This document shows positions 1-64,000 of a stretch of 64,000 nucleotides of DNA, piece by piece. The DNA comes from a virus. The translations under genes were made by a program, and so were the position numbers. Where the stretch lies: IMG/VR virus record IMGVR_UViG_3300030333_002512, positions 1 through 64,000 of that record. The stretch is one strand, 5' to 3'. The notes below the pieces were generated by a model. It saw only the letters and a program-made list of their open reading frames with translations. It was not told the DNA's origin and did no database searches. Positions within the stretch are counted from its first letter, which is position 1; each line of letters opens with the position of its first letter.

Positions 1-872
1 CTACCAACGTAATAGTTAGCATCGGCAATATCTGATTTCTCGTATGTCACTTCCAAAGCGAAGGAAGGCAGTGTGTCACCATTTGCCTCTTGAAAATTGT
101 ATGTCCAATATCCAGTATTGGATTCTGTTACCTGTTGCCTAGTATCATCCCATACGCTTGAACCATAAGTATCTGTTTTGTCTTGTGGTGGATATTCCTT
201 ACCACCTAGAATTCTAAGGATTTTATCATTAGTCAAATCCACGGCATAGCCATTTCCTGACGGCACTGCTCCAGCCGAGGCTAATGTGTGATTAGTATTT
301 GCTAGTGTGTAGTTGCCCAAGGCATAGTATAACCAAGACCCGTTGTTTACGGAGAAGTCTATTGAACCACCACTTACGGTTTCTGCTGCCTTGAATTGAT
401 ACTCTACATTCCTAGTTGCGGAACCTGCTAGATTCACTTGCTTGACTTCAACTTCCACGTTAGGAGGAGTAAGAGTAGTTACCAGTCCTAACCAGTTATC
501 TGCTAATAGAGTAGGCTTACCTGTGATTACAGGAGGTGCAGGACAAGGTGCGCCAAATCCGTAGATTGTGACATCTATTGCGTCTTCAGAGTTAGCCCCG
601 GCCACATCTTCTGCGAAGGTTATTGTGGTAGTGGTATTGCTCTTGATTAGATAGGTTCCTTTCTTAGTCGAGTTACCATCTATCTTAGCCATGCAACCAA
701 CATAGAGATTGGGAACTAAGTGTGTGACCGTGGAATCTGCTACGGTTACTGTCGTTAAATCAGAAGCGGCGATAGTGCAATTTTCCAAGTAAATGTCGCT
801 TTCCGGTATCATCGTTGCCGTTGATAATGCGCCTGTAAATACTTCATTTGCTAGAGTGTTTGTCGTTGCCAT
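1..872 (-). CDS. Probable major tail (tube) protein, 3' end cut by window edge
   Basis: An open frame starts at the ATG at 872 after GTGAGCAG and runs off the left edge, giving about 290 codons. The product begins MATTNTLANEVFTG and is rich in Thr, Ser, Val and Gly with alternating hydrophobic residues, as in all-beta virion proteins. It contains few charged residues and no membrane segment. It lies at the tail side of a head-to-tail gene order, just after a putative tail-completion gene. A major tail tube or sheath subunit is the natural candidate by position and composition. I recognise no family motif, so the function is inferred from context; an alternative is another beta-rich tail or decoration protein. 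Confidence 0.5.
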   Translation of the reverse strand, partial: MATTNTLANEVFTGALSTATMIPESDIYLENCTIAASDLTTVTVADSTVTHLVPNLYVGCMAKIDGNSTKKGTYLIKSNTTTTITFAEDVAGANSEDAIDVTIYGFGAPCPAPPVITGKPTLLADNWLGLVTTLTPPNVEVEVKQVNLAGSATRNVEYQFKAAETVSGGSIDFSVNNGSWLYYALGNYTLANTNHTLASAGAVPSGNGYAVDLTNDKILRILGGKEYPPQDKTDTYGSSVWDDTRQQVTESNTGYWTYNFQEANGDTLPSFALEVTYEKSDIADANYYVG

Positions 873-880
873 CTGCTCAC

Positions 881-1417
881 CTAAACGCTTCGTGCGAACC
901 GCTTCATCTCCACCGACAACTTGTAGCCCAATAAGCGTTTCTTTCGGTCATTGGCTTCGCTTCTACCAGTCAATTTGATTATATCTGCATCTTCCTCCAC
1001 TGTTCCGGAGGAGCCACCACCAACGTAAACCGTTGGCTTGAGAGAATTATTCTCCAATATGTATCGCACTATTCGATATAGGGATTGTAGCCTATCCCTA
1101 GCGGTTGTGTTGTTTGCGAAATCCCTACGAGCCAATACGCGGATATGAATTGTGAATGTGAAATCCTCATTCCTAACAGTATGGTCAATGGTCGGATAAT
1201 TGGTCGAACTGCTTTCCTCATAGATTATCACTATGGCACTATCTGAATCAGCATCAACTCTTCTTCCCTCATTTGGCTCTATTGAGCGAACATCAATTAT
1301 CTTAGGAAGACTGATGCTACTGTGTAGTTTACCTGCGCTATACAAGGTCGAAGCAGCAGAAGCCCAATTGTCACTCAAAAGGCGATTGATGAATGTCACT
1401 TCATCAAGTATTGCCAT
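881..1417 (-). CDS. Putative tail-completion / tail terminator-like protein
   Basis: This 178-aa protein starts MAILDEVTFINRLLSDNW and ends eight bases before the probable tail tube gene. Its N-terminal helix is followed by alternating beta strands, including VDADSDSAIVIIYEES and FTFTIHIRVLARRD, then a helix (RLQSLYRIVRYILEN). Size, alpha-beta pattern and position between a connector-like gene and the tail tube gene fit the neck/tail terminator class of tailed viruses. This rests on gene order and secondary-structure reading, not on a specific motif. It overlaps the upstream 64-aa gene by 14 bases, so translation is probably coupled. Confidence 0.45.
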   Translation of the reverse strand: MAILDEVTFINRLLSDNWASAASTLYSAGKLHSSISLPKIIDVRSIEPNEGRRVDADSDSAIVIIYEESSSTNYPTIDHTVRNEDFTFTIHIRVLARRDFANNTTARDRLQSLYRIVRYILENNSLKPTVYVGGGSSGTVEEDADIIKLTGRSEANDRKKRLLGYKLSVEMKRFARSV

Positions 1418-1598
1418 CTCTAATCATCTCCACTACTTTTCCTAGAAACACCTTTTGGAATGTCAGTAATCCTTGGTTGAATGCCTCATCCTCTGATAAT
1501 GCGAATTCTGCATAGCCTGAATTCAAGAGTATTTCATTTCTCTCGATTTCTCTAGCAATCAATTCATCCTTCAATTTGTTTAGATTCTCAACTGTCAT
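1404..1598 (-). CDS. Small conserved-looking helical protein, unknown
   Basis: This 64-aa reading frame (MTVENLNKLKDELIAREIERN) overlaps the start of the tail-completion gene and follows the connector-like gene by four bases. It is predicted to be mostly helical and charged at the N-terminus with a more hydrophobic C-terminal helix (LLTFQKVFLGKVVEMI). No family is recognised. Its position inside the neck module suggests a small connector or assembly factor, but nothing in the sequence proves this. Confidence 0.5.
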   Translation of the reverse strand: MTVENLNKLKDELIAREIERNEILLNSGYAEFALSEDEAFNQGLLTFQKVFLGKVVEMIRDGNT

Positions 1599-1602
1599 AC
1601 TA

Positions 1603-2709
1603 TCACGTTATGAAATGGACAATGTTCTTCTTGCCTTGAATTATCTTATTGGCCTCTTCAATGAGAATGTCATGCTTATCCTTTAGACTGATATTAGATT
1701 CTGTTTCTGCTATCAGGATAGAGTTATCATCATGCCTTATGATTTCAGCCGCTACCAATTTGGTTGCTGCTTCGTGAATGGGAGCAGGGACTCTTCCATC
1801 CCCTGCAACATAGGTGACTCTAATGGAGTTGTTCTGTAGGTATGGATACTCTTCATGGAAGAAAATCTTACCTTCATCACTAATCATCCAAAAATCATCT
1901 AATCTGCCTTGGTCTTCATGTGCGGTGAATCCGACAACAGAACCAACTGCGGCATTGCTATTATCAGTATCAACCGAAGTTATCGTGCAACTAGAGCCAT
2001 CGGTTCCTAGAAGCAATGAGGATATTACCACAGTCTTGCCATCTTCACTGTCTGTAGTAGCATAGAAGAAATCAGATATATTCACATTGGCATTGCCATT
2101 TGCAGTGACGGATTTAGCAGCAGTTTCCCCTGTAAACTTGGCAGTCTTAGTAGGGAACACTTCGTTTATTGCATCCACTAACTGGCTTGCTGTTGTCTTA
2201 GGCCCAAAGGTATCATAGAAATGTGTCCCTTCCACTAAGTCAAATGTGTATGTCCCTGCGGTTAATCTGATTCTCCAACTGACGCTACTACCAGTAGCCG
2301 AATCAGGTAGGGTAATCTTAGCAGTAGCAGAAGCCAAATCGGTGTAGGAATCTCCTTGCCACACTTCTAGTCTGACAACCTTCTGAACCTTTGGATATGA
2401 CAACTGGACAAACCCAACGTAGTCCTTCCAGACCTTAACAGGATAGAGACTCTTAGCCATGGCATCAAATGAGTGAAACTCATCCTTGTGAATAATAGGC
2501 CTGTAGGTTTGCTTAATGGAATCATCAATTTTCTCCTCAGCCCTCTTTATCAATTTTCCAACTTCTACTAGGTTAGGAGTAGTAGAAGCCGTGAAGTTTC
2601 CGATTTGCAATAGATTAGAGATGTCTTCTGCGCGAGTATAATGGCCATTACCTGATGCGTAATTCACATTTATCGTAGTGAAATCACTAGGGGAACTTAC
2701 CTTGCCCAT
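1603..2709 (-). CDS. Putative head-tail connector / neck protein
   Basis: The 368-aa product has an N-terminal helical part (AEDISNLLQIG, then LVEVGKLIKRAEEKIDDSIKQTY) resembling the helical start of head-completion adaptors. A long beta-rich middle (residues about 95-290) is rich in Thr, Ser and Asp. A C-terminal helical tail (PIHEAATKLVAAEIIRHDD) looks like the gp6/gp15-type adaptor helices. The stop overlaps nothing downstream, but the start ATG abuts the stop of the 899-aa gene (2709). Gene order capsid, then this, then tail terminator and tail tube supports a neck role. The beta-rich middle is larger than in minimal adaptors and may be an insertion domain. Confidence 0.45.
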   Translation of the reverse strand: MGKVSSPSDFTTINVNYASGNGHYTRAEDISNLLQIGNFTASTTPNLVEVGKLIKRAEEKIDDSIKQTYRPIIHKDEFHSFDAMAKSLYPVKVWKDYVGFVQLSYPKVQKVVRLEVWQGDSYTDLASATAKITLPDSATGSSVSWRIRLTAGTYTFDLVEGTHFYDTFGPKTTASQLVDAINEVFPTKTAKFTGETAAKSVTANGNANVNISDFFYATTDSEDGKTVVISSLLLGTDGSSCTITSVDTDNSNAAVGSVVGFTAHEDQGRLDDFWMISDEGKIFFHEEYPYLQNNSIRVTYVAGDGRVPAPIHEAATKLVAAEIIRHDDNSILIAETESNISLKDKHDILIEEANKIIQGKKNIVHFIT

Positions 2710-5408
2710 CAGACCACACCCTCAACTATTTGTTTCAAATCCACATACTCCTCATAAACTGCAATTAAATCCATGGCATCTTGTCTTGCTTCATCTCTAT
2801 CTCGGTTGCCATATGCTTGCAACCTTCCATATTCATCTTTAACCTTCTTGTCTTCTTTACCGGGAATCTTTACAAGTTTCGTTTTGCCTGTGGGTATCCT
2901 TTCATCACCAAATCGAGTTCCTTCTCTATATGGATTTGACCCACCTTTTGCACTGCTCCTCCAAGGTTCAGAACGTATTGCTCTTGTGTCTATTTTCATC
3001 TTTTCTTTGATACCTGTAGAAGCAATCCAAATGAAAGGAATATCCAATGATTTACCCTTCTCTCCTAGTTCTGTTTCTGCTTCAGTGGCAATGTGTCTCC
3101 AACCGCCTTTTTCAGTAGTCATTAGCCAATCTTCAATCCACTCGGCTACTCCTTCTCTACCTTCATTTGTTTCTTCATACATTAAGTGATAATTAACCGA
3201 GCCTTTGTCAAGTGGTTTGATTTCCTTTACCTTCTTTTTTGTTGGCTTCTTCTTACCTTTTTCTTGGATTTCTATTTCCTTTGGTTTGGTGTCCTTACTT
3301 AGAGCATCCTCAAGTTTGTTTAGTCCACCAATAATCAAAGTTGAAATTCTTCTCAAATTCTTTCTGTATTTTTCAACTTCTGCTGGATTAGTTGGTAAAT
3401 CCCCTTTGATGTTCAAATATCTAGAGACACTTCGAACGGCTTCGAATTCATCACCTTCTTTGGTAGGTGCTAATTTTCTTCTAACATTCCCACCATAATC
3501 CATTTCTCCCCTATGCATGGCCTTTACACCTAATGACTTTCCATATTGTTTGGTGTTCTCATCATACTCAAACCAAATAGGTTCACCATTGGGGTCGGTG
3601 ACATATTTTGGGGCTGCGGAGTATCCTCCTTCTTGCACTTTGTTCAAGTCATCTTGTAGTTTGCTTCGTAGAACATCTATCTTCCCCAATGTGTCTCGTA
3701 TCTGCATTCTTGGTCTTCTCTCATCAGGTAATTTAGTGAATTCACCTGTATTAACAACGATGTCAAACTTACCAATTCCACTACCAAATAGAGAACCTAA
3801 CATTTTATCGAAGAAATCTTCTTCTTCTAATCCCTCAGTCAGTTCTTCTATGGTGATTTTAGCATTCTTAATGTCTTCAAATGCATCGAATACTCTTGTT
3901 GCATGTCTAATTAATTTATCTCTGTCTTTTTCAAAGTCTGTTTTTTTCTTTGGATTTTTCGAGGGTTCAAAGGGTTGTTCCCCCCAATTCTTATCTGACA
4001 TTAGAAACCTACTAAAATCCTCAAGACTCTCTAAATGCTTAGTATAGGCTCGTAGTTCAATTTCAACCATACCAACCTCAATTAGATTATTCTGTGGTTT
4101 CAATGCTCCTTTTACTTCTTCTTTCAATCTAGTCTTTTTATTGTCATCTAATTGATTCTCAACCATTCTAGACAGATATTTCTGACTGAAATTCTCCTCT
4201 AAGAAATCGTTCAATCCATCATAAAAGTCTTCTACACTTGAAAACATCTTCTTCTTGGAATTGTAGTCTTGAATATAGAAACGGTTATTTTGAGTTTTTC
4301 CTATAATCACTAATGCATCTTCAATCGCACTCTTGTTTTTCGAATCCTTGGGAATATTTGCTGCCTTTCTTAGCATCTTTTCTACATCTTCCTTGAACCA
4401 ATTAGGGTCTAGGTGATTTGCAAGCATTGTATATGTCACATTATCAGGTTTGATGTTTCTTCTCTTTCTTGCTACAGCATTTCTTTCATCATCCTCGTCA
4501 ACGTCTTCTTGGCTATAGAACCACTTTCTAGCCTCTTCTTCCATCTTTTGTTTTTTACCGCTTCTGAGTTCTGCTGCTACAGCATCTTCATGTTCTTTTG
4601 ATGAGTCTTTTGTCTCACCCGTATCATCTTCACTTGTATCTCGAACCCCAAAGTAAAATTCTTCAGGGTCATTGAAATCACCAAAACCATTCTTGATGAA
4701 TAGTTTTCTGAAATATTCTCTTGTGTCAATGCGAATGGTTCTACCTTTGTATGTAGATGTGTCATTAACGTCAATTGATATGTAGTCCTTTAGTAAATTC
4801 TCAACTATTATTGCATATCCTTTATCGAAGGCATCCATGAAGTCAGAACTTCTGGATGAGTATAGTTTTGCCTTCTCCGGCTCACTTTGTCTAGCCCTAC
4901 TACTTTCTCCTGTTGATGTAGCCTTCCCTGTTCCTTTTTCATATCTGTATCCAAGAAGATTGTGTCTGATATTTTGAGAAGCCAATTTTACAAAACTAAT
5001 CCTATCCTTTTGCATTTCTCTTCTCAGACTATTACTGAAGAACCTGTTTTTTCCCTTTCCACCTTTCTTGAGGAACCCCTGTTGCTCTAACGCGGGAAGT
5101 ATTTTCATGATAGGAGTCTTTTCTAGAGTCTTCAAATAATGTATTAAATGGTCTTCAAATTCATCCTCATTTCTAATTCCATCATCAGCATCCAATTGAA
5201 TGAAAGTATTCATTATGCGTTCTGCATTCTTCATTTTATTTGTTGGATTCTGAACTACACTATGAAATGGATATGCGCAAAAATACCTGAAGAAAACTTG
5301 GTTGGAAAATAAATTGTCAAAGTTTCTTCTCAAATCAGCGTCTTCTAGAGTTGGTGCATATTCTAGTTGTTCTAAGCCCTTGATATCTCTAGTAATCGTT
5401 ATGGGCAT
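2709..5408 (-). CDS. Very large charged virion-module protein, unknown
   Basis: The 899-aa protein begins MPITITRDIKGLEQLEY. It is strongly charged, with many Lys/Glu-rich helices (for example EEEARKWFYSQEDVDEDDERN and KPKEIEIQEKGKKKPTKKK) and few long hydrophobic stretches. No transmembrane segment, catalytic motif or known domain is recognised. The C-terminal third has a more globular look with Trp-rich segments (EWIEDWLMTTEKGGWRHI). It sits between a 228-aa glutamine/asparagine-rich protein and the connector-like gene in the late operon. Possibilities are an internal virion protein, an ejected protein or a neck/tail structural protein. It is one of four unusually large unknown proteins in this operon. 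Confidence 0.6.
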   Translation of the reverse strand: MPITITRDIKGLEQLEYAPTLEDADLRRNFDNLFSNQVFFRYFCAYPFHSVVQNPTNKMKNAERIMNTFIQLDADDGIRNEDEFEDHLIHYLKTLEKTPIMKILPALEQQGFLKKGGKGKNRFFSNSLRREMQKDRISFVKLASQNIRHNLLGYRYEKGTGKATSTGESSRARQSEPEKAKLYSSRSSDFMDAFDKGYAIIVENLLKDYISIDVNDTSTYKGRTIRIDTREYFRKLFIKNGFGDFNDPEEFYFGVRDTSEDDTGETKDSSKEHEDAVAAELRSGKKQKMEEEARKWFYSQEDVDEDDERNAVARKRRNIKPDNVTYTMLANHLDPNWFKEDVEKMLRKAANIPKDSKNKSAIEDALVIIGKTQNNRFYIQDYNSKKKMFSSVEDFYDGLNDFLEENFSQKYLSRMVENQLDDNKKTRLKEEVKGALKPQNNLIEVGMVEIELRAYTKHLESLEDFSRFLMSDKNWGEQPFEPSKNPKKKTDFEKDRDKLIRHATRVFDAFEDIKNAKITIEELTEGLEEEDFFDKMLGSLFGSGIGKFDIVVNTGEFTKLPDERRPRMQIRDTLGKIDVLRSKLQDDLNKVQEGGYSAAPKYVTDPNGEPIWFEYDENTKQYGKSLGVKAMHRGEMDYGGNVRRKLAPTKEGDEFEAVRSVSRYLNIKGDLPTNPAEVEKYRKNLRRISTLIIGGLNKLEDALSKDTKPKEIEIQEKGKKKPTKKKVKEIKPLDKGSVNYHLMYEETNEGREGVAEWIEDWLMTTEKGGWRHIATEAETELGEKGKSLDIPFIWIASTGIKEKMKIDTRAIRSEPWRSSAKGGSNPYREGTRFGDERIPTGKTKLVKIPGKEDKKVKDEYGRLQAYGNRDRDEARQDAMDLIAVYEEYVDLKQIVEGVV

Positions 5409-5423
5409 CCATCAACCCCCCTC

Positions 5424-6110
5424 CTAAGCAAGCCATTTAGCCCAAGCAACTCCCTTGGATATTGCTTGTCCTAATCCCAAACCACTTGATGGAGGTGTGT
5501 ATGTAGGCTGACCCGTCATTGGGTCAATCCAGTATGGATTATTCATATTATCATAACCTGAAGGGGGTATTGGATAACCCGACTGGTTGTTCATTGCCAT
5601 CATTTGTGTATTCATTTGGTTGTTCATACCTACTGCTGCATTGCTGCCTTGTATCTGTGATGGGTCTAGTCCACCCGCGTTAGCAACCTGTGGAGCCTGT
5701 GCAGCAGGTGCTTGGAACCCTTGTGCCTCAAGATACTGTTGTTTAGCCATTCTCCTTTGCATGATTACTTCACTGTTTATTGCAGAAGCAAGTAGATTCT
5801 GTAGGTCTAGTTGAATGTTCTCAGCAGTTATGGTAGCATATTCTGCCAAAGCATCAGAAGATACTTCCATATCCCCATTAGTATTGGTCACGAATTTCAT
5901 CTTAGGCAACATTTGTCCCAATACCTTTTGCGTGACATCTTCCATTAATTGTGCCAAAGCCGCTAGGAAAGTCTCACCATGATATTGAAAGAAGTCCTCT
6001 ACATGGTTTTCTTGTAGCGTCAGCAGGTTGTTTATTGCCTTAAACTGGCCTTGCTGATGCTGGTTCATCTGATTCATTAAAGTTGTATTGCTAGTTCCGA
6101 AAAGTCCCAT
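5424..6110 (-). CDS. Q/N-rich structural-module protein, unknown
   Basis: A 228-aa protein. The first 120 residues are helical (FKAINNLLTLQENHVEDFFQYHG and TFLAALAQLMEDVTQKVLGQML). They are followed by a low-complexity tail rich in Gln, Asn, Met, Pro and Gly (about residues 125-205), and a short hydrophobic C-terminus (GLGLGQAISKGVAWAKWLA). The start overlaps the upstream stop (TAATG), so translation is coupled. No family recognised. The helical N-terminus with a flexible tail suggests an oligomeric virion or assembly component, but this is inference. Confidence 0.5.
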   Translation of the reverse strand: MGLFGTSNTTLMNQMNQHQQGQFKAINNLLTLQENHVEDFFQYHGETFLAALAQLMEDVTQKVLGQMLPKMKFVTNTNGDMEVSSDALAEYATITAENIQLDLQNLLASAINSEVIMQRRMAKQQYLEAQGFQAPAAQAPQVANAGGLDPSQIQGSNAAVGMNNQMNTQMMAMNNQSGYPIPPSGYDNMNNPYWIDPMTGQPTYTPPSSGLGLGQAISKGVAWAKWLA

Positions 6111-6799
6111 TATGATTCCTCCGTTTCCGTAGTCGCATCTGCGTCTACATCTGTGACGACAACGCCTTCAGTCAATAATGCTTTCATTCTAGAACTATTT
6201 GCTTCGCTTTCAATTAGAAGTCTAAATAGTTCTTCTTCCTTACTTATCTCACTCATTTGTGGTGGTTTGATTGTCCATCCTAGAGCAGACAAAGATTGAA
6301 TGTCACCTTGTTTCAGAGTAGTCAATGGTGCAGAACTTACTAGGTTTACAGGATTCAAACTCTTAGCAGAAGGGATATACGCACTGAATGACAGACCATG
6401 TTCCTCTGCTAGTATCTGTTGCTCTAACATCTCATACTGTCTGTGTATAGCAGCATGTTTCTCACAGTAGGTTCCTCTCATTGGATATCCCTTGCGAACC
6501 TTGTGAAGTGGTAATGGTGGTCGCATAGCATCATTGCCATCCCAAATCTTGTGAGTTCCACAAACTACACATCTATCCTTGATGTTATACTTGAATTTGT
6601 ATGGGAACTTTAGGAAAGTTTTCATCTCCGGTTTGAGTATCTGTATTATCTCTTTCAATTGTTTCTTTGGCTTTATGTTTTTGAATTCATAAGCCATAAT
6701 TGCTCCGGCGGCTCTAGCCGAATCCATTCTATTGAGAAACGGGTTTGTGCCGTTAGCGTTCATTTCTATCAAGTTCGAAGGCTGATATTGCATTGACAT
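6110..6799 (-). CDS. Zinc-binding structural-module protein, unknown
   Basis: This 229-aa protein contains one probable zinc site: CVVCGTHKIW (about residue 78) paired with YCEKHAAIH (about residue 111). Basic residues surround it, including a KPKKQLKEIIQILKPEMK stretch just before it. The C-terminus is acidic (VVTDVDADATTETEES). The arrangement C-x2-C...C-x2-H is typical of small treble-clef or ribbon folds that bind nucleic acid or protein. It lies between the GTPase gene and the Q/N-rich protein in the late operon. No named family is recognised. Confidence 0.5.
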   Translation of the reverse strand: MSMQYQPSNLIEMNANGTNPFLNRMDSARAAGAIMAYEFKNIKPKKQLKEIIQILKPEMKTFLKFPYKFKYNIKDRCVVCGTHKIWDGNDAMRPPLPLHKVRKGYPMRGTYCEKHAAIHRQYEMLEQQILAEEHGLSFSAYIPSAKSLNPVNLVSSAPLTTLKQGDIQSLSALGWTIKPPQMSEISKEEELFRLLIESEANSSRMKALLTEGVVVTDVDADATTETEES

Positions 6800-6815
6800 C
6801 TAATTTACTCCTCGG

Positions 6816-7487
6816 TTAGTAGTCCTTTATCATTGTTAGGATTCCCCTATATACCATTTCCGAATCAGATTTGGCACTTACTATGTATTTGAAACACGGA
6901 ATTCCCTTATCATTCAATTTCTGCATTCCATTTCTAAATGATTCAAAAATAGGATGTTTTTCTATTGGCCCATCGTGTTCATATTTATCCTTCCATAAAT
7001 CATATTTGTTTGCCCAAATACCTACAGCAATGGGGAAATCATGGTCACGCTTCTTTTTCTTTTTGTTTCCTATATGCCAATGTGGGGCGCAAATTGAATC
7101 CACTAGAAAAGTCCAACACAATTGTTGTTCGATATCATAGTGCTTATCCATGTGTCTGTCGTCAATCATGAAAATAACATACTTCACATGACGGCTTCTC
7201 ATGTCCTCTAACCATTCTTGCCAATATATCGTTTCCCCACCAATATCAGCAGTCTTGACAGTATGTGCATCACCATCTAGTTTGACGTATTTCCTAGTGG
7301 CCCTATGTCTCCCTTCCGTTCTATTGAGAATAGTCGGGACTTCTCCTCTTGTTCGCAATTGGTGATGTAATGTCGTCTTACCAACCTTACTAGCACCATA
7401 TACACCGAAGTTAATTGCATGGAGCCTTTGGTATAGTTTGTTTAGGCCTTCGACAATTAGTATGGCGAACCCCGCCATAACTGACAT
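6816..7487 (-). CDS. Ras/Arf-like small GTPase
   Basis: The 223-aa product carries the full set of small-GTPase motifs. The P-loop GASKVGKT is at residues 31-38, G3 is DIGGE at 81-85, G4 is NKYD at 160-163 and G5 is SAK at 204-206. A hydrophobic N-terminus (MAGFAILIVEGLNKLY) precedes the P-loop and could anchor or pack the protein. The G3 motif reads DIGG rather than DTAG, which is seen in Arf/Rag/MglA-like branches. A Lys-rich loop (NKKKKKRDHD) lies before G4. It is encoded directly upstream of two small membrane-protein genes (the downstream gene order is zinc protein, then the neck genes), so GTP-dependent action at the membrane or during head assembly is possible. Nucleotide binding is a strong prediction; its role is unknown. 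Confidence 0.75.
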   Translation of the reverse strand: MSVMAGFAILIVEGLNKLYQRLHAINFGVYGASKVGKTTLHHQLRTRGEVPTILNRTEGRHRATRKYVKLDGDAHTVKTADIGGETIYWQEWLEDMRSRHVKYVIFMIDDRHMDKHYDIEQQLCWTFLVDSICAPHWHIGNKKKKKRDHDFPIAVGIWANKYDLWKDKYEHDGPIEKHPIFESFRNGMQKLNDKGIPCFKYIVSAKSDSEMVYRGILTMIKDY

Positions 7488-7491
7488 TCAA

Positions 7492-7716
7492 TCACCACAA
7501 ATGATGCCAAAAGTCCACTAAGCCATTCCATGCCCATGCAAGGGTGTTTATTCCCATTATTGCCATTGCTTGTCCTACAATGAAACTACACAAACATGCG
7601 GCGGCTCCCCACAAGTAGAATCTAGTTCGTAGAAACCAAATATCAGCAGAATGCGCTCTTTGTAAGTCGTATGCGAGAGTGGATTCATCCATTCCAAATA
7701 GGATTTCTCCAACCAA
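7492..7716 (-). CDS. Small membrane protein
   Basis: A frame of up to 74 aa with one clear and one probable hydrophobic segment: LWGAAACLCSFIVGQAMAIMGI, then INTLAWAWNGLVDFWHHLW. The first codon at 7716 is TTG; the internal ATG at 7692 (MDESTLAYDLQRAH) may be the true start. It ends four bases before the GTPase gene. The pairing of two small membrane proteins with a GTPase in a capsid operon is unusual. The role could be envelope or cell-membrane association, lysis, or a partner of the GTPase; the sequence does not decide. Confidence 0.5.
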   Translation of the reverse strand: MVGEILFGMDESTLAYDLQRAHSADIWFLRTRFYLWGAAACLCSFIVGQAMAIMGINTLAWAWNGLVDFWHHLW

Positions 7717-7724
7717 TCTAACAC

Positions 7725-8162
7725 CTACTGATTATCTATAGGCGTTAAGAAAGTGGGACTCACTAGTTGTTGTTCCTCACCTACAACTGGTGGGGTAAAC
7801 GTTGGGAGGTTAGAGTCTCCGTAAACAGGTGGTGTTGGAATATTGAAATTCTGATTGAATTGTCTCATGGAATCCCTAACCCTCTTTCGGTTCTCTTCTT
7901 CTCTAGCCTTTCTACTCCAATAGGAATCTATTCTCCTTTGTAGTAGCCACTCCTCAATGTAGTCATTCATGAACAAGTCGAAGAATGCCTTGAGACACAT
8001 TATGCCCCCGACAGTTAGAATCCCAAAGAGAATGGCGTGTTCAATTGCACCATATGGGAAAGTAATTCCGTATTGTGAATACCAAAATATGTTAGAACCA
8101 CTTACTGCTCCAACGAAAAGGATAGTCATTACTAGCCTTGTATCTGTGTCAATGCTTGGCAT
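7725..8162 (-). CDS. Membrane protein with cytoplasmic charged tail
   Basis: I place the start at the ATG at 8162, which overlaps the upstream stop (TGATG) and follows GGAG; in-frame GTG codons lie just upstream. The 145-aa product has hydrophobic segments at about residues 10-30 (LVMTILFVGAVSGSNIFW) and 38-62 (AIEHAILFGILTVGGIMCL, then AFFDLFM). These are followed by a charged helix (RKAREEENRKRVRDSM) and a proline-rich end. It is probably a two-pass inner-membrane protein. It precedes the other membrane protein and the GTPase. No family is recognised. Confidence 0.55.
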   Translation of the reverse strand: MPSIDTDTRLVMTILFVGAVSGSNIFWYSQYGITFPYGAIEHAILFGILTVGGIMCLKAFFDLFMNDYIEEWLLQRRIDSYWSRKAREEENRKRVRDSMRQFNQNFNIPTPPVYGDSNLPTFTPPVVGEEQQLVSPTFLTPIDNQ

Positions 8163-8443
8163 CACACCCACTCCAAGGAATAAGTTCCGGTTCCAGTGAC
8201 ATCAACATATAGACCCTCAGCACATATGCGACCATGCATATCATACTCTAGAGAGCCATTGGATGCTAGAACCATTCTAGCAATTTCCACTTTACCAGAA
8301 GTAGTTGCAGTTCCGGAATCCCATACTTGAACCGTAAAGGTGGAACCAGATGCATTTGTTGCGTGAATGCTTTTTAGGGCGCATCTTCCAACATATGCAA
8401 CTGCATCAGTTGATTTGACTCCACTCCCTACACAGTTTGCCAT
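8162..8443 (-). CDS. Small all-beta protein, possible capsid decoration or fibre protein
   Basis: This 93-aa protein is dominated by short beta strands with Ser, Thr and Gly turns: ALKSIHATNASGSTFTVQVW, then KVEIARMVLASNGSLEY, ending GTYSLEWV. The pattern resembles small jelly-roll or Ig-like virion proteins. It lies one base from the SAP-domain gene and overlaps the start of the next membrane protein gene. No signal peptide or membrane segment. A decoration or minor capsid role is plausible from its place next to the capsid gene; no specific family is identified. Confidence 0.45.
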   Translation of the reverse strand: MANCVGSGVKSTDAVAYVGRCALKSIHATNASGSTFTVQVWDSGTATTSGKVEIARMVLASNGSLEYDMHGRICAEGLYVDVTGTGTYSLEWV

Positions 8444-8926
8444 CTAAAGGCCACCCTTCCCTTCTGATAGCCTCTTGATGAGGTCTGCTTTTTTACCTTC
8501 CGTAGAACTTTTTCTTTCCTCTAGAAGTTTCTTGAGTTCCTTAACGGTCAAATCTTCTAGTTTAGGGGGGAGAGGCTCTAGTTCAGGCTCAACTACTTCT
8601 TCTTTAGGTTCAGGAGCCTTCACTTCCTTTGCTGCCTTTTTCTCCGCCTTTTTCTTTGCGGCTTTATCCTTATCTCGGAAAAGCCCACGGTCTAATGAAA
8701 GACCTTCGGGGAGCCTCAGAATCTTAGCATACTTATGCTGCTTGTCCGGACTCAAATCCTTCATGTCACGGCGGTCTTTATCAGTCCACTCGATTACGAC
8801 TCCCGAATCACCCACTAGTCTCCTAGCATATCTAAACGGGATTTCCGTGAAATGCGTTGTTATTTCGTATCTCCCATGCAAGATAACGGGTTCACTTTTC
8901 ATTCTTCTCAATCTTACCTTTGCCAT
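8444..8926 (-). CDS. SAP-domain protein of the capsid module
   Basis: The 160-aa product has a compact N-terminal part (MAKVRLRRMKSEPVILHG), a Lys/Ala/Glu-rich linker and a clear C-terminal SAP-like helix-extended loop-helix. The signature reads LEDLTVKELKKLLEER followed by GKKADLIKRL (residues about 118-156). SAP motifs bind DNA. In tailed viruses a SAP or HeH segment often ends small head proteins that touch packaged DNA or the neck. It follows the capsid genes after a GC-rich hairpin. The SAP call is strong; the exact structural role is inferred. Confidence 0.6.
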   Translation of the reverse strand: MAKVRLRRMKSEPVILHGRYEITTHFTEIPFRYARRLVGDSGVVIEWTDKDRRDMKDLSPDKQHKYAKILRLPEGLSLDRGLFRDKDKAAKKKAEKKAAKEVKAPEPKEEVVEPELEPLPPKLEDLTVKELKKLLEERKSSTEGKKADLIKRLSEGKGGL

Positions 8927-8945
8927 TCTTCATACCTCACGGTTT

Positions 8946-8984
8946 AGGGGGGTAATACCCCCCTGCCCCAACAAATAGGGCAGG
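8946..8984. terminator. GC-rich double hairpin between capsid and SAP genes
   Basis: The 79-base gap downstream of the 119-aa capsid-module gene holds two overlapping perfect inverted repeats. One is AGGGGGGTA/TACCCCCCT around one central base (8946-8964); the other is CCTGCCC/GGGCAGG with a 9-base loop (8962-8984). There is no long U-tract after them on the minus strand. They could partly terminate transcription or protect the 3' end of the abundant capsid mRNA. The structure is seen directly; the function is inferred. Confidence 0.4.
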
Positions 8985-9005
8985 GAGGCACTACTTTACG
9001 TTTGC

Positions 9006-9365
9006 TCAAAGGTTTCCGTATGCGCGTATTCTTACTGCGCCTGTGGTTCCGTCAGTTGCTCCAACGTTTCCACTAGCGGAAATAGTGCTAACCAGTTTGA
9101 AAGACGTATTGCTTTCGTATGCTCCGGTTTCGGCTGCTATCTTCACCACTACATCATTCAGGGTCTTATGGTTTGTATCAACTTCTCGCCCGGTAATCAA
9201 GACGCAGTTGATGAAACTAAGACCTAGTTCCGATGCAGTCACTACTTCTCCTTGTGCTGTGTATGCGCTGATGTCTATAGTAGCATCTACTACATACTCC
9301 TGTCCTTGCACCTTAGAGGCAGCAAGTCCCAAATGGTTCTTGTGAATGACGGTTGTGTGTGTCAT
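9006..9365 (-). CDS. Small beta-rich capsid-module protein (possible decoration protein)
   Basis: The 119-aa product starts MTHTTVIHKNHLGLAASK and contains several amphipathic beta strands (YVVDATIDISAYTAQG, SFINCVLITGREV, TSFKLVSTISASG). It immediately follows the major capsid gene, with a 15-base gap, as head-decoration or stabilisation proteins usually do. No charged low-complexity region and no membrane segment are present. I assign decoration protein by position and fold impression only. Confidence 0.45.
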   Translation of the reverse strand: MTHTTVIHKNHLGLAASKVQGQEYVVDATIDISAYTAQGEVVTASELGLSFINCVLITGREVDTNHKTLNDVVVKIAAETGAYESNTSFKLVSTISASGNVGATDGTTGAVRIRAYGNL

Positions 9366-9380
9366 TTAATCACCAACCAA

Positions 9381-10775
9381 TCAAGCACTCTTCAGGTTCG
9401 TTATCTTTCCTTGTCCCTTGAAGAAGGAGCAGCATGTCTCGCCCATTGTTCGATACATGCCTTGGTTCCCAAGAGTCCCGACACCGAATGGGTTTCCGCT
9501 AGTAATACCATCCTCAAAGTATTGGGTTGGCTTCATTACGGATAACCATAGGTGGTCAGTATCTAGCACCAAGATATCGCTTAGGGTATTTGTCGTGTTG
9601 CTGCTCGTTGTGGGCATATCCTTTGCAGGGATGATGGGTATGTCGTAGTAGGTCGCTACTCTGAAACCAACTTCTGCACCCTTCACACCACGGACTCCGT
9701 TATGGGTCGGCACGATTTCCTTCCTGTCCATGAACCTCTCTTGGCTCTGTAGCAGGTCAGATATGTGCTGAATGGTGTCGTATCCTGTTAGGATAACCTT
9801 CGGGTTTCCTCCATTCTGCCTGATTCTGCGAATCATGTCATTTAGGATGCTTAGGGTTAGAACCCTTGCATCTGCGGCAGTCTCGTAGGAGCCACCAAAG
9901 TCAACCTCAGCATCTAGGAAAGATGCAGTTCCGGTGTAGACGTATGCGCCGCTACTTCCGGTCTTGGTTACTGCCCTTGAAGAACCGAACAGGTTTGCAA
10001 CGTCAGCCGCAGGTGCGGTTGCGTCATCGTTCTGTCCAGCAGTTACTAGAAGGTCAGCCTCCATCATCTTCCCGATTTCCTGTGCAGATGAAACTATCTT
10101 CATGAGAGAAGTGTAGTTCCTGTCCATGTTGGTAATTCCAGTCTGGTCATACTGCTCAAGAGGCATTAGTAGCATCTTGCTCTGAACCTCAGCGTGGAGT
10201 TTACCCATGTCCTCACGGACAATTGAACGGATATCTCCAACACCGTCATCAATAGCAGCCATCTCCATACCAAGTTCCGAGAACTCAAATAGATGAGCAA
10301 TCGTCTTTGGGCTGACATGCAACTTCGTGTATTCGGGAGCCATTGCAGTAAAGGGAGCAGTCCCTAGTGCTGCATTTTCAGGCTGACCGCCAATTTGGTC
10401 AGGCTTTGGTGCTGCTGCCTGTGCCGAAGTCATTGTCTTGGTGACATCGTTAGAGCCTATTCCGAAAGCGGAACCGCTTCCACCCATAGGCCTTGCCTTC
10501 AAGACTCGCCAACCGCTAGATGTGTATGGCCTCTTCGCAATCATCGAGAGAGGGTTTACCTCTTGGTTTAGCATCGACCAAACTTTCTGCCCATAAAGCA
10601 GGTTGTATAGGTCACCAAGGTTAGCAGCCGCAGTGAAGGGGTTTGATGAAGCATCGTGAGGAGTTCCGAAACCCCCAACAACGCCACCAGCCTTCAGCAG
10701 TGCATTACCTGACTCTCCACGGAGGCCGTATGTAGCAGCCTCCAAATCTTTCATCGTTCGTATGTATCCACTCAT
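9381..10775 (-). CDS. Major capsid protein (HK97-fold type)
   Basis: The 464-aa protein lies directly downstream of the protease-scaffold gene, the canonical place of the major capsid protein. It has a Gly/Ala-rich N-terminal region (about 1-60), a long helix (SIVREDMGKLHAEVQSKMLL) like the HK97 spine helix, and a segment ILNDMIRRIRQNGGNPKVILTGYDTI typical of the P-domain of archaeal and bacterial capsid proteins. Near the C-terminus it has DILVLDTDHLWLSVMKPTQYFEDG, a common beta-hairpin of this fold. An N-terminal delta domain is not obvious because the scaffold is supplied by the protease fusion. Confidence comes from context and fold features. Confidence 0.8.
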   Translation of the reverse strand: MSGYIRTMKDLEAATYGLRGESGNALLKAGGVVGGFGTPHDASSNPFTAAANLGDLYNLLYGQKVWSMLNQEVNPLSMIAKRPYTSSGWRVLKARPMGGSGSAFGIGSNDVTKTMTSAQAAAPKPDQIGGQPENAALGTAPFTAMAPEYTKLHVSPKTIAHLFEFSELGMEMAAIDDGVGDIRSIVREDMGKLHAEVQSKMLLMPLEQYDQTGITNMDRNYTSLMKIVSSAQEIGKMMEADLLVTAGQNDDATAPAADVANLFGSSRAVTKTGSSGAYVYTGTASFLDAEVDFGGSYETAADARVLTLSILNDMIRRIRQNGGNPKVILTGYDTIQHISDLLQSQERFMDRKEIVPTHNGVRGVKGAEVGFRVATYYDIPIIPAKDMPTTSSNTTNTLSDILVLDTDHLWLSVMKPTQYFEDGITSGNPFGVGTLGNQGMYRTMGETCCSFFKGQGKITNLKSA

Positions 10776-10777
10776 GT

Positions 10778-12025
10778 TTAATCACTCCTGTAGTTTCTTG
10801 CAAAGTTGTGTATGTCATCCCAACTTACCTCAGCCGCAGTTGCGGTATCTGTTGGGATTCCTTCTGGAAGTTCAAAAGCAACTTCCTTAGCCTTGCGAAT
10901 CTCATTGTCCTTCTCGGATAGGGACTTCCTTAGTTCTGCGAACTCCTTCTTGAGAGCAGAAACATCGTTGCGAGCATCATACTCTGCTCTTTCTGCTTCT
11001 GATTTCTTGAGGGCTAGTTCTTCCTCTAGGCGATTTGCGAAGGTCTTCTGAAGTTCATCAATAGCCCTCTTCTCCAACTGCTCTGCCTTGAACTGCTCAT
11101 ATGCCTTCTCGACATTCTCAGCAGACAGATTTAGTGTTGGGAAATCAGATGCCTCTAATCCCTTGTTCACATTTCCTAGAGCAGCAGGTGCAGAAGTTGG
11201 CTTACCGCCACTTACTACTTCCTCACCAGCCTCGAACTCTCTTGTTTCATCCTCATCAAGAGCCTTTGCTTCTGAATCCTCATCCACAGACTCGTCATCG
11301 TCAGATAGTTCAAGGTCTTCTGCCCCGCCCTCATCTTCCATGTCCAAGTCCATGTCTTCATCTTCAGAATCGGTGTCCATATACTCCGCTTCCTTTCTTA
11401 CGTCATCTTCCTTGCCGATGCCGTTGATTTGACTTACCAAATCATTCAACTCGCCAAGTGCTTTTTCCAGTTTTTCACTCATTTCTTTTTCCTCCATTTT
11501 TAAAATGTCGAATTTTGCTTCCGGGTTAATCCCTTTTTCACAGATGGTTACCTCATGTAGTTCTAACTTGTCTATTTCGTTATATTGTCCAAATTCAGAA
11601 TTGTTCTTTTGCTTCTTTGAAATTGCCTGTCCACCGATGCTGAAAGACCGAAGCGTTCCTTTTCTAATACCTCTTGAGATTTCCTTAGCCTTCTCGATGT
11701 CATCGCGCATCTTGATTACTACATAGAATCCAACGTCATCCACTTCTGTTTTGTGTAGATTTCCGTTTTTATCTCGGTATTTTTCTATTACCTCCCCGAC
11801 TTGAACATTTGAATGATTTGACATTACATTCCGGAACTTCTTTTCTTCCATGTATTTGACTACTGCTTCCTTAAGTGCTGCTAGTGTGATTAGGTCATTC
11901 TGCTTGTCCACGATTTCGATAGATGCATAACCACCAATGACTAGATTATCAGACTTTAGAATCTGAAAGTTACCGTTTTGTTCCTCCTGTATATGCTGTG
12001 TCTTTTGCAATAACACTTCTCTCAC
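10778..12025 (-). CDS. Prohead protease fused to scaffold (XkdF-like), with C-terminal W-motif
   Basis: The 415-aa product has two parts. Residues 1-185 form a prohead-type serine protease: GYASIEIVDKQND, a candidate catalytic His in MSNHSNVQVG, and a candidate Ser in LRSFSIGG followed by ELHEVTICEKGINPEA. This matches XkdF-like and U35-like maturation proteases. Residues about 190-395 are very acidic, then helical coiled coil (LEEELALKKSEAERAEYD), as in fused scaffolds. The protein has a single tryptophan, in EVSWDDIHNFARNYRSD at the very end. That motif recurs in many neighbouring proteins. The start of the capsid gene is two bases away. Expected to direct assembly and then digest itself. 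Confidence 0.75.
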   Translation of the reverse strand: MREVLLQKTQHIQEEQNGNFQILKSDNLVIGGYASIEIVDKQNDLITLAALKEAVVKYMEEKKFRNVMSNHSNVQVGEVIEKYRDKNGNLHKTEVDDVGFYVVIKMRDDIEKAKEISRGIRKGTLRSFSIGGQAISKKQKNNSEFGQYNEIDKLELHEVTICEKGINPEAKFDILKMEEKEMSEKLEKALGELNDLVSQINGIGKEDDVRKEAEYMDTDSEDEDMDLDMEDEGGAEDLELSDDDESVDEDSEAKALDEDETREFEAGEEVVSGGKPTSAPAALGNVNKGLEASDFPTLNLSAENVEKAYEQFKAEQLEKRAIDELQKTFANRLEEELALKKSEAERAEYDARNDVSALKKEFAELRKSLSEKDNEIRKAKEVAFELPEGIPTDTATAAEVSWDDIHNFARNYRSD

Positions 12026-12037
12026 CTTTTTTTCTTA

Positions 12038-14653
12038 CTATTTAGCGTCTTCGTCTTGAGTTGGAGGTAATTTAACATCTGCATATTTATCCTCAGTGAT
12101 GTTCCACACCCCTTCATCTGCCTTGCGGTCTAGCATTTCTTGTTTCTTTCCAGTCCATGCAACCCATCTCTTTTTCTCATTAAGTGGGACAATTCTTATG
12201 TGAAGCCTAGTTTGGAATTTATTCCCATCTAGTCGGTATTCGTGATAGCCATCTCTTTGAACACCTATCTCAACTTCACCACTATCAAGAGTCTTTTTCT
12301 CATCATTTATTTTATCCAATACTTGCGCAGGGAATTTACCGGACTTGCCAAATAAGTTGTATATGTCTTCCGTATCATCTATGTCAATTAACCAAGCCAT
12401 TCTCTTTTCACGATAATTAATTATGAAGTTTATGTTATTGTCTTTAGTGACCACAAGAGAAAACTCACCGAGATTGCTGGATTTGTCATCAAATTTTTCA
12501 GAAACTTCTGTTTTCTTTATTTCCACATCCTTTTCTAGAATATCCTTGACCGCATCGAATTTGTTAGGATGCAGATATTTCAAGTCCTCCTGTTGTTTCA
12601 ACCATGACATCAACCGACCATCATCAGAATCAAACAATTCATCATATGTCTTTGGATAGTGTTCAACTACGAATCTTTCTATCTTGTCCAAACTGAGAGG
12701 CTTCCCTCTCTCTATGATTTCATTTCTTATTCCTATTCTCAGGTCTGACCGCTTGGTCTTGAGAATCTTCTCCACTTGTCCTTTCCAACTCTCTAAGTCA
12801 ATTGCGGCATTCTTTTCCATGAGAGAATCCCCCTTCAATCCATAGACCGTGAATCCATCTAATTCTCCCTTTAGAATAACTTCCGCTACGCCGTGAACAT
12901 GGTCAGTAATGTGTAGGGTCTTCTCAAGTCCGGTTCCGGGTTTGAACAAATCTCCTATCTTATCACCAAATACATAGTGCAATCCCGAATCCAAGGATTT
13001 CTTTGTCTTCGTGGCTAATTCCTCAAGTGTCTCTATCGTATCTGTTGTGTCTACTTCTGGTAGTTCGATAACTTGTGCTGAAATTAACTTGAAGTCCTTC
13101 TTTCCTTTCTTGACTTCATCAACCTTAACCCTAACAATGTCTCCAACCTTGACTTTGACTTTGGTATTCAATGCCTTGCCTACAGGAAGATACGCCTTGC
13201 CATCTATTTCCTTGACTTTGTATTCCCTAGCATCTTTACCGCTAAGGGGGCCAATTCCCAATTCGTAGGAATGTAGATTGCTCTTGGTTTTCTTTACATT
13301 CAACACTGCTACATCCAAGTCAACGAACTTCTTCCATTTGACCCACTTAGGATTCTTCCTGTTTCCAATGTAATATGTGGATTCCATATCCTTGATTACA
13401 ACTCCTTCGGAAGTAGGCATCTCCATTATCTTCTTTGAGTATTCTTCGACTTCCTCAATTGAGTCTGCAAGCCTAGTATCTTTCTTTGAAGGAAATGCCA
13501 AGTCCTCAGAAGAGTGTTGACCATATTGATAGAATAGAACATTGATTCTTTCCTTCAATGGTTCATCCGTCACACTCTTTCCTTCATGGTTCATTATATC
13601 GAAAACGTGCGCTCTCAATCTATGCTTTGTTTCCTTCTTGAAAATGTGACTAACAGTTGCGGCTCGATGTAGTGCCTCATCACCATCGAACAACATCAAT
13701 TCGGCATCTAGTATACAATCACCAAATTGCTTCTTTTCCATATGAGAAACTTGCTTGGCACATTTGTCTGTAATGTCCTTTTCATTGTAGGAGTATATCT
13801 TCACATCCCCATCTTTCTTGTGTATCTGTATTCTCATACCATCATATTTCTCTTGAACAACCCATTCACCTGTAAAGCCCTTCAACTTCTTTAGGTCTGC
13901 AATCTCAAAGATTCTATACAGTGGTTTGTTTGGGACAATGAAATCTATCTCGGCCTTTTCGTCTTCGCTCTTCTCAGACTTCTGCAAATCCAATTCTACT
14001 AAGGCCTCCCAATCCTCTTCCTCGTATTGTCCCTGAAACACCTTTTCTAAAAGAGCATAGGCTTGCTTGAATTTAGTCTTGATTCTCCTACTATCTGTAT
14101 CGTCATCACCATAATGTTCTGTGATGTATAGTGGAATGTCGTCAACTTCTAAATCCAATCCCATGTATCCCTGAGTCAGTTTGTCTTCCGGCATCTTGTA
14201 TTTCTGCCAAGCCTTCTCCGGTAATGCATTGGAATGTGAACGCATTGCATAATGGATGAAACTAGCAAAGATGTGGTCTTTTTCCAATAGAGTAGGAATA
14301 ACGTCTTTTCCAAGTTGCTTGGCAAAGGGGTCACTAACCCCCTTGGATTCAAATCTCATTTCTTTAATGGAGTCATAGACTTCCTTTGCCTGTCTGGTAG
14401 TTGGGTCTTTAGCCTCATCAGAAAACAAAGTCTTCTCCTTTAGGTATTCTTTCAATTCCCTTGAGAAATCAGAGATGTCATCGAATTCTCCTTTGATGTC
14501 CTCAATCGCCTTCTCCCATTTCTTCCTGTATTCTTCAGGGTCTTCCTTTGCAGAAAGATAGGCGAAACGGACTCTTTCGAAAAAATCTAGAACACGCTTT
14601 GTCATTGCGTCTTCTTCTTTTTCAAATTCTATACCCGATTGAGGCATGGTCAC
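12038..14653 (-). CDS. Large ATP-dependent DNA ligase with C-terminal LigD-PE-like region, in late operon
   Basis: The 871-aa protein contains an ATP-dependent ligase core. Motif I is EKYDGMRIQIHKK with the nucleotidyl lysine near residue 269. Later motifs include CILDAELMLFDG, MPTSEGVVIKDME (motif IV) and KWVKWKK (motif V), followed by an OB fold (KVGDIVRVKVDEV). About 260 N-terminal residues are unknown and helical. After the OB fold come about 300 residues whose end (TRLHIRIVPLNEKKRWVAWTGKKQ) resembles the end of LigD phosphoesterase domains. It sits between protease-scaffold and assembly genes, unlike the second ligase at 54836. It may act on packaged or injected DNA. The internal ATG at residue 17 (MTKRVLDFF) is an alternative start. 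Confidence 0.75.
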   Translation of the reverse strand: MTMPQSGIEFEKEEDAMTKRVLDFFERVRFAYLSAKEDPEEYRKKWEKAIEDIKGEFDDISDFSRELKEYLKEKTLFSDEAKDPTTRQAKEVYDSIKEMRFESKGVSDPFAKQLGKDVIPTLLEKDHIFASFIHYAMRSHSNALPEKAWQKYKMPEDKLTQGYMGLDLEVDDIPLYITEHYGDDDTDSRRIKTKFKQAYALLEKVFQGQYEEEDWEALVELDLQKSEKSEDEKAEIDFIVPNKPLYRIFEIADLKKLKGFTGEWVVQEKYDGMRIQIHKKDGDVKIYSYNEKDITDKCAKQVSHMEKKQFGDCILDAELMLFDGDEALHRAATVSHIFKKETKHRLRAHVFDIMNHEGKSVTDEPLKERINVLFYQYGQHSSEDLAFPSKKDTRLADSIEEVEEYSKKIMEMPTSEGVVIKDMESTYYIGNRKNPKWVKWKKFVDLDVAVLNVKKTKSNLHSYELGIGPLSGKDAREYKVKEIDGKAYLPVGKALNTKVKVKVGDIVRVKVDEVKKGKKDFKLISAQVIELPEVDTTDTIETLEELATKTKKSLDSGLHYVFGDKIGDLFKPGTGLEKTLHITDHVHGVAEVILKGELDGFTVYGLKGDSLMEKNAAIDLESWKGQVEKILKTKRSDLRIGIRNEIIERGKPLSLDKIERFVVEHYPKTYDELFDSDDGRLMSWLKQQEDLKYLHPNKFDAVKDILEKDVEIKKTEVSEKFDDKSSNLGEFSLVVTKDNNINFIINYREKRMAWLIDIDDTEDIYNLFGKSGKFPAQVLDKINDEKKTLDSGEVEIGVQRDGYHEYRLDGNKFQTRLHIRIVPLNEKKRWVAWTGKKQEMLDRKADEGVWNITEDKYADVKLPPTQDEDAK

Positions 14654-14654
14654 C

Positions 14655-15236
14655 TCACGGTTGCTGTGCAGGTGTCGCTGCTGCTCCTTTTGTCCCTACT
14701 TTCAAATCTTGTAGAATATCTGCCATTTGCGCATGAAGGGCATTTACTGCTTCAATAGTTCCGGGTTCCATCGCATCACCTTCTTGTAATCTGTTTACTT
14801 CGGCAGTAATCTCATCTAGTGCTGAATTCATTTCTTCAATTGCGTCTTGAACCGCCCTTGGGGAATTTAAGTCAGGTCTGCTCTCTTGTTCCCAAACAGG
14901 ATTCGCATCATCTGATTGGGGGTCATATGGGGGCATGTCAGTTCCATACTCTTTGATGATTGAATCAGTAAGAATGTGTATAGCCTTCTGAAGCATCGAG
15001 ATTGACTTCTTCATCTTGCCATCATTCTCTTTCTTCTCCTTGCCTTCTATGTTGCTAGTCTTTGGAATTGGAACCTCAGAAGGATTCTTCTTTGGGCGTT
15101 TCACCTTGAAGTCTTCTCCTAGTGCTGGCTCATCCAACTCTATGATTCCTAGATGCTTGGCTTCTTGAATAACTTCCTTGGCCTTTAGTATGGCCATCTC
15201 TAATTGCTTTTCTTCTCTTGTTACTTTCTCCGGCAT
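14655..15236 (-). CDS. Helical, proline-containing assembly-module protein, unknown
   Basis: This 193-aa protein is helical at both ends (EEKQLEMAILKAKEVIQEAK; AVQDAIEEMNSALDEITAEVNRL). Its middle is basic and proline-rich (KVKRPKKNPSEVPIPKTSN) and acidic-polar (DMPPYDPQSDDANPVWEQ). No known domain and no membrane segment. It ends one base before the large ligase gene. Low complexity and helical heptads suggest a scaffolding or adaptor protein. Unlike its neighbours it lacks an N-terminal tryptophan motif. Confidence 0.5.
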   Translation of the reverse strand: MPEKVTREEKQLEMAILKAKEVIQEAKHLGIIELDEPALGEDFKVKRPKKNPSEVPIPKTSNIEGKEKKENDGKMKKSISMLQKAIHILTDSIIKEYGTDMPPYDPQSDDANPVWEQESRPDLNSPRAVQDAIEEMNSALDEITAEVNRLQEGDAMEPGTIEAVNALHAQMADILQDLKVGTKGAAATPAQQP

Positions 15237-15244
15237 AATATCAC

Positions 15245-15517
15245 CTATTGTTGTGGTTGTTGTGGTTGTTGATTAAGGCCACCTGTGCTAGTGCCTTGTT
15301 CTTGATGCATTTGTATTGCCTGTTGCTCTTCTGCAATTGCTTGTTCCAATGTTGAACCACCCTTTATGAAATCAGCAAGTCCTTGATACAGATTTTCGGG
15401 GGCTAAACCTTGTGCTTGAGTAAATTGTTGCTCTAGAGCATCTAATCCATATCTTGCAACAATGGCCTCCAATAGCACTTGTCTTCCTTGATTTTTTAGA
15501 ACGTTTTCCCATGTCAT
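15245..15517 (-). CDS. Small W-motif protein with Q-rich tail
   Basis: A 90-aa protein starting MTWENVLKNQGRQ, one of the recurrent N-terminal tryptophan motifs of this operon; it is the only Trp in the protein. A helical body (AIVARYGLDALEQQFTQAQG, GLADFIKGGSTLEQAIAEEQQ) follows, and the tail is glutamine/proline repeats. No enzymatic feature is visible. The tag plus short helical body suggests a small virion or assembly component whose N-terminus docks on a common partner. Confidence 0.55.
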   Translation of the reverse strand: MTWENVLKNQGRQVLLEAIVARYGLDALEQQFTQAQGLAPENLYQGLADFIKGGSTLEQAIAEEQQAIQMHQEQGTSTGGLNQQPQQPQQ

Positions 15518-15521
15518 AATA

Positions 15522-15719
15522 TCACGCTAGTATTCTCTTCAACTTCTCGATTGCAGATGACGCTTCTTGGAATAACCTGTCTGCTTCTCCACTCTTATCA
15601 GAAGGAACCTCATGTTCCAATTCCTGTAGTTGCATGACCATTGTTTCTAGAGCAGAAGCAACATCGCTCTCGCCCCTTCTGTGTATTCCGTAAATCTTTA
15701 CTGTATCTTCCCAACTCAT
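15522..15719 (-). CDS. Small W-motif protein, helical
   Basis: A 65-aa protein starting MSWEDTVKIYGIHRRG; its only Trp is residue 3. The rest is one or two amphipathic helices (VASALETMVMQLQELEHE; ADRLFQEASSAIEKLKRI). The start overlaps the stop of the preceding gene by the ATGA arrangement, so translation is coupled. No family recognised. Part of a tight run of four tagged small genes (15245-16379). Confidence 0.55.
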   Translation of the reverse strand: MSWEDTVKIYGIHRRGESDVASALETMVMQLQELEHEVPSDKSGEADRLFQEASSAIEKLKRILA

Positions 15720-15940
15720 TGCATATCCCCCACAATCTTGTGAATGTCATCCCACTTCATATCTCCAACCATTGCACTTGCATCCATGCTTTTGTTGATG
15801 CTAGGTGTTGGAGTTTCTACTACGACATATCCCGATTTCATCAGCAAGTTATCTTGGTGATACACGGTTTGCTCTAATGCCTTCACCTTATCCACTAGGG
15901 TCTTTAGAAGAGAAACCATCTCGTCTTTTTCTTCGCTCAT
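15716..15940 (-). CDS. Small coiled-coil protein with C-terminal W-motif
   Basis: A 74-aa protein starting MSEEKDEMVSLLKTLVDKV, a heptad-like helix. A short strand segment (GYVVVETPTPSINK) follows, and it ends MKWDDIHKIVGDMQ. The WDDIH core at the C-terminus is the same as in the C-terminus of the protease-scaffold (WDDIHNF). It is the only Trp in the protein. It shares ATGA overlaps with both neighbours. This may be an accessory scaffold or scaffold competitor; that is inference. Confidence 0.55.
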   Translation of the reverse strand: MSEEKDEMVSLLKTLVDKVKALEQTVYHQDNLLMKSGYVVVETPTPSINKSMDASAMVGDMKWDDIHKIVGDMQ

Positions 15941-16038
15941 GGTGTCGCCTCATCCTTTCCGTCTTTGTCATGCTTTATGATAATTTTGAAATCTTTCTTT
16001 AGTGCTTCCTTCAAACTCTCTTTCCAATTCAATGTCAT
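15937..16038 (-). CDS. Micro-protein with W-motif, 33 aa
   Basis: A 33-codon gene (MTLNWKESLKEALKKDF, then a basic-acidic tail KHDKDGKDEATP) fits exactly between two neighbours, with ATGA overlaps at both ends. The tryptophan motif WKESLKEAL is nearly the entire folded part. The exact overlaps make it a real gene rather than a chance frame. It may be little more than the docking tag itself, possibly a competitive regulator of the tag-binding partner; that role is speculative. Confidence 0.55.
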   Translation of the reverse strand: MTLNWKESLKEALKKDFKIIIKHDKDGKDEATP

Positions 16039-16379
16039 TCTTTTTCCACTCCTGTTTCTAAATCGCCCTTTTTCTTTGGATAAACCATTCCTCTTAATTG
16101 GCGATAAAGTGTTTCATAGTCCTTGCGAAGTTCAGCCGCAGCAGTTACCAATGATAGGTTTCTCTCATCAAACCCATCAAACTTCTTCTGTAGGTTTTTA
16201 TCTGATTTAACCAAATCTAGTTTTTTCATCTCCTTTATGAGATTGGTCAATTTAGTCATATCTTGTCCCATGTATTCTGTAGGTTGAGATGATTGGAGTA
16301 GTTTCTTGATTCGCTTCTTCTGCTTTGGTTTCACTTTAGAGAGTAAATCAGTTTCTTTGAGAATGTCTTGCCAACCCAT
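16035..16379 (-). CDS. W-motif helical protein
   Basis: A 114-aa protein starting MGWQDILKETDLLSKVKPKQ; the single Trp is residue 3. The body is helical and basic (KQKKRIKKLLQSS; DLVKSDKNLQKKFDGF; ELRKDYETLYRQLRGM). It starts nine bases after the 631-aa gene and overlaps the 33-aa gene. No family is recognised. Basic helices could contact DNA inside the head, if the tag indeed targets proteins there. Confidence 0.55.
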   Translation of the reverse strand: MGWQDILKETDLLSKVKPKQKKRIKKLLQSSQPTEYMGQDMTKLTNLIKEMKKLDLVKSDKNLQKKFDGFDERNLSLVTAAAELRKDYETLYRQLRGMVYPKKKGDLETGVEKE

Positions 16380-16388
16380 CTTACTCCC

Positions 16389-18284
16389 TCATGTGTCGTG
16401 TATCATTTCGTTCACAAGCCTAGTGGTTAATTTAAGTTGGTGCTTGAGTGCGTAAATCTTCTCTTCTGTTTCTCTCTTTCTGTATTTGTATTCATCCGGA
16501 TTATTTCTCTTCAACCTTTCAAGCATCTCTTCGTTGTTCTTTATGGTCTGTTTGATGTTAGGCATCTGAGTATTTAGCAATCTACTTAGATATCGCAACA
16601 ACTTGTCTTTCTGTGCTTGAGAGGTAGGCTCTTTGATTTCATTCATCTCAGACACTTTAGGTTTCAATGAATCAATTGTTCGATAGATGGCTGCAATTTC
16701 TTTTTCTCTAGCCTCGATTGTTTTCTTATTCTTACTTCGACTTAGCCTAGACTTAAGTTTCTCGATGTCATCTACTAGGCTATCCATGATTTCTTGCTTA
16801 TCAGTTCCCTTGGGGAATTTCTTCCCGCCAATTGTTATCTTCTTGGGTTCTTGCTCTTCGGGTTTGTAGTTATCCCAAGCAGCAATTAGTCTTGGGAATT
16901 TACTTGTTCCTTCTGTCACATCAATGGCATTGATGTCGAAGGTATCGAATTCTTCAGAACGAACGGTCTTGTCTCTCTTTCTATTGAAACTCCTAGTTCC
17001 GACCTTTCTTAGTTTTGTGACAACTTCTAGATTCTTCTTCTTGAGTTTATCAGAATTACCTGTGAGTTTGTTTACCGTCAGAAGAAACTCAAGAACTCTA
17101 AGAAGGCGATTTATTTCTCCTGTGTCCTGAGTTCTGTCTTTTTGTGTGAACCTTTGTTCTTCGTATCCTTCCATTGAATACTCTTCTTTCAAACGGTTAT
17201 AGAATTGATTTAATTTGGCAGAAATGCGATACACTCCGAATAACACATTATCCGCATAGTCCTCAGTGAATAGGAAGTGGAAGTCCTTTCCTTCCCCATC
17301 GAACATTATTTTTTCCATCTTCTCTACTGTGGAATCTACGTCTAAGGAGAAATACCCTTTCATTTTTTGTCGAATGGGCTTTCTTTCTGAAACATCAGTT
17401 CTACCAAGCCCCTCTCTCTCAAAGACTTCAAGCATCAAACTCTTACTTGTTTGGTCAGAATAATATCTGTATGCAGACCAATCCTTTTCATCTTCATCCC
17501 ATTTCGCTTGGGGTTCTACGAATAAAGCCTTGAATGATTTTGGTATTGATTTTCCATTATAGAGGAAATCTTGTATTTTCGACACGTTCTTTCTATTGAA
17601 AAATCCTGCCTGTCTTAGAGATTTAATGTGCTTCTGCGCAGATGGGTCGCCACCACCTGTCTTCCCAACAGTCGTCAATAGTTTCTTCAAGTCGGAAACA
17701 AGCCCTGTTGTTTTTGTTGCAGCAATTCTATTAGCAGAAAGTAATTTTTCTAATACGCCATAGTTTTTCTTGTCGGGCAAGTCTTCAGCAATAATTTCTA
17801 TCACTGTTTCAGCGCGTTGGTCTAATTCCACTCGTTGCTTCATCTTAATTTCAACATTGAAGAGTCTAGCCATAACTTCCTTGAACTCTTTCATACCTCG
17901 TATTTTCTCACCATAGTCTTCACTGGCATCTTCTTGTTCCTCTTGCTCACCCATCGCTGTTAGAGTTGAATACAAGTCCTCAACTTTCTTTGCATACTTC
18001 TCTACGTCAATCTGAAATTGTTCAACTGCTGCTTGTCCCTCTAACTGCTTACCCGAAAATATTGGTTCTCGGAAAACATTTGGTAATGAGACACCTTGCA
18101 CTATTTCCATAAAGGCTTGTAAGGCCTCATCTGCTTTCACAAGGCCTTCTTCCGTTACACCCTTCTCCTTTCTAGAATACCTGTCTAATAATTCGTAGAC
18201 ATCTGCATGTATATCTCCACCAATAGGAGGGGCTTCAGGTTCTTCCGCCTCCTCCTCCTTCCGAAGAATATCCACGAACGTCAT
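16389..18284 (-). CDS. Large charged helical protein with tag-like N-terminus, unknown
   Basis: The 631-aa protein starts MTFVDILRKEEEAEEPE, which matches the recurrent motif except that Phe replaces Trp. It is highly charged and mostly helical, with long heptad stretches toward the C-terminus (SLVDDIEKLKSRLSRSKNKK; KYRKRETEEKIYALKHQLKL). No catalytic motif or membrane segment is seen. It is one of four large unknown proteins in the late operon and is likely an internal virion or scaffold-associated component. The function is not known. Confidence 0.6.
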   Translation of the reverse strand: MTFVDILRKEEEAEEPEAPPIGGDIHADVYELLDRYSRKEKGVTEEGLVKADEALQAFMEIVQGVSLPNVFREPIFSGKQLEGQAAVEQFQIDVEKYAKKVEDLYSTLTAMGEQEEQEDASEDYGEKIRGMKEFKEVMARLFNVEIKMKQRVELDQRAETVIEIIAEDLPDKKNYGVLEKLLSANRIAATKTTGLVSDLKKLLTTVGKTGGGDPSAQKHIKSLRQAGFFNRKNVSKIQDFLYNGKSIPKSFKALFVEPQAKWDEDEKDWSAYRYYSDQTSKSLMLEVFEREGLGRTDVSERKPIRQKMKGYFSLDVDSTVEKMEKIMFDGEGKDFHFLFTEDYADNVLFGVYRISAKLNQFYNRLKEEYSMEGYEEQRFTQKDRTQDTGEINRLLRVLEFLLTVNKLTGNSDKLKKKNLEVVTKLRKVGTRSFNRKRDKTVRSEEFDTFDINAIDVTEGTSKFPRLIAAWDNYKPEEQEPKKITIGGKKFPKGTDKQEIMDSLVDDIEKLKSRLSRSKNKKTIEAREKEIAAIYRTIDSLKPKVSEMNEIKEPTSQAQKDKLLRYLSRLLNTQMPNIKQTIKNNEEMLERLKRNNPDEYKYRKRETEEKIYALKHQLKLTTRLVNEMIHDT

Positions 18285-18293
18285 CTAATCATC

Positions 18294-18521
18294 TCAATAT
18301 GGTATATTTTCTGACTGGTTCTTGCGCTTCTTAGGCAAGAGAATTACATCAGGAATATCACTAGCACCGGGGGTTTTCTTCTCCACGGTAGTAGCCTTGT
18401 CAATACCACCAACTGAGTAATCTCTACTCTTGGTAGCATTCTTCCTCGCTTCCTGCCCTTCTCTTATTCTTGCAGCCTTCAACTCTCTTTCCAGTTGTCT
18501 TACACTTTTTTCTTCACTCAT
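18294..18521 (-). CDS. Small basic protein, unknown
   Basis: A 75-aa protein starting MSEEKSVRQLERELKAARI. It has a helical N-terminus, then a polar, basic, probably disordered tail (ARKNATKSRDYSVGG; LLPKKRKNQSENIPY). No Trp and no recognised domain. The start overlaps the stop of the preceding 35-aa gene. It lies immediately downstream of the portal gene and may be a small assembly factor. Confidence 0.5.
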   Translation of the reverse strand: MSEEKSVRQLERELKAARIREGQEARKNATKSRDYSVGGIDKATTVEKKTPGASDIPDVILLPKKRKNQSENIPY

Positions 18522-18625
18522 CTTTTCATCTCCTCCAAACTTTTTCTAATTCTTTCATCGGTTTCAGCATTTAATTTGTCAATCTCTTCTTTCCATTTTT
18601 TTACTATCTCAAGCAAATCTGTCAT
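18518..18625 (-). CDS. Micro-protein, 35 aa, helical with W-motif
   Basis: A 35-codon gene (MTDLLEIVKKWKEEIDKLN, ending RIRKSLEEMKR) begins inside the portal stop (ATGA) and ends inside the start of the next gene (again ATGA). One amphipathic helix holds WKEEIDKL, a looser version of the W-x3-I-x-K pattern. The coupling at both ends supports translation. Function unknown. Confidence 0.5.
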   Translation of the reverse strand: MTDLLEIVKKWKEEIDKLNAETDERIRKSLEEMKR

Positions 18626-20295
18626 GGAACTCTCCTTTCCGTTCTCTTATCTACGTTTTTATTTCCAACACCTTTGGGCATACCGCTAAATCTCTTGTCA
18701 GGGCCGACATTCATACTAGGCTTGTTTCTCTTTTTCCCACTGGGAGGTTCACCTTTCACTTCTTCCGGTTTTCCAGCAGCAGCCATGGATGGTTTAGTTC
18801 CGCTTTCCATCATTTGCCCTATGTGTTGTTGGTCAATGTTAGTTCCAGCGTATGGGTCTAATTCCACTTGTTCATCTTCGCCGCCTTGTTGTTCGGAACC
18901 ACCCGGAGGGGGGTCAGGTTTCTTGTATGAGAATCTGCCATCGTCATCCATGTCAACATCGAATCCTAGATTCTTTATTGCTGCTGCCACGTTTACCTCT
19001 ATCTCCCTCTTCCTGAGTTTCGCTATCTCATCTTCTTCTTCTGATGGTGGTAGTTTCAAAGTCCAATCAGTGATGCCGAACTCTTGAGTCATGAACGGGA
19101 AGACGTAATCATTCCAAATGGTCTGTGCCATTTCCACTGCTCTATTAGTGACAAGAACCTGCATACCCTCATTGTTCAACCCACCACTTGCAGAGTTATC
19201 TGCCATGAATATCTTGCTCACACCATAGAAGGCTGAGATTCTATCTCGCAGGTCATCTTTCACAGAGATGTAATCCATTTCCTTCAGGCTATCCATGAAC
19301 TTGACCCATTCAATGGAACCCTTTCCGTTATCGGATTCTATTCCCATTACAGGAATGAAGTGTGGGTCTTGTTCCATCTTCTCCTTGACACCACGCCAAA
19401 ATGACTTCATGGAATCCATGTTTCTAGTTTGAACTGCCAATAGTCCTCTTGGCATTCTTGCCTTTGTATATGATGAGTTCACATAATTCTCCATCGCTAT
19501 TAGTGTCGTGACATTGTTCCAAAGCGTGATGATGGGCGACAGACCATACAATCTAGATGGTGAGTATTTGCTGAAATGCAAAACTTCGCCCTTGATGAAA
19601 TACTGTTCTACTCCATTTACTCTATTGACATAATGAACTGGATGTAATTCCGATTTACATTCCTCACACAAATCCGTTGCAGTTTGAGATACCTTATCCC
19701 TGTGTTTCAAACAAGTGTATCCCTTGCTTCCTCTCTCTCCAATTTCATTCGAGTAGATGTGCATGGTAACAGGGTCACCCCTGTATATCTCCTTGATTCT
19801 ATGCATCTTGATGCTTGCATTGTTATCCATGAAGTATTCCTTGACGATAACGAGATATGCATCATCCATGATGTTCAAATCGTCTTCAAGTTCCTTGAGA
19901 ACATCAATGAAAAGTTGTTCGGACTTGTTTACATATCCCTCAAGGAATTTATGTGCATAGTCTAATTGCTTGGGGTCGGGTTTAATCAAATCAACAGAAC
20001 CACATTGCTTGCATTGCTTAACTGGTGAACTGTGTTCCTCCCCACAGGCTTTACACTTCGATACGAATTTCTCTTCCCAAGTATATCCGCGCCTAAATAT
20101 CTCTTGTTTCAATTGAGTTACGCACGTTCTCACAATTGTAGATTGTTGGGCAATGTGGTAGATAATCGGGGAAGTTAGTAGGTATGAGGTATCCTTCTCT
20201 TGAATCCCCGGATTGAATATTGTCCTATCTGCTGGTTTAGGAGTTGTTCTTCTGAACAAATTACCCACACTGAATCTGCGCTTTTCTTCTACCAT
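18622..20295 (-). CDS. Portal protein with zinc-ribbon insertions
   Basis: The 557-aa product has the portal pattern: an N-terminal start (FNPGIQEKDTSYLLTSPIIYHIAQ), a core helix-strand region (YFIKGEVLHFSKYSPSRLYGLSPI), the conserved ENYVNSSYTKARMPRGLL segment, and DRISAFYGVSKIFMADNSASGGLNNEG, typical of HK97/SPP1-like portals. The C-terminus is disordered and Pro/Gly-rich. Two cysteine clusters are unusual: C81/C84 with C95/C98, and C195/H198 with C210/C213, both looking like zinc ribbons. It forms the dodecameric DNA entry vertex. It lies downstream of terL, separated by a LAGLIDADG gene and a small tagged gene. Confidence 0.8.
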   Translation of the reverse strand: MVEEKRRFSVGNLFRRTTPKPADRTIFNPGIQEKDTSYLLTSPIIYHIAQQSTIVRTCVTQLKQEIFRRGYTWEEKFVSKCKACGEEHSSPVKQCKQCGSVDLIKPDPKQLDYAHKFLEGYVNKSEQLFIDVLKELEDDLNIMDDAYLVIVKEYFMDNNASIKMHRIKEIYRGDPVTMHIYSNEIGERGSKGYTCLKHRDKVSQTATDLCEECKSELHPVHYVNRVNGVEQYFIKGEVLHFSKYSPSRLYGLSPIITLWNNVTTLIAMENYVNSSYTKARMPRGLLAVQTRNMDSMKSFWRGVKEKMEQDPHFIPVMGIESDNGKGSIEWVKFMDSLKEMDYISVKDDLRDRISAFYGVSKIFMADNSASGGLNNEGMQVLVTNRAVEMAQTIWNDYVFPFMTQEFGITDWTLKLPPSEEEDEIAKLRKREIEVNVAAAIKNLGFDVDMDDDGRFSYKKPDPPPGGSEQQGGEDEQVELDPYAGTNIDQQHIGQMMESGTKPSMAAAGKPEEVKGEPPSGKKRNKPSMNVGPDKRFSGMPKGVGNKNVDKRTERRVP

Positions 20296-20297
20296 AC

Positions 20298-20453
20298 CTA
20301 TTTCTCCTTCACCTTATGCTCGAATAAATAGTCAGAGGCATCATCAACAGAACTCCAATCATCTTCAGACAAATCGTGTTCTTCGACAATTTCCTCTAGG
20401 TCATCTATTGCCTTGTCCACAGGCTTCTTCTTCAAAACATCTTGCCACTTCAT
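20298..20453 (-). CDS. Small acidic W-motif protein, 51 aa
   Basis: A 51-aa gene (MKWQDVLKKKPVDKAIDDLE, ending YLFEHKVKEK) begins with the recurrent tryptophan motif. It starts within the stop of the LAGLIDADG gene (ATGA) and ends two bases before the portal start. A second Trp occurs in SEDDWSSVDD. The rest is acidic and helical. The precise fit between two genes indicates it is real. Unknown role next to the portal. Confidence 0.55.
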   Translation of the reverse strand: MKWQDVLKKKPVDKAIDDLEEIVEEHDLSEDDWSSVDDASDYLFEHKVKEK

Positions 20454-21781
20454 GCTATCAATCCCTCTATCTTATCCATTTCAATCATCTTAGAATTACC
20501 GTATAGTTTGGTGATGTTATCCACATCAATCCCATCTTTGGTAAAATCATAACCCACATGGTCTTTGTGATTCTCCCATTTCATCAATTTGAATAGTTCA
20601 TCCCTTCTTTGTTTGAACCAAGATGCTTTCTTATGGGATTTCTTCATCCTCACTAATTCCAAAAGGATGTCAGCGTTGTTTCCTTTCATCTTGAAATGTG
20701 GGCGACACTTCGATAGAATCTCCCCAACGTCTTTCGCTGAATAGAAATTCAACCGATTTACAGGTCTAGTGCCTTGAGGAGACTTTTGGTCTAAGTGCAA
20801 TCTACCACAACCCAATGCCTTGTGCATCTCCATCATGAATGCCTTGCCCCTATCACCCGTAGCAACTAATCCCACTCTTGGGTTGAAGTTTCTATCCATG
20901 GTAATGTAGCCATCCGAATCAATGAATGCGGCAGTGTATGCATAGATGTCTTTCTTGATGTCATCTGAGAATTTGTAGAAAGCACCATTGACACTAGTTA
21001 CATTATTTCTAATTGCCATCTTGGAAATTATACTAGGAGTCGTTCTCTTGAATAGATGCTTAGGCAATCTCTCATGTATTTGTCTTGATGAAATTCCCGG
21101 TTCTTCACAGATTGATTTTAGAATGTGCTGGTTGATTATCTCCTTTGGTTTCACATTCACCATATGGCTCTTGATTAATTTCTTGAAATCCCTTTTGCTA
21201 CTTGACATCTCTTTGCTTAGGGAAGAATATTCTGCATTATATGGCATATCCTGTCTCTCTAACTTTGCTTCCCAATACTTGCATAAGGTGTCAACCATCT
21301 CCCTTCTAGTATTGACATCATTCACATATGACAATTTGATAAGGTCATCTTCAGAACAGGTCATGTCCTTCAGAACAGGCTTGTATTTCTTGAGCCAATA
21401 TATCTCATTGATGCTCTTGTCCAAATGGTCAGCGTAGGACACTATCAGATTATCAATGGCCTTGGTGACATTCTCCTTCTCAGCCCCCTTCAAAGTCCTA
21501 CGATATTCCTTTAGGTTCTTCACTAACGCCGGAACGTCTGTTCCTTCGACTTCATATTTCTTCAAATTGACATGAAGCATTTTCTTAGCCTCACTCAGAC
21601 TAAGATTGAAATTTTCAGCAAATTGTTTCTCTATGCTAAATTGGTCTTCAAGGGGAGAATCATTCAACCAAGCATGTTTCATCTCTTCTGTGAGTTGCTC
21701 CATTCTTTCTTCTACTGCTTCCTTTTCTCTTGCGACATTAGCGAGGCGGTCATACTTCTCACTATCTTTTTCTTCAACCAT
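20450..21781 (-). CDS. LAGLIDADG-fold protein with winged-helix segment, between terL and portal
   Basis: The 443-aa protein (start at the ATG at 21781 after GAGGTGGGA) has three parts. The first is a long helical N-terminus (residues 1-200). The second is a winged-helix-like segment (SICEEPGISSRQIHERLPKHL). The third is a C-terminal LAGLIDADG-type domain whose signature helix reads YTAAFIDSDGYITM, with GRLHLDQKSP and LNFYSAKDVGEILSK further on. Such domains are homing endonucleases or domesticated DNA-binding factors. The gene is free-standing and neighbouring terL and portal are intact. A small terminase subunit or packaging-regulator role is an alternative because of its position. Confidence 0.6.
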   Translation of the reverse strand: MVEEKDSEKYDRLANVAREKEAVEERMEQLTEEMKHAWLNDSPLEDQFSIEKQFAENFNLSLSEAKKMLHVNLKKYEVEGTDVPALVKNLKEYRRTLKGAEKENVTKAIDNLIVSYADHLDKSINEIYWLKKYKPVLKDMTCSEDDLIKLSYVNDVNTRREMVDTLCKYWEAKLERQDMPYNAEYSSLSKEMSSSKRDFKKLIKSHMVNVKPKEIINQHILKSICEEPGISSRQIHERLPKHLFKRTTPSIISKMAIRNNVTSVNGAFYKFSDDIKKDIYAYTAAFIDSDGYITMDRNFNPRVGLVATGDRGKAFMMEMHKALGCGRLHLDQKSPQGTRPVNRLNFYSAKDVGEILSKCRPHFKMKGNNADILLELVRMKKSHKKASWFKQRRDELFKLMKWENHKDHVGYDFTKDGIDVDNITKLYGNSKMIEMDKIEGLIA

Positions 21782-21791
21782 TACTCCCACC

Positions 21792-23225
21792 TCAGAAATT
21801 TAGCCCTAACATACCGCCTATAGAATTATTCACAGGTTTTGGGTCTTCAAATATGCCCATATCATCCAACATCAAGAACACATCATTTGGATTTTGAGAA
21901 GCAGCATTGGCAAGAGCAAGGCTCATCACAAGGTCATCGTGTGCGCCAACACCCTCAAACTTTCCGCTACTTGTGATGGCAAACATGGATAGTTCCTCAA
22001 TCAAAGAACCAGTCAATCTCCTACTAGCGTTATCCCCATAGGGAAATCTGATTTTCTGATTCTCGATGTTCATCTGTAGATTCAGAATTATCTCTTGCTT
22101 CTTCTTTCTAGTTGTATGGAAGTCTCTTACATTCAAATCGGATATATTGCGCAATTCTTGTGTGAATGCCTTAGCGAAGGTGTTTGTCTCATAGAGAATT
22201 TCTTCAGGTTGGAATATCTTTCCAATCAATCTAATCTTCTCTATGTTCTCCCTGAACTCTACGTTCTTTGCTCGGTCAACGTGAACGATTGTCTTATTCA
22301 TCTCATCATCGACTTCCAAGACGGTAATGACATTGTAGTCACCATCGGTTGAGATAGCAGGGTCAACACCAACATAGTATTTGTATCCCTTATCCTTCCT
22401 ATTGCCTAATTTGAGAACGTGGTCTTTGCTCTTGCATTTTTCGATATACTCAGGATTGAACAAAGCCGTTCCCGTAGAGATTGGGACACAAAGATACTCT
22501 CGCGTGAATTTCAATGAGCCTATCTCCGCCTTCCTTTGCATGAGAGCATCATAGTTCCATCGGTCTGCCCATAATGGTTCATTCATAGCATCCAAACACG
22601 GATACTTCGTGACAGTATACGCATCATTATCTTCTAACTGTGCGAAGATATCTGTGTAAGTGAAAGGGGTTCCAATCATTCTAAGATTAGATGAGTGGTG
22701 AAGCGTAGGTATCATGTCACCGAAGAACCAATCAGTCACTCTTTGAATAGCAGATAGGCTGAACTCCTTCAAAGGGTCGTCAATGATAATCTCCTGTGGG
22801 TGAAGTCCTCTAATCTGAGAACCAACTGAACGTTCTAGAATTGCATTTCCATTAGTGAGTTGAATGTTTCCAATTGCCCAACCCCTAGAAGGTTTGAACT
22901 TCTTTAGTGCTGGATGATTGAACATCCTATCTATCTCGCGCATGTGAACGAGAGTCTGCTTTTGGTTAGACGAGATGTATAGCATTTGAAATGGAGGCTC
23001 TTGGAAGATTAGGTTCCATACAACCCAACTGTGCATGAATACGGATTTTCCATGGTCACGCGCACAGATAATAACAGTCCTATCTGTTTTCTGCATTGTC
23101 TCTAGCCATTCTTGCATGTATTCGGGATACATCATACCGAGGACATTCTGGAAGAAGTAAGGAAAGGATGCCTTAGACAATTCCATATCCATAGAAGACA
23201 TGAAGTCCATGTTTTCTAATTCCAT
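21792..23225 (-). CDS. terL: Terminase large subunit (packaging ATPase and nuclease)
   Basis: The 477-aa protein has the ATPase Walker A-like CARDHGKS at residues 54-61 and Walker B EIIIDD at 145-150. The coupling motif follows as MIGTPFTYTDIF. The RNase H-like nuclease begins GVDPAIS (Asp near 288) and ends AHDDLVMSLALAN (Asp pair near 430). The length is typical. It drives genome translocation through the portal and cuts the concatemer. The start at 23225 (MELENMDFMSSMDM) has no strong upstream Shine-Dalgarno sequence; internal ATGs at MDFMSS or MDMELS are possible. It lies two bases from the acetyltransferase gene. Confidence 0.93.
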   Translation of the reverse strand: MELENMDFMSSMDMELSKASFPYFFQNVLGMMYPEYMQEWLETMQKTDRTVIICARDHGKSVFMHSWVVWNLIFQEPPFQMLYISSNQKQTLVHMREIDRMFNHPALKKFKPSRGWAIGNIQLTNGNAILERSVGSQIRGLHPQEIIIDDPLKEFSLSAIQRVTDWFFGDMIPTLHHSSNLRMIGTPFTYTDIFAQLEDNDAYTVTKYPCLDAMNEPLWADRWNYDALMQRKAEIGSLKFTREYLCVPISTGTALFNPEYIEKCKSKDHVLKLGNRKDKGYKYYVGVDPAISTDGDYNVITVLEVDDEMNKTIVHVDRAKNVEFRENIEKIRLIGKIFQPEEILYETNTFAKAFTQELRNISDLNVRDFHTTRKKKQEIILNLQMNIENQKIRFPYGDNASRRLTGSLIEELSMFAITSSGKFEGVGAHDDLVMSLALANAASQNPNDVFLMLDDMGIFEDPKPVNNSIGGMLGLNF

Positions 23226-23227
23226 GT

Positions 23228-23776
23228 TTACTCACTCATACCCTTTTTCAACGTGTCAACCCATTGAGGCACATTATACATCATTGTCTTCTGCAATTGC
23301 TCAACGAGTTTTGGATGCTGACTTGCTTGAATCAATTCCCTCTTCATCTGTTCTGGTAAATCTTCAGGGAGATTCTCTAAATCTACATCATTAAATCCCA
23401 CACTTCGATAATAGTCTGCGGCTTTCCTACTAGCAAAATTAATGAATAATTTCGCATTACCCTTTTCTTGTAGTAATTTCTCCACAAGTATTGGCATTAA
23501 ACCAACGCCCCTACCTTCAGGCCTTCTTGTATGTATTCCAGCACCCATTGCGAATTTACCTAATGGGGCAAATCCAATTACACCAATAGGTTTGTTTTCA
23601 GGATTGAAGGCCATGAACATTCTAGCGGGTTCTGTATACCAAAGAGAATCATAAGGTAGAAATGTTCCTCGGTCTGAACGCTTCTCAAATTGAGTATAAC
23701 CGTCTTCCCTGAAAGTTTCTACAACTTGATGTTCGGGCATTTCTTGAAAACGAATGTCAGCACTTGTATATGTCAT
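23228..23776 (-). CDS. GNAT-family N-acetyltransferase with C-terminal W-motif
   Basis: The 182-aa protein shows the GNAT fold. A strand pair (ARMFMAFNPENKPIGVIGFAP) leads to the acetyl-CoA loop RRPEGRGVG followed by the helix LMPILVEKLLQEKG, and FINFASRKAADYYRSVGFND is a standard motif B ending. The last 15 residues are VPQWVDTLKKGMSE, a copy of the tryptophan motif (WVDTLKK). A tagged acetyltransferase in the late operon could modify capsid, host or scaffold proteins after being drawn into the assembling head; this is inference. The GNAT assignment is firm. Confidence 0.75.
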   Translation of the reverse strand: MTYTSADIRFQEMPEHQVVETFREDGYTQFEKRSDRGTFLPYDSLWYTEPARMFMAFNPENKPIGVIGFAPLGKFAMGAGIHTRRPEGRGVGLMPILVEKLLQEKGNAKLFINFASRKAADYYRSVGFNDVDLENLPEDLPEQMKRELIQASQHPKLVEQLQKTMMYNVPQWVDTLKKGMSE

Positions 23777-23780
23777 CTAC

Positions 23781-26750
23781 TCACCTGAAGTTGGCCTTGA
23801 CGAAATACACACCCTCCGTTGGAATCCCATGTTTCTTTCCTATATCTGCCATGGAACCCATCTCTTCGACAATGCTTTCAATCTCAAAAGCCGAGACATT
23901 CACATTGTATTTCTCTTCTAGTTTCTTTATGGCAGCAGACACATGGTCGTAGTTATCCACCTTAGCGGTATTGTAGTAAACGGGTTTGTTCATCATCTTT
24001 CTAATTTCATCATGTGCTTGCAGAACAGTCAGTTGTTCCATGCTTCTAGTTAGTTTCATATCATCAATTGCATTGAAGAATCTTTGAACTAGAGTGTCTG
24101 CACCCCTTGCTTTCTTATCTTGGCCCTTGGCTTGAGTTCTTGGGTTTTGACTGTATGATTCTCTCTTTGTCTTTAGGTGATTCGAAATGAATACCACTGG
24201 CCAAACTGCATCCCCTGTTCTCACATAATCCTCATGCCATTCTTCCGGGGTCTTGCCCCAAGATGTTCCACTTGGGAAAACTTCATCATCAGGCCAACTC
24301 ATATCGTTGTCTTCCAAGATGGCATGTAGATGTGCGCCTAATTCAGTATAGACTTCTTTGCCTAACGGAGTTTTGCGAGGATTCAACTTGAGAATCCAAT
24401 TGACTGTCTTCCCCATCTCTTTGAATGCCTGTGTCAAACTGGGTAGGTCTTTCTGTTCTCCCGGTTTAGTGATGAATTCTAGGTTTGTCACCAATTCCTC
24501 AAGTTGTTTCTTGTTTATCAACAAAGCCCCCTTTCTTTGTTCCCTCATCAGTGCATGGAAGAAAACGGTATCTGGTGTCTTACCACCTGCAAGCATTTTG
24601 AAGTATCTAGGTGCGTTGCTATCCTTGAATTCAAATGGTATTGGGTCATCGAATGGTGCTTTATCCCCACTGAGAGGAATGATGAAGAAACTGATAACTT
24701 CGTCTAGTAATTCGTCAAATTCCTTTCTTGCGTCATTTATCTCCTCAAGTAGATTCTTCTCATTCAGCCTACCCAAGAATTGACTAGAAGTCCACGCGCC
24801 CCTTCCTAATTCGGGTTTATCCACTTTGGGTTGATTCTGTTGTGGGCCGGAAGAGGTGTCTTTTGTTTCTGATATACTAGGGGAAGCACTTCTGCTCAAA
24901 TCCTTGCCGGAATCTAGAATTTTGGATAATGTGTCTATAAATTCCCCAATTTTCTTCAATCTTTCATCAAGATGCTTTCCTTCTCCCCTATCGGAGTCAA
25001 TTACGTCTTCTATGGAGAAGTCCTTCTGCAAATCTACTATGAATTTCTTAGTAGTCTTCTGCAAAGGCAAGTGGAAGCCTCCTTTACGAGATTGTATTGC
25101 TGCATACTTCCTCAGTTCCTCAATGTAGTCTAGAATATCATCATCTAAATCCACGCCGTCAATTAATTCTCTCGCTGCCCCTGCACCTTCCATTGCTGCG
25201 CGAATATGTTCTAGTTCCCTAGCAAAAACAACAGTGTCCTTGAAAATAGCACCTTCTTGCTTGAATGCGTGATAGTATAATGGGTCTACTTCGACATTAT
25301 CCAAACCATCTATCATTATTCCCAAATCGGACAATTGTTGCAATTCATCGCTCATTCCACCACTGACTTTCTCTTTTCCCTTGGTTCCAATGCCAGTATC
25401 CATCGTGTCTGCCATATATTCTGTGGTTTTGCCTTCTTCTTCTTGTAAAGCGTCATCCCCACCAAAAACAGTAGCGGTTTGTTTCTCACGTTGGGTATTT
25501 TGTGATGAAATCTCTTCTGCTAACTGCTTGGCATCGAAATCATCGAAGAAACCAATCTCCTTTCCGAGTTTTTCGAAAAGTATCCAACCTTTATCTTCTG
25601 AAAAGTAAGTTTCTAGGCTTAAGGGTTTGAATTTCACAATATAATTAAGATTTCCAGCATCTATTTCTTTCTTGAAATCTAACAGTTTAAAGATAACTTC
25701 CCTAAACTCTTTTCCACCTTCATTATCTGGTTTCATCTCCAAATCGCCTATTGCCTCATGAAATTCTGCGAATGCATCTTTAAATCGCTTGTATTGTCTA
25801 GATTTATCTGCCCAATAATCGTAAAGTGCCTCTCTACGCTGTAATTTCTTCAGGTCATAACTTCCAATGAAGGCATCAGCCTCAAATTCAACAATCATCC
25901 CTTCATTTCGCAGATAAAACTGTAATAAATCCACAAGTGGGTCTAAAGTGTTCTGAATTCGCATATCATAGAGTTGAATTTCTCCAATTAACTCATTTAT
26001 CTTAGATTCTGTTGGAATTCTATACATTGCAGCAGTTTTTAGGTTGACTTCCTTTGGATTCCAGTCATTATCAAACACAGTAGCGAAAGTTAGCCTCTTT
26101 CCGTTAGAGCGAAGGTAAAAATTCCTCAAAATCGAAGACATTCTACCTTTGTCCATGCTTGCGCCTTTTTCTCTTTGCTGTTTTCTACCTAAAGTTCCCA
26201 AATGCTCCCTTGTTTCCCTAACAGTGCGCTTTTTTCCCTTAACATCTGTAGAAATTGCCTTCGAAAAGAGATATCTTACTTGTCTTTCCAAAACAGACTT
26301 AGGCAAACCTGCCAAAGCACGATATTTCTTCTGAATTCTGTTAATTATTTTCTTCTGGACAACATCTTGAGCCGTTGCGCCAGTAATTAAGTCGGGTAGG
26401 ACTCTTGCATAGTCATCACCTGCTGAAGAATCTGTATACAAAACAGAATCTTTACCCCTCTTGACCAAATCTTGAGTGCTTTCACCCTCATTTCTTTCAA
26501 TTGTCATATTATCATAGACGATATTGTAGAGTTCATCATCATCTAAACTGTTAAGCACATTTTTCAAACGGTCTTCTGCCATTTGTTCTAACTTTTCATC
26601 AATGTCATAATCTTGGCTATCGTCTTGTTCCTTTGCCTCGTATTCAGCCTTCAACTCATTGTAGATTTTCTCTTCCAGAGCGTCTTCGCCTTGTTCTAAA
26701 TAGACGGCAAGTGGACTGTATTCCTCATTTGTCTCTGATTCCATTGCCAT
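23781..26750 (-). CDS. Giant virion-module protein (989 aa), unknown
   Basis: The largest gene of the window encodes a 989-aa acidic protein. It is helical, charged and without membrane segments: N-terminal acidic repeats (EAKEQDDSQDYDIDEKLEQM), a basic region (KKRTVRETREHLGTLGRKQQ), a long mixed middle, and a C-terminal globular part ending ADIGKKHGIPTEGVYFVKANFR. No domain is recognised. The start at 26750 directly follows the stop of the 691-aa gene; the ATG at 26744 is an alternative. A head-internal or ejected protein is possible, but there is no direct evidence. Confidence 0.6.
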   Translation of the reverse strand: MAMESETNEEYSPLAVYLEQGEDALEEKIYNELKAEYEAKEQDDSQDYDIDEKLEQMAEDRLKNVLNSLDDDELYNIVYDNMTIERNEGESTQDLVKRGKDSVLYTDSSAGDDYARVLPDLITGATAQDVVQKKIINRIQKKYRALAGLPKSVLERQVRYLFSKAISTDVKGKKRTVRETREHLGTLGRKQQREKGASMDKGRMSSILRNFYLRSNGKRLTFATVFDNDWNPKEVNLKTAAMYRIPTESKINELIGEIQLYDMRIQNTLDPLVDLLQFYLRNEGMIVEFEADAFIGSYDLKKLQRREALYDYWADKSRQYKRFKDAFAEFHEAIGDLEMKPDNEGGKEFREVIFKLLDFKKEIDAGNLNYIVKFKPLSLETYFSEDKGWILFEKLGKEIGFFDDFDAKQLAEEISSQNTQREKQTATVFGGDDALQEEEGKTTEYMADTMDTGIGTKGKEKVSGGMSDELQQLSDLGIMIDGLDNVEVDPLYYHAFKQEGAIFKDTVVFARELEHIRAAMEGAGAARELIDGVDLDDDILDYIEELRKYAAIQSRKGGFHLPLQKTTKKFIVDLQKDFSIEDVIDSDRGEGKHLDERLKKIGEFIDTLSKILDSGKDLSRSASPSISETKDTSSGPQQNQPKVDKPELGRGAWTSSQFLGRLNEKNLLEEINDARKEFDELLDEVISFFIIPLSGDKAPFDDPIPFEFKDSNAPRYFKMLAGGKTPDTVFFHALMREQRKGALLINKKQLEELVTNLEFITKPGEQKDLPSLTQAFKEMGKTVNWILKLNPRKTPLGKEVYTELGAHLHAILEDNDMSWPDDEVFPSGTSWGKTPEEWHEDYVRTGDAVWPVVFISNHLKTKRESYSQNPRTQAKGQDKKARGADTLVQRFFNAIDDMKLTRSMEQLTVLQAHDEIRKMMNKPVYYNTAKVDNYDHVSAAIKKLEEKYNVNVSAFEIESIVEEMGSMADIGKKHGIPTEGVYFVKANFR

Positions 26751-28826
26751 TCAACCAACTCCCGTCAATTCTCTCAACCAATCTCTCGGTTGCGCGACAC
26801 CTTCCTTGTCAATAATGATTGGCTCCGATACTACCTCTGCCATCTTCTTCTTAGTGGCTTCAACTAACCCGTTTCTAATCTGTGGATAAACATCATTGAC
26901 AGCATCTTCGAATGCTTTCTCCAATTTACTCATTTCTTCAGGGGTTGGTGGAGTCCCTTCTTCCCATTGTCCGGTTTCATCGTTATAGACACGCTTGACT
27001 CTAGTAATTTTTCTAACTGCTTTGTTAATTTTATTACTTCCTAACATTTGTGCTTCAAGTCTATCCAAAACTCCAACTAGATAGTAAAAACTCAATTTGT
27101 TTGTGTCTTGACCTGCCTTCAATCTAACTCTAAAAGTGCCGCCCTGCTTCTGGTCAGCAGCAAATTGCTGTTTAAAATTCTCAATGGGATTATGGTCAAT
27201 GGCACTAAAGAGAAAAGATAGGAGTCTCTCTTCTGATTTGGATGAAGGAACTAGAATGGAATTATCTTGTTTGGAGGGTTTCATCTTCGATAATGCATCT
27301 TTAATCTGCTTAACTCTTTTCTCATCGTCTGGTTGTCCGGAGTCACCATACCTATGTTCACCGAATTTCATATTTCTAATACTACTTCTAGATGGAAGAG
27401 ATTCTTCGATAGATGGATATTGAATCTTCAGTTGTGGAACTTTACCCCATCCACCTACAGGGGGCTTTAGTAAGAAATCCCTCATTTCCACAGATATACC
27501 ACTAGGAATCAACGGGGTTTCTTTCTGCATTCTCTCATAAGCATCTTTAGTTTCTTGACTCTCCCCGCGCATAGCCAATTCAAATTTAGCAAAACCTCTA
27601 GCATCATCAGCCTTCACATATTTATTGAAAAGCCTCAATACAGATTCCTCACCCTCTCCCTTACTCAATTTACGATACACTGCATCTCTAGTGAGACTAC
27701 TTTTCGTTCTATTAGCCACAAAACCCGCACTAATATCGAGTTCTTTATGTTCAAATAAATATTCTAAAGCGGGTAATACTTTCCCCGTTCCTTTTTCTGA
27801 ACCAGTTTGAACACCAAATAGTATCTTGGCCGTTTCCTTTGCAGCACCCACACCTGAATCTCCTGTAGGTGAAAGAACAGGAATAAACGCACCTCGGTCA
27901 GCCCCACTAACTTTAGTTAGAACATGCTGCAAGTATCTCAAAGCGACATTATCATCTTGGAAAGACTCAGCCTTGATGTTCTTCATGCCACCTGCTATCT
28001 TCGTCTTAGAATACTTTGGCTGATTGAAAACCTTGGCAAAGAAATTCCTCACAATTGGTTTGTCGGGGTCACCACCTGAGAGTTTCTTTCCTTGTAGAAT
28101 TGTAATCCAATCAGGAAGGGAAACCAAAACTCCGTCTGCTTGTTCCTCTTGAGTCCATGCTTTAGGTATAATTCCAAAATTGAAATCATCAGGAAGAAGG
28201 AGTTTGACATCCTTCGTGTCGTATCCCATCAACTTAGACTTGTTAGCCTTCGCTGATTTCAAGGCCTTCACGAATCGGCTGTTGTTCTTCTCCCAAAGTC
28301 GTAGTTGCTTTATCTTAGTTTTCTTTGCCTCTTGACTGCCTTCGTTCAAGTAATCCACAAGTGGTTGAAAATTTCCTCCTAAGAATTCCTCATACAACTT
28401 CAGAACTTTCTTTGGAATTTTATCCTTGTAATTAGGATTCCTTTTTCCACCTGACATTTTTGCCGGAGCGTAGTCATCCAACTTCTCCTTCAATTTCTCA
28501 GCGTTCTCCATCATTCTCTTTGGGATTGGAACGTCTGTTGCAGTAGCAGCAAATGTAACATCCTCATATTGCTCCTTCATCTTCAGCCATTTATTTTCAG
28601 GAATGGTCTTGTCGTTTGCTTGCTCGTTTATTTGATTGAATAATCTGATTATCTTATTCAAAGAACTACGAACCCCACCTAGATTCAACTCTTCATTCTT
28701 AATGCTCTCAATAATCGAATTAACGTTACCACCATCAAGGGCCATTATGATTTTGAAGCCTACTCCACCACCTTTGATTTTCTGAGTATCAAAGGATGCC
28801 TTGTGAAGTGTGGCTTGCCATGACAT
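26751..28826 (-). CDS. Large W-motif protein (691 aa), unknown
   Basis: The protein begins MSWQATLHKASFDTQKIKGG, with the tag core WQATLHK, and ends PRDWLRELTGVG, a second W-x3-L at the C-terminus. Between them are basic helical segments (KKTKIKQLRLWEKNNSRFVK; KALKSAKANKSKLMG), a Gly/Ser-rich middle and a C-terminal helical region. No catalytic motif is recognised. The start overlaps the stop of the next gene upstream (28826). Likely an abundant structural or internal protein carrying the common tag. Confidence 0.6.
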   Translation of the reverse strand: MSWQATLHKASFDTQKIKGGGVGFKIIMALDGGNVNSIIESIKNEELNLGGVRSSLNKIIRLFNQINEQANDKTIPENKWLKMKEQYEDVTFAATATDVPIPKRMMENAEKLKEKLDDYAPAKMSGGKRNPNYKDKIPKKVLKLYEEFLGGNFQPLVDYLNEGSQEAKKTKIKQLRLWEKNNSRFVKALKSAKANKSKLMGYDTKDVKLLLPDDFNFGIIPKAWTQEEQADGVLVSLPDWITILQGKKLSGGDPDKPIVRNFFAKVFNQPKYSKTKIAGGMKNIKAESFQDDNVALRYLQHVLTKVSGADRGAFIPVLSPTGDSGVGAAKETAKILFGVQTGSEKGTGKVLPALEYLFEHKELDISAGFVANRTKSSLTRDAVYRKLSKGEGEESVLRLFNKYVKADDARGFAKFELAMRGESQETKDAYERMQKETPLIPSGISVEMRDFLLKPPVGGWGKVPQLKIQYPSIEESLPSRSSIRNMKFGEHRYGDSGQPDDEKRVKQIKDALSKMKPSKQDNSILVPSSKSEERLLSFLFSAIDHNPIENFKQQFAADQKQGGTFRVRLKAGQDTNKLSFYYLVGVLDRLEAQMLGSNKINKAVRKITRVKRVYNDETGQWEEGTPPTPEEMSKLEKAFEDAVNDVYPQIRNGLVEATKKKMAEVVSEPIIIDKEGVAQPRDWLRELTGVG

Positions 28827-29374
28827 TACTCTCTATTCCCCTTTTGATTTTGCTTGGCTTTCCATTCTCCGTAAGTTCCTGATTCAGTTCCACTAAGCCA
28901 AATTGGTGCATTATCGGGAATATTGATGTTATTGTCTAAACAATATTGAACAGTTATCTTCCAAGGTATCATTGAGCCTCTTGGTCTTTCATAGGTTCGG
29001 GTCTTGCCACCATACTTTGACTTGTATCTATTCTGCTTGTAATGTGTCAACTTGCCTGTGAGGAATACGCCTAATCCATACTTGGTTAATTCCGGCTTGA
29101 CTATCTTCCCATTAATCCTCACTCTTCCCAAGGAACTCATCTCATCATTCTCATCATAATCAAAGGTCTTGTGGTCTTTCTGCCCATATCCTTTACCTGC
29201 GTAGTATCTCATATATTGATTGTCGAATTCTTCACCGGGTAATGGAGAAGCATCGTCAATGAAAACCATTGGGTTTTCCCTAGTTCCCCTTGCCTTTACT
29301 GAATCCGCATATGGTTCTTGCAAATCTTGCCATTGAATATACGGCATCTTCAAAATTTCTTGCCATGTTGTCAT
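28826..29374 (-). CDS. W-motif protein (182 aa), unknown
   Basis: It starts MTTWQEILKMPYIQWQDLQE, with the tag WQEILK and a second tryptophan repeat (WQDLQ) eleven residues later. The body has a basic Lys/Tyr/Arg-rich region (LTHYKQNRYKSKYGGKTRTY) and a possible globular end (IPWKITVQYCLDNNINIPDN). No family is recognised. It overlaps the following gene by four bases. The basic patch suggests nucleic acid contact. Confidence 0.55.
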   Translation of the reverse strand: MTTWQEILKMPYIQWQDLQEPYADSVKARGTRENPMVFIDDASPLPGEEFDNQYMRYYAGKGYGQKDHKTFDYDENDEMSSLGRVRINGKIVKPELTKYGLGVFLTGKLTHYKQNRYKSKYGGKTRTYERPRGSMIPWKITVQYCLDNNINIPDNAPIWLSGTESGTYGEWKAKQNQKGNRE

Positions 29375-29700
29375 TGTTTCACTTCCTTCTGTTCATCTCT
29401 CGTTTGTTTCATAGCCATGCTAGTTTTCCCATTCAAGGTTCTTAGCATGGTGTAAATGTTTTTTCTCATCTCACCCAATTCAGAAATGAAGGTTCTCTTA
29501 TCTGATTCCATCCTATCCCACCACTTCTCATACTGTTCCTCAGAAAGAAGTGACTTGACATTCTCAGAATTATTCTGATGTAGCATCTCCAAACTTTCTC
29601 CGGCAGCATCTAATGCCTGTATAGTAGCATACAGACCATCCAATTGCAAAGGCTCCTTCAAGTCTTGTTTGACTTTCTTGACAACATCTTCCCAACTCAT
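29371..29700 (-). CDS. W-motif helical protein (109 aa)
   Basis: It begins MSWEDVVKKVKQDLKEPL. The body is helical (LYATIQALDAAGESLEMLHQ; YEKWWDRMESDKRTFISELG) and ends basic and polar. ATGA overlaps link it to both neighbours. There is no known domain. It is one of a run of eight adjacent tagged genes (26751-33092, interrupted only by the CCHH zinc gene at 31153). Confidence 0.55.
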   Translation of the reverse strand: MSWEDVVKKVKQDLKEPLQLDGLYATIQALDAAGESLEMLHQNNSENVKSLLSEEQYEKWWDRMESDKRTFISELGEMRKNIYTMLRTLNGKTSMAMKQTRDEQKEVKQ

Positions 29701-29951
29701 TCATTTGCCTCCTTTTGTTCTCGTAGAGTCCTAGTTGCCCTATCTATAAATGACTGTTGACCGCGAGTCCTTCCTTCCGGCAAATTATGCCAAGGCATGG
29801 ATTCTCCTTTTTCATACTGTGCGCAACCACCTTTTGGATTAATCGAGACATACTCCAAGGTGCATTTTCTATCTTCATTATGAGCGCAATCCGTTGCCTC
29901 ACATAGACCAACTTTGCATTCTGCAATTTTCAAAACCCTATTCCAAGTCAT
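29697..29951 (-). CDS. W-motif protein with DUF1540-like cysteine knot
   Basis: The 84-aa product starts MTWNRVLKIAECKVGLCEAT. It continues with cysteines spaced as C-x4-C-x4-C-x7-C-x12-C. This resembles DUF1540-type metal-binding modules, which read C-x(n)-C-yN-x(n)-C and a final C-x(2)-F/Y. The C-terminus is charged. The fold is small and probably zinc stabilised. It is joined by ATGA overlaps with neighbours. Role unknown; the DUF1540 likeness is from the cysteine pattern only. Confidence 0.5.
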   Translation of the reverse strand: MTWNRVLKIAECKVGLCEATDCAHNEDRKCTLEYVSINPKGGCAQYEKGESMPWHNLPEGRTRGQQSFIDRATRTLREQKEANE

Positions 29952-30193
29952 ATTTCTTCCCCCGCCGCATTGTAAAATTGATAATCATCAGGAGGCTTTT
30001 CTCTCTTCCCCAAACTATCTGAACACCATTGACATAAATCAGATGGCTTAGTAGATTTACCCGGCATCCTTGCGAAGATAGTATCCTCCGATACTGGTCG
30101 AATACAATTATTCACACACAGTAGTTCTCCTTCCTTGTTATATCTGTCAGGAGTCCACCTGATTAAATCCTTGATTATGTCTTTCCAACTCAT
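29948..30193 (-). CDS. W-motif zinc-finger protein (81 aa)
   Basis: It starts MSWKDIIKDLIRWTPDRYNK. Four cysteines (LLCVNNCIRP and DLCQWCSDSL) form a probable zinc site with C-x3-C and C-x2-C. The short tail is polar. It overlaps both neighbours by four bases. No family recognised. The combination of tag and zinc finger in several neighbouring proteins suggests they share one assembly pathway. Confidence 0.55.
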   Translation of the reverse strand: MSWKDIIKDLIRWTPDRYNKEGELLCVNNCIRPVSEDTIFARMPGKSTKPSDLCQWCSDSLGKREKPPDDYQFYNAAGEEI

Positions 30194-30585
30194 CTATACT
30201 TCCTCCTAAATCTTCTTTGTCCTTCTTCATGTGGGTCGCGTCTGCCGAAGTCATCTGAGCGCATTGGCCTTCCTCCTTCCGGTGTGAAGAATTGCCTGTT
30301 CTGGTCACAACGCTTCTTGTAGTTCCTTATGCTCAAAACAATGTGATACCAAACCTTGTCTCTATTTGACTCTTGAAGTAGGTCTAATAGATAACTGTGA
30401 AACTGTTCGCAATCCATTGCCTTAACTTCATCGAGTGGTGCAAGCCCATCTCGATTCATGAATTGGGGTTCATATTCACAATACATCTTCATGGCCACCT
30501 TGCAACAATCATCCCTGCCTTCCTCACGCTCATCATAGTCTTTGATTTTAGCATATTGAACTTTTAGAACATCTTCCCAACTCAT
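30190..30585 (-). CDS. W-motif protein with basic C-terminus (131 aa)
   Basis: It begins MSWEDVLKVQYAKIKDYDER, the clearest form of the tag. A helical Cys-containing middle (DDCCKVAMKMYCEYEPQFM) follows, then a helical section (EQFHSYLLDLLQESNRDKVW) and a very basic end (PHEEGQRRFRRKYR). The basic tail could bind DNA. It sits four bases upstream of a tagged gene and overlaps the next by four. No known family. Confidence 0.55.
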   Translation of the reverse strand: MSWEDVLKVQYAKIKDYDEREEGRDDCCKVAMKMYCEYEPQFMNRDGLAPLDEVKAMDCEQFHSYLLDLLQESNRDKVWYHIVLSIRNYKKRCDQNRQFFTPEGGRPMRSDDFGRRDPHEEGQRRFRRKYR

Positions 30586-30589
30586 TGCA

Positions 30590-31156
30590 TCATCTCCAAT
30601 CTATCTCTGTGTCAAAACCAAAACTATTTTTTAGATTCATGCCTTCTAATTTCTTTGCCGCATTATCTAACACTTCATTTATTTTCTTTGCCTTTGAAGT
30701 AGTTCTGAGGAATATCGTAGAAGGCCAAGGTGGGTTTTCTTTTGTTGGTGGATTCCCGTCTTTATCAGGGCCATCATGTGTTAATATTTCCATTTTAACA
30801 TACAAAGGGTTAGCGTTAGGTCTTGGCAATATATCCAAATTTCTATACCAAAGATTTGTTCTTTGATTCCACTTTGGGGAAACCATTGTCACTTTATCTC
30901 CATAAGCCGCTTTCAACTCATCAACAATTTCATCCCACACTTCTTCTGTTTCTTCTTTATGAGGAGGTTCTGTTCCGTATCTACTTTTAGGGTCTAACAT
31001 ACCTTCGGGGTTAAAGTGGTCACGATGACGAAACACATCCTTTCTTTTCCCGTATTCATCAAAACGAACATTACCTGCTTCATCATGAGAACTAAATATA
31101 GGGTCTGAAGTATCACCCCAACGCTCATCTTTTTTCAGTATGGCTTTCCAACTCAT
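30590..31156 (-). CDS. W-motif protein (188 aa), unknown
   Basis: I place the start at the ATG at 31156, giving MSWKAILKKDERWGDTSDPI; this start lies within the stop of the upstream gene (ATGA) and puts the tag at the N-terminus like its neighbours. A longer frame exists but lacks support. The middle is hydrophilic with His and Asp (FRHRDHFNPEGMLDPKSRYG). The C-terminal half is alpha-beta (EIVDELKAAYGDKVTMVSPK). No family recognised. Confidence 0.6.
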   Translation of the reverse strand: MSWKAILKKDERWGDTSDPIFSSHDEAGNVRFDEYGKRKDVFRHRDHFNPEGMLDPKSRYGTEPPHKEETEEVWDEIVDELKAAYGDKVTMVSPKWNQRTNLWYRNLDILPRPNANPLYVKMEILTHDGPDKDGNPPTKENPPWPSTIFLRTTSKAKKINEVLDNAAKKLEGMNLKNSFGFDTEIDWR

Positions 31157-31812
31157 TGCATCTTCTCCTCCATCTTCTTCCTGACATCCAACCATACATC
31201 AGGATGATTCTGCGCTAGAACCTCCTTGACGATTTGCATTTGGTGAACTATAATCGTGTCCTGTCTCTTGTGAACTAACTTGCCCTTGAACTCCATGACA
31301 TACTTCAGACTCTCCCTAATCTCCTTGGCCATCTTAGTTAGCGAGTCGATATACTTGGGATTACCAACTTCCTCCATGTCGAACAACTCGTCTATCTTCC
31401 CCTCAAGCCTTCTGATGTTCCTAGTTAGAGTCTCGACCTCATCCAATTCCCTAGCGGCAATCATCTGTGCGGCAGACTTCTGCACTAGAGGCTGAACGTG
31501 ATTTCGCATATGACGAACGACTTGCTCGACAGAACAATCTTCCATCTTCGCTGCCATCTCCGGAGTCATATCCCCATTGTATATGTTTACTTCAATATCC
31601 CCGCGCATCTCAGATGTGCATATGTTGCAGCGTGGATTCGATGAGTCCTCATAGTGACCCATGTGATTTCGCTGATGCTTTGATGCAGTGCCACTAGGCC
31701 AGTCCATATTCTTGTCAAGTTGGTCAGCAGTCATTTTGAGTCCTTCCAAATCTGCTTCCATATCTTCCCTATCAGGGTGATTGCAAAATGCACATCTCTT
31801 TCTAATAATCAT
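31153..31812 (-). CDS. Duplicated CCHH zinc protein, possible small terminase or head protein
   Basis: The 219-aa protein has two similar zinc modules. One is CAFCNHPDRED with HQRNHMGHY (residues about 7-55); the other is CNICTSEMRGD with HMRNHVQP (about 62-107). A long coiled-coil helix follows, and the end is PDVWLDVRKKMEEKMQ, a C-terminal version of the tryptophan motif. C-x2-C...H-x3-H modules of this kind occur in packaging and head proteins. The small terminase subunit is a candidate, since none is otherwise obvious, but this is only inference. The start is four bases into the stop of the 427-aa gene. Confidence 0.5.
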   Translation of the reverse strand: MIIRKRCAFCNHPDREDMEADLEGLKMTADQLDKNMDWPSGTASKHQRNHMGHYEDSSNPRCNICTSEMRGDIEVNIYNGDMTPEMAAKMEDCSVEQVVRHMRNHVQPLVQKSAAQMIAARELDEVETLTRNIRRLEGKIDELFDMEEVGNPKYIDSLTKMAKEIRESLKYVMEFKGKLVHKRQDTIIVHQMQIVKEVLAQNHPDVWLDVRKKMEEKMQ

Positions 31813-33092
31813 TCTACTCTACCTGTTTTTGGATTATATGCGATTCTGCTACGTTCAGCCTCATCTAGTCGGTCACTTCTTATTTTATCTCGCCAATTTT
31901 GCGGTGTCCCTTCTCTTTCCTTCTTCTTTCTAGCCAACCTTTCTCTTGCTTCCGCCGTTCTTTTTCTGTTCTCAATTGCAGACTGCGCTTCTTCGGGTTT
32001 GTAGTTGTCTCCCCATAGGAATCTTCCCACCTTTCCTCTCATTCCCTTTTCAGAACCAACTTTGCTTTGTAGAGTATCAGACCATTTTCCTTCTACTTCT
32101 TTGTATTTATCAGCAGCAGATTTACCCCTTATTTTCTTATTTGCTAACCACTTGTCGGCCCCCATAGCACCAGAAACAGCCTTCGAAGGAAGTTTCTTCG
32201 CTCCTCGATACATATCTCTAAGTGACACTTCTTCCGGAATCCCACGCTTTCCGCCTACTAATGGCACTTTGCGTTTTTTCTGCCACACTTCGGGGGCTTC
32301 AGCATCTTTCATCCTTTGTTTCTTTGCCTCTTTCGCTTTCTTTCGCGCAAGATATCCTTCCGGTAGATTCTCCTTCCAATTTGTGGAAGCCCTATCATCC
32401 TCATCAATGTCATCGGGCATTGGATTTACGAAAGCCTGTGACCCCGGTTCCGGCATGTCGTATTCTGATATGTTGCCAGCCGCTAGTTGCGCTTGCCAAT
32501 ATGCTGCTTGTTCATCTGCTGTATTATCAGCATGGGATGATTGTTCATATTTGGGTTGACCTTTTGAATTTAGAACTATTTGTCCAGTATCCACATTTCG
32601 AACTAAACCTTGGGCATCTCTTTCTTCATTGTTCAGGAGTCTTACTTTTTTTGGGTTCCCCTTGTCATCTTTTTCACCAGCAAGAAAACCATAGTTGGTG
32701 GAACTAGGAGATTGAAACACCGAACCTGTTCCAGCATGTAGTTTGTTTTCCCATTGGTCTTGTGTATAACGCTCTGGTTGCAAACCTTGTTGTCCACCAG
32801 TGAAAGCCGTCTGTAATTGTTGAGTCCAACCTGTAAAGCCTTCTTCCTCCTCACTATCAGACTTGCCAACTTCCTCCTCATCCTTCTCTTCTTCCTTTTC
32901 GGGGTCTACTGCAACAGTGTCCTGTTGCTCTCCCGGCTTGTCTTGAACGATTTTACCGGGAGGGTCAGGTGCATCCATTCCCATTCCCGGTAGGGGTGGC
33001 ATTCCTCCCATTGGTGGTGGAGCCATTGGTGGAGGAGGAGGTGGTGGTGGAGTAGGTTGCTTCAGCATATCCTCCCAAAGAACGTCACTCAT
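31809..33092 (-). CDS. Disordered protein with seven W-x3-L/I motifs: candidate tag hub
   Basis: I use the ATG at 33092 (MSDVLWEDMLKQPTPPPP), which follows GGAGGTGA at the right distance. The 427-aa product is Pro/Gly/Met-rich, then acidic, then basic, and is probably disordered. Seven W-x3-[L/I/M] motifs are spread along it: WEDML, WTQQL, WENKL, WQAQL, WKENL, WSDTL and WRDKI. The same core is the tag at one end of about 20 other proteins. The multivalency suggests a scaffold or bridge that binds the same pocket many times. It overlaps the zinc-protein start by four bases. Confidence 0.65.
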   Translation of the reverse strand: MSDVLWEDMLKQPTPPPPPPPPMAPPPMGGMPPLPGMGMDAPDPPGKIVQDKPGEQQDTVAVDPEKEEEKDEEEVGKSDSEEEEGFTGWTQQLQTAFTGGQQGLQPERYTQDQWENKLHAGTGSVFQSPSSTNYGFLAGEKDDKGNPKKVRLLNNEERDAQGLVRNVDTGQIVLNSKGQPKYEQSSHADNTADEQAAYWQAQLAAGNISEYDMPEPGSQAFVNPMPDDIDEDDRASTNWKENLPEGYLARKKAKEAKKQRMKDAEAPEVWQKKRKVPLVGGKRGIPEEVSLRDMYRGAKKLPSKAVSGAMGADKWLANKKIRGKSAADKYKEVEGKWSDTLQSKVGSEKGMRGKVGRFLWGDNYKPEEAQSAIENRKRTAEARERLARKKKEREGTPQNWRDKIRSDRLDEAERSRIAYNPKTGRVE

Positions 33093-33174
33093 CTGTCTCA
33101 CCTCCATAGCAATACGGACAAAATGTCACACCTGCATTCATGACGGAGATTTTCATGTTGCAACACTTCAGCAT
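33085..33174 (-). CDS. Micro zinc-ribbon protein, 29 aa
   Basis: A 29-codon gene (MLKCCNMKISVMNAG, then VTFCPYCYGGETDE) starts within the stop of the 387-aa gene (ATGCTGA) and ends just inside the start of the tag-hub gene. Two cysteine pairs (CC and CPYC) could bind one zinc. Both junctions are typical of coupled genes here. It is too short for a confident call of function. It is the only coding candidate in this junction. Confidence 0.4.
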   Translation of the reverse strand: MLKCCNMKISVMNAGVTFCPYCYGGETDE

Positions 33175-34331
33175 TTCACAATCATCCTCCAATCTGTTTC
33201 CACATCTAGGGATTTCTTCTCGGTATCGTCATTCTTAGGCTGCTCGGTTTCTTCGGGTTTGGGTTTCGCTTCAGGCTTCGGCTTCTTTCCTACTCGTAGG
33301 GCATCCTTACCTGCCGTAGTCCAATGCGCATTGTCACCAAGTAGTATCTTGGCCATGTTGTTGCACTGCCTCCAACTAATCTTTACCCATATCTCCTCAA
33401 TGTCTTGCTTCATTCCCCTAATACCTAGAATGGCCTTGACTGCATCGGCATCCCTGTTGCTCAAATCCATGGGGTTAGCCATCAAAGCGGTTCGACAAGA
33501 CTTCGCAGGGAAGGTCTTCTGTGGTTTTGACTTGGCCTGATTTACGAATGTCTGAACTATTGCCCTCACAGGTTTGATTGTCAACATCAACTTCGCAACT
33601 TGTGGGGTTCCCAATTGTCTTCTCGTTAAATCCAGTGGATTCTCCTTCGTGATTTCCAAAACCATCTCGTCAAAGTTCTTGAGTGCCTGTTTGACAACTT
33701 GATGTAGGCTCAAACCAGTAAATTTGTCATTCTCAGTCTTGTTCCCATACAGTGCTTGCCACATAGGAGGTTTTGCCTGTCCCATATTCTCGTTATACCA
33801 AGAATCCGGAACCGCAGGTCTGTCTCTACCTTTCACTTTCTGAGCATCCTCATACTCATCTGTTCGATAATGACCATAGATTTCTTTGGCTTCTGTTGTT
33901 CTTCCTTTCTCATCAAAATAAAGAGGGTTATCAAACCTAATATTAGCCGGATTCAACCTATGCTCGCTACCAGAATAGGTATCCATCATCTTATCCAACT
34001 GTTGTAGGAAGGATTCTTGCTCCGGGGAGAATTCCTTAGCGTTGAATATCTTCTCTAGTTCCTTGAAAATTTCAACTCCGCCTTTATTGGGCATCTTTGG
34101 GCCGCTTCCTCTAAGCCTTCCAGAGATTCCTTGATTTTTTATCAGTTGAAAGAGGGAAATGCCAGTTACGGAGCCAATAGTTTCGCCTTCCAAACCACTC
34201 GCTTCCTTCTCCCACGCATTATACATCTCGCGCAAGGACTTCTTGTCTAATGTGCCTGTGAATTCCTGTCCACCTGCTTTGAAAGGAACTCTATCTTCGT
34301 CTTTATCTATGTCCTTTCTTTTTCTTGGCAC
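33168..34331 (-). CDS. Large basic protein with C-terminal W-motif (387 aa), unknown
   Basis: The start is GTG at 34331 after GGGGGAGA (MPRKRKDIDKDEDR). The body is basic and mixed helical (TIKPVRAIVQTFVNQAKSKP; DADAVKAILGIRGMKQDIEE). The C-terminal 40 residues are a disordered Lys/Pro/Glu linker ending VETDWRMIVKC, so the tag WRMIVK is the last thing in the protein, one residue from the end. A flexible linker before a terminal motif is what an exposed docking peptide needs. No known family. Confidence 0.6.
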   Translation of the reverse strand: MPRKRKDIDKDEDRVPFKAGGQEFTGTLDKKSLREMYNAWEKEASGLEGETIGSVTGISLFQLIKNQGISGRLRGSGPKMPNKGGVEIFKELEKIFNAKEFSPEQESFLQQLDKMMDTYSGSEHRLNPANIRFDNPLYFDEKGRTTEAKEIYGHYRTDEYEDAQKVKGRDRPAVPDSWYNENMGQAKPPMWQALYGNKTENDKFTGLSLHQVVKQALKNFDEMVLEITKENPLDLTRRQLGTPQVAKLMLTIKPVRAIVQTFVNQAKSKPQKTFPAKSCRTALMANPMDLSNRDADAVKAILGIRGMKQDIEEIWVKISWRQCNNMAKILLGDNAHWTTAGKDALRVGKKPKPEAKPKPEETEQPKNDDTEKKSLDVETDWRMIVKC

Positions 34332-34614
34332 GTTTTCTCCCCCTTATCGCTTCGTTGTTAAACAGGGCCGATGTTCCCCCGCTTGCAGTAGTGACTGCGC
34401 CTCCCATCTTTAGTTGTTCTTGCCATTTTGGGCTATCTGCCTTTTGTTCTTGATTGCCCCATTTGTTATTTGCATGTTCTATACCCTTATCTGCTGCATA
34501 TTGGGCCGCACTTCCAATTACCTTCTTTCCAGTTGGGGTTTTGGCGGCGGCTAATGCTCCCCTACCGACTGCGGCGACTACAGGGGCTACTTTTTCCACT
34601 GATTCATCTGTCAT
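34303..34614 (-). CDS. Small Ala/Gly-rich protein with internal W-motif, first gene of the late operon
   Basis: The 103-aa protein starts MTDESVEKVAPVVAAVGRGA and is helical, with the tag in the middle (SPKWQEQLKMGGAVTTASG) and a very basic end (RGRKRAKKKKGHR). The Ala/Val-rich N-terminal helix may insert in or lie on a membrane or capsid. It is the first gene of the long late operon and overlaps the next gene by 29 bases. A basic tail suggests DNA contact. Confidence 0.55.
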   Translation of the reverse strand: MTDESVEKVAPVVAAVGRGALAAAKTPTGKKVIGSAAQYAADKGIEHANNKWGNQEQKADSPKWQEQLKMGGAVTTASGGTSALFNNEAIRGRKRAKKKKGHR

Positions 34615-34723
34615 AACTTTTCACACCTTTTATTTTTCAAAAAATGGGCCGCGATTTGTTTGGCACTAGCGAAAAATTTTCACCCTCTATTAGCCTATAA
34701 CCAGAATAAGGAGCAATAGCCAT
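34615..34723 (-). promoter_or_regulatory. Probable late-operon promoter region
   Basis: The 109-base gap upstream of the late operon is AT-rich and lacks the palindrome that precedes the genes at 34724-38388. On the minus strand it contains GTGAAAATTTTTCGC and, closer to the start, TGAAAAATAAAAGG, either of which could serve as BRE/TATA-type elements; AAAGGTG precedes the ATG. The absence of the palindrome suggests a different expression class. The exact promoter cannot be fixed by eye. Confidence 0.3.
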
Positions 34724-34987
34724 TTAATTCCCACCCCAATCATCTAGTGATGTCTGCTTGAATACCTTATTGCGGATATCAGATACGAGTTGTTTTGTAT
34801 CGCGTTTAATCTTGTTAAGTTGTTTGTTCAGGCGTGAATCTAACTTGCCCATAGCCTGAATATTGTTTATTTCCTCGTTAATGGAAGCAACGATTCTGTT
34901 TGCTTCTTTTAGTATGGCAAGTGTCGTTTCCTCATTAGCCATATGCGCGGCGAGTGGGCATAAGGCCATTAACTTGTCCGTGGGCAT
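34724..34987 (-). CDS. Small helical protein of the palindrome regulon
   Basis: The 87-aa protein (MPTDKLMALCPLAAHMANEE) is a long helical hairpin (LAILKEANRIVASINEEINN; SRLNKQLNKIKRDTKQLV) ending SLDDWGGN. No domain recognised. It is the last gene of the regulon before the late operon and has its own copy of the palindromic element 26 bases upstream, although the right half is degenerate. Confidence 0.5.
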   Translation of the reverse strand: MPTDKLMALCPLAAHMANEETTLAILKEANRIVASINEEINNIQAMGKLDSRLNKQLNKIKRDTKQLVSDIRNKVFKQTSLDDWGGN

Positions 34988-35012
34988 ATAGATTTGGAAA
35001 AAAATTTTGGAA

Positions 35013-35042
35013 GCAAAGCCATATGGTTGTAATTACTTTGTG
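35013..35042. promoter_or_regulatory. Palindromic element copy 1 (degenerate)
   Basis: It reads GCAAAGCCATATGGTTGT followed by AATTACTTTGT on the plus strand. The central CCATATGG and the outer TACTTTGT block match the other five copies; the opposite outer block is changed to GCAAAG. It lies 26-55 bases upstream of the 34724-34987 gene, so it is likely its operator or promoter. Confidence 0.5.
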
Positions 35043-35087
35043 CTATTGAAACCCCGATGGCCCCGAAGGGCGCAAAGGGGGAGGTGA

Positions 35088-35900
35088 TTAATCCCTAGCC
35101 GCTATTTTGGCTTCGCGCAACCGCCCGATGATGTCGGGAGCGCATTCGCTCCGGCTTTCTGTCTTCGCATCGAAGTGGCAGTCAATAACTGGCGCACTTG
35201 TATCGAAGCCCACTTCTTCCAGACACTCCTCGATTCTAGCCTGTATCCAAGCCATTGAATCAAGTGGGGTCGAAACAAGCCACTCCTCAATGTCTGACTT
35301 CTTCTGCGTCTTGTCGGCGGTTCGCCAAATAGTGAAGGCTAATCTTGCGTCACCATCTGAGCGGGATGGGTCTAACTTGACTCTCATCTTGGTGGAGTCA
35401 AGGGGGTCTTCTGCATCAAAGAAGTTGACGTAGTGTCCTTCAACATAACTCATTATCCAGTTGAGGTAACCACCACTTGGCCCCTCAATCATGTCGTTGG
35501 CTATTACGTTGTTACCTTTCCACTTGGGGAAACTTTTGCTTGTGGTAACTACCTTGGCTTCATCAAGGGTAACATCTCCCATGGTGTCCCAAAATTGGTC
35601 ACGAAGATGCCTGAGCATTGCTCTCATGCCCCTTCTCTCAGCACTATAATCGACCACGCCAAAGTCATGAATGAGTTCTTCATTCTCATCGCGCAACTTG
35701 AAAGTTCTCTCAGTCGTTGAGGACTCTTTCTCGTTGTAGTTCTCGAACTCCGGCTTGTCCGAATAGTTGCCCACCATGTATATGCCCATTAGGGCCAAGG
35801 CTCGTTGAAGTTTCTTCATCAACTTGGTGGATAACCTACCGTCTGCTCTTGGGTAGGTCACGTTCATCGTTCTTTCATATGTGACGGATGTGTCTGTCAT
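35088..35900 (-). CDS. Accessory protein (270 aa) of the palindrome regulon, unknown
   Basis: The protein starts MTDTSVTYERTMNVTYPRAD. It has an alpha-beta look with a helix (LSTKLMKKLQRALALMGIY), charged middle segments and a C-terminal helical part (MAWIQARIEECLEEVGFDT). Two short Gly-rich turns (EGPSGGYLNW) occur. No family, membrane segment or catalytic motif is recognised. It is expressed from its own palindrome-bearing promoter (35940-35978) and is followed by GC-rich sequence. Candidate early or anti-host gene by position, without proof. Confidence 0.55.
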   Translation of the reverse strand: MTDTSVTYERTMNVTYPRADGRLSTKLMKKLQRALALMGIYMVGNYSDKPEFENYNEKESSTTERTFKLRDENEELIHDFGVVDYSAERRGMRAMLRHLRDQFWDTMGDVTLDEAKVVTTSKSFPKWKGNNVIANDMIEGPSGGYLNWIMSYVEGHYVNFFDAEDPLDSTKMRVKLDPSRSDGDARLAFTIWRTADKTQKKSDIEEWLVSTPLDSMAWIQARIEECLEEVGFDTSAPVIDCHFDAKTESRSECAPDIIGRLREAKIAARD

Positions 35901-35939
35901 GCTAATGCTCCGAAACTGGGGTATGTGAGGTTACGAAGA

Positions 35940-35978
35940 CACAAAGTATCGAACCATATGGTTCATACTTACTTTGTG
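35940..35978. promoter_or_regulatory. Palindromic element copy 2 (best match)
   Basis: ACAAAGTA and TACTTTGT blocks flank the perfect 10-base palindrome ACCATATGGT, with a few bases on each side. On the minus strand it is followed by a second conserved block ACCTCACATACCCC, then the ATG about 20 bases further. The dyad is 39 bases long. It lies 40 bases upstream of the 270-aa gene, consistent with an operator or unusual promoter. Confidence 0.6.
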
Positions 35979-36098
35979 AGAAGATGAACCCCGTTGATGG
36001 TGGGAGGAGAGAAGTGGCCAGTTTCTCTCCCCCCTAGCCCGAATGCTGCTCAGTGCGCCCCTCCCTATAGGGGGGCGGCGATGCACCCAACATCGGGG
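35979..36098. terminator. GC-rich hairpins after the 127-aa gene
   Basis: This gap has two inverted repeats: GGAGAGAA/TTCTCTCC (36006-36030) and a 6-bp stem around CCCTATAGGG (36060-36075). They lie just downstream of the 36099-36482 gene on its strand and before the next palindrome, so each gene here seems to be individually ended and restarted. Terminator function is inferred; no long T-tract is present. Confidence 0.35.
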
Positions 36099-36482
36099 TC
36101 AGTAATTGCTAGGCATATCATACCAAAGCGCGTCTTGGATGGAATCAGATAGTCCATCCGCCCAATTCTCCCAATCAGTTGCAAGGTTTGCCCACTTGTC
36201 AACCTCCTCTGCAAGATTCATGAACATGATTTGCTGATGGGGAGTAAATTCTTCGAAATCCTCAATCTTCATACTCGATGATTCAATGCTCTCCATCAAC
36301 ACCGAGTAAACTTGGTCGAACCGATAATCCAAGTTCCTTCGGATTATGTCTAACTCAAGGTCGATGTGAACTTGAAGTTCATCATCTATTTCATCATATC
36401 CTGAAGAGTAGATGTTGGTCACTCTTTCAGTCTCTTTCTTCATTTGGGCTTCAATGTAGGTTGCTCTTAGGCTCTCTGACAT
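36099..36482 (-). CDS. Acidic helical protein (127 aa) of the palindrome regulon
   Basis: The protein (MSESLRATYIEAQMKKETER) is strongly acidic and helical throughout (DELQVHIDLELDIIRRNLDYRF; FMNLAEEVDKWANLATDWEN), ending LWYDMPSNY. No domain is recognised. It could be an acidic inhibitor or DNA mimic, a common type of early viral protein; this is speculation from composition. A palindromic element lies 40 bases upstream. Confidence 0.5.
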   Translation of the reverse strand: MSESLRATYIEAQMKKETERVTNIYSSGYDEIDDELQVHIDLELDIIRRNLDYRFDQVYSVLMESIESSSMKIEDFEEFTPHQQIMFMNLAEEVDKWANLATDWENWADGLSDSIQDALWYDMPSNY

Positions 36483-36521
36483 GTTAATACCCCGAAATAG
36501 GGGTATGTGAGGTAGCCGTTC

Positions 36522-36555
36522 ACAAAGTAGCCTACCATATGGTAATACACTTTGT
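36522..36555. promoter_or_regulatory. Palindromic element copy 3
   Basis: ACAAAGTA, TACCATATGGTA and ACTTTGT blocks form a 34-base dyad upstream of the 127-aa gene. On the minus strand it is followed by ACCTCACATACCCC eight bases after the TTTGT block, identical to the downstream block of copy 2. The shared downstream box argues for a promoter rather than a simple operator. Confidence 0.6.
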
Positions 36556-36607
36556 CGTTAAACCCGATAGGACTTAAGTGATAGTTTCACTGCCTATTGA
36601 ATTATGA

Positions 36608-36820
36608 CTAACAGTCACAGTCCTCGCCATGCTCACAAGTCATTTTATTGAATGCTCGTAATGCTGCTTGAACTTCCTGTATCGCATTAGCCAAATCATC
36701 ACTTCGAACCTTTAGGCTCTTGATGATGATGACATGATTTGAACCACTCTTTGAGTGACCAACATCAATTTCATACTGATATACTTTCATTGCTTCATTT
36801 ACTATTTTTTCACTTTCCAT
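36608..36820 (-). CDS. Small protein with C-terminal cysteine cluster
   Basis: The 70-aa product (MESEKIVNEAMKVYQYEIDV) has an alpha-beta-alpha outline: strand YQYEIDVG, strand HVIIIKSLKV and helix LANAIQEVQAALRAF. It ends MTCEHGEDCDC, a probable small metal site. It is downstream of the 60-aa gene and shares its palindrome (37051-37086), so the two form a two-gene unit. A third of the protein is hydrophobic beta; no family recognised. Confidence 0.5.
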   Translation of the reverse strand: MESEKIVNEAMKVYQYEIDVGHSKSGSNHVIIIKSLKVRSDDLANAIQEVQAALRAFNKMTCEHGEDCDC

Positions 36821-36829
36821 TTTTTCACC

Positions 36830-37012
36830 TTATCTCATTACTACCTTTCCACGATATTGATTCATATAATTTTGAAATCTCGCACTATCAAAATTATAGT
36901 TAGTCCGAGAACATCGGTTAATCAATAACTCAGTCTGTCTTCTGTCTAATTCCGCATCAACTGCAAACTCTGCAAGCCATACGAAATGCCTTCTTTGTAG
37001 GTTTATTGCCAT
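36830..37012 (-). CDS. Small basic protein (60 aa)
   Basis: The 60-aa product (MAINLQRRHFVWLAEFAVDA) is helical and basic (DRRQTELLINRCSRT; FQNYMNQYRGKVVMR). The gene begins 39 bases downstream of a full palindromic element and is nine bases from the next gene. No family recognised. Confidence 0.5.
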   Translation of the reverse strand: MAINLQRRHFVWLAEFAVDAELDRRQTELLINRCSRTNYNFDSARFQNYMNQYRGKVVMR

Positions 37013-37050
37013 ACCTACGTTTCGGAATTAGGCTACTTGTGGTCTGTCTG

Positions 37051-37086
37051 ACAAAGTAGCATACCATATGGTTGTCATTACTTTGT
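37051..37086. promoter_or_regulatory. Palindromic element copy 4
   Basis: It contains ACAAAGTA, ACCATATGGT and TACTTTGT in a 36-base dyad, 39 bases upstream of the 60-aa gene. The downstream box is weaker here (ACCACAAGTAGCC). On the other side an AACCC/GGGTT hairpin with a CGAA loop follows the 37134-37736 gene. Confidence 0.6.
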
Positions 37087-37113
37087 CATAAGATAACCCC
37101 GAAGGGTTCGGTT

Positions 37114-37778
37114 GTCCGTGGAGAGACTACCGATTATTGCTCCTCCTTTGCGGAGGCCTTCTTTGCTGCTGCTGCGGCTTTCAGCGCGGGGATGTTGTTA
37201 ATTAGAGGGGTAGCCGTTCCCTTCCAATGATAATCGGCTTTCGGACTGTCGGGATTATTCTGATAGTCGTTGTAGTAAGTGCCGAGGTTCTGCCTGAGTG
37301 AAGTGTCAATGCGATAATCTGCAAACTCTTCGGCGGAAGTGAATACTCCTCCTCCACCTCTCTTCGATTTAACTTCGAAATTCTGTGCTTGCTTGCATCC
37401 TTTCCAGTAGGCAATCAGTGCTTTCCTCATTTCCTTCAATTCTGAAGTCCTCGTTTCTTCTACCTTGTCGGGTAGGCTTGAAGTTGCACCTGCTGCGAAT
37501 GGATTGTCCGGAACTTCATCAGTCACGAAGCACGTTCGAATAGCCGTAGCGATTCGGGTGCGCTTTTCGGGTTTCTTCTTCCCTCTCTTGATTAGAGAAG
37601 GAATACTCATCAAACCCTCAAACTCTTCTGTCCAGTTCGGATTGTCCTTAACCCAGTTCTTCCACTTGGTTTCGTAAGACTTCCACTTTTCGTCACTCAT
37701 TGGTTCTGCCTTTTGTCTCGTATTCTTTTCTGTCATTGTATTATCTCCTTACCTTGTTCGGTAATGCCCTCCACGGAC
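37114..37778. repeat. Inverted repeat bracketing the 200-aa gene
   Basis: GTCCGTGGAG at 37114-37123 is the exact reverse complement of CTCCACGGAC at 37769-37778. The two arms bracket the 37134-37736 gene, 10 bases and 32 bases outside it. They could be arms of a transcript-level stem, or mark a cassette that was exchanged as a unit. No transposase or target duplication was seen, so mobility is not claimed. Confidence 0.4.
37134..37736 (-). CDS. Accessory protein (200 aa), paralogous to its neighbour
   Basis: The protein starts MTEKNTRQKAEPMSDEKWKS and ends with an Ala/Lys-rich helix (ALKAAAAAKKASAKEEQ). The core IPSLIKRGKKKPEKRTRIAT-AIR, followed by DEVPDNP and SSLPDKV, resembles IERGNANEKKQARCTTAIR, then DSPTNQ and FSLPDAA in the 37921 gene. 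Trp-rich helices fill the N-terminus. No known family. Its promoter carries the palindrome at 37818. Confidence 0.55.
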   Translation of the reverse strand: MTEKNTRQKAEPMSDEKWKSYETKWKNWVKDNPNWTEEFEGLMSIPSLIKRGKKKPEKRTRIATAIRTCFVTDEVPDNPFAAGATSSLPDKVEETRTSELKEMRKALIAYWKGCKQAQNFEVKSKRGGGGVFTSAEEFADYRIDTSLRQNLGTYYNDYQNNPDSPKADYHWKGTATPLINNIPALKAAAAAKKASAKEEQ

Positions 37779-37817
37779 AGTTAATGTTCTAGGTATGTGG
37801 TATGTGGGGTGCGCAAG

Positions 37818-37851
37818 ACAAAGTAACTTACCATATGGTAATGCACTTTGT
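37818..37851. promoter_or_regulatory. Palindromic element copy 5
   Basis: ACAAAGTA, TACCATATGGTA and ACTTTGT form a 34-base dyad upstream of the 200-aa gene. The downstream box on the minus strand reads ACCCCACATACCACATACC. The distance to the ATG is about 81 bases, longer than at the other copies; AAGGAG precedes the ATG. Confidence 0.6.
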
Positions 37852-37920
37852 CGCTAAATTCCCCATAAGGGCCGAAGCCCAAAATGGAGGTGCTAGGGAG
37901 GGAAGGCAAAATCAACTACT

Positions 37921-38388
37921 TCAGTTGCCCTCCGTTACGATGGTGGCAACTAGGCTCTTCTCAGAGCCATCCCATGTCTTGTCCTCAAATAGAGAACGTG
38001 CCGTGTCGTTCATGTGGCCAACAAGGACACTTGCCCATGCTGCGCCATCTTCGTAGTGAGAAGCCTTGCTCCTTCCATGAGGAAGAAGTAGAGCCTGAAT
38101 AACTGGGTCACTGTCAAAAGTGGCAGCCATAGACTCAACAGCCTCAATTGCTCCCTTAATGACAGCCGAAGCCGCATCAGGAAGTGAGAAACCCCTTTGG
38201 TTAGTGGGGCTATCGCTGTAGTCACCAAGTATCAGCCTAATGGCCGTGGTGCAGCGAGCCTGTTTCTTCTCGTTTGCATTCCCTCTCTCAATCATCCTTA
38301 GAACAGTGGTCTTGTCATCTGTGTCTATCTCAGATTTCTTGTCGTTCGCATATGTGGTTACTAATCCGCTAAATTCATTCCAATCCAT
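37921..38388 (-). CDS. Accessory protein (155 aa), first gene of the minus-strand block
   Basis: The protein starts MDWNEFSGLVTTYANDKKSE and has a helical N-terminus. Its core IERGNANEKKQARCTTAIR resembles the 37134 gene product. The C-terminal half is acidic and mixed helix-strand (DSDPVIQALLLPHGRSKASH). No known family. CAGGAG precedes its ATG. It lies nearest the control region, so it may be transcribed first on this strand. Confidence 0.55.
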   Translation of the reverse strand: MDWNEFSGLVTTYANDKKSEIDTDDKTTVLRMIERGNANEKKQARCTTAIRLILGDYSDSPTNQRGFSLPDAASAVIKGAIEAVESMAATFDSDPVIQALLLPHGRSKASHYEDGAAWASVLVGHMNDTARSLFEDKTWDGSEKSLVATIVTEGN

Positions 38389-38469
38389 ATTATCAATCTC
38401 CTGTAAGGTTGTCTACCAACCCTCCTTAGCAATAGAATCTTGGAAAAATAGGTATTTGGGGGCTGACCG

Positions 38470-38502
38470 ACAAAGTGTTCCTACCATATGGTTGCTATTT
38501 TT
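38470..38502. promoter_or_regulatory. Palindromic element copy 6 (one arm altered)
   Basis: ACAAAGTG and TACCATATGGT are present, but the far arm is replaced by GCTATTTTTGG. The downstream box on the minus strand is CCCCCAAATACC, 7 bases after the CACTTTGT arm. It lies about 82 bases upstream of the 155-aa gene. Loss of the far arm, while the near arm and downstream box stay, indicates which side faces the gene. Confidence 0.55.
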
Positions 38503-38795
38503 GGTAGCAGGTAAATGATTCAGGGTAGGGGTAAGTGTCGCCCCGCCCCCATATACCCCCTGCCGAGGATATTTACTGAGGAAATCCATTCCCTTTGAGT
38601 GCATGTCGAATCAATCATACATATCAACATGCACTACGACATGGAGTGAAATTTCACCACCGATATATCCCATGTGGCGAGGCAGTCTAAACTACCTCCC
38701 ATATACTATACTATATTGGTAATAATATTCGTATGAGTATGAGTATCTAGTAAATGGTATGTATAAGATAATCCTTCATGATTGGTTCTCTCACG

Positions 38796-39048
38796 ATATT
38801 CTCATGGATATGAGAGAACTACCCTGCCTGAAAGGGCAGTAGAAGCGATTTAGAGTAATATTATCAATATTCTCATTATTAACATACATTACACACAACA
38901 ACATACTCTTGACCATTCATTATATCTCTCACACAGGCGATGTGTGTGAGAATATTGAGAATATTGAGAATATTCAAGAAAACCGAGGTTAGCCCCACTC
39001 AAACGGCATTTCGGTTCTCTCATCCTCATGTTAGAAACATGAGAATAA
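38796..39048. repeat. Iteron-like 9-mers TGAGAATAT, both orientations
   Basis: ATATTCTCA occurs at 38796-38804 and 38867-38875. Its reverse complement TGAGAATAT occurs three times in tandem at 38947-38973, and a one-mismatch copy TGAGAATAA is at 39040-39048. Clusters of short direct and inverted repeats in AT-rich DNA are typical of initiator-binding origins. The copies are seen directly; the origin role is inferred. Confidence 0.55.
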
Positions 39049-39211
39049 CAACTCGACACATTGTGGTGACCATTGAATCTTAGCGGAGGAAATGCACAGT
39101 CGGGGCTTAGGGTTTGAGTGTTAAAGAAAGAAGAAGATACAAGGGTTGTCCATCATCCCTGAGAGAGAAGGAAACTTGTTTCCCGATTTTTCTTTGGTGA
39201 GCGGAGTTACT

Positions 39212-39643
39212 TAGGTTAAGCGAGCATGTTTAACCTACTGTCCGGTATAAGAAGCGTAAGCAGCAGTAGTCGGTATTACAGTAAACAAAATCATTGCACC
39301 TAGTCACGGTGTAATATGCACCCCTGCGCTCAATGGCATAGCACAGTCTTTCTCCCCTAAGCATCCCATTCGATATGTCCGGAACCCCCATATTATTCCG
39401 GATAACTGTAAGGTAGTAATACCAACCTATCGGACTAGGTTTGAGACATCAGTAATTGTTGGTTTTTGTCTTTGGTTTCCAACACCCTAGTTCGTAACAA
39501 CTCACAATGGCCCAGTCAGAACCGCAGTAATGCGGGGTTCATTGTGTGGAATAAAAGGTTCTAGATTGAATTGCACTGTAGGCTCGCATTCGCCTGTTTG
39601 GGGTTCGTCTAGGTAATTAGAAGTAAATAGTGCTGATACTTCT
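39212..39643 (+). ncRNA. Hairpin-dense stretch, candidate structured RNA
   Basis: At least seven inverted repeats lie in 432 bases: TAGGTTAA/TTAACCTA (39212-39237), ATTGCACC/GGTGTAAT (39293-39315), TCCGGAA/TTCCGGA (39378-39402), AACCTA/TAGGTT (39424-39441), TGTTGG/CCAACA (39457-39484), CACAATG/CATTGTG around an inner GAACC-type stem (39503-39546) and AGAAGTA/TACTTCT (39619-39643). Stems are 6-8 bp with short loops and do not overlap. No open frame crosses the region. The strand is assumed from the rightward gene that follows. It could be a structured non-coding RNA or a folded origin; no known RNA family is recognised. Confidence 0.4.
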
Positions 39644-39682
39644 TTCCATTATTTCACATGATTAACGACTTGGTTATGCCAC

Positions 39683-39690
39683 TATAAATA
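39683..39690 (+). promoter_or_regulatory. TATA box of the first rightward gene
   Basis: TATAAATA lies about 40 bases upstream of the ATG at 39729. An archaeal start site would be expected about 25 bases downstream, around 39712, leaving a short leader that includes the Shine-Dalgarno sequence AAAGGAGA. This is the clearest canonical archaeal promoter in the window. Confidence 0.55.
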
Positions 39691-39728
39691 CCCTCATAAG
39701 CAATGTAATAGTAAAGGAGAATGAAAAT

Positions 39729-40637
39729 ATGTCATTTGGATTGAATAGAAAATGCAACCATGTAATGGAAGATGGCTTCCGTTGCAACAGACCTTTCAGA
39801 GTGAACACAGGTTTGTCTAATGCTGGAATTACTAAGTGTGAAGAACACAGAGTAAAGGTCAACAAAAGCGGTCTTGTAAGAGACAGTCGTGGTTCAGGTA
39901 ACAGACATGTCAAGGCCATTAATCAGAAGGCCATGCATGACTTCGTAGTTGAACAGATGGAAAAGCAAGCCGAAACTCAAAGGCTCTTTGATAGAGTCAA
40001 GCAACTAGAGAGGATGTTCTTCCATAGTGAGGAGAATGAGTCTGAACCTAGACTAAAGAGTCGCGGTGTTTCAGAAGAATCACTTGAGAATCTTCAACAG
40101 GGCAGACCAGAACTTGCGGTGGAGAAGGAGTTCACTTACATGACATTGAACAGTTCTAGATTCAACAAGAAGATGGAGGAGGCTCTGAAGTTCAAGATAA
40201 CTAGTATGTTTGATGCTCATGAACATCCCTTCATGAAGAACCTAGCAACAGTCAACAGTCGTGTGAATTCCGGTATGGAAAACATCGAGACTTTTCGAAA
40301 GTCTACCAAGCCTCTCATCAATAAGATGGCTGAGAAGGCTGACAAACTAGAGGCCAAGTTAGAAAACATGGAAAAGAGGTATGAGATTCTAATGAATTTC
40401 CTGTATGAGTTACTACAACTGAACCCCGAAGTGGAAGGAATAACCTTCGCTCAATTTCTTGCAGCAAGTGGCATTTCCCCTGCTGTCAAAGTAGACGAAG
40501 ACGGTAGGAATGCAGTGGCCCTTACAATAGCGAAGCCTCTTAGGGGTATGCAGCAGATAATAGAGGCTCAAAAAGAAAACGAAAAATTAGTGCGTGAAAA
40601 GTCACGCAAAAATGAACGAAACGAGGAGGAGGAATAA
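39729..40637 (+). CDS. Zinc-finger coiled-coil protein (302 aa), first rightward gene
   Basis: The protein has a possible N-terminal zinc site (residues C9, H11, C19 in RKCNHVMEDGFRCNRPF, with CEEH at 37-40). Long helices follow (VEQMEKQAETQRLFDRVKQLE; KLEAKLENMEKRYEILMNFL) and an acidic-basic end. The arrangement resembles DNA-bound regulators or structural factors, but no family is recognised. It has its own TATA box and a strong hairpin terminator, so it is a monocistronic, probably early and abundant transcript next to the candidate origin. AAAGGAG fixes the start. A role in origin or transcription control is a reasonable guess. Confidence 0.6.
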   Translation: MSFGLNRKCNHVMEDGFRCNRPFRVNTGLSNAGITKCEEHRVKVNKSGLVRDSRGSGNRHVKAINQKAMHDFVVEQMEKQAETQRLFDRVKQLERMFFHSEENESEPRLKSRGVSEESLENLQQGRPELAVEKEFTYMTLNSSRFNKKMEEALKFKITSMFDAHEHPFMKNLATVNSRVNSGMENIETFRKSTKPLINKMAEKADKLEAKLENMEKRYEILMNFLYELLQLNPEVEGITFAQFLAASGISPAVKVDEDGRNAVALTIAKPLRGMQQIIEAQKENEKLVREKSRKNERNEEEE

Positions 40638-40640
40638 TTT

Positions 40641-40701
40641 GTCTTGTTTGCTACGTTAAATATTGGATGTTAGCGTAGCAAATAAGACACCAAATTTTTT
40701 T
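40641..40701 (+). terminator. Intrinsic-type terminator
   Basis: A 15-bp stem (GTCTTGTTTGCTACG with CGTAGCAAATAAGAC, one G-U pair) spans 40641-40688 and is followed by seven T residues at 40695-40701. It lies three bases past the stop of the first rightward gene. Stem plus U-tract is the clearest termination signal in the window. Confidence 0.6.
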
Positions 40702-40719
40702 ACGATTTTAACAGTAGAT

Positions 40720-40750
40720 ATTTTATTTCAAAATAAATATAAAATTGTAA
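40720..40750 (+). promoter_or_regulatory. AT-rich promoter candidate for the helicase operon
   Basis: After the terminator there is an AT-rich run (TATTTTATTTC, AAAATAAATATAAAATTG). Any of several TATA-like octamers here could start the long rightward operon. The leader to the ATG at 40872 would be about 100 bases. The exact element cannot be chosen by eye. Confidence 0.3.
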
Positions 40751-40871
40751 TTCAAGATATAGATAGTCGAGAAGAAGACGAGAATCTTTGTCCAGAGTTT
40801 TTGCACAAAACGTGTGAAACTTTGAGGGAGGTTTGTCGTTTTCTTTTTTGAAATTAAAAGGAGAAAAAATA

Positions 40872-42314
40872 ATGATAGTAGGAACAGAACAACAAGAAGC
40901 AATATGGAACGAGATGGAGAATGGCAACAGTCACATCATCGTGGATGCCAAGGCCGGAACAGGTAAGACATTCACGATTGTTGAGGGTGCGAATCGCATA
41001 CCTAATCAGACGAAGTTATTCTTGGCTTTCAATAAGTCAATAGCAACTGAGATTGGTGGCAAACTACCATTGGACTGTGAGGCCAAGACCTTTCATGCCC
41101 TTGGTATGGGTGCGCTAAAGAGGGAATTCCCAAATGCCAAGATGGAATTCAAGAAGGATGACAACATAGTGAAGGCAGTAATGGGTAAGGACTACAAGTC
41201 TAAGCCACAATTGAAGAAACTCATATCACTGATGAAGTCAACAATGGGTGATTGGAGTGACCAAGAATTCATCAAACTACTCATAGACCATTACGGGATA
41301 GAGTTTGATGGTGTTCGTGAGAAGAACAATGCAATACTCAAGATGCCCAAGATGTTTGACATGAGTGTTGATGTGAACATCTTCAACTTTGATGATATGA
41401 TATGGCTACCACTTGTATTGGATTTGTCTCTAAAGCACTACGATGTGGTGTTTGTAGATGAGGCTCAAGATTTCAATGAGGCTCAAAGGAGACTAATACT
41501 CAAAACTTGCAATGGTGGTAGGATGATAATTGTCGGTGACCCAAAACAAGCAATCTATGGATTTAGAGGAGCAGACTCAAGAAGCATGTCTTTGTTTGAG
41601 GATGCAATTTCAACCCATCAAAGGGGAACCAAGACTTTCCCGCTTACTGTATCTTGGAGATGCCCAATCGCAGTAGTTGAAGAGGCTAACAGATTCGTTG
41701 AGGATTTCCAAGCAGCACCTAATGCCATTGAAGGAGAGGTGAATGTCGATGTGAGACTTACCCCGAAGGTTGGAGATTTGGTTCTTTGTAGAGTCAATGC
41801 TCCATTAGTCAGCCATTGCTTTAGACTGATAACTCAAGGTGTTGCAGCATATGTTCTAGGTAGGGACATAGGGCAATCACTACAGGCATTAATCAAGAAG
41901 GCAACCAAGGACTTCTCAATGGACATTGCTTCTTTCAAGGTAGCACTGACTAAGTATGTTGATGCTCAAGTTGACCTACTAATGTCACAAGACAAAGAGG
42001 CTATGGTTTATGCCATCCAAGACAGGAGAGATTGTCTCTTTGCTCTAATGTCTAACGATGTTAGAACCGTGAAGGGTTTGTCTGATAATGTCAAGGCTAT
42101 CTTTGATGATGGTAAGAAAGCAGGTGTTGTCTTCTCTACTATTCACAAGGCCAAGGGACTTGAAGCAGATAACGTGTGGATTCTATCTCCGGATAAGATG
42201 CCACATCCAATGGCCAAGACTGAAGAAGGTGTAGAGCAAGAATACAATCTATGCTACGTTGCCGTAACTAGAGCGAAAAAGGTTCTGAATTACTGTGGGA
42301 GGCGAGTAGGTTGA
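40872..42314 (+). CDS. UvrD/Rep-like superfamily 1 DNA helicase
   Basis: The start is the ATG at 40872 after AAAAGGAG. The 480-aa protein has the SF1A motif set: Walker A AKAGTGKTFT (residues 27-36), motif Ia FLAFNKSIA, Walker B DEAQD (196-200), motif III GDPKQAIYGFRGAD, motif IV SWRCP, motif V STIHKAKGLEADNV and motif VI CYVAVTRAKKVL. All catalytic residues appear intact. It is shorter than bacterial UvrD, lacking large 1B/2B insertions. It probably unwinds DNA during viral replication or repair. It overlaps the next gene by four bases. Confidence 0.9.
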   Translation: MIVGTEQQEAIWNEMENGNSHIIVDAKAGTGKTFTIVEGANRIPNQTKLFLAFNKSIATEIGGKLPLDCEAKTFHALGMGALKREFPNAKMEFKKDDNIVKAVMGKDYKSKPQLKKLISLMKSTMGDWSDQEFIKLLIDHYGIEFDGVREKNNAILKMPKMFDMSVDVNIFNFDDMIWLPLVLDLSLKHYDVVFVDEAQDFNEAQRRLILKTCNGGRMIIVGDPKQAIYGFRGADSRSMSLFEDAISTHQRGTKTFPLTVSWRCPIAVVEEANRFVEDFQAAPNAIEGEVNVDVRLTPKVGDLVLCRVNAPLVSHCFRLITQGVAAYVLGRDIGQSLQALIKKATKDFSMDIASFKVALTKYVDAQVDLLMSQDKEAMVYAIQDRRDCLFALMSNDVRTVKGLSDNVKAIFDDGKKAGVVFSTIHKAKGLEADNVWILSPDKMPHPMAKTEEGVEQEYNLCYVAVTRAKKVLNYCGRRVG

Positions 42315-42694
42315 GTCCGAAGACTGGTGATGACAACAATCCTGAAACTTGGTTTCCAAATAAGAAAGAGGGAATCAAGACCTACATGCTGGCACAATCG
42401 CTGGACAAGTCTCAGTTTATGTTCTTCAACTTGAGAAACATAGCAACAATCACATTCAGCATTTGTTGGGATGAGTCTTCCATTTGGAAGAACTACCTGC
42501 AAAGGTGTCAGGTGTTTGGTTGGGAACCTGCAACTAAAGGTATCCTGATGAGAATATCACATCCGAATGGTAAGGAGGATAGGCTGCTGATAAGCAGAAA
42601 GAAACAACGAGAGATTATCAAGAAGTTGAAGGAATTGATGACTCTTGATTTTAATGAGAATGAAACGGAATTACAATGGGGAGAAGAGGAATGA
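42311..42694 (+). CDS. Unknown protein (127 aa)
   Basis: The likely start is TTG at 42311, overlapping the helicase stop (MSPKTGDDNNPETWFPNKKE). The middle is alpha-beta with Trp and Cys (ATITFSICWDESSIWKNYLQR). The C-terminus is a charged helix (KKQREIIKKLKELMTLDF). No family recognised. Its linkage suggests a helicase partner or small replication factor, without proof. Confidence 0.5.
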   Translation: MSPKTGDDNNPETWFPNKKEGIKTYMLAQSLDKSQFMFFNLRNIATITFSICWDESSIWKNYLQRCQVFGWEPATKGILMRISHPNGKEDRLLISRKKQREIIKKLKELMTLDFNENETELQWGEEE

Positions 42695-42888
42695 ATATAG
42701 AAATGAAGGAATGTGATATCTGTGGTGGCCCCATTGATATTCACTACAAAGAAGATGGAACACCTTATTGGACAGAAGGACATAACGCCCAACCTGTTGT
42801 AGATGGAAGGTGTTGTGATAAGTGTCAGAATGAGGTTGTCTTACCTACTAGATTGGCTGCAATTTTTAGGAGATATGAAGATGAGTGA
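42691..42888 (+). CDS. Small zinc-ribbon protein
   Basis: Starting at the ATG at 42691 (MNIEMKECDICGGPIDIHYK), which overlaps the previous stop and follows GGGGAG, the 65-aa product has CDICGGP and CCDKCQ. Together they make a C-x2-C...C-x2-C zinc ribbon. The remainder is short. Small zinc ribbons of this type are common in viral early regions; the target is unknown. Confidence 0.55.
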   Translation: MNIEMKECDICGGPIDIHYKEDGTPYWTEGHNAQPVVDGRCCDKCQNEVVLPTRLAAIFRRYEDE

Positions 42889-43039
42889 GTGTAAGATGTG
42901 TAATGGTAGTGGAACCATTTTAGTTAGATGTCATTATCATGGTGATATCAGTCATGCAGAACCATGTATCTGTCACTATGAAAACTACTTCATGCAAATA
43001 CATGCGATTAATGATGACACAGTAATGGAGGAAGAATAA
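42881..43039 (+). CDS. Small cysteine/histidine-rich protein
   Basis: The start is the ATG at 42881, or six bases upstream at 42875 (MKMSECKMCNGSGTILVRCH). The 52-aa product has CKMCNGSG, RCHYHGD, HAEPCICHYE: a DnaJ-type CxxCxGxG half-motif with more Cys/His ligands, enough for one or two zinc ions. It overlaps the preceding gene by eight bases and the next by one. Function unknown. Confidence 0.5.
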   Translation: MSECKMCNGSGTILVRCHYHGDISHAEPCICHYENYFMQIHAINDDTVMEEE

Positions 43040-43383
43040 TGAGAATGTGGATGATAGACCCAAAGATGATGTGTAACCAACACTTGTTAGGAGAACATGG
43101 AGAACTGCATAAGTTCATTCCTAGTTTCCATAAGAAGTATAGTGTTACCAAGAGAATAGAACCTGTGGTTCAAATAGAACTCTCCTCTTATCAGGAGAGA
43201 CATGATGAACTAGCAGAAGAGATGTTGCGTAGAGGTATGAACCATAAGTCACCTTTACCAACATTACCAGATTTTTCGTATCTGCCTGATGAGCATTACA
43301 ATGCCAAGGTGGATATTGAGAACAGTATTGAGGATTTGAAAAATAGATGTCCTCAATGCAAAATTAAATTGGAGGCAGAATAA
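43039..43383 (+). CDS. Endonuclease V-like (pyrimidine dimer DNA glycosylase family) protein
   Basis: The 114-aa protein begins MRMWMIDPKMMCNQHLLGEH and contains GELHKFIPSFHKK and RRGMNHKSPLP. This is the pattern of small phage and archaeal Pyr_excise-type proteins related to T4 endonuclease V, which cut at UV-induced pyrimidine dimers. The C-terminus adds a zinc-like CPQCKIK. A marine surface virus would benefit from UV repair. The assignment is by motif memory and is not certain; the catalytic N-terminal residue after processing cannot be judged here. Confidence 0.55.
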   Translation: MRMWMIDPKMMCNQHLLGEHGELHKFIPSFHKKYSVTKRIEPVVQIELSSYQERHDELAEEMLRRGMNHKSPLPTLPDFSYLPDEHYNAKVDIENSIEDLKNRCPQCKIKLEAE

Positions 43384-43607
43384 TGGAGAAAGCACCGGGA
43401 ACAGGAAACAGTCAGATAGAATTGGACTTTGATAACAAGTATGACAACGAGCCTCCTATTAGGGAATGGCTAGTTGTTAAGATAGTTGAATCAACTAAGG
43501 TAATTGAAGCAGTAACAGAAGAAGAAGCAAAGGAGATAGCAAGTATGACAGACGATGAAGAGTTTGAAGTTGAGGGACATCGCTTTGAAGTGATGGAGGA
43601 ATACTGA
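43383..43607 (+). CDS. Small acidic protein (74 aa)
   Basis: The product (MEKAPGTGNSQIELDFDNKY) is acidic, with one beta-alpha-beta-like stretch (EWLVVKIVESTKVIEAVTEE, then DEEFEVEGHRFEVMEEY). The stop overlaps the next start (TGATG). No family recognised. Confidence 0.5.
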   Translation: MEKAPGTGNSQIELDFDNKYDNEPPIREWLVVKIVESTKVIEAVTEEEAKEIASMTDDEEFEVEGHRFEVMEEY

Positions 43608-43747
43608 TGTTAGACAGGATATTTATTTGGTGTATAGTCATAGTTTTCTGCCCACTTCTGATACCGATACTACTGCTTGTTGATGACGATGCTAGAACAG
43701 GGTCAACAGGAGGATACAACTGGATGAAGGGAGATGGTAGCGAATGA
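43607..43747 (+). CDS. Small single-pass membrane protein, 46 aa
   Basis: The frame MLDRIFIWCIVIVFCPLLIP continues ILLLV and then a polar acidic tail (DDDARTGSTGGYNWMKGDGSE). It starts in the TGATG overlap of the preceding gene and ends in an ATGA-type overlap with the next, which supports translation. A hydrophobic helix of about 22 residues is clear. Unknown function. Confidence 0.5.
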   Translation: MLDRIFIWCIVIVFCPLLIPILLLVDDDARTGSTGGYNWMKGDGSE

Positions 43748-43872
43748 GTGATGAGATAGAAAAATGGAGCGAGAAGCATTTTGGTGAACTCGCTTTTTGG
43801 AGGACAATCGCGGCAGGTGTGAATATCATCCTGTCAACGATAGTAATAGCCAAGTTATTTGGCTGGATATAG
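43744..43872 (+). CDS. Small membrane protein, 42 aa
   Basis: The frame MSDEIEKWSEKHFGELAFWR continues with a hydrophobic helix (TIAAGVNIILSTIVIAKLFGWI). Its start overlaps the stop of the preceding small membrane gene, and it ends five bases before the next ATG. The two membrane microproteins are probably coexpressed, perhaps as a membrane complex or holin-like pair; the last idea is speculation. Confidence 0.5.
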   Translation: MSDEIEKWSEKHFGELAFWRTIAAGVNIILSTIVIAKLFGWI

Positions 43873-43877
43873 GAGAG

Positions 43878-44123
43878 ATGAAAATGGAAGAACAAGAAAC
43901 AAATGTAGAATTTAGGTTAGTTCAAGATGAAGAACTACCGCCAATAGTAATAACGCAGAACGATAATGATGAAGTGAAGGTCGTGGTGAATACACACCAC
44001 AAGATATGGCTTTCACTACATAGGAAAACGATAGGAGGAATATCGAAGCCACTATTCGAAAAGTTGGATATAGTGCTAACTTCCATCCTTCGTGAGCAAA
44101 GGAGGGATGAACTCTTTGAATGA
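43878..44123 (+). CDS. Small alpha-beta protein (81 aa)
   Basis: With the ATG at 43878 after AGGAGAG, the product is MKMEEQETNVEFRLVQDEEL and so on. Strands (PPIVITQNDNDEVKVVVNTH) precede a basic helical end (KLDIVLTSILREQRRDELFE). No family recognised. It overlaps the next gene by 32 bases. Confidence 0.5.
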   Translation: MKMEEQETNVEFRLVQDEELPPIVITQNDNDEVKVVVNTHHKIWLSLHRKTIGGISKPLFEKLDIVLTSILREQRRDELFE

Positions 44124-44727
44124 TGAATTTGATGATTTCAGCGACCATGATGATGAGAACCCTGAATGGAATTCTGATATGCTCATGCTTCCCAAGGAAG
44201 ACGTTGAGAGGATGACAGACTTCATCTCAAAGTTGGGAGGTTCTAAGAAGATACTCACTCAGATGAGAGAAACGAATGTAGAGATGGCACAAGTCTTCCT
44301 TGACGAGATTAAGAAGAAGGAATTGACGATTGCACAACTACAATTCGCGTTTGAGCATGTGTTGAGATTGTTGATTCTGTCTAAGAGACAAGGCTCTCAG
44401 ATAAACATCAAGAAAAAAGAAATCGTCAAAATGATTGACAATGATATGCATTTGGGCGATTTCAGAGTGGGTGGTGAATTTATCTTCATCCCTTCGGCTT
44501 TATCTGATAGTAGTGATTTAACATATAAACAACACACAGGTAAAGACATTAAATGGGATATTGATAATTCAGCAGAAGATGAAATAGTGACAACGGAAAT
44601 TGTAAAGTTTCTGTTGAACATCACTACTCAAGTGATAAGTCAAAACGATGAGGATAGAAGCACATTCAAAGATAGGATGATTGCGAAATTAGATAAAATA
44701 GCAAAAGGTGAAAAGAATGGAAATTGA
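44092..44727 (+). CDS. Unknown helical protein (211 aa)
   Basis: A GTG at 44092 or the ATG at 44107 (MNSLNDEFDDFSDHDDENPE) may start this protein; neither has an ideal Shine-Dalgarno position. It has an acidic N-terminus, helices (DVERMTDFISKLGGSKKILT; FLDEIKKKELTIAQLQFAFE) and a mixed C-terminal domain (MHLGDFRVGGEFIFIPSALS). No family recognised. Confidence 0.5.
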   Translation: MSKGGMNSLNDEFDDFSDHDDENPEWNSDMLMLPKEDVERMTDFISKLGGSKKILTQMRETNVEMAQVFLDEIKKKELTIAQLQFAFEHVLRLLILSKRQGSQINIKKKEIVKMIDNDMHLGDFRVGGEFIFIPSALSDSSDLTYKQHTGKDIKWDIDNSAEDEIVTTEIVKFLLNITTQVISQNDEDRSTFKDRMIAKLDKIAKGEKNGN

Positions 44728-45826
44728 AGAAGGAAATAATTACCCTAGATTAACGTCTAGGTTATTGGAGTTGTCTCATGCAGATGACTATGAAGAAGCA
44801 AAATTGGAATGGAGAATAACAGGAAGGGTTTGGAGAGACACTGCTTATGGGGCAACTCATGAGTTAGTAGTTAATCACCCATCGGGACATGCAGGTGCTT
44901 GTCTTTGTGGACACCCGATTGTATATCATTTTGAGATAGAGAATACTGTGACAGATGTTAGAGAGATTGTAGGTTCAACCTGCATTAACAACTGGATGGT
45001 TCTTCGGCATATGAATGAGGTATTGAAGATACCAAAGGATGCTATCACAGAAGAGAAGATAGAGGAGTGGAAGAAGATGACAGTTGAGGGTCTTATTCGA
45101 AATGCCTTTTGGGATTCTGATGAAGGACAAGACTTCAAGGAAACCTTTGAGGAATTGAAGGAGTATGACCTACGACTAAATGTTAGGGTGACAGATAAGA
45201 CCTACTTCGATGAGAAGGTTGCAGAAGTTAGACCACTAACTGTTCTTCGTAAGTCAGGTTCCGGTAAGTTTGGTTCTCCTGATTATCAGATGGCTTCTAT
45301 CGTATGGAGATGGAATCATCCTGAGAATCCTAGAAACCAACAGACGACAAGAGGCTATCCTAATGATAGGCTTTGTAATGACTTGATGTTATTCGATGCT
45401 CTAATTGATGAGCATCTTCCTAAACTAGAAGCGGAGGATGAATACATCGAGAGTCGAACAGAATTCCTTGCGGGACTAACACAAGATAATCTCACAAGAC
45501 TTCGTGAGGAATTTGCTGAGTCTGCTGAGAATGTGAAATTCATGGAGGCCTGTAATTACTATGGGTTCCCAATATGGAAAGCAACAGATGGGAATAACAT
45601 GTGGGAGAAGTCTTTCCTCAGTGATATGAGAAAGAGATTCATCAATGGGAAGGAGCCTACCGAAAGGCAGTGCAACAGGTTGATAACCATCCTCTTTCCT
45701 CAAGAGATTGCGGCAACTGAGAGGCAAGTGACTTATCTGAAAGACCTTGGATACGAAGGTGACCCATCCACATTGAGTAAGAAAGACGCTTCCAAACAAA
45801 TTGATGAATTGTTGAAAAGGAGATGA
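44717..45826 (+). CDS. Zinc-binding protein (369 aa), unknown
   Basis: The start at the ATG at 44717 follows AGGTGA. Near residue 60 it has GACLCGHPIVYHFEIENTVT, then REIVGSTCINNW. This is a Cys/His module seen in many phage and plasmid proteins, where C-x-C-G-x-P/R-I and a later G-x-x-C-I pair bind zinc. A helical middle follows (EFLAGLTQDNLTRLREEFAE). The end, ATERQVTYLKDLGYEGDPST, is a small helical domain common in phage replication and recombination-associated proteins. Possibly a nucleic acid-processing factor; the reaction is unknown. Confidence 0.55.
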   Translation: MEIEEGNNYPRLTSRLLELSHADDYEEAKLEWRITGRVWRDTAYGATHELVVNHPSGHAGACLCGHPIVYHFEIENTVTDVREIVGSTCINNWMVLRHMNEVLKIPKDAITEEKIEEWKKMTVEGLIRNAFWDSDEGQDFKETFEELKEYDLRLNVRVTDKTYFDEKVAEVRPLTVLRKSGSGKFGSPDYQMASIVWRWNHPENPRNQQTTRGYPNDRLCNDLMLFDALIDEHLPKLEAEDEYIESRTEFLAGLTQDNLTRLREEFAESAENVKFMEACNYYGFPIWKATDGNNMWEKSFLSDMRKRFINGKEPTERQCNRLITILFPQEIAATERQVTYLKDLGYEGDPSTLSKKDASKQIDELLKRR

Positions 45827-45831
45827 AAAGA

Positions 45832-46089
45832 ATGGCAAAGAAGAAAGAAGAAGCAAAAACGAATGACGAGGGTAATGATGCCTTGTTGCAGAACATAGAC
45901 GTTCTGACTGCAAATAACAATCAGTTGCAGCAGACTGCTCAAAGTGCAATAACGCAACTGCAAAGTTACATGGGACTTTGTTCTCAATACGAGAAGACTA
46001 TTCAGTTAATGGGGGGTCGAATCGAGGAGATGAAGTTGCAGGTAGCGCAGTTGCAGCAACAGATGCAGCAAATGCAGTCGCAAGGCTAA
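45832..46089 (+). CDS. Coiled-coil protein (85 aa)
   Basis: The start is the ATG at 45832, placed nine bases from AAGGAG (MAKKKEEAKTNDEGNDALLQ). The rest is a long Gln-rich coiled coil (TANNNQLQQTAQSAITQLQS; LQVAQLQQQMQQMQSQG). It is probably oligomeric. No family recognised. Confidence 0.55.
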   Translation: MAKKKEEAKTNDEGNDALLQNIDVLTANNNQLQQTAQSAITQLQSYMGLCSQYEKTIQLMGGRIEEMKLQVAQLQQQMQQMQSQG

Positions 46090-46113
46090 TCATTCAAAAT
46101 AAAAATAGGAGGT

Positions 46114-46329
46114 ATGTGTTTGAGATTGAGAATAATGAACGACACTGGCCACACCACGTTGGAAGAGGTATCTGCAACCGAAATGGTTGAGCAGATAACA
46201 GACCACCCTACCCATTGGGTATATGTTGATGGAGAAATGGTAACGAGAGAAGCCATTCAGAACAACGAGATAGATTGGGCAACGGTCAACGATGTCAACT
46301 TGGTTCAGGCTATAGTCGGTGGATGCTAG
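46114..46329 (+). CDS. ThiS/MoaD-like ubiquitin-fold protein with C-terminal GGC
   Basis: The 71-aa product follows AGGAGG and reads as a beta-grasp protein: strand LRLRIMND, strand HTTLEEVS, helix ATEMVEQITD, then HWVYVDGEMVTREAIQ, a close likeness of the ThiS central segment (AVxVNGExVxRexW). It ends VNLVQAIVGGC, like the ThiS/MoaD tail but with one extra Cys after Gly-Gly. The Gly-Gly is not encoded by the next gene's Shine-Dalgarno, since the next gene is 160 bases away. Such tails are activated by E1-like enzymes, one of which lies at 51189. If functional, the final Cys must be removed, perhaps by the JAMM protease at 52020. Confidence 0.55.
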   Translation: MCLRLRIMNDTGHTTLEEVSATEMVEQITDHPTHWVYVDGEMVTREAIQNNEIDWATVNDVNLVQAIVGGC

Positions 46330-46332
46330 AAC

Positions 46333-46463
46333 ATTCCCCGATGCCGGAATAAACGTAACCCGCTAATGGGGTATATCTTTGTTAGCGGTAACTTCTAAGT
46401 AGTATCTATTCTACGCTTAGAGTCCTAAACATGGGTTAAATGTCAATTGGGTGAAAGGCCCAA
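46333..46463 (+). ncRNA. Structured leader candidate upstream of the RNR gene
   Basis: Between the ThiS-like gene and the ribonucleotide reductase, four small hairpins follow one another: ATTCC/GGAAT (46333-46350), CCGCTAA/TTAGCGG (46360-46388), CTAAG/CTTAG with an inner TAG/CTA (46395-46420) and TTGGG/CCCAA (46447-46463). No open frame fills this gap. It could be an RNA regulatory leader or processing site. It does not show the conserved core of known cobalamin riboswitches, so only structure is claimed. Confidence 0.35.
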
Positions 46464-46490
46464 AACTAAATCAAAAAAGGAGAGAAAAAT

Positions 46491-48377
46491 ATGTTATTAG
46501 AACAAGAAATATTGTCAGAATGTGTTGTAAACAATAAGTATGCAAAACACAATTCTGAAAAGAAAAGAAGAGAAACATGGAACGAAATATGTAACCGAAA
46601 TATGCAGATGCATTTAGACAAATTCGAACACCTTGGGCCTAAATTCGCTAAGAAGATTAAGAAGGTCTATAGGGAATTTGTGAAGACTAGGCTTATTGTT
46701 CCTTCAATGCGGTCATTCCAATTTGCAGGTAAGCCAATTTTACTATCACCAAATAGAATTTACAACTGTGCATATATGCCGATTGATGATACGGCTGCAT
46801 TCTCAGAAGCGATGTTCCTACTACTAGGAGGAACGGGTGTAGGTTATTCTGTTCAGAAGCATCACATCAATCAACTTCCGGAGATAAGGCAACCATCTGA
46901 GAGAACATACAGATATCTAATTGAGGATTCAATTAAGGGATGGGCAGAAGCAATCAGGATTCTATTCGATTCTTACACAGGAAAGAGAAAGACCACACCT
47001 AAGTTTGACTTCACTGAGATTAGACCATTAGGTGCGCCATTGAAGACTACAGGTGGAACGGCCCCCGGCCCTGACCCATTGGATAAGTGCCTCCATACTA
47101 TTCACAGTATGTTGAGGGGTATGCATGACGGTCACAAGATTAAGCCAATAGAAGCACACGATATGCTATGTCACATTGCTGATTCTGTATTAGCAGGTGG
47201 AATAAGGAGGGCTGCTATGATTAGCCTATTCAGTGCTGATGATGATGAGATGCTAATGGCAAAGAGTGGCACTTGGTATGAGTTGAACCCACAGAGAGGT
47301 AGGGCAAACAACTCTGTTGTCTTACTACGTCACAAGATAAAGCGAGACTTCTTCATGGATATATGGAAGAAGATTGAGATGAACAAGACCGGAGAACCGG
47401 GATTCTTCTTTACTAACGATAAGGATTGGGGAACCAACCCCTGTGCAGAAATAGCACTTAGGCCATTTCAGATGTGTAACTTGTGTTCCGTGAATGCTTC
47501 GACTGTTAAAGACCAACAGGACTTGAACGATAGAGTATCTGCTGCTTCGTTCTTAGGAACATTACAAGCAGCCTATACTGACTTCCATTATCTTAGAGAG
47601 ATATGGCAAGAGAATTGTGAAAGGGATGCTTTGCTAGGTGTTTCTCTAACAGGCATTGCAAGTAACAGGCTCAAGGATTTAGATATGAAGCAAGCAGCAG
47701 ATGTTGTTATTCAAACTAATATTGATACTGTCAACGAGATGAACGAGCAAGGATTTGAAATCAACTATTCTGCTAGGTTGACTTGTATCAAACCCGAAGG
47801 AACAACGAGTTGTGTATTGGGAACATCTAGTGGCATACACGCTTGGCATAATGATTACTACATTAGGAGAATTGAAGTTGGTCATAATGAGAAGATTCAT
47901 GATTATCTAGCCAAGAAGTTTCCTGACTTGATGGAGGAATCTAAGAGCGTAGCCAATTCGTCTTGTTTCTGCGTTCCTCAAAAAGCACCTTCAGGAGCAA
48001 TACTGAGAAACCAAGAAACCGCTTTGGATTTGCTTGAGAGAATCAAGCACTATCATGAGACTTGGGTTGTTCCCGGTCACATTGATGGGAACAATATGCA
48101 TAACATATCAGCAACGGTTAGTGTTAGAGATGATGAGTGGAAGGTAGTAGGAGATTGGCTATGGAAGAACAGGAGTTCTTACACAGGGATAACAATCATT
48201 CCTTACTTCGGTGGGACTCATCCTCAACTACCGTTTGAGGACATTAGTAAATACAAGTATGATAAGATGGTGAAGTCTCTATCTAAGATTGACTTGTCAA
48301 GAGTAAGAGAAGAGACAGACACAACAGACTTGCAGGGTGAAGTAGCATGTGGGGGTGGAAGTTGCGACATCATTTAG
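46491..48377 (+). CDS. nrdJ: Adenosylcobalamin-dependent (class II) ribonucleotide reductase, RTPR-like
   Basis: The 628-aa protein follows AAGGAGAG. It carries the monomeric class II pattern: C93 in YNCAYMPI, the radical-site NPCAE (C318) and its partner C329 eleven residues later, exactly the spacing of the Lactobacillus leichmannii enzyme. The end is ACGGGSC (C620, C625), the re-reducible pair. The substrate loop (FLLLGGTGVGYSV) is present. It converts ribonucleotides to deoxyribonucleotides using coenzyme B12. It is shorter than the 739-aa reference enzyme. The thioredoxin-like gene at 58444 may supply electrons. Confidence 0.85.
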   Translation: MLLEQEILSECVVNNKYAKHNSEKKRRETWNEICNRNMQMHLDKFEHLGPKFAKKIKKVYREFVKTRLIVPSMRSFQFAGKPILLSPNRIYNCAYMPIDDTAAFSEAMFLLLGGTGVGYSVQKHHINQLPEIRQPSERTYRYLIEDSIKGWAEAIRILFDSYTGKRKTTPKFDFTEIRPLGAPLKTTGGTAPGPDPLDKCLHTIHSMLRGMHDGHKIKPIEAHDMLCHIADSVLAGGIRRAAMISLFSADDDEMLMAKSGTWYELNPQRGRANNSVVLLRHKIKRDFFMDIWKKIEMNKTGEPGFFFTNDKDWGTNPCAEIALRPFQMCNLCSVNASTVKDQQDLNDRVSAASFLGTLQAAYTDFHYLREIWQENCERDALLGVSLTGIASNRLKDLDMKQAADVVIQTNIDTVNEMNEQGFEINYSARLTCIKPEGTTSCVLGTSSGIHAWHNDYYIRRIEVGHNEKIHDYLAKKFPDLMEESKSVANSSCFCVPQKAPSGAILRNQETALDLLERIKHYHETWVVPGHIDGNNMHNISATVSVRDDEWKVVGDWLWKNRSSYTGITIIPYFGGTHPQLPFEDISKYKYDKMVKSLSKIDLSRVREETDTTDLQGEVACGGGSCDII

Positions 48378-48415
48378 TGCCAAGACCATTGGTGCAACAC
48401 AACGGAGGAATTGGG

Positions 48416-48775
48416 GTGAGTAAAAGAAAACCTACCGAATCCTCCAAAGAAGACTTCATGTTCATAGAGAAAGAATTGTTGCTCTCAACTCATCCGGGTT
48501 GGAGAGATGACCTTTCCTTTCACTTTGAACTACTAAGAGAAGGGGATTGCAGTTATCCCTATCTCTATAGATTTGTCCACTTCCTAGTATTGAGTGGTTA
48601 TTCGACATTCAATACTATGGAAGATTTGTATGATGAAGTGGAAAAGAAGAGATACTACACAGAACATCCCTTCGAATCTACTGGATACAAATATAATTTT
48701 ACTGCATTCGAATTTACAAATAAATGGAATAGTGATGAAAATGAAAATAAAATATTACATACCGCAAACAAATGA
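48416..48775 (+). CDS. Unknown protein (119 aa)
   Basis: I place the start at the GTG at 48416, nine bases after GGAGG; an upstream in-frame ATG would overlap the RNR end without a Shine-Dalgarno sequence. The product (VSKRKPTESSKEDFMFIEKE) has helix-rich, aromatic segments (YPYLYRFVHFLVLSGYST) and an acidic-polar end. No family recognised. It overlaps the following gene. Confidence 0.5.
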   Translation: MSKRKPTESSKEDFMFIEKELLLSTHPGWRDDLSFHFELLREGDCSYPYLYRFVHFLVLSGYSTFNTMEDLYDEVEKKRYYTEHPFESTGYKYNFTAFEFTNKWNSDENENKILHTANK

Positions 48776-50051
48776 CACAAAAAGGAACGTATCAACTAGT
48801 TTTTTGTTTCAGTCTTCAAGGAAGAATATCTTCCATAGGCTTTACACCGCAAGAACTTCAACAGGACAGGTTGAATGGATATCGAAGAACGTAAACCAAT
48901 TTGGTGAGACACCAATAACAGTTGAAAGGGCTAATATCAGAACAGTCAGACAAGTGAAAGATGACCCTATGTTGGGTCTTGTTACTGAGTCCGTTAAATC
49001 TGTTCTATTTCCCGATAGAAGTAATACCGACAGGTATCTGAATCAGATTACTTTCAAGTATCCTGATGGCGAAGCCGAACTTTGGTATGGAAAAGCAGGG
49101 AATGATTCTAAGGTTTCTCTGTATGGTGGTGACCATTGGGAACCCATTAAATTCAACAAGGGAGATGCACAGAAAACTATAGCCAAGATTATTCTACGGA
49201 GTGTTTTGACTAGAAGTGCAGAAGTGATGAACGAGTATATCACTCGTTGTCTGCAAATACCGCCTAATGTTTGGTATGCTCTTGAGAACAGAAGTCCATT
49301 TCACTTCTTTCACATGGGCAACAAGCAAGACGTTCTGATTAACACTAGATTGATTGGTCAGAACATGGCTGCGTTGGAAATCTCAGAAGGAATTTGGGGG
49401 CCAATTAGTATAACTGATTTGAACACGTTCTTGAATTACCATAAGAATAACCAAGCCAAGACTAAGTTATGGAAGGTCACAGTTTCCCAACTGTGGGAGA
49501 GGTTGTTTGGTGAACCGCCAAGTGAGGGTGAAGAGAAGTTATCCATTGCATGGCTGATGCAGAACAGGACTCAAGATATGGTTGAGAACCAAGCAACTAG
49601 GTTGTTGTTCCAACTTGATAGGGAGTATGAAAGAATTGAGTTTGTTCAATTCAAGAACCCAAGCAACAGAGCCTTGTTCGTTAGAGGAAAGGTATTCGAT
49701 TGGGTAATTGCCGATGAAGGTGGTGGAATGAAGAGAGGTCACCAAGCAGTGAACACCTACAGGATTTCAGGTAAAGGTGATACATGGAAGGATTGTAGTC
49801 TGACAGGGCCAATCTGCATTGATAACCTACATGACAATGCCAGTATTGGTGACCAACTCAGTGCTAGGGCGTTGATTCTGATGAATGATGATATGGCAGG
49901 GCCATTAATCTATACAATCAGGCAGACTATTGAGGCTCAAAAGAAGACTGGTGCAGAAGGACATCGCCTAGATGTTAGGAAGTTGAACAAGTGGTCTGAG
50001 AAGGCTGCTATTAAGTGGGCGCAGAAACAAGCGGCGGCGGTGGCCAAGTAA
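48735..50051 (+). CDS. Unknown protein (about 438 aa)
   Basis: The start is probably an ATG at 48735 or 48741 (MKIKYYIPQTNDTKRNVSTS). The body is alpha-beta with Trp-rich strands (AELWYGKAGNDSKVSLYGGD) and a long middle part, then ENQATRLLFQLDREYERIEF. The C-terminus is helical and basic (LDVRKLNKWSEKAAIKWAQK), ending in Ala repeats. I recognise no family. It lies directly before the TFB gene (TAATG overlap). Confidence 0.5.
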   Translation: MKMKIKYYIPQTNDTKRNVSTSFLFQSSRKNIFHRLYTARTSTGQVEWISKNVNQFGETPITVERANIRTVRQVKDDPMLGLVTESVKSVLFPDRSNTDRYLNQITFKYPDGEAELWYGKAGNDSKVSLYGGDHWEPIKFNKGDAQKTIAKIILRSVLTRSAEVMNEYITRCLQIPPNVWYALENRSPFHFFHMGNKQDVLINTRLIGQNMAALEISEGIWGPISITDLNTFLNYHKNNQAKTKLWKVTVSQLWERLFGEPPSEGEEKLSIAWLMQNRTQDMVENQATRLLFQLDREYERIEFVQFKNPSNRALFVRGKVFDWVIADEGGGMKRGHQAVNTYRISGKGDTWKDCSLTGPICIDNLHDNASIGDQLSARALILMNDDMAGPLIYTIRQTIEAQKKTGAEGHRLDVRKLNKWSEKAAIKWAQKQAAAVAK

Positions 50052-50983
50052 TGAAGTGTAGAGAATGTGGTTGTCATGAAACCACTATTCATTTTGACAG
50101 ACACGAAGTTGTCTGCAATGGATGTGGGCATGTCAAATCAGTATTAATGGATAAGTGGACAAAGAACGAGGATGACGGTAAGAACACGACACCCGATACT
50201 TGGAACGCCTATTCCGATGCGTTAGGTTCACATATCTTTTCAATGGAAGCAAGAAGAACCAAGAGTGCTACAGGGCAGATGAATAGGATGAGAAACATAC
50301 ACAGAAGAAAACGTAGAACCCGCAGGTCAATGGACAAGTTTCAGACTGAGATTGCTATGGTTCTTTCTAGATATTCAACATATCAATCAAAAGACACGAA
50401 GTTATTGCAGGTATCCTTGGATAATTACAAGAGATTGCAAGAGCATCACAAGTTAGATGGTATATCCCTAGAGCAAAGAGCCGCAGCATTGTCTTACTAT
50501 GTCCTAAAGGAATTAGGATATGATGTGAATCTTAGACATCATTCTAAGATAACCCTTGTAGAAGCAGGGACAATATCTAGGATATCAAAAAGGATTGCTA
50601 AGTTTTTTCGCAACCCACAGGTATTCGCACAAAATGATGCGGTGAATAACGCAAAGACGATTCTGGAAAAACTGCTTGGTGTAGAGCCATCTGAATTTAG
50701 AGAATCGTGTATCTCATTTGTTGCTTATGTAGAGAGACTACTTGATGCAGTTGATGAGAGAATGACTAACAATCTTCTAGTTGCTACGGTGTGGATAGCA
50801 AGTAGATTAGAGAAACAAAAATTCACACAAGAAGAAATTTGCTCCCTTTGGCCATCCTCTATATATGGCATGAGAAAAGGAGCGACCTATCTATGTGAGA
50901 AACTAGGAATAGATAGAAAGGAACTTGCAACCATAGGGCATGGTTACGAGATGAACAAAATAATAGGAGGAATAAGAATATGA
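50051..50983 (+). CDS. tfb: Transcription initiation factor B (TFB)
   Basis: The start is the ATG at 50051, overlapping the preceding stop. The 310-aa protein has an N-terminal zinc ribbon (C3, C6, C22, C25 in MKCRECGC...VCNGCGH), then a basic linker (MRNIHRRKRRTRRSMDKF). Two cyclin repeats follow: GISLEQRAAALSYYVLKELG with TISRISKRIAKFF, and LVATVWIASRLEKQKFTQEE. This is the archaeal TFIIB equivalent that joins TBP at promoters and recruits RNA polymerase. A viral copy can redirect host polymerase to viral promoters. It is short and divergent compared with host TFBs, consistent with a specialised role. Confidence 0.88.
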   Translation: MKCRECGCHETTIHFDRHEVVCNGCGHVKSVLMDKWTKNEDDGKNTTPDTWNAYSDALGSHIFSMEARRTKSATGQMNRMRNIHRRKRRTRRSMDKFQTEIAMVLSRYSTYQSKDTKLLQVSLDNYKRLQEHHKLDGISLEQRAAALSYYVLKELGYDVNLRHHSKITLVEAGTISRISKRIAKFFRNPQVFAQNDAVNNAKTILEKLLGVEPSEFRESCISFVAYVERLLDAVDERMTNNLLVATVWIASRLEKQKFTQEEICSLWPSSIYGMRKGATYLCEKLGIDRKELATIGHGYEMNKIIGGIRI

Positions 50984-51192
50984 AAAGAATGAGTGTAAGA
51001 ACAACAAGTGGACAAACAATGATGGATTTGGATAAGGTTAGTGCCTTTACCATAAATAAGAAAGAGAAGCCAATGTTAGGTAATCCTGTATGGGAAATAG
51101 ATATCCATATGGATAACGGGACTATCTTTACTGCAACTCTTACTGAGACTGAGAAGATAATCTTCGAAAGCAAGTGGAGTGGTGAAGAATGA
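50980..51192 (+). CDS. Small beta-rich protein (70 aa)
   Basis: The frame MKRMSVRTTSGQTMMDLDKV starts within the TFB stop (ATGA) after AGGAGG. The pattern is beta (WEIDIHMDNGTIFTATLTET) with a short helix and it ends SGEE, where the GGTGAAGA sequence also serves as Shine-Dalgarno for the next gene. A similar layout (strand, Trp, strand) appears in the 90-aa protein at 61401. It lies between TFB and the E1-like gene; it is not an obvious ubiquitin-like protein because there is no Gly-Gly end. Confidence 0.5.
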   Translation: MKRMSVRTTSGQTMMDLDKVSAFTINKKEKPMLGNPVWEIDIHMDNGTIFTATLTETEKIIFESKWSGEE

Positions 51193-51779
51193 GAAAGGTG
51201 ATGCTAATTGGAGCAGGTGGTATTGGGAGTTACTTAGCAGACTTCTTGTCAAGAATAAACCATGCCAAGACAGGTAAGTTGTATTCCTTGACAGTGTTTG
51301 ATGATGATAAGATAGAAACAAAGAATCTATCCTATCAGAACTTTCACCCCGATGAAGTGGGTAAACATAAGGTGATGTCATTATATGACAAGTTCGAATG
51401 TGATGCTGAACCCTATCCTGTATTGGTCAAGGAGCAACTAAAGGGATATGACTTGGTTGTTTGTTGTGCTGATAACCTAGCAGTGAGGAGACTACTGTAT
51501 CGTCAAGGATATGGGGAAGAAGCCGAGATTAAGTGGTTAGACCTTAGAGCGCAAGCAAGAAACGCTGCATTAATATCATACAAGACAGATGCAAATTTAG
51601 TTGATACATTCCTAAGTGGCCCCGAAGGTTCCTTCTCTTGTCAAGGAGGAGATTGGGATGGCTCAGGAAAAGACATCAATACAATGCACATGGCCATAGC
51701 AGGTATTGCTACACAGTGGATACAAAGATGGTTCGTGGATAATGATGATGTAGCCGATAAGATGGTGATAAACGTATGA
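51189..51779 (+). CDS. E1/ThiF-like adenylating enzyme
   Basis: The 196-aa protein has the Rossmann ATP-binding start GAGGIGS (residues 8-14), then VFDDDKIETKNLSYQNF (38-52), the ThiF/MoeB/E1 motif that normally reads N-L-x-R-Q; here Arg is Tyr. A conserved Lys lies in VGKHKV (57-62) and Asp-Asn in CCADN (95-96). A Cys at 151 (SFSCQGGD) may be the thiolating residue. There is no zinc-binding CxxC pair. It should adenylate the C-terminal Gly of a ubiquitin-like partner. The likely partner is the GGC-ended protein at 46114. A JAMM protease gene is nearby at 52020. Confidence 0.75.
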   Translation: MRKVMLIGAGGIGSYLADFLSRINHAKTGKLYSLTVFDDDKIETKNLSYQNFHPDEVGKHKVMSLYDKFECDAEPYPVLVKEQLKGYDLVVCCADNLAVRRLLYRQGYGEEAEIKWLDLRAQARNAALISYKTDANLVDTFLSGPEGSFSCQGGDWDGSGKDINTMHMAIAGIATQWIQRWFVDNDDVADKMVINV

Positions 51780-52018
51780 GTAAGGAAGACGCAGATATAG
51801 ATGACCTAACAGAAGAAGACTTGGAGAAAGTGATGAACATTATCTCCACTGATGGATATTATATCCAAGCCGAGATAGTGCAAGTGACCTGTCCGGTTTG
51901 TGGAGAGGAGTTCTTAGGAACGAAAAGACATGCAGGTGGTTTCATTGCGGGACACGAAGCATATCATGAATTTATCAACAAGCAGGATTTGATAATGGTA
52001 AATTTAGGAGGACAATAA
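51776..52018 (+). CDS. Small C2H2-like zinc protein (80 aa)
   Basis: The 80-aa protein (MSKEDADIDDLTEEDLEKVM) has a single CPVCGEEFLGTKRHAGGFIAGHEAYH zinc module, C-x2-C with later His residues, and ends VNLGGQ. That terminal Gly-Gly is encoded by GGAGGA, the Shine-Dalgarno sequence of the next gene, so it is probably not a ubiquitin-like tail. It lies between the E1-like and JAMM genes, so it may be an adaptor of that system; this is inference. Confidence 0.5.
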   Translation: MSKEDADIDDLTEEDLEKVMNIISTDGYYIQAEIVQVTCPVCGEEFLGTKRHAGGFIAGHEAYHEFINKQDLIMVNLGGQ

Positions 52019-52019
52019 A

Positions 52020-52652
52020 ATGGGAAGAATGAGTGACAAATATATTGAGGAGATGGAAAAGATGAACGGAAGAGAAGAAGATGGATATGAAGAATGGAGA
52101 GTAGATGAGGCCTATGAGAAATCAGCAGGTGCTAAGATACCGGAGTGGAAGGCCAACATTAGAGAGGCTTTCCATACAGTAGGATACAAGCCACCACATA
52201 TCGTAAAGGATGTATTGGTGAATAGCAGATTCATGGAGTATTTGTATCCCGATAACGCGGGTGAATACTTCTTTACCACTATTTGGGACATGTCAATGAA
52301 TGCCTTTAACACACCTAGAGAGGTTCAAGTTGTAGTGGATGATGAATACAATCTATTCATCAGTGCGGGAACAACGAGTTTCGTATCATTTGACGATGAT
52401 GAGGAACAGTTGGCTGGAATGAAGTTGCCTATTCGATGTTGGATACACACGCATCCAATGGGTAAGGCCTTCTTCAGTGGCACTGATTGGAGGACAATTA
52501 ATACATGGAGGCCGATTATGAAATCGGCTGTAGTCTTAGGAGACAATCAATACCTAGCATATGATTGCAAAACAGAAATTTGCAAGCATGTGTTTTATGG
52601 TATTTATGAACAACCGAATGCAAAGAAAATAGGAGGAAATGAAGATGAATGA
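52020..52652 (+). CDS. JAMM (JAB1/MPN) metalloprotease domain protein
   Basis: The 210-aa protein has the exact JAMM zinc motif H-x-H-x7-S-x2-D: HTHPMGKAFFSGTD with His143, His145, Ser153 and Asp156. An upstream acidic residue (E82 in GEYFF) is a candidate for the catalytic Glu. JAMM enzymes remove ubiquitin-like tags or trim their tails. GGAGGA seven bases upstream fixes the start. It lies 1 base after the zinc protein and downstream of the E1-like gene, so the two are almost certainly cotranscribed. The rest of the protein is acidic and not similar to known linkers. Confidence 0.8.
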   Translation: MGRMSDKYIEEMEKMNGREEDGYEEWRVDEAYEKSAGAKIPEWKANIREAFHTVGYKPPHIVKDVLVNSRFMEYLYPDNAGEYFFTTIWDMSMNAFNTPREVQVVVDDEYNLFISAGTTSFVSFDDDEEQLAGMKLPIRCWIHTHPMGKAFFSGTDWRTINTWRPIMKSAVVLGDNQYLAYDCKTEICKHVFYGIYEQPNAKKIGGNEDE

Positions 52653-52935
52653 AAATGGAAAAATGAACGCGAAAGAAGCAGAAACTTCGGCTAAGGATTT
52701 AGCCAAGTGGGTGAAGGAAGAGGCCAAGAAGAGTAAGGAATATCTCGATTTGGTTTGTTATCTTAGGGCATTGCTAGACAAATGCACCTATGGTAATGGT
52801 GACCAAATTGACTTCGACCACAAGAAACTCATTAGGTCTAACGACATAATGATGGAAGTCCAACATGAGAAGGACATGGCTAAGGAGAAGAGGATGCAAG
52901 AGAAAGAACAGACAACCCTAGAAGGTGGATGGTAG
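52645..52935 (+). CDS. Small charged helical protein (96 aa)
   Basis: Starting at the ATG at 52645 (eight bases from AGGAGG), the product MNENGKMNAKEAETSAKDLA is helical and charged (WVKEEAKKSKEYLDLVCYLR; KDMAKEKRMQEKEQ). It ends EGGW, but the Gly-Gly coincides with the GGTGG before the next start and so is unlikely to be functional. No family recognised. Confidence 0.5.
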   Translation: MNENGKMNAKEAETSAKDLAKWVKEEAKKSKEYLDLVCYLRALLDKCTYGNGDQIDFDHKKLIRSNDIMMEVQHEKDMAKEKRMQEKEQTTLEGGW

Positions 52936-53214
52936 ATGGATAAGGTGAATCAATATAGGACAACTATCCGTTGCCAATGTCCGGGTCGCCCTAGTGGGGT
53001 TCCGGATACCAACGAGAGGATAAAGTGCGAGAGAGTTGTAGATGTTGAAGTGAAGGAGTATCATCCTAAGAAGCAACAACTAGAACTACAAGCAGCACTT
53101 CAAAAGGAAAGTTGGAAGAGGCTTCGAACTTTGGGTGTCTATCAACGTCTATGTCCATCATGCTCTAACTTTGTGTTAGACCAAAGGGCAGCAGCAAAAC
53201 TGAAGTGGGGTTGA
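52936..53214 (+). CDS. Zinc-ribbon protein (92 aa)
   Basis: The protein MDKVNQYRTTIRCQCPGRPS has cysteines at CQC, IKCERV and a C-terminal LCPSCSNFV. Together these suggest one or two zinc sites around a basic helical middle (QLELQAALQKESWKRLRTLG). No family recognised. A polymerase- or nucleic acid-binding accessory is possible. Confidence 0.5.
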   Translation: MDKVNQYRTTIRCQCPGRPSGVPDTNERIKCERVVDVEVKEYHPKKQQLELQAALQKESWKRLRTLGVYQRLCPSCSNFVLDQRAAAKLKWG

Positions 53215-53217
53215 ATA

Positions 53218-53283
53218 ATGAGACAAACACTGTTAGAGGAGTTTGGATTTACTTTCAAGTATCCGCCAACGGAGGAAGTTTAG
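53218..53283 (+). CDS. Micro-protein candidate, 21 aa
   Basis: The short frame MRQTLLEEFGFTFKYPPTEEV fits in a 69-base gap and its stop (TAGATGG) abuts the next start; its end supplies that gene's GGAGGAAG Shine-Dalgarno sequence. It may be a translated leader or a real micro-gene. Evidence is only the fit. Confidence 0.3.
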   Translation: MRQTLLEEFGFTFKYPPTEEV

Positions 53284-53451
53284 ATGGATTGGAGTGTTAG
53301 AAATCATCCTAGTTCCAAAACCTACAATGCATACGAGGCGAAGGTAGTTAGGAAACTGGATAAGATTCAGAGAGAAATGGAAACCATAAACCGAATCCTT
53401 GCAAAATATGATAAAATGATTATGCAGGGATTAGACATGGAGGAAGAGTAA
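53284..53451 (+). CDS. Small helical protein (55 aa)
   Basis: MDWSVRNHPSSKTYNAYEAK begins right after GGAGGAAG and the previous stop. The C-terminal two-thirds is a coiled coil (RKLDKIQREMETINRILAKY) ending MEEE. The stop is followed at once by the next ATG. No family recognised; the WSVRNHP segment does not match the late-operon tryptophan tag. Confidence 0.5.
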   Translation: MDWSVRNHPSSKTYNAYEAKVVRKLDKIQREMETINRILAKYDKMIMQGLDMEEE

Positions 53452-53769
53452 ATGAGTAGATGGCTAGTAGGAATGAGTGGAGACAAAGATGCTATGATAA
53501 GACATCTTGAGAAGTGCGAGAAGCGGAAGTTAGAGCAGTTCGCAGAGATAAAGGAGATAGCAGGTAGTGCAATACAACCAACTCCTCCATCGTTTACGGT
53601 TATGCAAGATGCAATGCACAGGATAATAGAACTATGCGATGTATTTGTTGACAAGCGTAGTGACAAGCAGAAGTTAGAAGACCAACTATATGAGATGCGT
53701 ATGGAAACGTCTATCTTACAAGAGAGGATTGAGAAAATGGAAGGTGATTCAGAATGCGGTTGTTGCTAG
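53452..53769 (+). CDS. Helical protein with C-terminal CGCC (105 aa)
   Basis: The protein (MSRWLVGMSGDKDAMIRHLE) is helical with heptads (ETSILQERIEKMEGD) and ends SECGCC. The Cys cluster overlaps the start of the lipoprotein gene. A possible zinc ligand set includes HLEKCEKRK near the N-terminus. No family recognised. Confidence 0.5.
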   Translation: MSRWLVGMSGDKDAMIRHLEKCEKRKLEQFAEIKEIAGSAIQPTPPSFTVMQDAMHRIIELCDVFVDKRSDKQKLEDQLYEMRMETSILQERIEKMEGDSECGCC

Positions 53770-54137
53770 TGTTACTACTAATCAGCCCTGCATTAGCAGG
53801 TTGTGCCGAGATGATACCCGACCCACCAATTGAGGGCAATGACCCCATTTGGATTACGGAGTATCACAACTTCACATATGAGGATACCAACAATAGCACA
53901 TTGCCTGTAATTACATTCGGTGACAACACTACTCTTGTAGAGATATACTCAGCAAGTGTAATCATGTATAATGAGACTGTTAATCTAACAGTTGATATGC
54001 AACCCCACTTCATGGTGCATGACACATTGTTCAAGCAACAATATGCGCCTTCAATGGGTGAAGTCACTTTACAACTGATAGGAATAAAGGGATATGATTA
54101 CAATTGCACAGTCGTTTATCGAGTGTGGAATCTATGA
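53754..54137 (+). CDS. Predicted lipoprotein (127 aa)
   Basis: The start is ATG at 53754 (MRLLLVLLLISPALAGCAEM): a basic residue, a hydrophobic helix and a lipobox LAGC, so the mature protein should be anchored by a lipid on Cys17. The mature part is beta-rich and has several N-x-S/T sequons (NFT, NNST, NTT, NET, NLT, NCT), as expected for an exported archaeal glycoprotein. A virus-encoded lipoprotein could block superinfection or remodel the envelope; that is inference. It overlaps the preceding gene. Confidence 0.6.
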   Translation: MRLLLVLLLISPALAGCAEMIPDPPIEGNDPIWITEYHNFTYEDTNNSTLPVITFGDNTTLVEIYSASVIMYNETVNLTVDMQPHFMVHDTLFKQQYAPSMGEVTLQLIGIKGYDYNCTVVYRVWNL

Positions 54138-54529
54138 AGAAGATAGTAACTGTTAGGTTTCCGGCCCCATTACCTGCCGCACTTACTTGTCCCATTTGTG
54201 AGGGAAACAAGTGCCATGTATGTGATATGACGGGTAAGATAAATGTTGAAGTGGATGCTAAAGTTCCTATTCAACGTGACTTAATAGTTCAGTATGTTGC
54301 TGAGAACCTTGAGGAGATTGCCAAGGATTTGACCAAGGCATATGGTTTGGTTCCTGATGTGGACACTGTGGATATGGTGGACATAGAAGGTAAGCAATAT
54401 GAGATTGTGAAAGTTAGTAGCATAGGAGGAGTATTGTGGATAGCCAACAGGCTTGATGCATTTGAATCACCACGATACTTCAAATCATGGAAGTCCTATG
54501 TGCAATTCAAAGGTGGGTTAGATGATTAA
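54134..54529 (+). CDS. Zinc-binding protein (131 aa)
   Basis: The start at the ATG at 54134 overlaps the lipoprotein stop (ATGA). MKKIVTVRFPAPLPAALTCP begins a beta strand, then CPICEGNKCHVCDMTGKINV forms a CxxC-x4-CxxC knuckle of the DnaJ central type. Further strands and a helix follow (NLEEIAKDLTKAYGL), then GKQYEIVKVSSIGGVLWIAN. No family recognised. Confidence 0.5.
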   Translation: MKKIVTVRFPAPLPAALTCPICEGNKCHVCDMTGKINVEVDAKVPIQRDLIVQYVAENLEEIAKDLTKAYGLVPDVDTVDMVDIEGKQYEIVKVSSIGGVLWIANRLDAFESPRYFKSWKSYVQFKGGLDD

Positions 54530-54617
54530 CTCAGATTTGTATTGGTCAATGCACACTAGACTGAACAGTGTGGTCAACACTAAACAGTTACAAAAACAAT
54601 TAGAGGAGGAAGAGTAG
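54522..54617 (+). CDS. Micro-protein, 31 aa
   Basis: A 31-codon frame (MINSDLYWSMHTRLNSVVNT, then KQLQKQLEEEE) starts inside the previous stop and ends one base before the PC4-like gene. It is helical and charged. Its exact fit between neighbours supports translation. Function unknown. Confidence 0.4.
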   Translation: MINSDLYWSMHTRLNSVVNTKQLQKQLEEEE

Positions 54618-54618
54618 A

Positions 54619-54849
54619 ATGGAAGATGATTGGAAAACGATAGCAAGAATAACTCGAAACGCAACTTCGGATTGTGTCATCTCAGCAGGGACATATTGGA
54701 AGATACCTGTTGTTGATATTAGATGGCACTCCGATGGGAAGCCAACGAGGAAGGGTGTTAGAGTGAACATGGAAGAGTTGCCTGTATTGATTAAGGCACT
54801 TCAAAAGATTGAGAATAAGAATAAGGTGAATGAGGATGACACTAGTTAG
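54619..54849 (+). CDS. PC4-like single-stranded DNA-binding / transcription coactivator
   Basis: The 76-aa protein contains VVDIRWHSDGKPTRKGVRVN followed by MEELPVLIKALQKI (residues 31-64). This is the PC4/Sub1 pattern: a strand, the DG...KPTRKG loop, a strand and the final dimer helix. PC4-like proteins bind ssDNA and help transcription and replication. GGAGGAAG precedes the start and it overlaps the ligase gene. Together with the viral TFB, it may form part of a viral transcription switch. The assignment rests on motif pattern. Confidence 0.6.
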   Translation: MEDDWKTIARITRNATSDCVISAGTYWKIPVVDIRWHSDGKPTRKGVRVNMEELPVLIKALQKIENKNKVNEDDTS

Positions 54850-56365
54850 ATTTGCAAGGATGTGTGAAGCACTAGAACAAGCCAACGGTTCAAACAGAAA
54901 GATAGAGATACTCCGTGAATCTCTTCGGGCGTTTTCTAACCCGGAGTTAGTATTGAGGATTCTCTCGGATGAGTTGGAGCCTAACAATATTGGAAAGGAT
55001 AGGGTATTAACTTGGCTTGCTCAAATGTTTGAGGTATTTGAAGATGAAATACAATCTCAAATAGATACTTGGGGAGACATAGGAGAAGGAATGTTAGAAT
55101 TTCTTTGTGGAAGGAAGGAAATGGATGGACAACTTTCGATTTTCTCCCTATTTAGACTGTTAAATATTGATTGTAGTTCGATTCAGAATAATTCTTTTAC
55201 TCTCATTAAAGATGAACTCACAAATTGTTCTGCTTTAGAAGTTAAATGGTTCATTCGTTATTGGATTAGGACTCCAAGGAATGGAGTTTCACATTCAACT
55301 GTCATTAAGATGTTGAATAAGGAGTATCCCGATAAAGAAGTTAATCGGTATGCTAATTATGCAACAATAGAAGAGTTGTATAATTGGTGTGAGAATGATG
55401 TGCCTATAAGCATGACAAATATGATTGGTCGTTTCATTAAGCCAATGCTGGCTAAGACATTTAAGGATAATTTGCCTGATGAATATGTGATTGACCTGAA
55501 ATATGATGGTAACAGGTATCAGATACACCACTCTCCAGATACTACTATGATATTCAACAGAGCAGGTAAGTTAGTTACTGAACAGTATCCAGATGTAGTT
55601 AGTATATTGGAAGACTGTGAAGATACCTTCATTGTTGACGCGGAGATTTATCCAGTCAACCATGATGGCTCTCCCGCAGAACACAAGAAACTAGGAACGA
55701 GAGTGCATTCTAAAGATAAGGCTCAAGCCGTAGCAGATTGCCCAGTAAAACTGGCCGTCTTTGACATGATGTATGATGGGTTTGAGTCTCTTCTTGATAT
55801 GCCATATAGAACACGACTAGAGCAACTAGAGAAATTTGTTGTTCTAAGGCCACACAATGCAATGCTCCTATCGCCGGACATTGTTACTTCCTACAACTAC
55901 GCAATCAATGAAGGATACGAAGGTATCATGATTAAGGATTTGAATGCGCCATACGAATCTAAGAGAAGTAAGGCTTTATTGAAACACAAACCACCGTTGA
56001 TAGAATTAGATGTGGTAATTACATCAGCCAAGTATGGAGATGGTAAGCGAAGCAATGTATTCGGAACCTTTGGTATTTCTGTTAGAGATGATAATGGTGA
56101 CTATGTTAGAATCGGTTCTATTGGAACAGGGTTTAGTGACGATGACTTGTCCCTGCTGACAACAAGGTTGAAGCAACTCACTGAGAAATATGAGAAGGAT
56201 GAATGGTTCTTCTTACCCCGTATTGTATTGGAAGTGAATGCAGATTTAGTCTCACAGGATTCTGATGGAAACTATGGTCTTAGATTCCCTAGAGTCAAGA
56301 GGATTCGTGATGACAAATATGCAGCAGATGTCAATACGATTGATGATGTAATTGCACTGTCATAA
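54836..56365 (+). CDS. lig: ATP-dependent DNA ligase (replication type)
   Basis: The start is the ATG at 54836 (or 54830). The 509-aa protein has an N-terminal helical DNA-binding region, then motif I LKYDGNRYQIH with the nucleotidyl Lys222. Later motifs include IVDAEIYPVNHDGSP, EGYEGIMIKDLNAPYES (motif IV) and SKALLKHKPPLIELDVVI (motif V), then an OB-fold end (GSIGTGFSDDDLSLLTTRLK). Its layout is like archaeal ligases. It seals Okazaki fragments or repair nicks. It differs clearly from the larger ligase at 12038. Confidence 0.88.
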   Translation: MTLVRFARMCEALEQANGSNRKIEILRESLRAFSNPELVLRILSDELEPNNIGKDRVLTWLAQMFEVFEDEIQSQIDTWGDIGEGMLEFLCGRKEMDGQLSIFSLFRLLNIDCSSIQNNSFTLIKDELTNCSALEVKWFIRYWIRTPRNGVSHSTVIKMLNKEYPDKEVNRYANYATIEELYNWCENDVPISMTNMIGRFIKPMLAKTFKDNLPDEYVIDLKYDGNRYQIHHSPDTTMIFNRAGKLVTEQYPDVVSILEDCEDTFIVDAEIYPVNHDGSPAEHKKLGTRVHSKDKAQAVADCPVKLAVFDMMYDGFESLLDMPYRTRLEQLEKFVVLRPHNAMLLSPDIVTSYNYAINEGYEGIMIKDLNAPYESKRSKALLKHKPPLIELDVVITSAKYGDGKRSNVFGTFGISVRDDNGDYVRIGSIGTGFSDDDLSLLTTRLKQLTEKYEKDEWFFLPRIVLEVNADLVSQDSDGNYGLRFPRVKRIRDDKYAADVNTIDDVIALS

Positions 56366-56396
56366 CATTTATTGACTGTAAATACTAGCCAAAATT

Positions 56397-56825
56397 ATGT
56401 ATGAAGACTTGGATGAATCCATGCGAATCTATGCAAATAGCATAGTGAATGATTCGTATTTGCGTGGTGCAATGTCATTTGGTGCTAAACCGACAATCAG
56501 CATCACGAAGGATAGTAGTCTGAATGTTGGGTATCGTGTGAGGCTTGAGATAAAGTTGAGACATAACATAGAGGATGTCTTGAAAGTAATACAAAGAAAG
56601 TTGCTTCAACTTGAGATTGAATCAACTGTCAAGGAAAGGGAGAGTAGTCATAGGCCAAGGCCTATATTGATAATTAGAGGAATAGACAATTTGGATAAGA
56701 CGATAACTTTCTTGGATGCCACTTGGATACACCAATTCAGTTATTGTCTTGAGGTAGTAAAGTCAGGTGAACATTTGACCCAATCGGGTCTAGACGAAAT
56801 CCTAAGAGAAAAGGAGATGTTGTAA
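56397..56825 (+). CDS. LAGLIDADG-like small DNA-binding protein
   Basis: The 142-aa protein starts at an ATG with no Shine-Dalgarno sequence 31 bases after the ligase, so it may use a leaderless start; TTTATTGA lies about 27 bases upstream. The sequence SYLRGAMSFGAKPTISITKD with long strands and helix (EDVLKVIQRKLLQLEIES) and PRPILIIRGIDNLDKTITFL follows the fold of one LAGLIDADG half, though catalytic acids are unclear. It could be a regulator or remnant endonuclease. The likeness is to fold, not to any named protein. Confidence 0.4.
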   Translation: MYEDLDESMRIYANSIVNDSYLRGAMSFGAKPTISITKDSSLNVGYRVRLEIKLRHNIEDVLKVIQRKLLQLEIESTVKERESSHRPRPILIIRGIDNLDKTITFLDATWIHQFSYCLEVVKSGEHLTQSGLDEILREKEML

Positions 56826-57154
56826 TGCTATGTTCAAGATGCAATAGAAGAGAAGTGCCTCTTACCCTACAAGGTGCTTCTTTGTGTCAAGTATGCAATG
56901 TTGAGGTTGCTCTCTTGAAGAAAGGAGAGACACTAACAGATGAAGAAATTTTAGAATATCATTTGACTGAGGTTTTAGTCAAGGGTTGTAGGGAATGTGG
57001 GGATATGGAATTCGGTTATGAGGCCGGAGTTCAAGAAGAGAATGGATTGAAGTGGTTCGTGATGAAAGTGCATTGCGGAGCATGTAATGAATATTATGAG
57101 GAAATATTGGAAGTGAAAATAGATGAGTCTTTCAAAGGCAGCGAAGAAGAATAG
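56825..57154 (+). CDS. Double zinc-ribbon protein (109 aa)
   Basis: MLCSRCNRREVPLTLQGASL begins a first ribbon (CSRC...CQVC at about 6-24). A second follows (GCRECGDMEFGY with CGACNEYYEEI). The two zinc sites flank a short helical linker. It overlaps the next gene by 32 bases. Double ribbons of this type can bind nucleic acid or polymerase. No named family. Confidence 0.5.
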   Translation: MLCSRCNRREVPLTLQGASLCQVCNVEVALLKKGETLTDEEILEYHLTEVLVKGCRECGDMEFGYEAGVQEENGLKWFVMKVHCGACNEYYEEILEVKIDESFKGSEEE

Positions 57155-57965
57155 AGCAATAATAGTAGTAGGAAAATCAGACAAGGACAAGATGGTCAAG
57201 GCATTGACATTTGTATCCGATGACCCAATTGTTCGTTATGCGAATGAGTATGACATCGAAGACAATTACAGTATCCCTGTCGATAGAGGAATAGTGATTC
57301 AAGAATGCCACTACAAAGCGAAGACAGATAGAATAAAGCAAACCATACTACAGTATGGAGGCCAAGTCGTATTGACATCCGACAATCAGAAGGATGTTCC
57401 AAAGACGTTGTTCTCTTTGTGCGATTTGAAGAGGGCGACCCAAGGCTTGGGTTCTGTTGTTGAAGCACCGAACGCATCACAGATAGAGACATATGAGCAA
57501 GATGTGTTTTCCTTAGTTAAAACATACTTGAAAGAAACACAAAGAGATGAAGTCAGAAAGGTGTTGTGTGTGTCAAAACCACCAGACACACAATTACTTT
57601 CTTGGTTGGTCATGAATATCCATCCTAACAAGTTAGCATTTATTGACGCTAGTGTAAAACGTAGATGGTCTAGTGATTACTTCTATGAATTACTAGCATA
57701 TGTTCATGATGGTAGATTAGCCGGAAGAATCCAAATGCCTAAGCGTGGAAACTATAGTCCGATAACAGGCATATGTAGAAAATTAGGTTTGAGAGAAGAT
57801 AGTTGTCATCTTCTCAAAGACCTTCTTCAAGATGAGAAGTTTAAAGAAGCGGCTAAGAAGAAACTTAACAATGCGGAATGTAGGTTTCTCAAGATTGGAG
57901 AAAAGAGAAGAAGAAAGAAAACAACGCCAATGGAGCCACAGGTTCCCCTAAGTAGGTGGCTCTAA
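57123..57965 (+). CDS. Replication-module protein (280 aa), possible degenerate clamp-loader subunit
   Basis: The protein begins MSLSKAAKKNRAIIVVGKSD, a strand and GKS turn that resembles a P-loop but is incomplete (no G-x4-GK). A DNA-contact-like basic end (KIGEKRRRKKTTPMEPQVP) precedes PLSRWL. Helical segments (QDVFSLVKTYLKETQRDEVR; HLLKDLLQDEKFKEAAKKKL) are reminiscent of the collar helices of delta-type subunits. It lies between the ligase and the RFC small-subunit gene. I propose a large or delta-like loader subunit with low confidence; a primase accessory is an alternative. Confidence 0.4.
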   Translation: MSLSKAAKKNRAIIVVGKSDKDKMVKALTFVSDDPIVRYANEYDIEDNYSIPVDRGIVIQECHYKAKTDRIKQTILQYGGQVVLTSDNQKDVPKTLFSLCDLKRATQGLGSVVEAPNASQIETYEQDVFSLVKTYLKETQRDEVRKVLCVSKPPDTQLLSWLVMNIHPNKLAFIDASVKRRWSSDYFYELLAYVHDGRLAGRIQMPKRGNYSPITGICRKLGLREDSCHLLKDLLQDEKFKEAAKKKLNNAECRFLKIGEKRRRKKTTPMEPQVPLSRWL

Positions 57966-58231
57966 TGGCGGGAAAAAAGAAGAATTATTTTCGAAAGAAA
58001 GTAATGGAAGAGTGGGGAAGAGAAAGGAAGAATCAACCATTCGTAATGAGAGAGTTGAAAAGACACATGAATACCTATCTCAATACTAGTGGTAGAAGAC
58101 ATAGGTTCACTCAAGTTGCAAGCCATACCTTGACGAACCTACTTGCTGCACATCCAAGATTTATGATGGTTGGTTATGAGGCAGATAATGATAGCAGTTT
58201 ATGGCAATATATAGGAGATGAAGAAGAATGA
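57965..58231 (+). CDS. Small basic protein (88 aa)
   Basis: The start at the ATG at 57965 overlaps the previous stop. MAGKKKNYFRKKVMEEWGRE is strongly basic. A helical middle (FVMRELKRHMNTYLNTSGRR) and ASHTLTNLLAAHPRFMMVGY could be a winged-helix DNA-binding element. It ends YIGDEEE. No family recognised. Confidence 0.5.
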   Translation: MAGKKKNYFRKKVMEEWGRERKNQPFVMRELKRHMNTYLNTSGRRHRFTQVASHTLTNLLAAHPRFMMVGYEADNDSSLWQYIGDEEE

Positions 58232-58443
58232 GTAAGATAGAAGATGAAGTATGTAAGAAAATACAAGATAGAGCAATAATTGGGAAAGCGAAATATGGAG
58301 TAACTATGGAAAGAGAAGACCTAACCTTAGTTGAGTGGTTAAAACATCTACAAGAAGAATTGATGGATGCGGTTGTATATGTTGAGAGAGTGCTAGACAT
58401 CATTGATGTAGATGTAGATGCTCCTGAACCGGAGGATGATTGA
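58228..58443 (+). CDS. MazG-like all-alpha NTP-pyrophosphohydrolase candidate (71 aa)
   Basis: The protein reads MSKIEDEVCKKIQDRAIIGK followed by KYGVTMEREDLTLVEWLKHL and QEELMDAVVYVERVLDII. The EELMDAVVY helix, preceded by KYG and EWLKHLQ, is the pattern of short phage MazG-like proteins that hydrolyse nucleoside triphosphates or clear damaged nucleotides. Only one of the usual helices is present in full, so it may act as a dimer. It precedes the thioredoxin-like gene by zero bases. Confidence 0.5.
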   Translation: MSKIEDEVCKKIQDRAIIGKAKYGVTMEREDLTLVEWLKHLQEELMDAVVYVERVLDIIDVDVDAPEPEDD

Positions 58444-58740
58444 ATGAAAATTTGGACAAGAAATAATTGTGTTCCATGTGTTAGATTGAAGCAATGGTTG
58501 GCAGAAGCGAAGAGGGATAACAAATACAAATCTGATATCCACACGTTTCTCCATTCAGTTGAGTTCATCAATATAGACGAGGTTCCGGAGGAGATAGGGA
58601 AAGACTACTTGGTTGGGTTAGGCATCAAATCCGTTCCTTGTTTGATTATAGAGTATATGGGTGATACTTACCCACATATTGGATATGAGCCAATAATAGA
58701 AGTCTTAGAAAGAAGCATCTCTCAAAGAGGAGGAATATAA
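58444..58740 (+). CDS. Thioredoxin/glutaredoxin-like redox protein
   Basis: The 98-aa protein starts MKIWTRNNCVPCVRLKQWLA. The redox site CVPC is at residues 9-12 and the later cis-proline loop reads GIKSVPCLIIEY (P near 72), the standard thioredoxin fold. A long insertion (FLHSVEFINIDEVPEEIGKD) lies between. It may reduce the viral ribonucleotide reductase, whose C-terminal Cys pair must be recycled. It lies just before the RFC gene. Confidence 0.75.
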   Translation: MKIWTRNNCVPCVRLKQWLAEAKRDNKYKSDIHTFLHSVEFINIDEVPEEIGKDYLVGLGIKSVPCLIIEYMGDTYPHIGYEPIIEVLERSISQRGGI

Positions 58741-58742
58741 AT

Positions 58743-59651
58743 ATGCTATGGACAGAAAAATATAGACCAAATAAATTGAACGATATAGTAGGACAACCAA
58801 GTTTTACGACAGATGCTATTACTTGGGTCAAGAAAGGAAATATGCCCAATGTTATGTTAGGTGGTGTTGCAGGTGTAGGTAAGACCGCTAGTGCTATTGC
58901 TCTAGCAAATGATATGCTTGCAGATGATAAGGAGAATAACTTCTTTGAAATCAATGCATCAGATGATAGGAAACTAGAAACTGTTAGGACAAGAATCAAG
59001 GAGATTGCTTCTACTAGTAAGATAGGCGATGTTCCATTCAAGATTATTTTATTGGATGAAATGGATGGTATGACTAAAGATGCACAGAATGCACTCAAGA
59101 GGATAATGGAAAGGTATGCAGATAATTGTCGATTCATCATTACTGCTAACGATACTTGGAAAATTATCTCTCCTTTGTTGTCAAGGTGTGCAGTTTATTA
59201 CTTCAACAAGATTGATGATGAAACGATGAAGATTGTATTGTCAACTATCCTTGAAAATGAGGGTGTAGTGGTTCCCGAAACCTCCTTAGAAACCTTCATA
59301 TCCTACCTTCAGGGTGATTTGAGGCGAGGCATCACCGAATTACAGGCATCGGTAGCAAGCGGGAGAAATCTAGAAACTGTCATAGACAATCACCTTGAGC
59401 CTTACACCCGAATATTACAATTGATTGCCGATAATGACTATACTAATGCGCTTAATGGGGTTCATAATTTGATTCACAAGTCTACTGATATGAGAACTGT
59501 ATGCAATAATTTGCATGATGTTATTCTCAAAACAGATATGGCGGGAAGCAATAAATTCAAACTGCTTCGTATTGTCGGAGAAGCCGAGTGGAGGAGCAGT
59601 AATATGACTCCAAAGGTATTGGCTTCTTGGATGATAGGACAGATGGTGTAG
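58743..59651 (+). CDS. rfcS: Replication factor C small subunit (clamp loader)
   Basis: The 302-aa protein has the RFC signature MLWTEKYRPNKLNDIVGQPS, Walker A GVAGVGKT at residues 41-48, Walker B IILLDEMDG (101-109; DEMD instead of DEAD), the sensor region RFIITAND and the arginine-finger motif SRC at 147-149. The C-terminal collar follows. It should load the PCNA-like clamp encoded at 63234. Archaeal RFC small subunits are about 320 aa, so the length is normal. Confidence 0.9.
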   Translation: MLWTEKYRPNKLNDIVGQPSFTTDAITWVKKGNMPNVMLGGVAGVGKTASAIALANDMLADDKENNFFEINASDDRKLETVRTRIKEIASTSKIGDVPFKIILLDEMDGMTKDAQNALKRIMERYADNCRFIITANDTWKIISPLLSRCAVYYFNKIDDETMKIVLSTILENEGVVVPETSLETFISYLQGDLRRGITELQASVASGRNLETVIDNHLEPYTRILQLIADNDYTNALNGVHNLIHKSTDMRTVCNNLHDVILKTDMAGSNKFKLLRIVGEAEWRSSNMTPKVLASWMIGQMV

Positions 59652-59732
59652 ATGGGTGGAGCAGAAATATTGGTGATTTTTGTGATATGGAGATTAGTGT
59701 ATAAGATGATGGATAATACAAGGAGATTTTGA
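59652..59732 (+). CDS. Micro membrane protein, 26 aa
   Basis: The frame MGGAEILVIFVIWRLVYKMM continues DNTRRF. It starts right at the end of the RFC stop (TAGATGG) and ends one base before the next ATG. One hydrophobic segment of about 12-15 residues is present. Evidence is the fit between genes and the AAGGAG it supplies to the next start. Confidence 0.35.
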   Translation: MGGAEILVIFVIWRLVYKMMDNTRRF

Positions 59733-59733
59733 A

Positions 59734-59934
59734 ATGGTAGAGAAATTTATTGATATTTGCATATTCTGTGAGTCAGAAGCGGATTCTGACCCTGCAATGT
59801 GCTACAACTGTAAAGACTATGATGGAATAATTAAAGTCAAAGAAGAAGATTGGAATAACGAAGAATTAACACTTCAACAAATAATAGATAGAAATGGTGA
59901 TATGAATGGTGAGGAAAATATTAGACTACAATGA
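59734..59934 (+). CDS. Small zinc-finger protein (66 aa)
   Basis: The protein MVEKFIDICIFCESEADSDP has CIFC and a later MCYNCKDYDG pair, one probable zinc site. The tail is acidic and helical (NEELTLQQIIDRNGD). It overlaps the EF-hand gene by 29 bases. AAGGAG precedes the start. No family recognised. Confidence 0.5.
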   Translation: MVEKFIDICIFCESEADSDPAMCYNCKDYDGIIKVKEEDWNNEELTLQQIIDRNGDMNGEENIRLQ

Positions 59935-60169
59935 TGATGGACAGATAGACGCTAAGGATTTTAGAGATATAATTCTACGCTATCAGTATAATATCATACT
60001 ATTCGGGGGCTTGCTCCTGATAATACTTCCAGTGTTGAATATGCTGGAATACATAAAATTAGACTCCGACCTATTCTGGATTTTGGCAGGTGTTGTCATA
60101 TGTGCAGAAGTGGTTTTGGAGCAACAAAAAGAAAAAGGAAGGAATGAAAATGAAGAAAGAAATGAATGA
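59906..60169 (+). CDS. Membrane protein with N-terminal EF-hand
   Basis: Residues 7-18 (DYNDDGQIDAKD) form a textbook EF-hand loop: Asp1, Asn3, Asp5, Gly6, Ile8, Asp9 and Asp12. Two hydrophobic segments follow (IILFGGLLLIILPVLNML and FWILAGVVICAEVVL), then a charged tail. The protein is probably a calcium-responsive membrane protein with the loop on one side. The true partner is unknown. EF-hands are rare in viruses, which makes the clear loop notable. It overlaps both neighbours. Confidence 0.65.
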   Translation: MVRKILDYNDDGQIDAKDFRDIILRYQYNIILFGGLLLIILPVLNMLEYIKLDSDLFWILAGVVICAEVVLEQQKEKGRNENEERNE

Positions 60170-61391
60170 TGAGATTGTGAAAGCAGCAGAAAAACTTGGT
60201 ATGTCTGAAGAAGACGCACTTGCTAAGTATCAGGAAATATGTGATAAGAATGGATTAAGCCCCGATTCTGATGACGATTACCTGTTAGCAAGGGGTCTTT
60301 GGAGAACATACTTCTCTAACACGATGAATGTTAGGAAGAGAAACAACCCCACACCGGAAGATGGGGATAACGGTGGAGGCTCGTTCTTTAAGCAAGCCTC
60401 CGGCTTTTTCTGTTCGTTAGAGGAGGCTAGAGATATGATGGCCCTTCAGCGAGACAGAATAGTTGCTGAGTATAATAGGGATAGTGACAACACTTTCGCC
60501 TATGGAAAGGTAGCACTGTTCTCTTCGATAGATGACGGCAAGTTTGAAGGAAGGCTGATGAAGAATGGTGAGGAGGTTCTACATGTATTTGAGAAACTTC
60601 CTGATAATCATGTTGAGATGGATGACGGTCAGTATCTAGTGCCATTAGACACTAACGATGCTGATTGGAATAAGGCTCGATATGGTAAGCCACTTCCGAA
60701 GTCAGAATGGAGAAGGAGTGGTGTCTTTATTGGAACCGTTAATGGTAACATGGGCAAATACTTCTTCGACTACAAAGGGGTAGCAGCAAAGGACTTCCAA
60801 CCGGAAACCTTTGAGTTTGTTCACTTCACTTGTATCCTGAACAGTAATGATGGGTCAAGGATTCACGGTGCGAAGATGCGAACCCTAGAGAGTCTGTTGA
60901 TTAATTCAGAACTAGAGGATGACCATGCTTCAAAGATTGATACATCTGAGATTAACATGATGGATGCAATGGCTGAGTATTCCGAGGCTAACATGTGTCC
61001 ACTTATCGAGTTGGAAAGATACCACAACGAGGTTGAGGGTCGCGGCTATAACGATAAGTTCGTGTTTACAGATGGTGTTGTCACAACCTTGAACATGAAT
61101 AAGACAAAGAACGGAAACAGGATTCTAGTATTAGATGACCTAGAGACAGACTTCGCATATGGAGATGGCCCTAGCGGAATCACATGCTGGATACCTGAGA
61201 GAGTGAACATTGAGTTTGGCATTGGGTCAAGCGTTGTTGTAGTAGGAAGAACCGCACAGTCCACAGATGATGAGGGCGAACTTCAACCTATCACTATCAA
61301 CGTGAGTGGTCTTCTAACCCTAAAGGCTAGAGGCGGCGCACCTGATGACATTGACCACAATGAGGAAGAATCCGAGTGGTTCTTTGATTGA
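60150..61391 (+). CDS. RPA/OB-fold single-stranded DNA-binding protein candidate
   Basis: The likely start is the ATG at 60150 after AAGGAAGGA (MKKEMNDEIVKAAEKLGMSE). An N-terminal helical part (to about 65) is followed by beta-rich regions that read as OB folds: TFAYGKVALFSSIDDGKFEG, RSGVFIGTVNGNMGKYFFDY, and FVFTDGVVTTLNMNKTKNGN with IEFGIGSSVVVVGRTAQST, ending ITINVSGLLTLKAR. The acidic C-terminus (DIDHNEEESEWFFD) resembles the interaction tails of SSBs. In archaeal viruses such a protein would coat ssDNA. Located in the replication module with RFC and PCNA. Confidence is moderate because only the fold pattern is seen. Confidence 0.55.
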   Translation: MKKEMNDEIVKAAEKLGMSEEDALAKYQEICDKNGLSPDSDDDYLLARGLWRTYFSNTMNVRKRNNPTPEDGDNGGGSFFKQASGFFCSLEEARDMMALQRDRIVAEYNRDSDNTFAYGKVALFSSIDDGKFEGRLMKNGEEVLHVFEKLPDNHVEMDDGQYLVPLDTNDADWNKARYGKPLPKSEWRRSGVFIGTVNGNMGKYFFDYKGVAAKDFQPETFEFVHFTCILNSNDGSRIHGAKMRTLESLLINSELEDDHASKIDTSEINMMDAMAEYSEANMCPLIELERYHNEVEGRGYNDKFVFTDGVVTTLNMNKTKNGNRILVLDDLETDFAYGDGPSGITCWIPERVNIEFGIGSSVVVVGRTAQSTDDEGELQPITINVSGLLTLKARGGAPDDIDHNEEESEWFFD

Positions 61392-61400
61392 GGGGATACT

Positions 61401-61673
61401 GTGTCTAAAGGATACTACAATTCCTTTAGGGTAAGTCAGGATGTCATTCATGGTGGCAGTTATGCCATAAGATTCTCCAATGTGGATTTTATCACTTGGA
61501 AAAAGAATTTTGAAACTGGTGAATATTGGGTCAAACTCCATACCATGTCCGGTAAGGAGATTAGACTCAAGGTGAATCATCAGGGCTTGAATGACATCTT
61601 GACAACATGGGGCAACCCTTCGGTTGAATATTATGAAGATATGAGGAATGAAAATGAGTTGGAATACGAATAA
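61401..61673 (+). CDS. Small beta-rich protein (90 aa)
   Basis: The start is GTG at 61401 after AGGGGA. The frame MSKGYYNSFRVSQDVIHGGS contains beta strands (YAIRFSNVDFITWKKNFETG, EYWVKLHTMSGKEIRLKVNH) and a helix. The layout is similar to the 70-aa protein at 50980. No family recognised. Confidence 0.5.
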   Translation: MSKGYYNSFRVSQDVIHGGSYAIRFSNVDFITWKKNFETGEYWVKLHTMSGKEIRLKVNHQGLNDILTTWGNPSVEYYEDMRNENELEYE

Positions 61674-62556
61674 GAAAGAAGAAAAAAAGCGAATGTCTTT
61701 TGAGGAAAGAAAGAAGTTGATGCTGAAATTAGCAGAAGAACGCTACAAGCGAGACATTTCTTACATCCTATGTGGGATTTATGCCCACCCAAAAGAATGT
61801 AAATCGGGGTCGGCAATTGATTGTCGCACCGATGAGGAGATAGAAAAAGGAATGGAAGTCCACATACTAGATTTGGATGATGGTTGCACACCAACCGTCA
61901 AGGCAAATTGGCCGGATGACCCTAATATCCATATTCATATGCCTAACGTATGGAGGGCAAATGGAACTCCTGATTGGGAGGAGACTTTTGAAAACTGTCT
62001 TGCTGCAATCAGCATCATCCAAGATGCAGTTGCTACAGGTAATGTAAAGGCAGTAATCTTTGATGGTGTAGATAAACTGCTTGAGGGTTCAAGCACTATA
62101 CTGAGGGAGTCACTTGTCAACATGAATCAGGATAGGATAAAGGTGCAACAGGCTACTGCTAATCTGAAGGTTAAGGGTCTGCAATGGAAGATTAGGAATG
62201 ACATCTATGATATGGTTTTGAATCCTATCATAGCATTGGATTGTCATAGGTTCATTATTACCCACCTAAAGGCTGACTATGACGGTATAGGAGTTCCTAT
62301 TGCAGTAGGCTATTCTCCGGATTGGTATAAGACAACGCCACATAAGTTATTGCAAATGGTTGGTCTGAGAAAAGAGAAGAGAGGTAGGGATATCTATTAC
62401 ATCGCTACACTAGAATCTTGTAAGGAAAATCCGAAAGCAGTTGGTAAGGAGTGGGTTGTCTTTATTGATAAGCATGAAGGCGAGAATGAATGGTTTGGAA
62501 TCCAAGATTTCAAAGACGGAAGATTCTCTTCCCCTGATGAAGAGGGAGGGAATTGA
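61654..62556 (+). CDS. RecA/Sak4-like ATPase with altered P-loop
   Basis: The start at the ATG at 61654 follows GAGGA. The 300-aa protein has a strand and nucleotide-loop position YILCGIYAHPKECKSGSAID (residues 37-56). The expected GxxxxGKS reads HPKECKS, with Cys for Gly. A second strand (EVHILDLDDG) and Walker B VKAVIFDGVDKL (131-142) follow, then a helical stretch and FIITHLKAD. This is the RecA/RadA/Sak4-type recombinase layout. The altered loop may weaken or change nucleotide binding. It lies beside RPA and PCNA genes, as recombinases do. Confidence 0.55.
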   Translation: MSWNTNKKEEKKRMSFEERKKLMLKLAEERYKRDISYILCGIYAHPKECKSGSAIDCRTDEEIEKGMEVHILDLDDGCTPTVKANWPDDPNIHIHMPNVWRANGTPDWEETFENCLAAISIIQDAVATGNVKAVIFDGVDKLLEGSSTILRESLVNMNQDRIKVQQATANLKVKGLQWKIRNDIYDMVLNPIIALDCHRFIITHLKADYDGIGVPIAVGYSPDWYKTTPHKLLQMVGLRKEKRGRDIYYIATLESCKENPKAVGKEWVVFIDKHEGENEWFGIQDFKDGRFSSPDEEGGN

Positions 62557-62831
62557 TAGTGGTATCAAGGGGGCCAAATTCTGACCCCTTGATACCCTAC
62601 ATCAAAAGGGATTTCAAGGGTCAATTCCGTTCTCCTAAATGTCCTAGATGTGGGGAGAGAATGCAATTCATTAGGGATGGAGGTTCTATTCCTATGTGGA
62701 AATGTGATGAGGACAAACTAGTATTGAGTTGCTCGCATCATTTGAACAACGCATTAACAGGTGCTTGGAAGAAACTACACATTTCTAATGAAGGTGAAAC
62801 CTCAGTAGTTGATGGGGCAGGTTGGTTGTAA
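62553..62831 (+). CDS. Zinc-ribbon protein (about 90 aa)
   Basis: The start is probably GTG at 62559 or TTG at 62553 (MIVVSRGPNSDPLIPYIKRD). A CPRCGERMQF ribbon half is followed by WKCDEDKLVLSCSHH, giving a likely zinc site of C-x2-C...C...C-x-H. The rest is basic and short. The start is inside the previous stop. Probably binds nucleic acid or a polymerase; no family is recognised. Confidence 0.5.
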   Translation: MIVVSRGPNSDPLIPYIKRDFKGQFRSPKCPRCGERMQFIRDGGSIPMWKCDEDKLVLSCSHHLNNALTGAWKKLHISNEGETSVVDGAGWL

Positions 62832-63265
62832 TGGTTGAACGTGATATCAATGAAGCAATAGATAGGCAATATCTGAGTGCAGCAGATAGAAGGTATGCAC
62901 AAAAGATGCTAAGGGAATCTATGCGACATAGAAGGGGTAAGCAAGAAGAACCTGATATCATGGCAGAATTCGAAAAAGGAATCGAGGATGGAACAATACT
63001 CCCTGATGTTAAATTCAGGGATTTCGTAAAAAGAAGGAAAGAAGAAATCAAGGCTGGCATTAATGTCGATAGTGTGACATGTGCCGCTTGTGAGACAAAA
63101 GATGCTAAGTTCATAGTTGAAGACTTAGCAGTAGGAACAAGGGGTTTTTGTTCGGAAGAACACTACGCCCTATTTGTTGGATTACCTAGAAAGCCGGAAG
63201 GCTATTATGGGTTCATAAAAATTGGTGAAGAAAATGAGAATAACAATAGAGAAGAAGCAAATTAG
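62831..63265 (+). CDS. Zinc-containing basic protein (144 aa)
   Basis: The start is ATG at 62831, at the preceding stop. MVERDINEAIDRQYLSAADR is helical and basic (YAQKMLRESMRHRRGKQEEP). A zinc pair (VTCAACETKD) with GFCSEEHYALF follows at 80-110. No family recognised. It overlaps the clamp gene by 32 bases. Confidence 0.5.
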   Translation: MVERDINEAIDRQYLSAADRRYAQKMLRESMRHRRGKQEEPDIMAEFEKGIEDGTILPDVKFRDFVKRRKEEIKAGINVDSVTCAACETKDAKFIVEDLAVGTRGFCSEEHYALFVGLPRKPEGYYGFIKIGEENENNNREEAN

Positions 63266-64000
63266 TGAAATGTTGGAAGCAGTTGCTCTTAAGGGCAAAT
63301 ACTACGATGGCGATTCTGCAAAGAATAGTAGCCTATCGAACTATGCGTATATTACATACAACGAACCGTATCTGTTAGTCTATAACGCAGATGCCTCAAC
63401 AGTATGTGCCTATAGGCATAGGTTAGATGCTGAGGCTACAGACGTTGATGGTGTAGTCCTTGAGATTGATAGAACCGTGAAATACCTCAAGGGGTTTAGT
63501 GGTGAAGTAGACATAGAGTTTGGTGACTACATTAGCATCAAGAGCGATACGTCTAATGCTAATCTACCAAAGATAGTGTCTCATCCAAGTCAGGCGATGA
63601 TAGACAAGTTTAGGCAATTCCTAGCAGACAATGCTGAGAATTTCCAAAACAATGTGATACCGAAGTTTGGGGATAAGTCCTTTGAGACTAAGGTGACAGT
63701 TTTGGCAGATGACTTGTTGAAGGCTACCAAAGGCTGCGATGCCTTGAATCTAGCAAGATACAAGTTCAACATCTTCATTGCAGGTAACCCCATAGATGAT
63801 AGGGATGGGCCTCTTACAGAAGAGAACGCCTTTACTATGAGTAGCGACAATGGATTGGCAAATCAGTTCCATACCTTTGTTGAGTGCATAGACATAGAGG
63901 GGGAAGAAAGCACTGTAGAATTCACAGGGCAGTTTGCTCAATTTTTGAGTGGCCCTGTGGAAATCTATCTTAGAGATGATTTCCCTATCTTTTGGAAGAC
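63234..64000 (+). CDS. pcn: PCNA-like sliding clamp (3' end cut by window edge)
   Basis: The frame opens at the ATG at 63234 (MRITIEKKQISEMLEAVALK) and continues past the right edge, giving about 255 residues. It has the DNA clamp topology: paired strands and helices in two domains, an interdomain region near 105-125, and a C-terminal FTGQFAQFLSGPVEIYLRDD followed by FPIFWK, close to the PCNA ending (P-x-x-I/V-Y/F). It is diverged from host PCNA but fits beside the RFC gene. It tethers the replicative polymerase, expected beyond the edge. The start is not preceded by an ideal Shine-Dalgarno sequence. Confidence 0.8.
   Translation, partial: MRITIEKKQISEMLEAVALKGKYYDGDSAKNSSLSNYAYITYNEPYLLVYNADASTVCAYRHRLDAEATDVDGVVLEIDRTVKYLKGFSGEVDIEFGDYISIKSDTSNANLPKIVSHPSQAMIDKFRQFLADNAENFQNNVIPKFGDKSFETKVTVLADDLLKATKGCDALNLARYKFNIFIAGNPIDDRDGPLTEENAFTMSSDNGLANQFHTFVECIDIEGEESTVEFTGQFAQFLSGPVEIYLRDDFPIFWK

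Follow-up and report, generated by a model that had tools for sequence, protein, structure and literature searches.

The window, by which we mean the whole 64,000-nucleotide stretch of DNA analysed here, corresponds to bases 1–64000 of the virus record IMGVR_UViG_3300030333_002512 (77,125 bases in full). Its late operon is encoded on the minus strand, from ~38 kb down to position 1, and its early genes on the plus strand; all features located below are on the minus strand. The late operon includes genes for an S78-type prohead protease fused to a scaffold (10778..12025; Peptidase_S78, E=6e-10), an untagged major capsid protein (MCP; 9381..10775; SU10_MCP, E=3e-10; phrog_24667, E=3e-21) and a portal protein (18622..20295; Phage_portal, E=7.5e-10; 0/81 portal proteins tagged), the latter two being a candidate and an alternative candidate receptor, respectively, for the tag described here. 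This tag is a short tryptophan-containing motif at one terminus of many late proteins, with the N-terminal consensus M-[S/T/N]-W-x-[D/E/N]-[I/V]-[L/I/V]-K (roughly MSWxDILK, eight residues) and weaker C-terminal forms.

Individual copies were scored with a position weight matrix (PWM) in which a single member represents each of 363 tagged families. It was applied to 11,408 sequence windows, where eight N-termini from our DNA reach at least 17 bits and everything else stays at or below 8.6 bits. The N-terminal copies are MSWKAILK (30590..31156; 18.8 bits), MSWEDVLK (30190..30585; 21.4 bits), MSWKDIIK (29948..30193; 22.3 bits), MSWEDVVK (29371..29700; 19.6 bits), MTTWQEILK (28826..29374; 19.0 bits), MKWQDVLK (20298..20453; 17.0 bits, with 5/5 family members tagged), MTWENVLK (15245..15517; 18.2 bits), MSWEDTVK (15522..15719; from the regex count given below), MTWNRVLK of a DUF1540-like Cys protein (29697..29951; Pfam DUF1540, E=9.6e-6; 8.6 bits), MGWQDILK of a lineage-wide family of 109–114-aa proteins (16035..16379; strict N-tag regex in 54/72 members) and MSWQATLHK of the largest tagged protein (691 aa; 26751..28826), 19/27 homologues of which are N-tagged. 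Every N-terminal copy listed in a preliminary description of this DNA is indeed present at its reported start, and one had been overlooked, namely MSDVLWEDMLK of a 427-aa protein (31809..33092), whose ATG at 33092 lies behind GGAGG and whose orthologue at the related locus L002 begins with MSDVLWEDMIK. The copy given earlier as LNWKESLK exists but had been cut short: because ATG-ACA precedes it, the 33-aa ORF (15937..16038, overlapping the preceding gene by 4 nt) starts with MTLNWKESLK, the L002 orthologue reading MTLNWKLSLK. The suspected Phe variant FVDILRK, part of MTFVDILRK (16389..18284), proved genuine, as its family has F for W throughout (MTF[MV]DILRK, 18/18).

At the C-terminus, the motif occurs as WVDTLKK in a GNAT-like protein (23228..23776; weak GNAT Pfam matches), as VWLDVRKK in a 219-aa protein (31153..31812; VWLD[VI][RK] in 45/45 homologues by inspection), as DWRMIVKC in a 387-aa protein (33168..34331; C-tag in 24/30 family members by regex) and as KWDDIHKIVGDMQ at the end of a 74-aa protein (15716..15940), homologues of which have this scaffold-type motif in both virus groups discussed below. 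The sequence WDDIHNF of the protease-scaffold, previously counted as a C-terminal copy, does lie near the C-terminus of the protein, though at a distance of 12 residues from its end. By the N-tag PWM the C-terminal copies are individually weak (WRMIVK 5.7, WVDTLK 4.9 and SWDDIHN -0.2 bits), and they are credible because they are conserved across homologues, not by their scores.

When the regex W...[LIVMRHQ][KRHN] was applied to 51 late-strand ORFs and to 2000 shuffles, 13 copies were found within the first eight residues (shuffle mean 0.40) and six within the last 25 (mean 1.17), neither count being equalled in any of the 2000 shuffles, and ten copies were internal (mean 9.27; 908/2000 shuffles as high). 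As the shuffle counts are exceeded at the termini, both terminal sets are real, in agreement with the preliminary description; the internal copies, including WQEQLK at 34303 from its list, are at the level of chance. No tag was found in the plus-strand early region of the window.

The logo of the N-tag, M-[S61 T13 N11]-W-[F/E/Q/K]-[D44 E16 N13]-[I58 V19]-[L64 I20 V13]-K95, ends sharply after K, and a MAFFT alignment of 115 proteins, each representing a different family, has W3 as its sole invariant column, with M1 and K8 conserved in at least 90%. In 84% of the families W is preceded by S, T, D or N, and the capping-box pattern [STDN]-W-x-[DEQ] is found in 50% of them, compared with a background product of 0.048. 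The tag may begin a short, N-capped amphipathic helix, one face of which displays W, I/V and L, a structure that we only infer because AF2 confidence for the tag of the 691-aa protein is low (pLDDT <50 over residues 3–26). Codon use and codon entropy within the tag are close to background. No conserved or enriched cleavage-site motif was detected in up to 35 residues following the tag.

The earlier remark that the tagged proteins otherwise share nothing is borne out on a much larger set: once the tag is cut away, 777 distinct tagged proteins divide into 363 BLAST families, including 248 singletons, and the tag is therefore a portable module. The number of families is a maximum, since remote homology escapes BLAST. 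Some tandem paralogues occur as well, for example the ...LKNIQIS series. One tagged basic family has homologues in Celeribacter, Roseobacter and cyanobacterial phages that are ~55–70% identical and untagged, with the alignment beginning directly after the tag; here the tag is an addition to proteins that occur elsewhere without it. Most of the GNAT-like orthologues adjoining TerL carry the tag at the C-terminus, but those at two loci (L067 and L075) carry it at the N-terminus, and there homology extends from residue 13 or 15 onward. A different tagged basic family has a domain in common with cyanophage T4-GC_119, labelled ‘structural protein’ by the depositors in S-P4 and S-E7; we dropped the latter as a proven virion protein, since the text of Sullivan et al. 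2010 (PMC3037559) calls it hypothetical.

A Pfam scan of 225 tagged-family representatives gave only about a dozen matches, scattered over PAP2, DUF1540, a 2H-type domain and HsdM_N. An identity of the tagged proteins as anti-defence factors was abandoned, given these scattered matches and only three weak ones in a PADLOC scan. For the 691-aa protein the structural model was of low confidence, and a fold search with it returned no match at E<=0.001.

Related loci were collected by a TerL scan of IMG/VR, which yielded 80 loci. The tag is present in the homologous operons: 437/1494 late-strand (plus) genes are N-tagged, against 5.35 expected, and the antisense ORFs of the same loci have no tags. 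Because shuffle expectations ignore relatedness, the family counts are the better measure; even so, the shuffles rule out a chance origin of the terminal tag both in the window and across the 80 loci. The placement proposed earlier, between the protease-scaffold gene and the operon start, also holds in the relatives, where 241/906 genes upstream of the protease and 0/129 downstream of it (MCP, tail) are tagged (Fisher p=1e-16, with genes non-independent). A single 71-aa match (MWDIILK) occurs in the tail region of one relative. On the plus (early) strand of two near-complete relatives, 0/70 and 0/77 genes are tagged; in a third relative, 27 late genes are tagged and a single match among the early genes is probably spurious. 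TerL, portal, ligase and two proteins of 446 and 989 aa are never N-tagged in the tag lineage, and in families of up to three members 197/396 proteins are tagged.

A DNA pattern for MSW[KE]DILK hits more than 120 IMG/VR stretches among the matches listed, most of these in multi-tag contigs with homologues of the tag lineage. In ~257 Gb of prokaryote genomes the same pattern gives eight matches, none titled Poseidoniales or other euryarchaeon. With so few scattered prokaryote matches against the viral stretches listed, the hosts do not share the tag code and a host-wide motif is ruled out. The HVTV-1, HGTV-1, vir519 and vir335 stretches contain no tag, and neither do the loci of Druskaviridae and of a marine sister group that were examined, save for one chance-looking match at an HCTV-type locus. 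Members of this sister group have portal proteins 49–58% identical to those of the tag lineage, and two of their genomes taken end to end give regex matches in 1/120 and 2/106 genes, one of which (MSDWWYLLKKRK) might be real; a search for a different terminal motif in the group found none enriched. The tag is essentially limited to one virus lineage.

The window virus has a portal and MCP near those of Druskaviridae, an ATP-dependent ligase and a clamp loader, all of them magrovirus features, and it would be a magrovirus-like tailed virus judging from the kinship of its portal and MCP and from published accounts (PMC10160649, PMC8651126). The hosts of the marine viruses of the tag lineage are probably archaea; relatives described in the same two papers suggest MGII (Poseidoniales) as the host.

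The protease-scaffold provides a link to head assembly that the preliminary description did not notice. Its Peptidase_S78 domain covers residues 29–182 (Pfam), and the AF2 model has an S78-like domain followed by a long coiled coil (302–383; helices 302–348 and 351–383) and an end helix at 402–413 that starts at W402, the mean pLDDT of the block being ~85; an N-terminal prohead protease and a C-terminal coiled-coil scaffold are thus combined in one protein. The end motif, SWDDIHNFARNY at residues 401–412 in the window, follows M-[SDE]-W-x-[DE]-[IV]-[HN] with small departures in 62/62 distinct homologues from the tag lineage and 55/55 from the sister group, and occurs in 0/8 haloarchaeal-virus homologues. 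A small coiled-coil neighbour of the protease-scaffold has the same end motif in both virus groups. Across 61 aligned sequences, W402 never varies and M400 is conserved in >90%. The best match of the protease in a fold search, HCMV assemblin (E=0.034), was rejected as too weak.

Between protease and scaffold lies a conserved Met182, and an SD-like site precedes it in 52/55 tag-lineage homologues, compared with 106/578 other internal Met codons. Because this ribosome site (aatggaggaaaaagaaatg in the window, with GGAGG upstream of the start) is conserved though the amino acids that it encodes vary, we predict that the internal start yields a nested scaffold-only product (10778..11482). N-tag and scaffold motif have [S/D/T]-W-x-[D/E]-[I/V] in common and differ at +4 (L/I/V and H, respectively), and the scaffold copy in the window has a low score by the N-tag PWM (-0.2 bits, 29th of the 11,408). 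The two motifs look kindred, though not demonstrably homologous. Cargo loading cannot be deduced from the scaffold motif by itself, since that motif is present in the sister group, where tags are essentially absent.

We consider it fairly probable that this portable peptide acts as a docking tag, recruiting cargo to the assembling head (prohead). The scaffold, in its protease-fused form and presumably also as the nested product, ends in a kindred helix of the type M-[S/D/E]-W-x-[D/E]-[I/V]-H-[N/K] that would dock on the capsid protein, as in herpesvirus-type nested systems. The cargo tag, which probably imitates this docking helix or else might bind beside it, would dock at the same prohead surface, namely that of the capsid protein, or on the nearby scaffold or portal. 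A large, fast-changing set of small proteins would in this way become part of the head and would probably be ejected into the host. Tagged proteins may accordingly have a common receptor and share encapsidation and injection. A bolder version, which we put forward only tentatively, is that this lineage turned its own scaffold helix into a general cargo code, so that any gene joining the head-side operon and gaining ~8 codons, N- or C-terminal, would have its product loaded into the prohead. The loading or docking role suggested in the preliminary description is thus partly supported, being consistent with the frequency, portability, codon freedom and head-side confinement of the tag and with its kinship to the scaffold helix.

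Confinement to the head side would also suit a tag serving as an assembly-factor code on a viral hub (portal-terminase, or the 989-aa or 446-aa protein) without packaging into virions, and nearly all members of the tag lineage have the 446-aa and 989-aa proteins, both untagged, neither of which was detected in the sister group. We nevertheless regard this as rather unlikely, for the high share of tagged proteins in rare families fits variable cargo better than assembly factors, and the kindred scaffold motif is found also in viruses without these hub candidates. An amphipathic helix directing late proteins to a host membrane or host protein is improbable: the composition of W, I/V, L and K does suit an interfacial helix, but the one-residue preferences (W, K) together with D/E at +2 point to a groove in a protein, the tag is missing from tail and early genes, and the pattern is far scarcer in prokaryotes than among the viral stretches listed.

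Still less probable is that the tagged proteins are ancient paralogues diverged past recognition except at the N-terminus. The tandem paralogues and the upper-limit nature of the family counts speak for it, yet the tagged set spans GNAT-like, PAP2, DUF1540 and phage-wide basic families, outside homologues are untagged and align from directly after the tag, and the tag switches terminus among the GNAT-like orthologues; for the families named, this reading is contradicted. Least credible of all is a leader signal acting in translation or at the RNA level, which the position of tags at start codons of an overlapping operon might suggest; the background-like codon entropy and the C-terminal copies contradict it and likewise rule out a DNA-repeat signal.

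The docking tag, if so interpreted, has several implications. For the majority of genes in uncultured marine viruses no function can be assigned; a tag that can be recognized in the sequence itself would place hundreds of them among predicted virion cargo and single out proteins that may be injected by these viruses into archaea abundant in the ocean. It also provides a well-defined case in which to test how scaffold-binding peptides evolve into cargo signals, and a candidate short label for loading proteins into HK97-fold shells. Should the cargo code be true, each virus would carry ~10–25 effectors that are borne in the virion and exchanged rapidly, an arsenal delivered by the head that would far exceed the set of T4 internal proteins in size and would be without precedent among archaeal viruses. 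The motif strings were not met in the literature searched, and no description of a capsid-targeting tag in archaeal viruses was found there.

Among known viruses, the magroviruses (MGII archaeal viruses) and Druskaviridae (HVTV-1) resemble the window virus in portal and MCP homology, ligase and replication genes, but HVTV-1 relatives, unlike the tag lineage, have neither N-tags nor the C-terminal scaffold motif. Herpesvirus scaffolds bind the capsid protein via their C-termini (PMC12474303). The herpesvirus UL26/UL26.5 system, a nested protease-scaffold of the type that also includes C/Nu3, like the window, combines protease and scaffold in one ORF with a coiled coil and a conserved C-terminal helix; its scaffold-only product arises from an internal start, which in the window is predicted from sequence alone, the two systems are distant in sequence, and capsid binding by the end helix is suggested here by analogy. 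We know of no herpesvirus cargo proteins described as imitating the scaffold tail.

The T4 capsid-targeting sequence (CTS) is removed by the prohead protease, which cuts at an [L/I]-x-E type site after it; in the tag lineage no cleavage-site consensus was found within 35 residues of the tag. The CTS comprises 10 residues, with residues 4 and 7 key for targeting (PMC9026906), and both IPII and IPIII start with MKTYQEFIAEA (NC_000866). The T-even internal proteins are described as highly diverse defence proteins whose sole shared part is the targeting sequence (PMC3012670). The analogy with T4 drawn in the preliminary description is sound in design, in that a very short N-terminal peptide is shared by non-homologous, variable late or head proteins (IPI–III in Tevenvirinae; 777 proteins in 363 families here), but it does not extend to sequence: neither MKTYQEFIAEA nor a recognizable relative was found among the tags, and although an aromatic residue is followed by hydrophobics at i+3/i+4 in both (Y4, F7 and I8 in MKTYQEFI; W3, I6 and L7 in the tag), this spacing is all that the two share. 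A T4 genome has a handful of such peptides, while the tag lineage has 10 or more per genome, also C-terminal, and belongs to a different, archaeal-type lineage in which packaging of the tagged proteins is predicted. The best model seems to be that the tag works like the T4 CTS without being homologous to it. Encapsulin cargo-loading peptides, finally, have a different motif, occupy a defined groove on the inside of their shell and serve cellular compartments, but they match the role proposed for the tag, as short terminal peptides that bring unrelated cargo into an HK97-fold shell.

Within the gene for the S78-type prohead protease fused to a scaffold (window 10778-12025, minus strand), the junction between the two parts carries an internal start at 11482, preceded by a Shine-Dalgarno sequence, and this arrangement is kept in 52 of 55 homologues. 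From this conservation at the sequence level we predict that these tailed viruses of archaeal type have a nested gene encoding the scaffold alone.

The same virus encodes two ATP-dependent DNA ligases, one of 511 aa in the early region (54830-56365) and one of 871 aa with long extra regions, which adjoins the protease in the head module (12038-14653) and possibly belongs to the virion or is tied to packaging. Between portal and TerL lies a 446-aa protein (20450-21790), whose C-terminal part contains an HNH/LAGLIDADG-like nuclease region (phrog_5046, E=2.7e-5); it was found in 80 of the 81 compared records, the window included, and was not detected in the sister group.

The N-terminal tag itself is carried by 27 late genes in a 95.6 kb relative, G005. 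Among them, at L394-L398 (G005, 82-96 kb), is a tandem series with the stretch LKNIQIS in common after the tag; the series is an array of tagged proteins that arose by gene duplication. In other proteins, at L006:11393-11815 and L065:622-1134, the tag separates two domains or occurs twice in a single chain (SMDWFDTLK; MTWFDSINK and SLDWFEVVK), which looks as if adjoining tagged genes had fused.

The sister viruses, judging from the loci read (L305-L372), have a compact set of 59 gene families, lack the accessory arsenal, and encode a ligase-homologous protein reaching 1988 aa.
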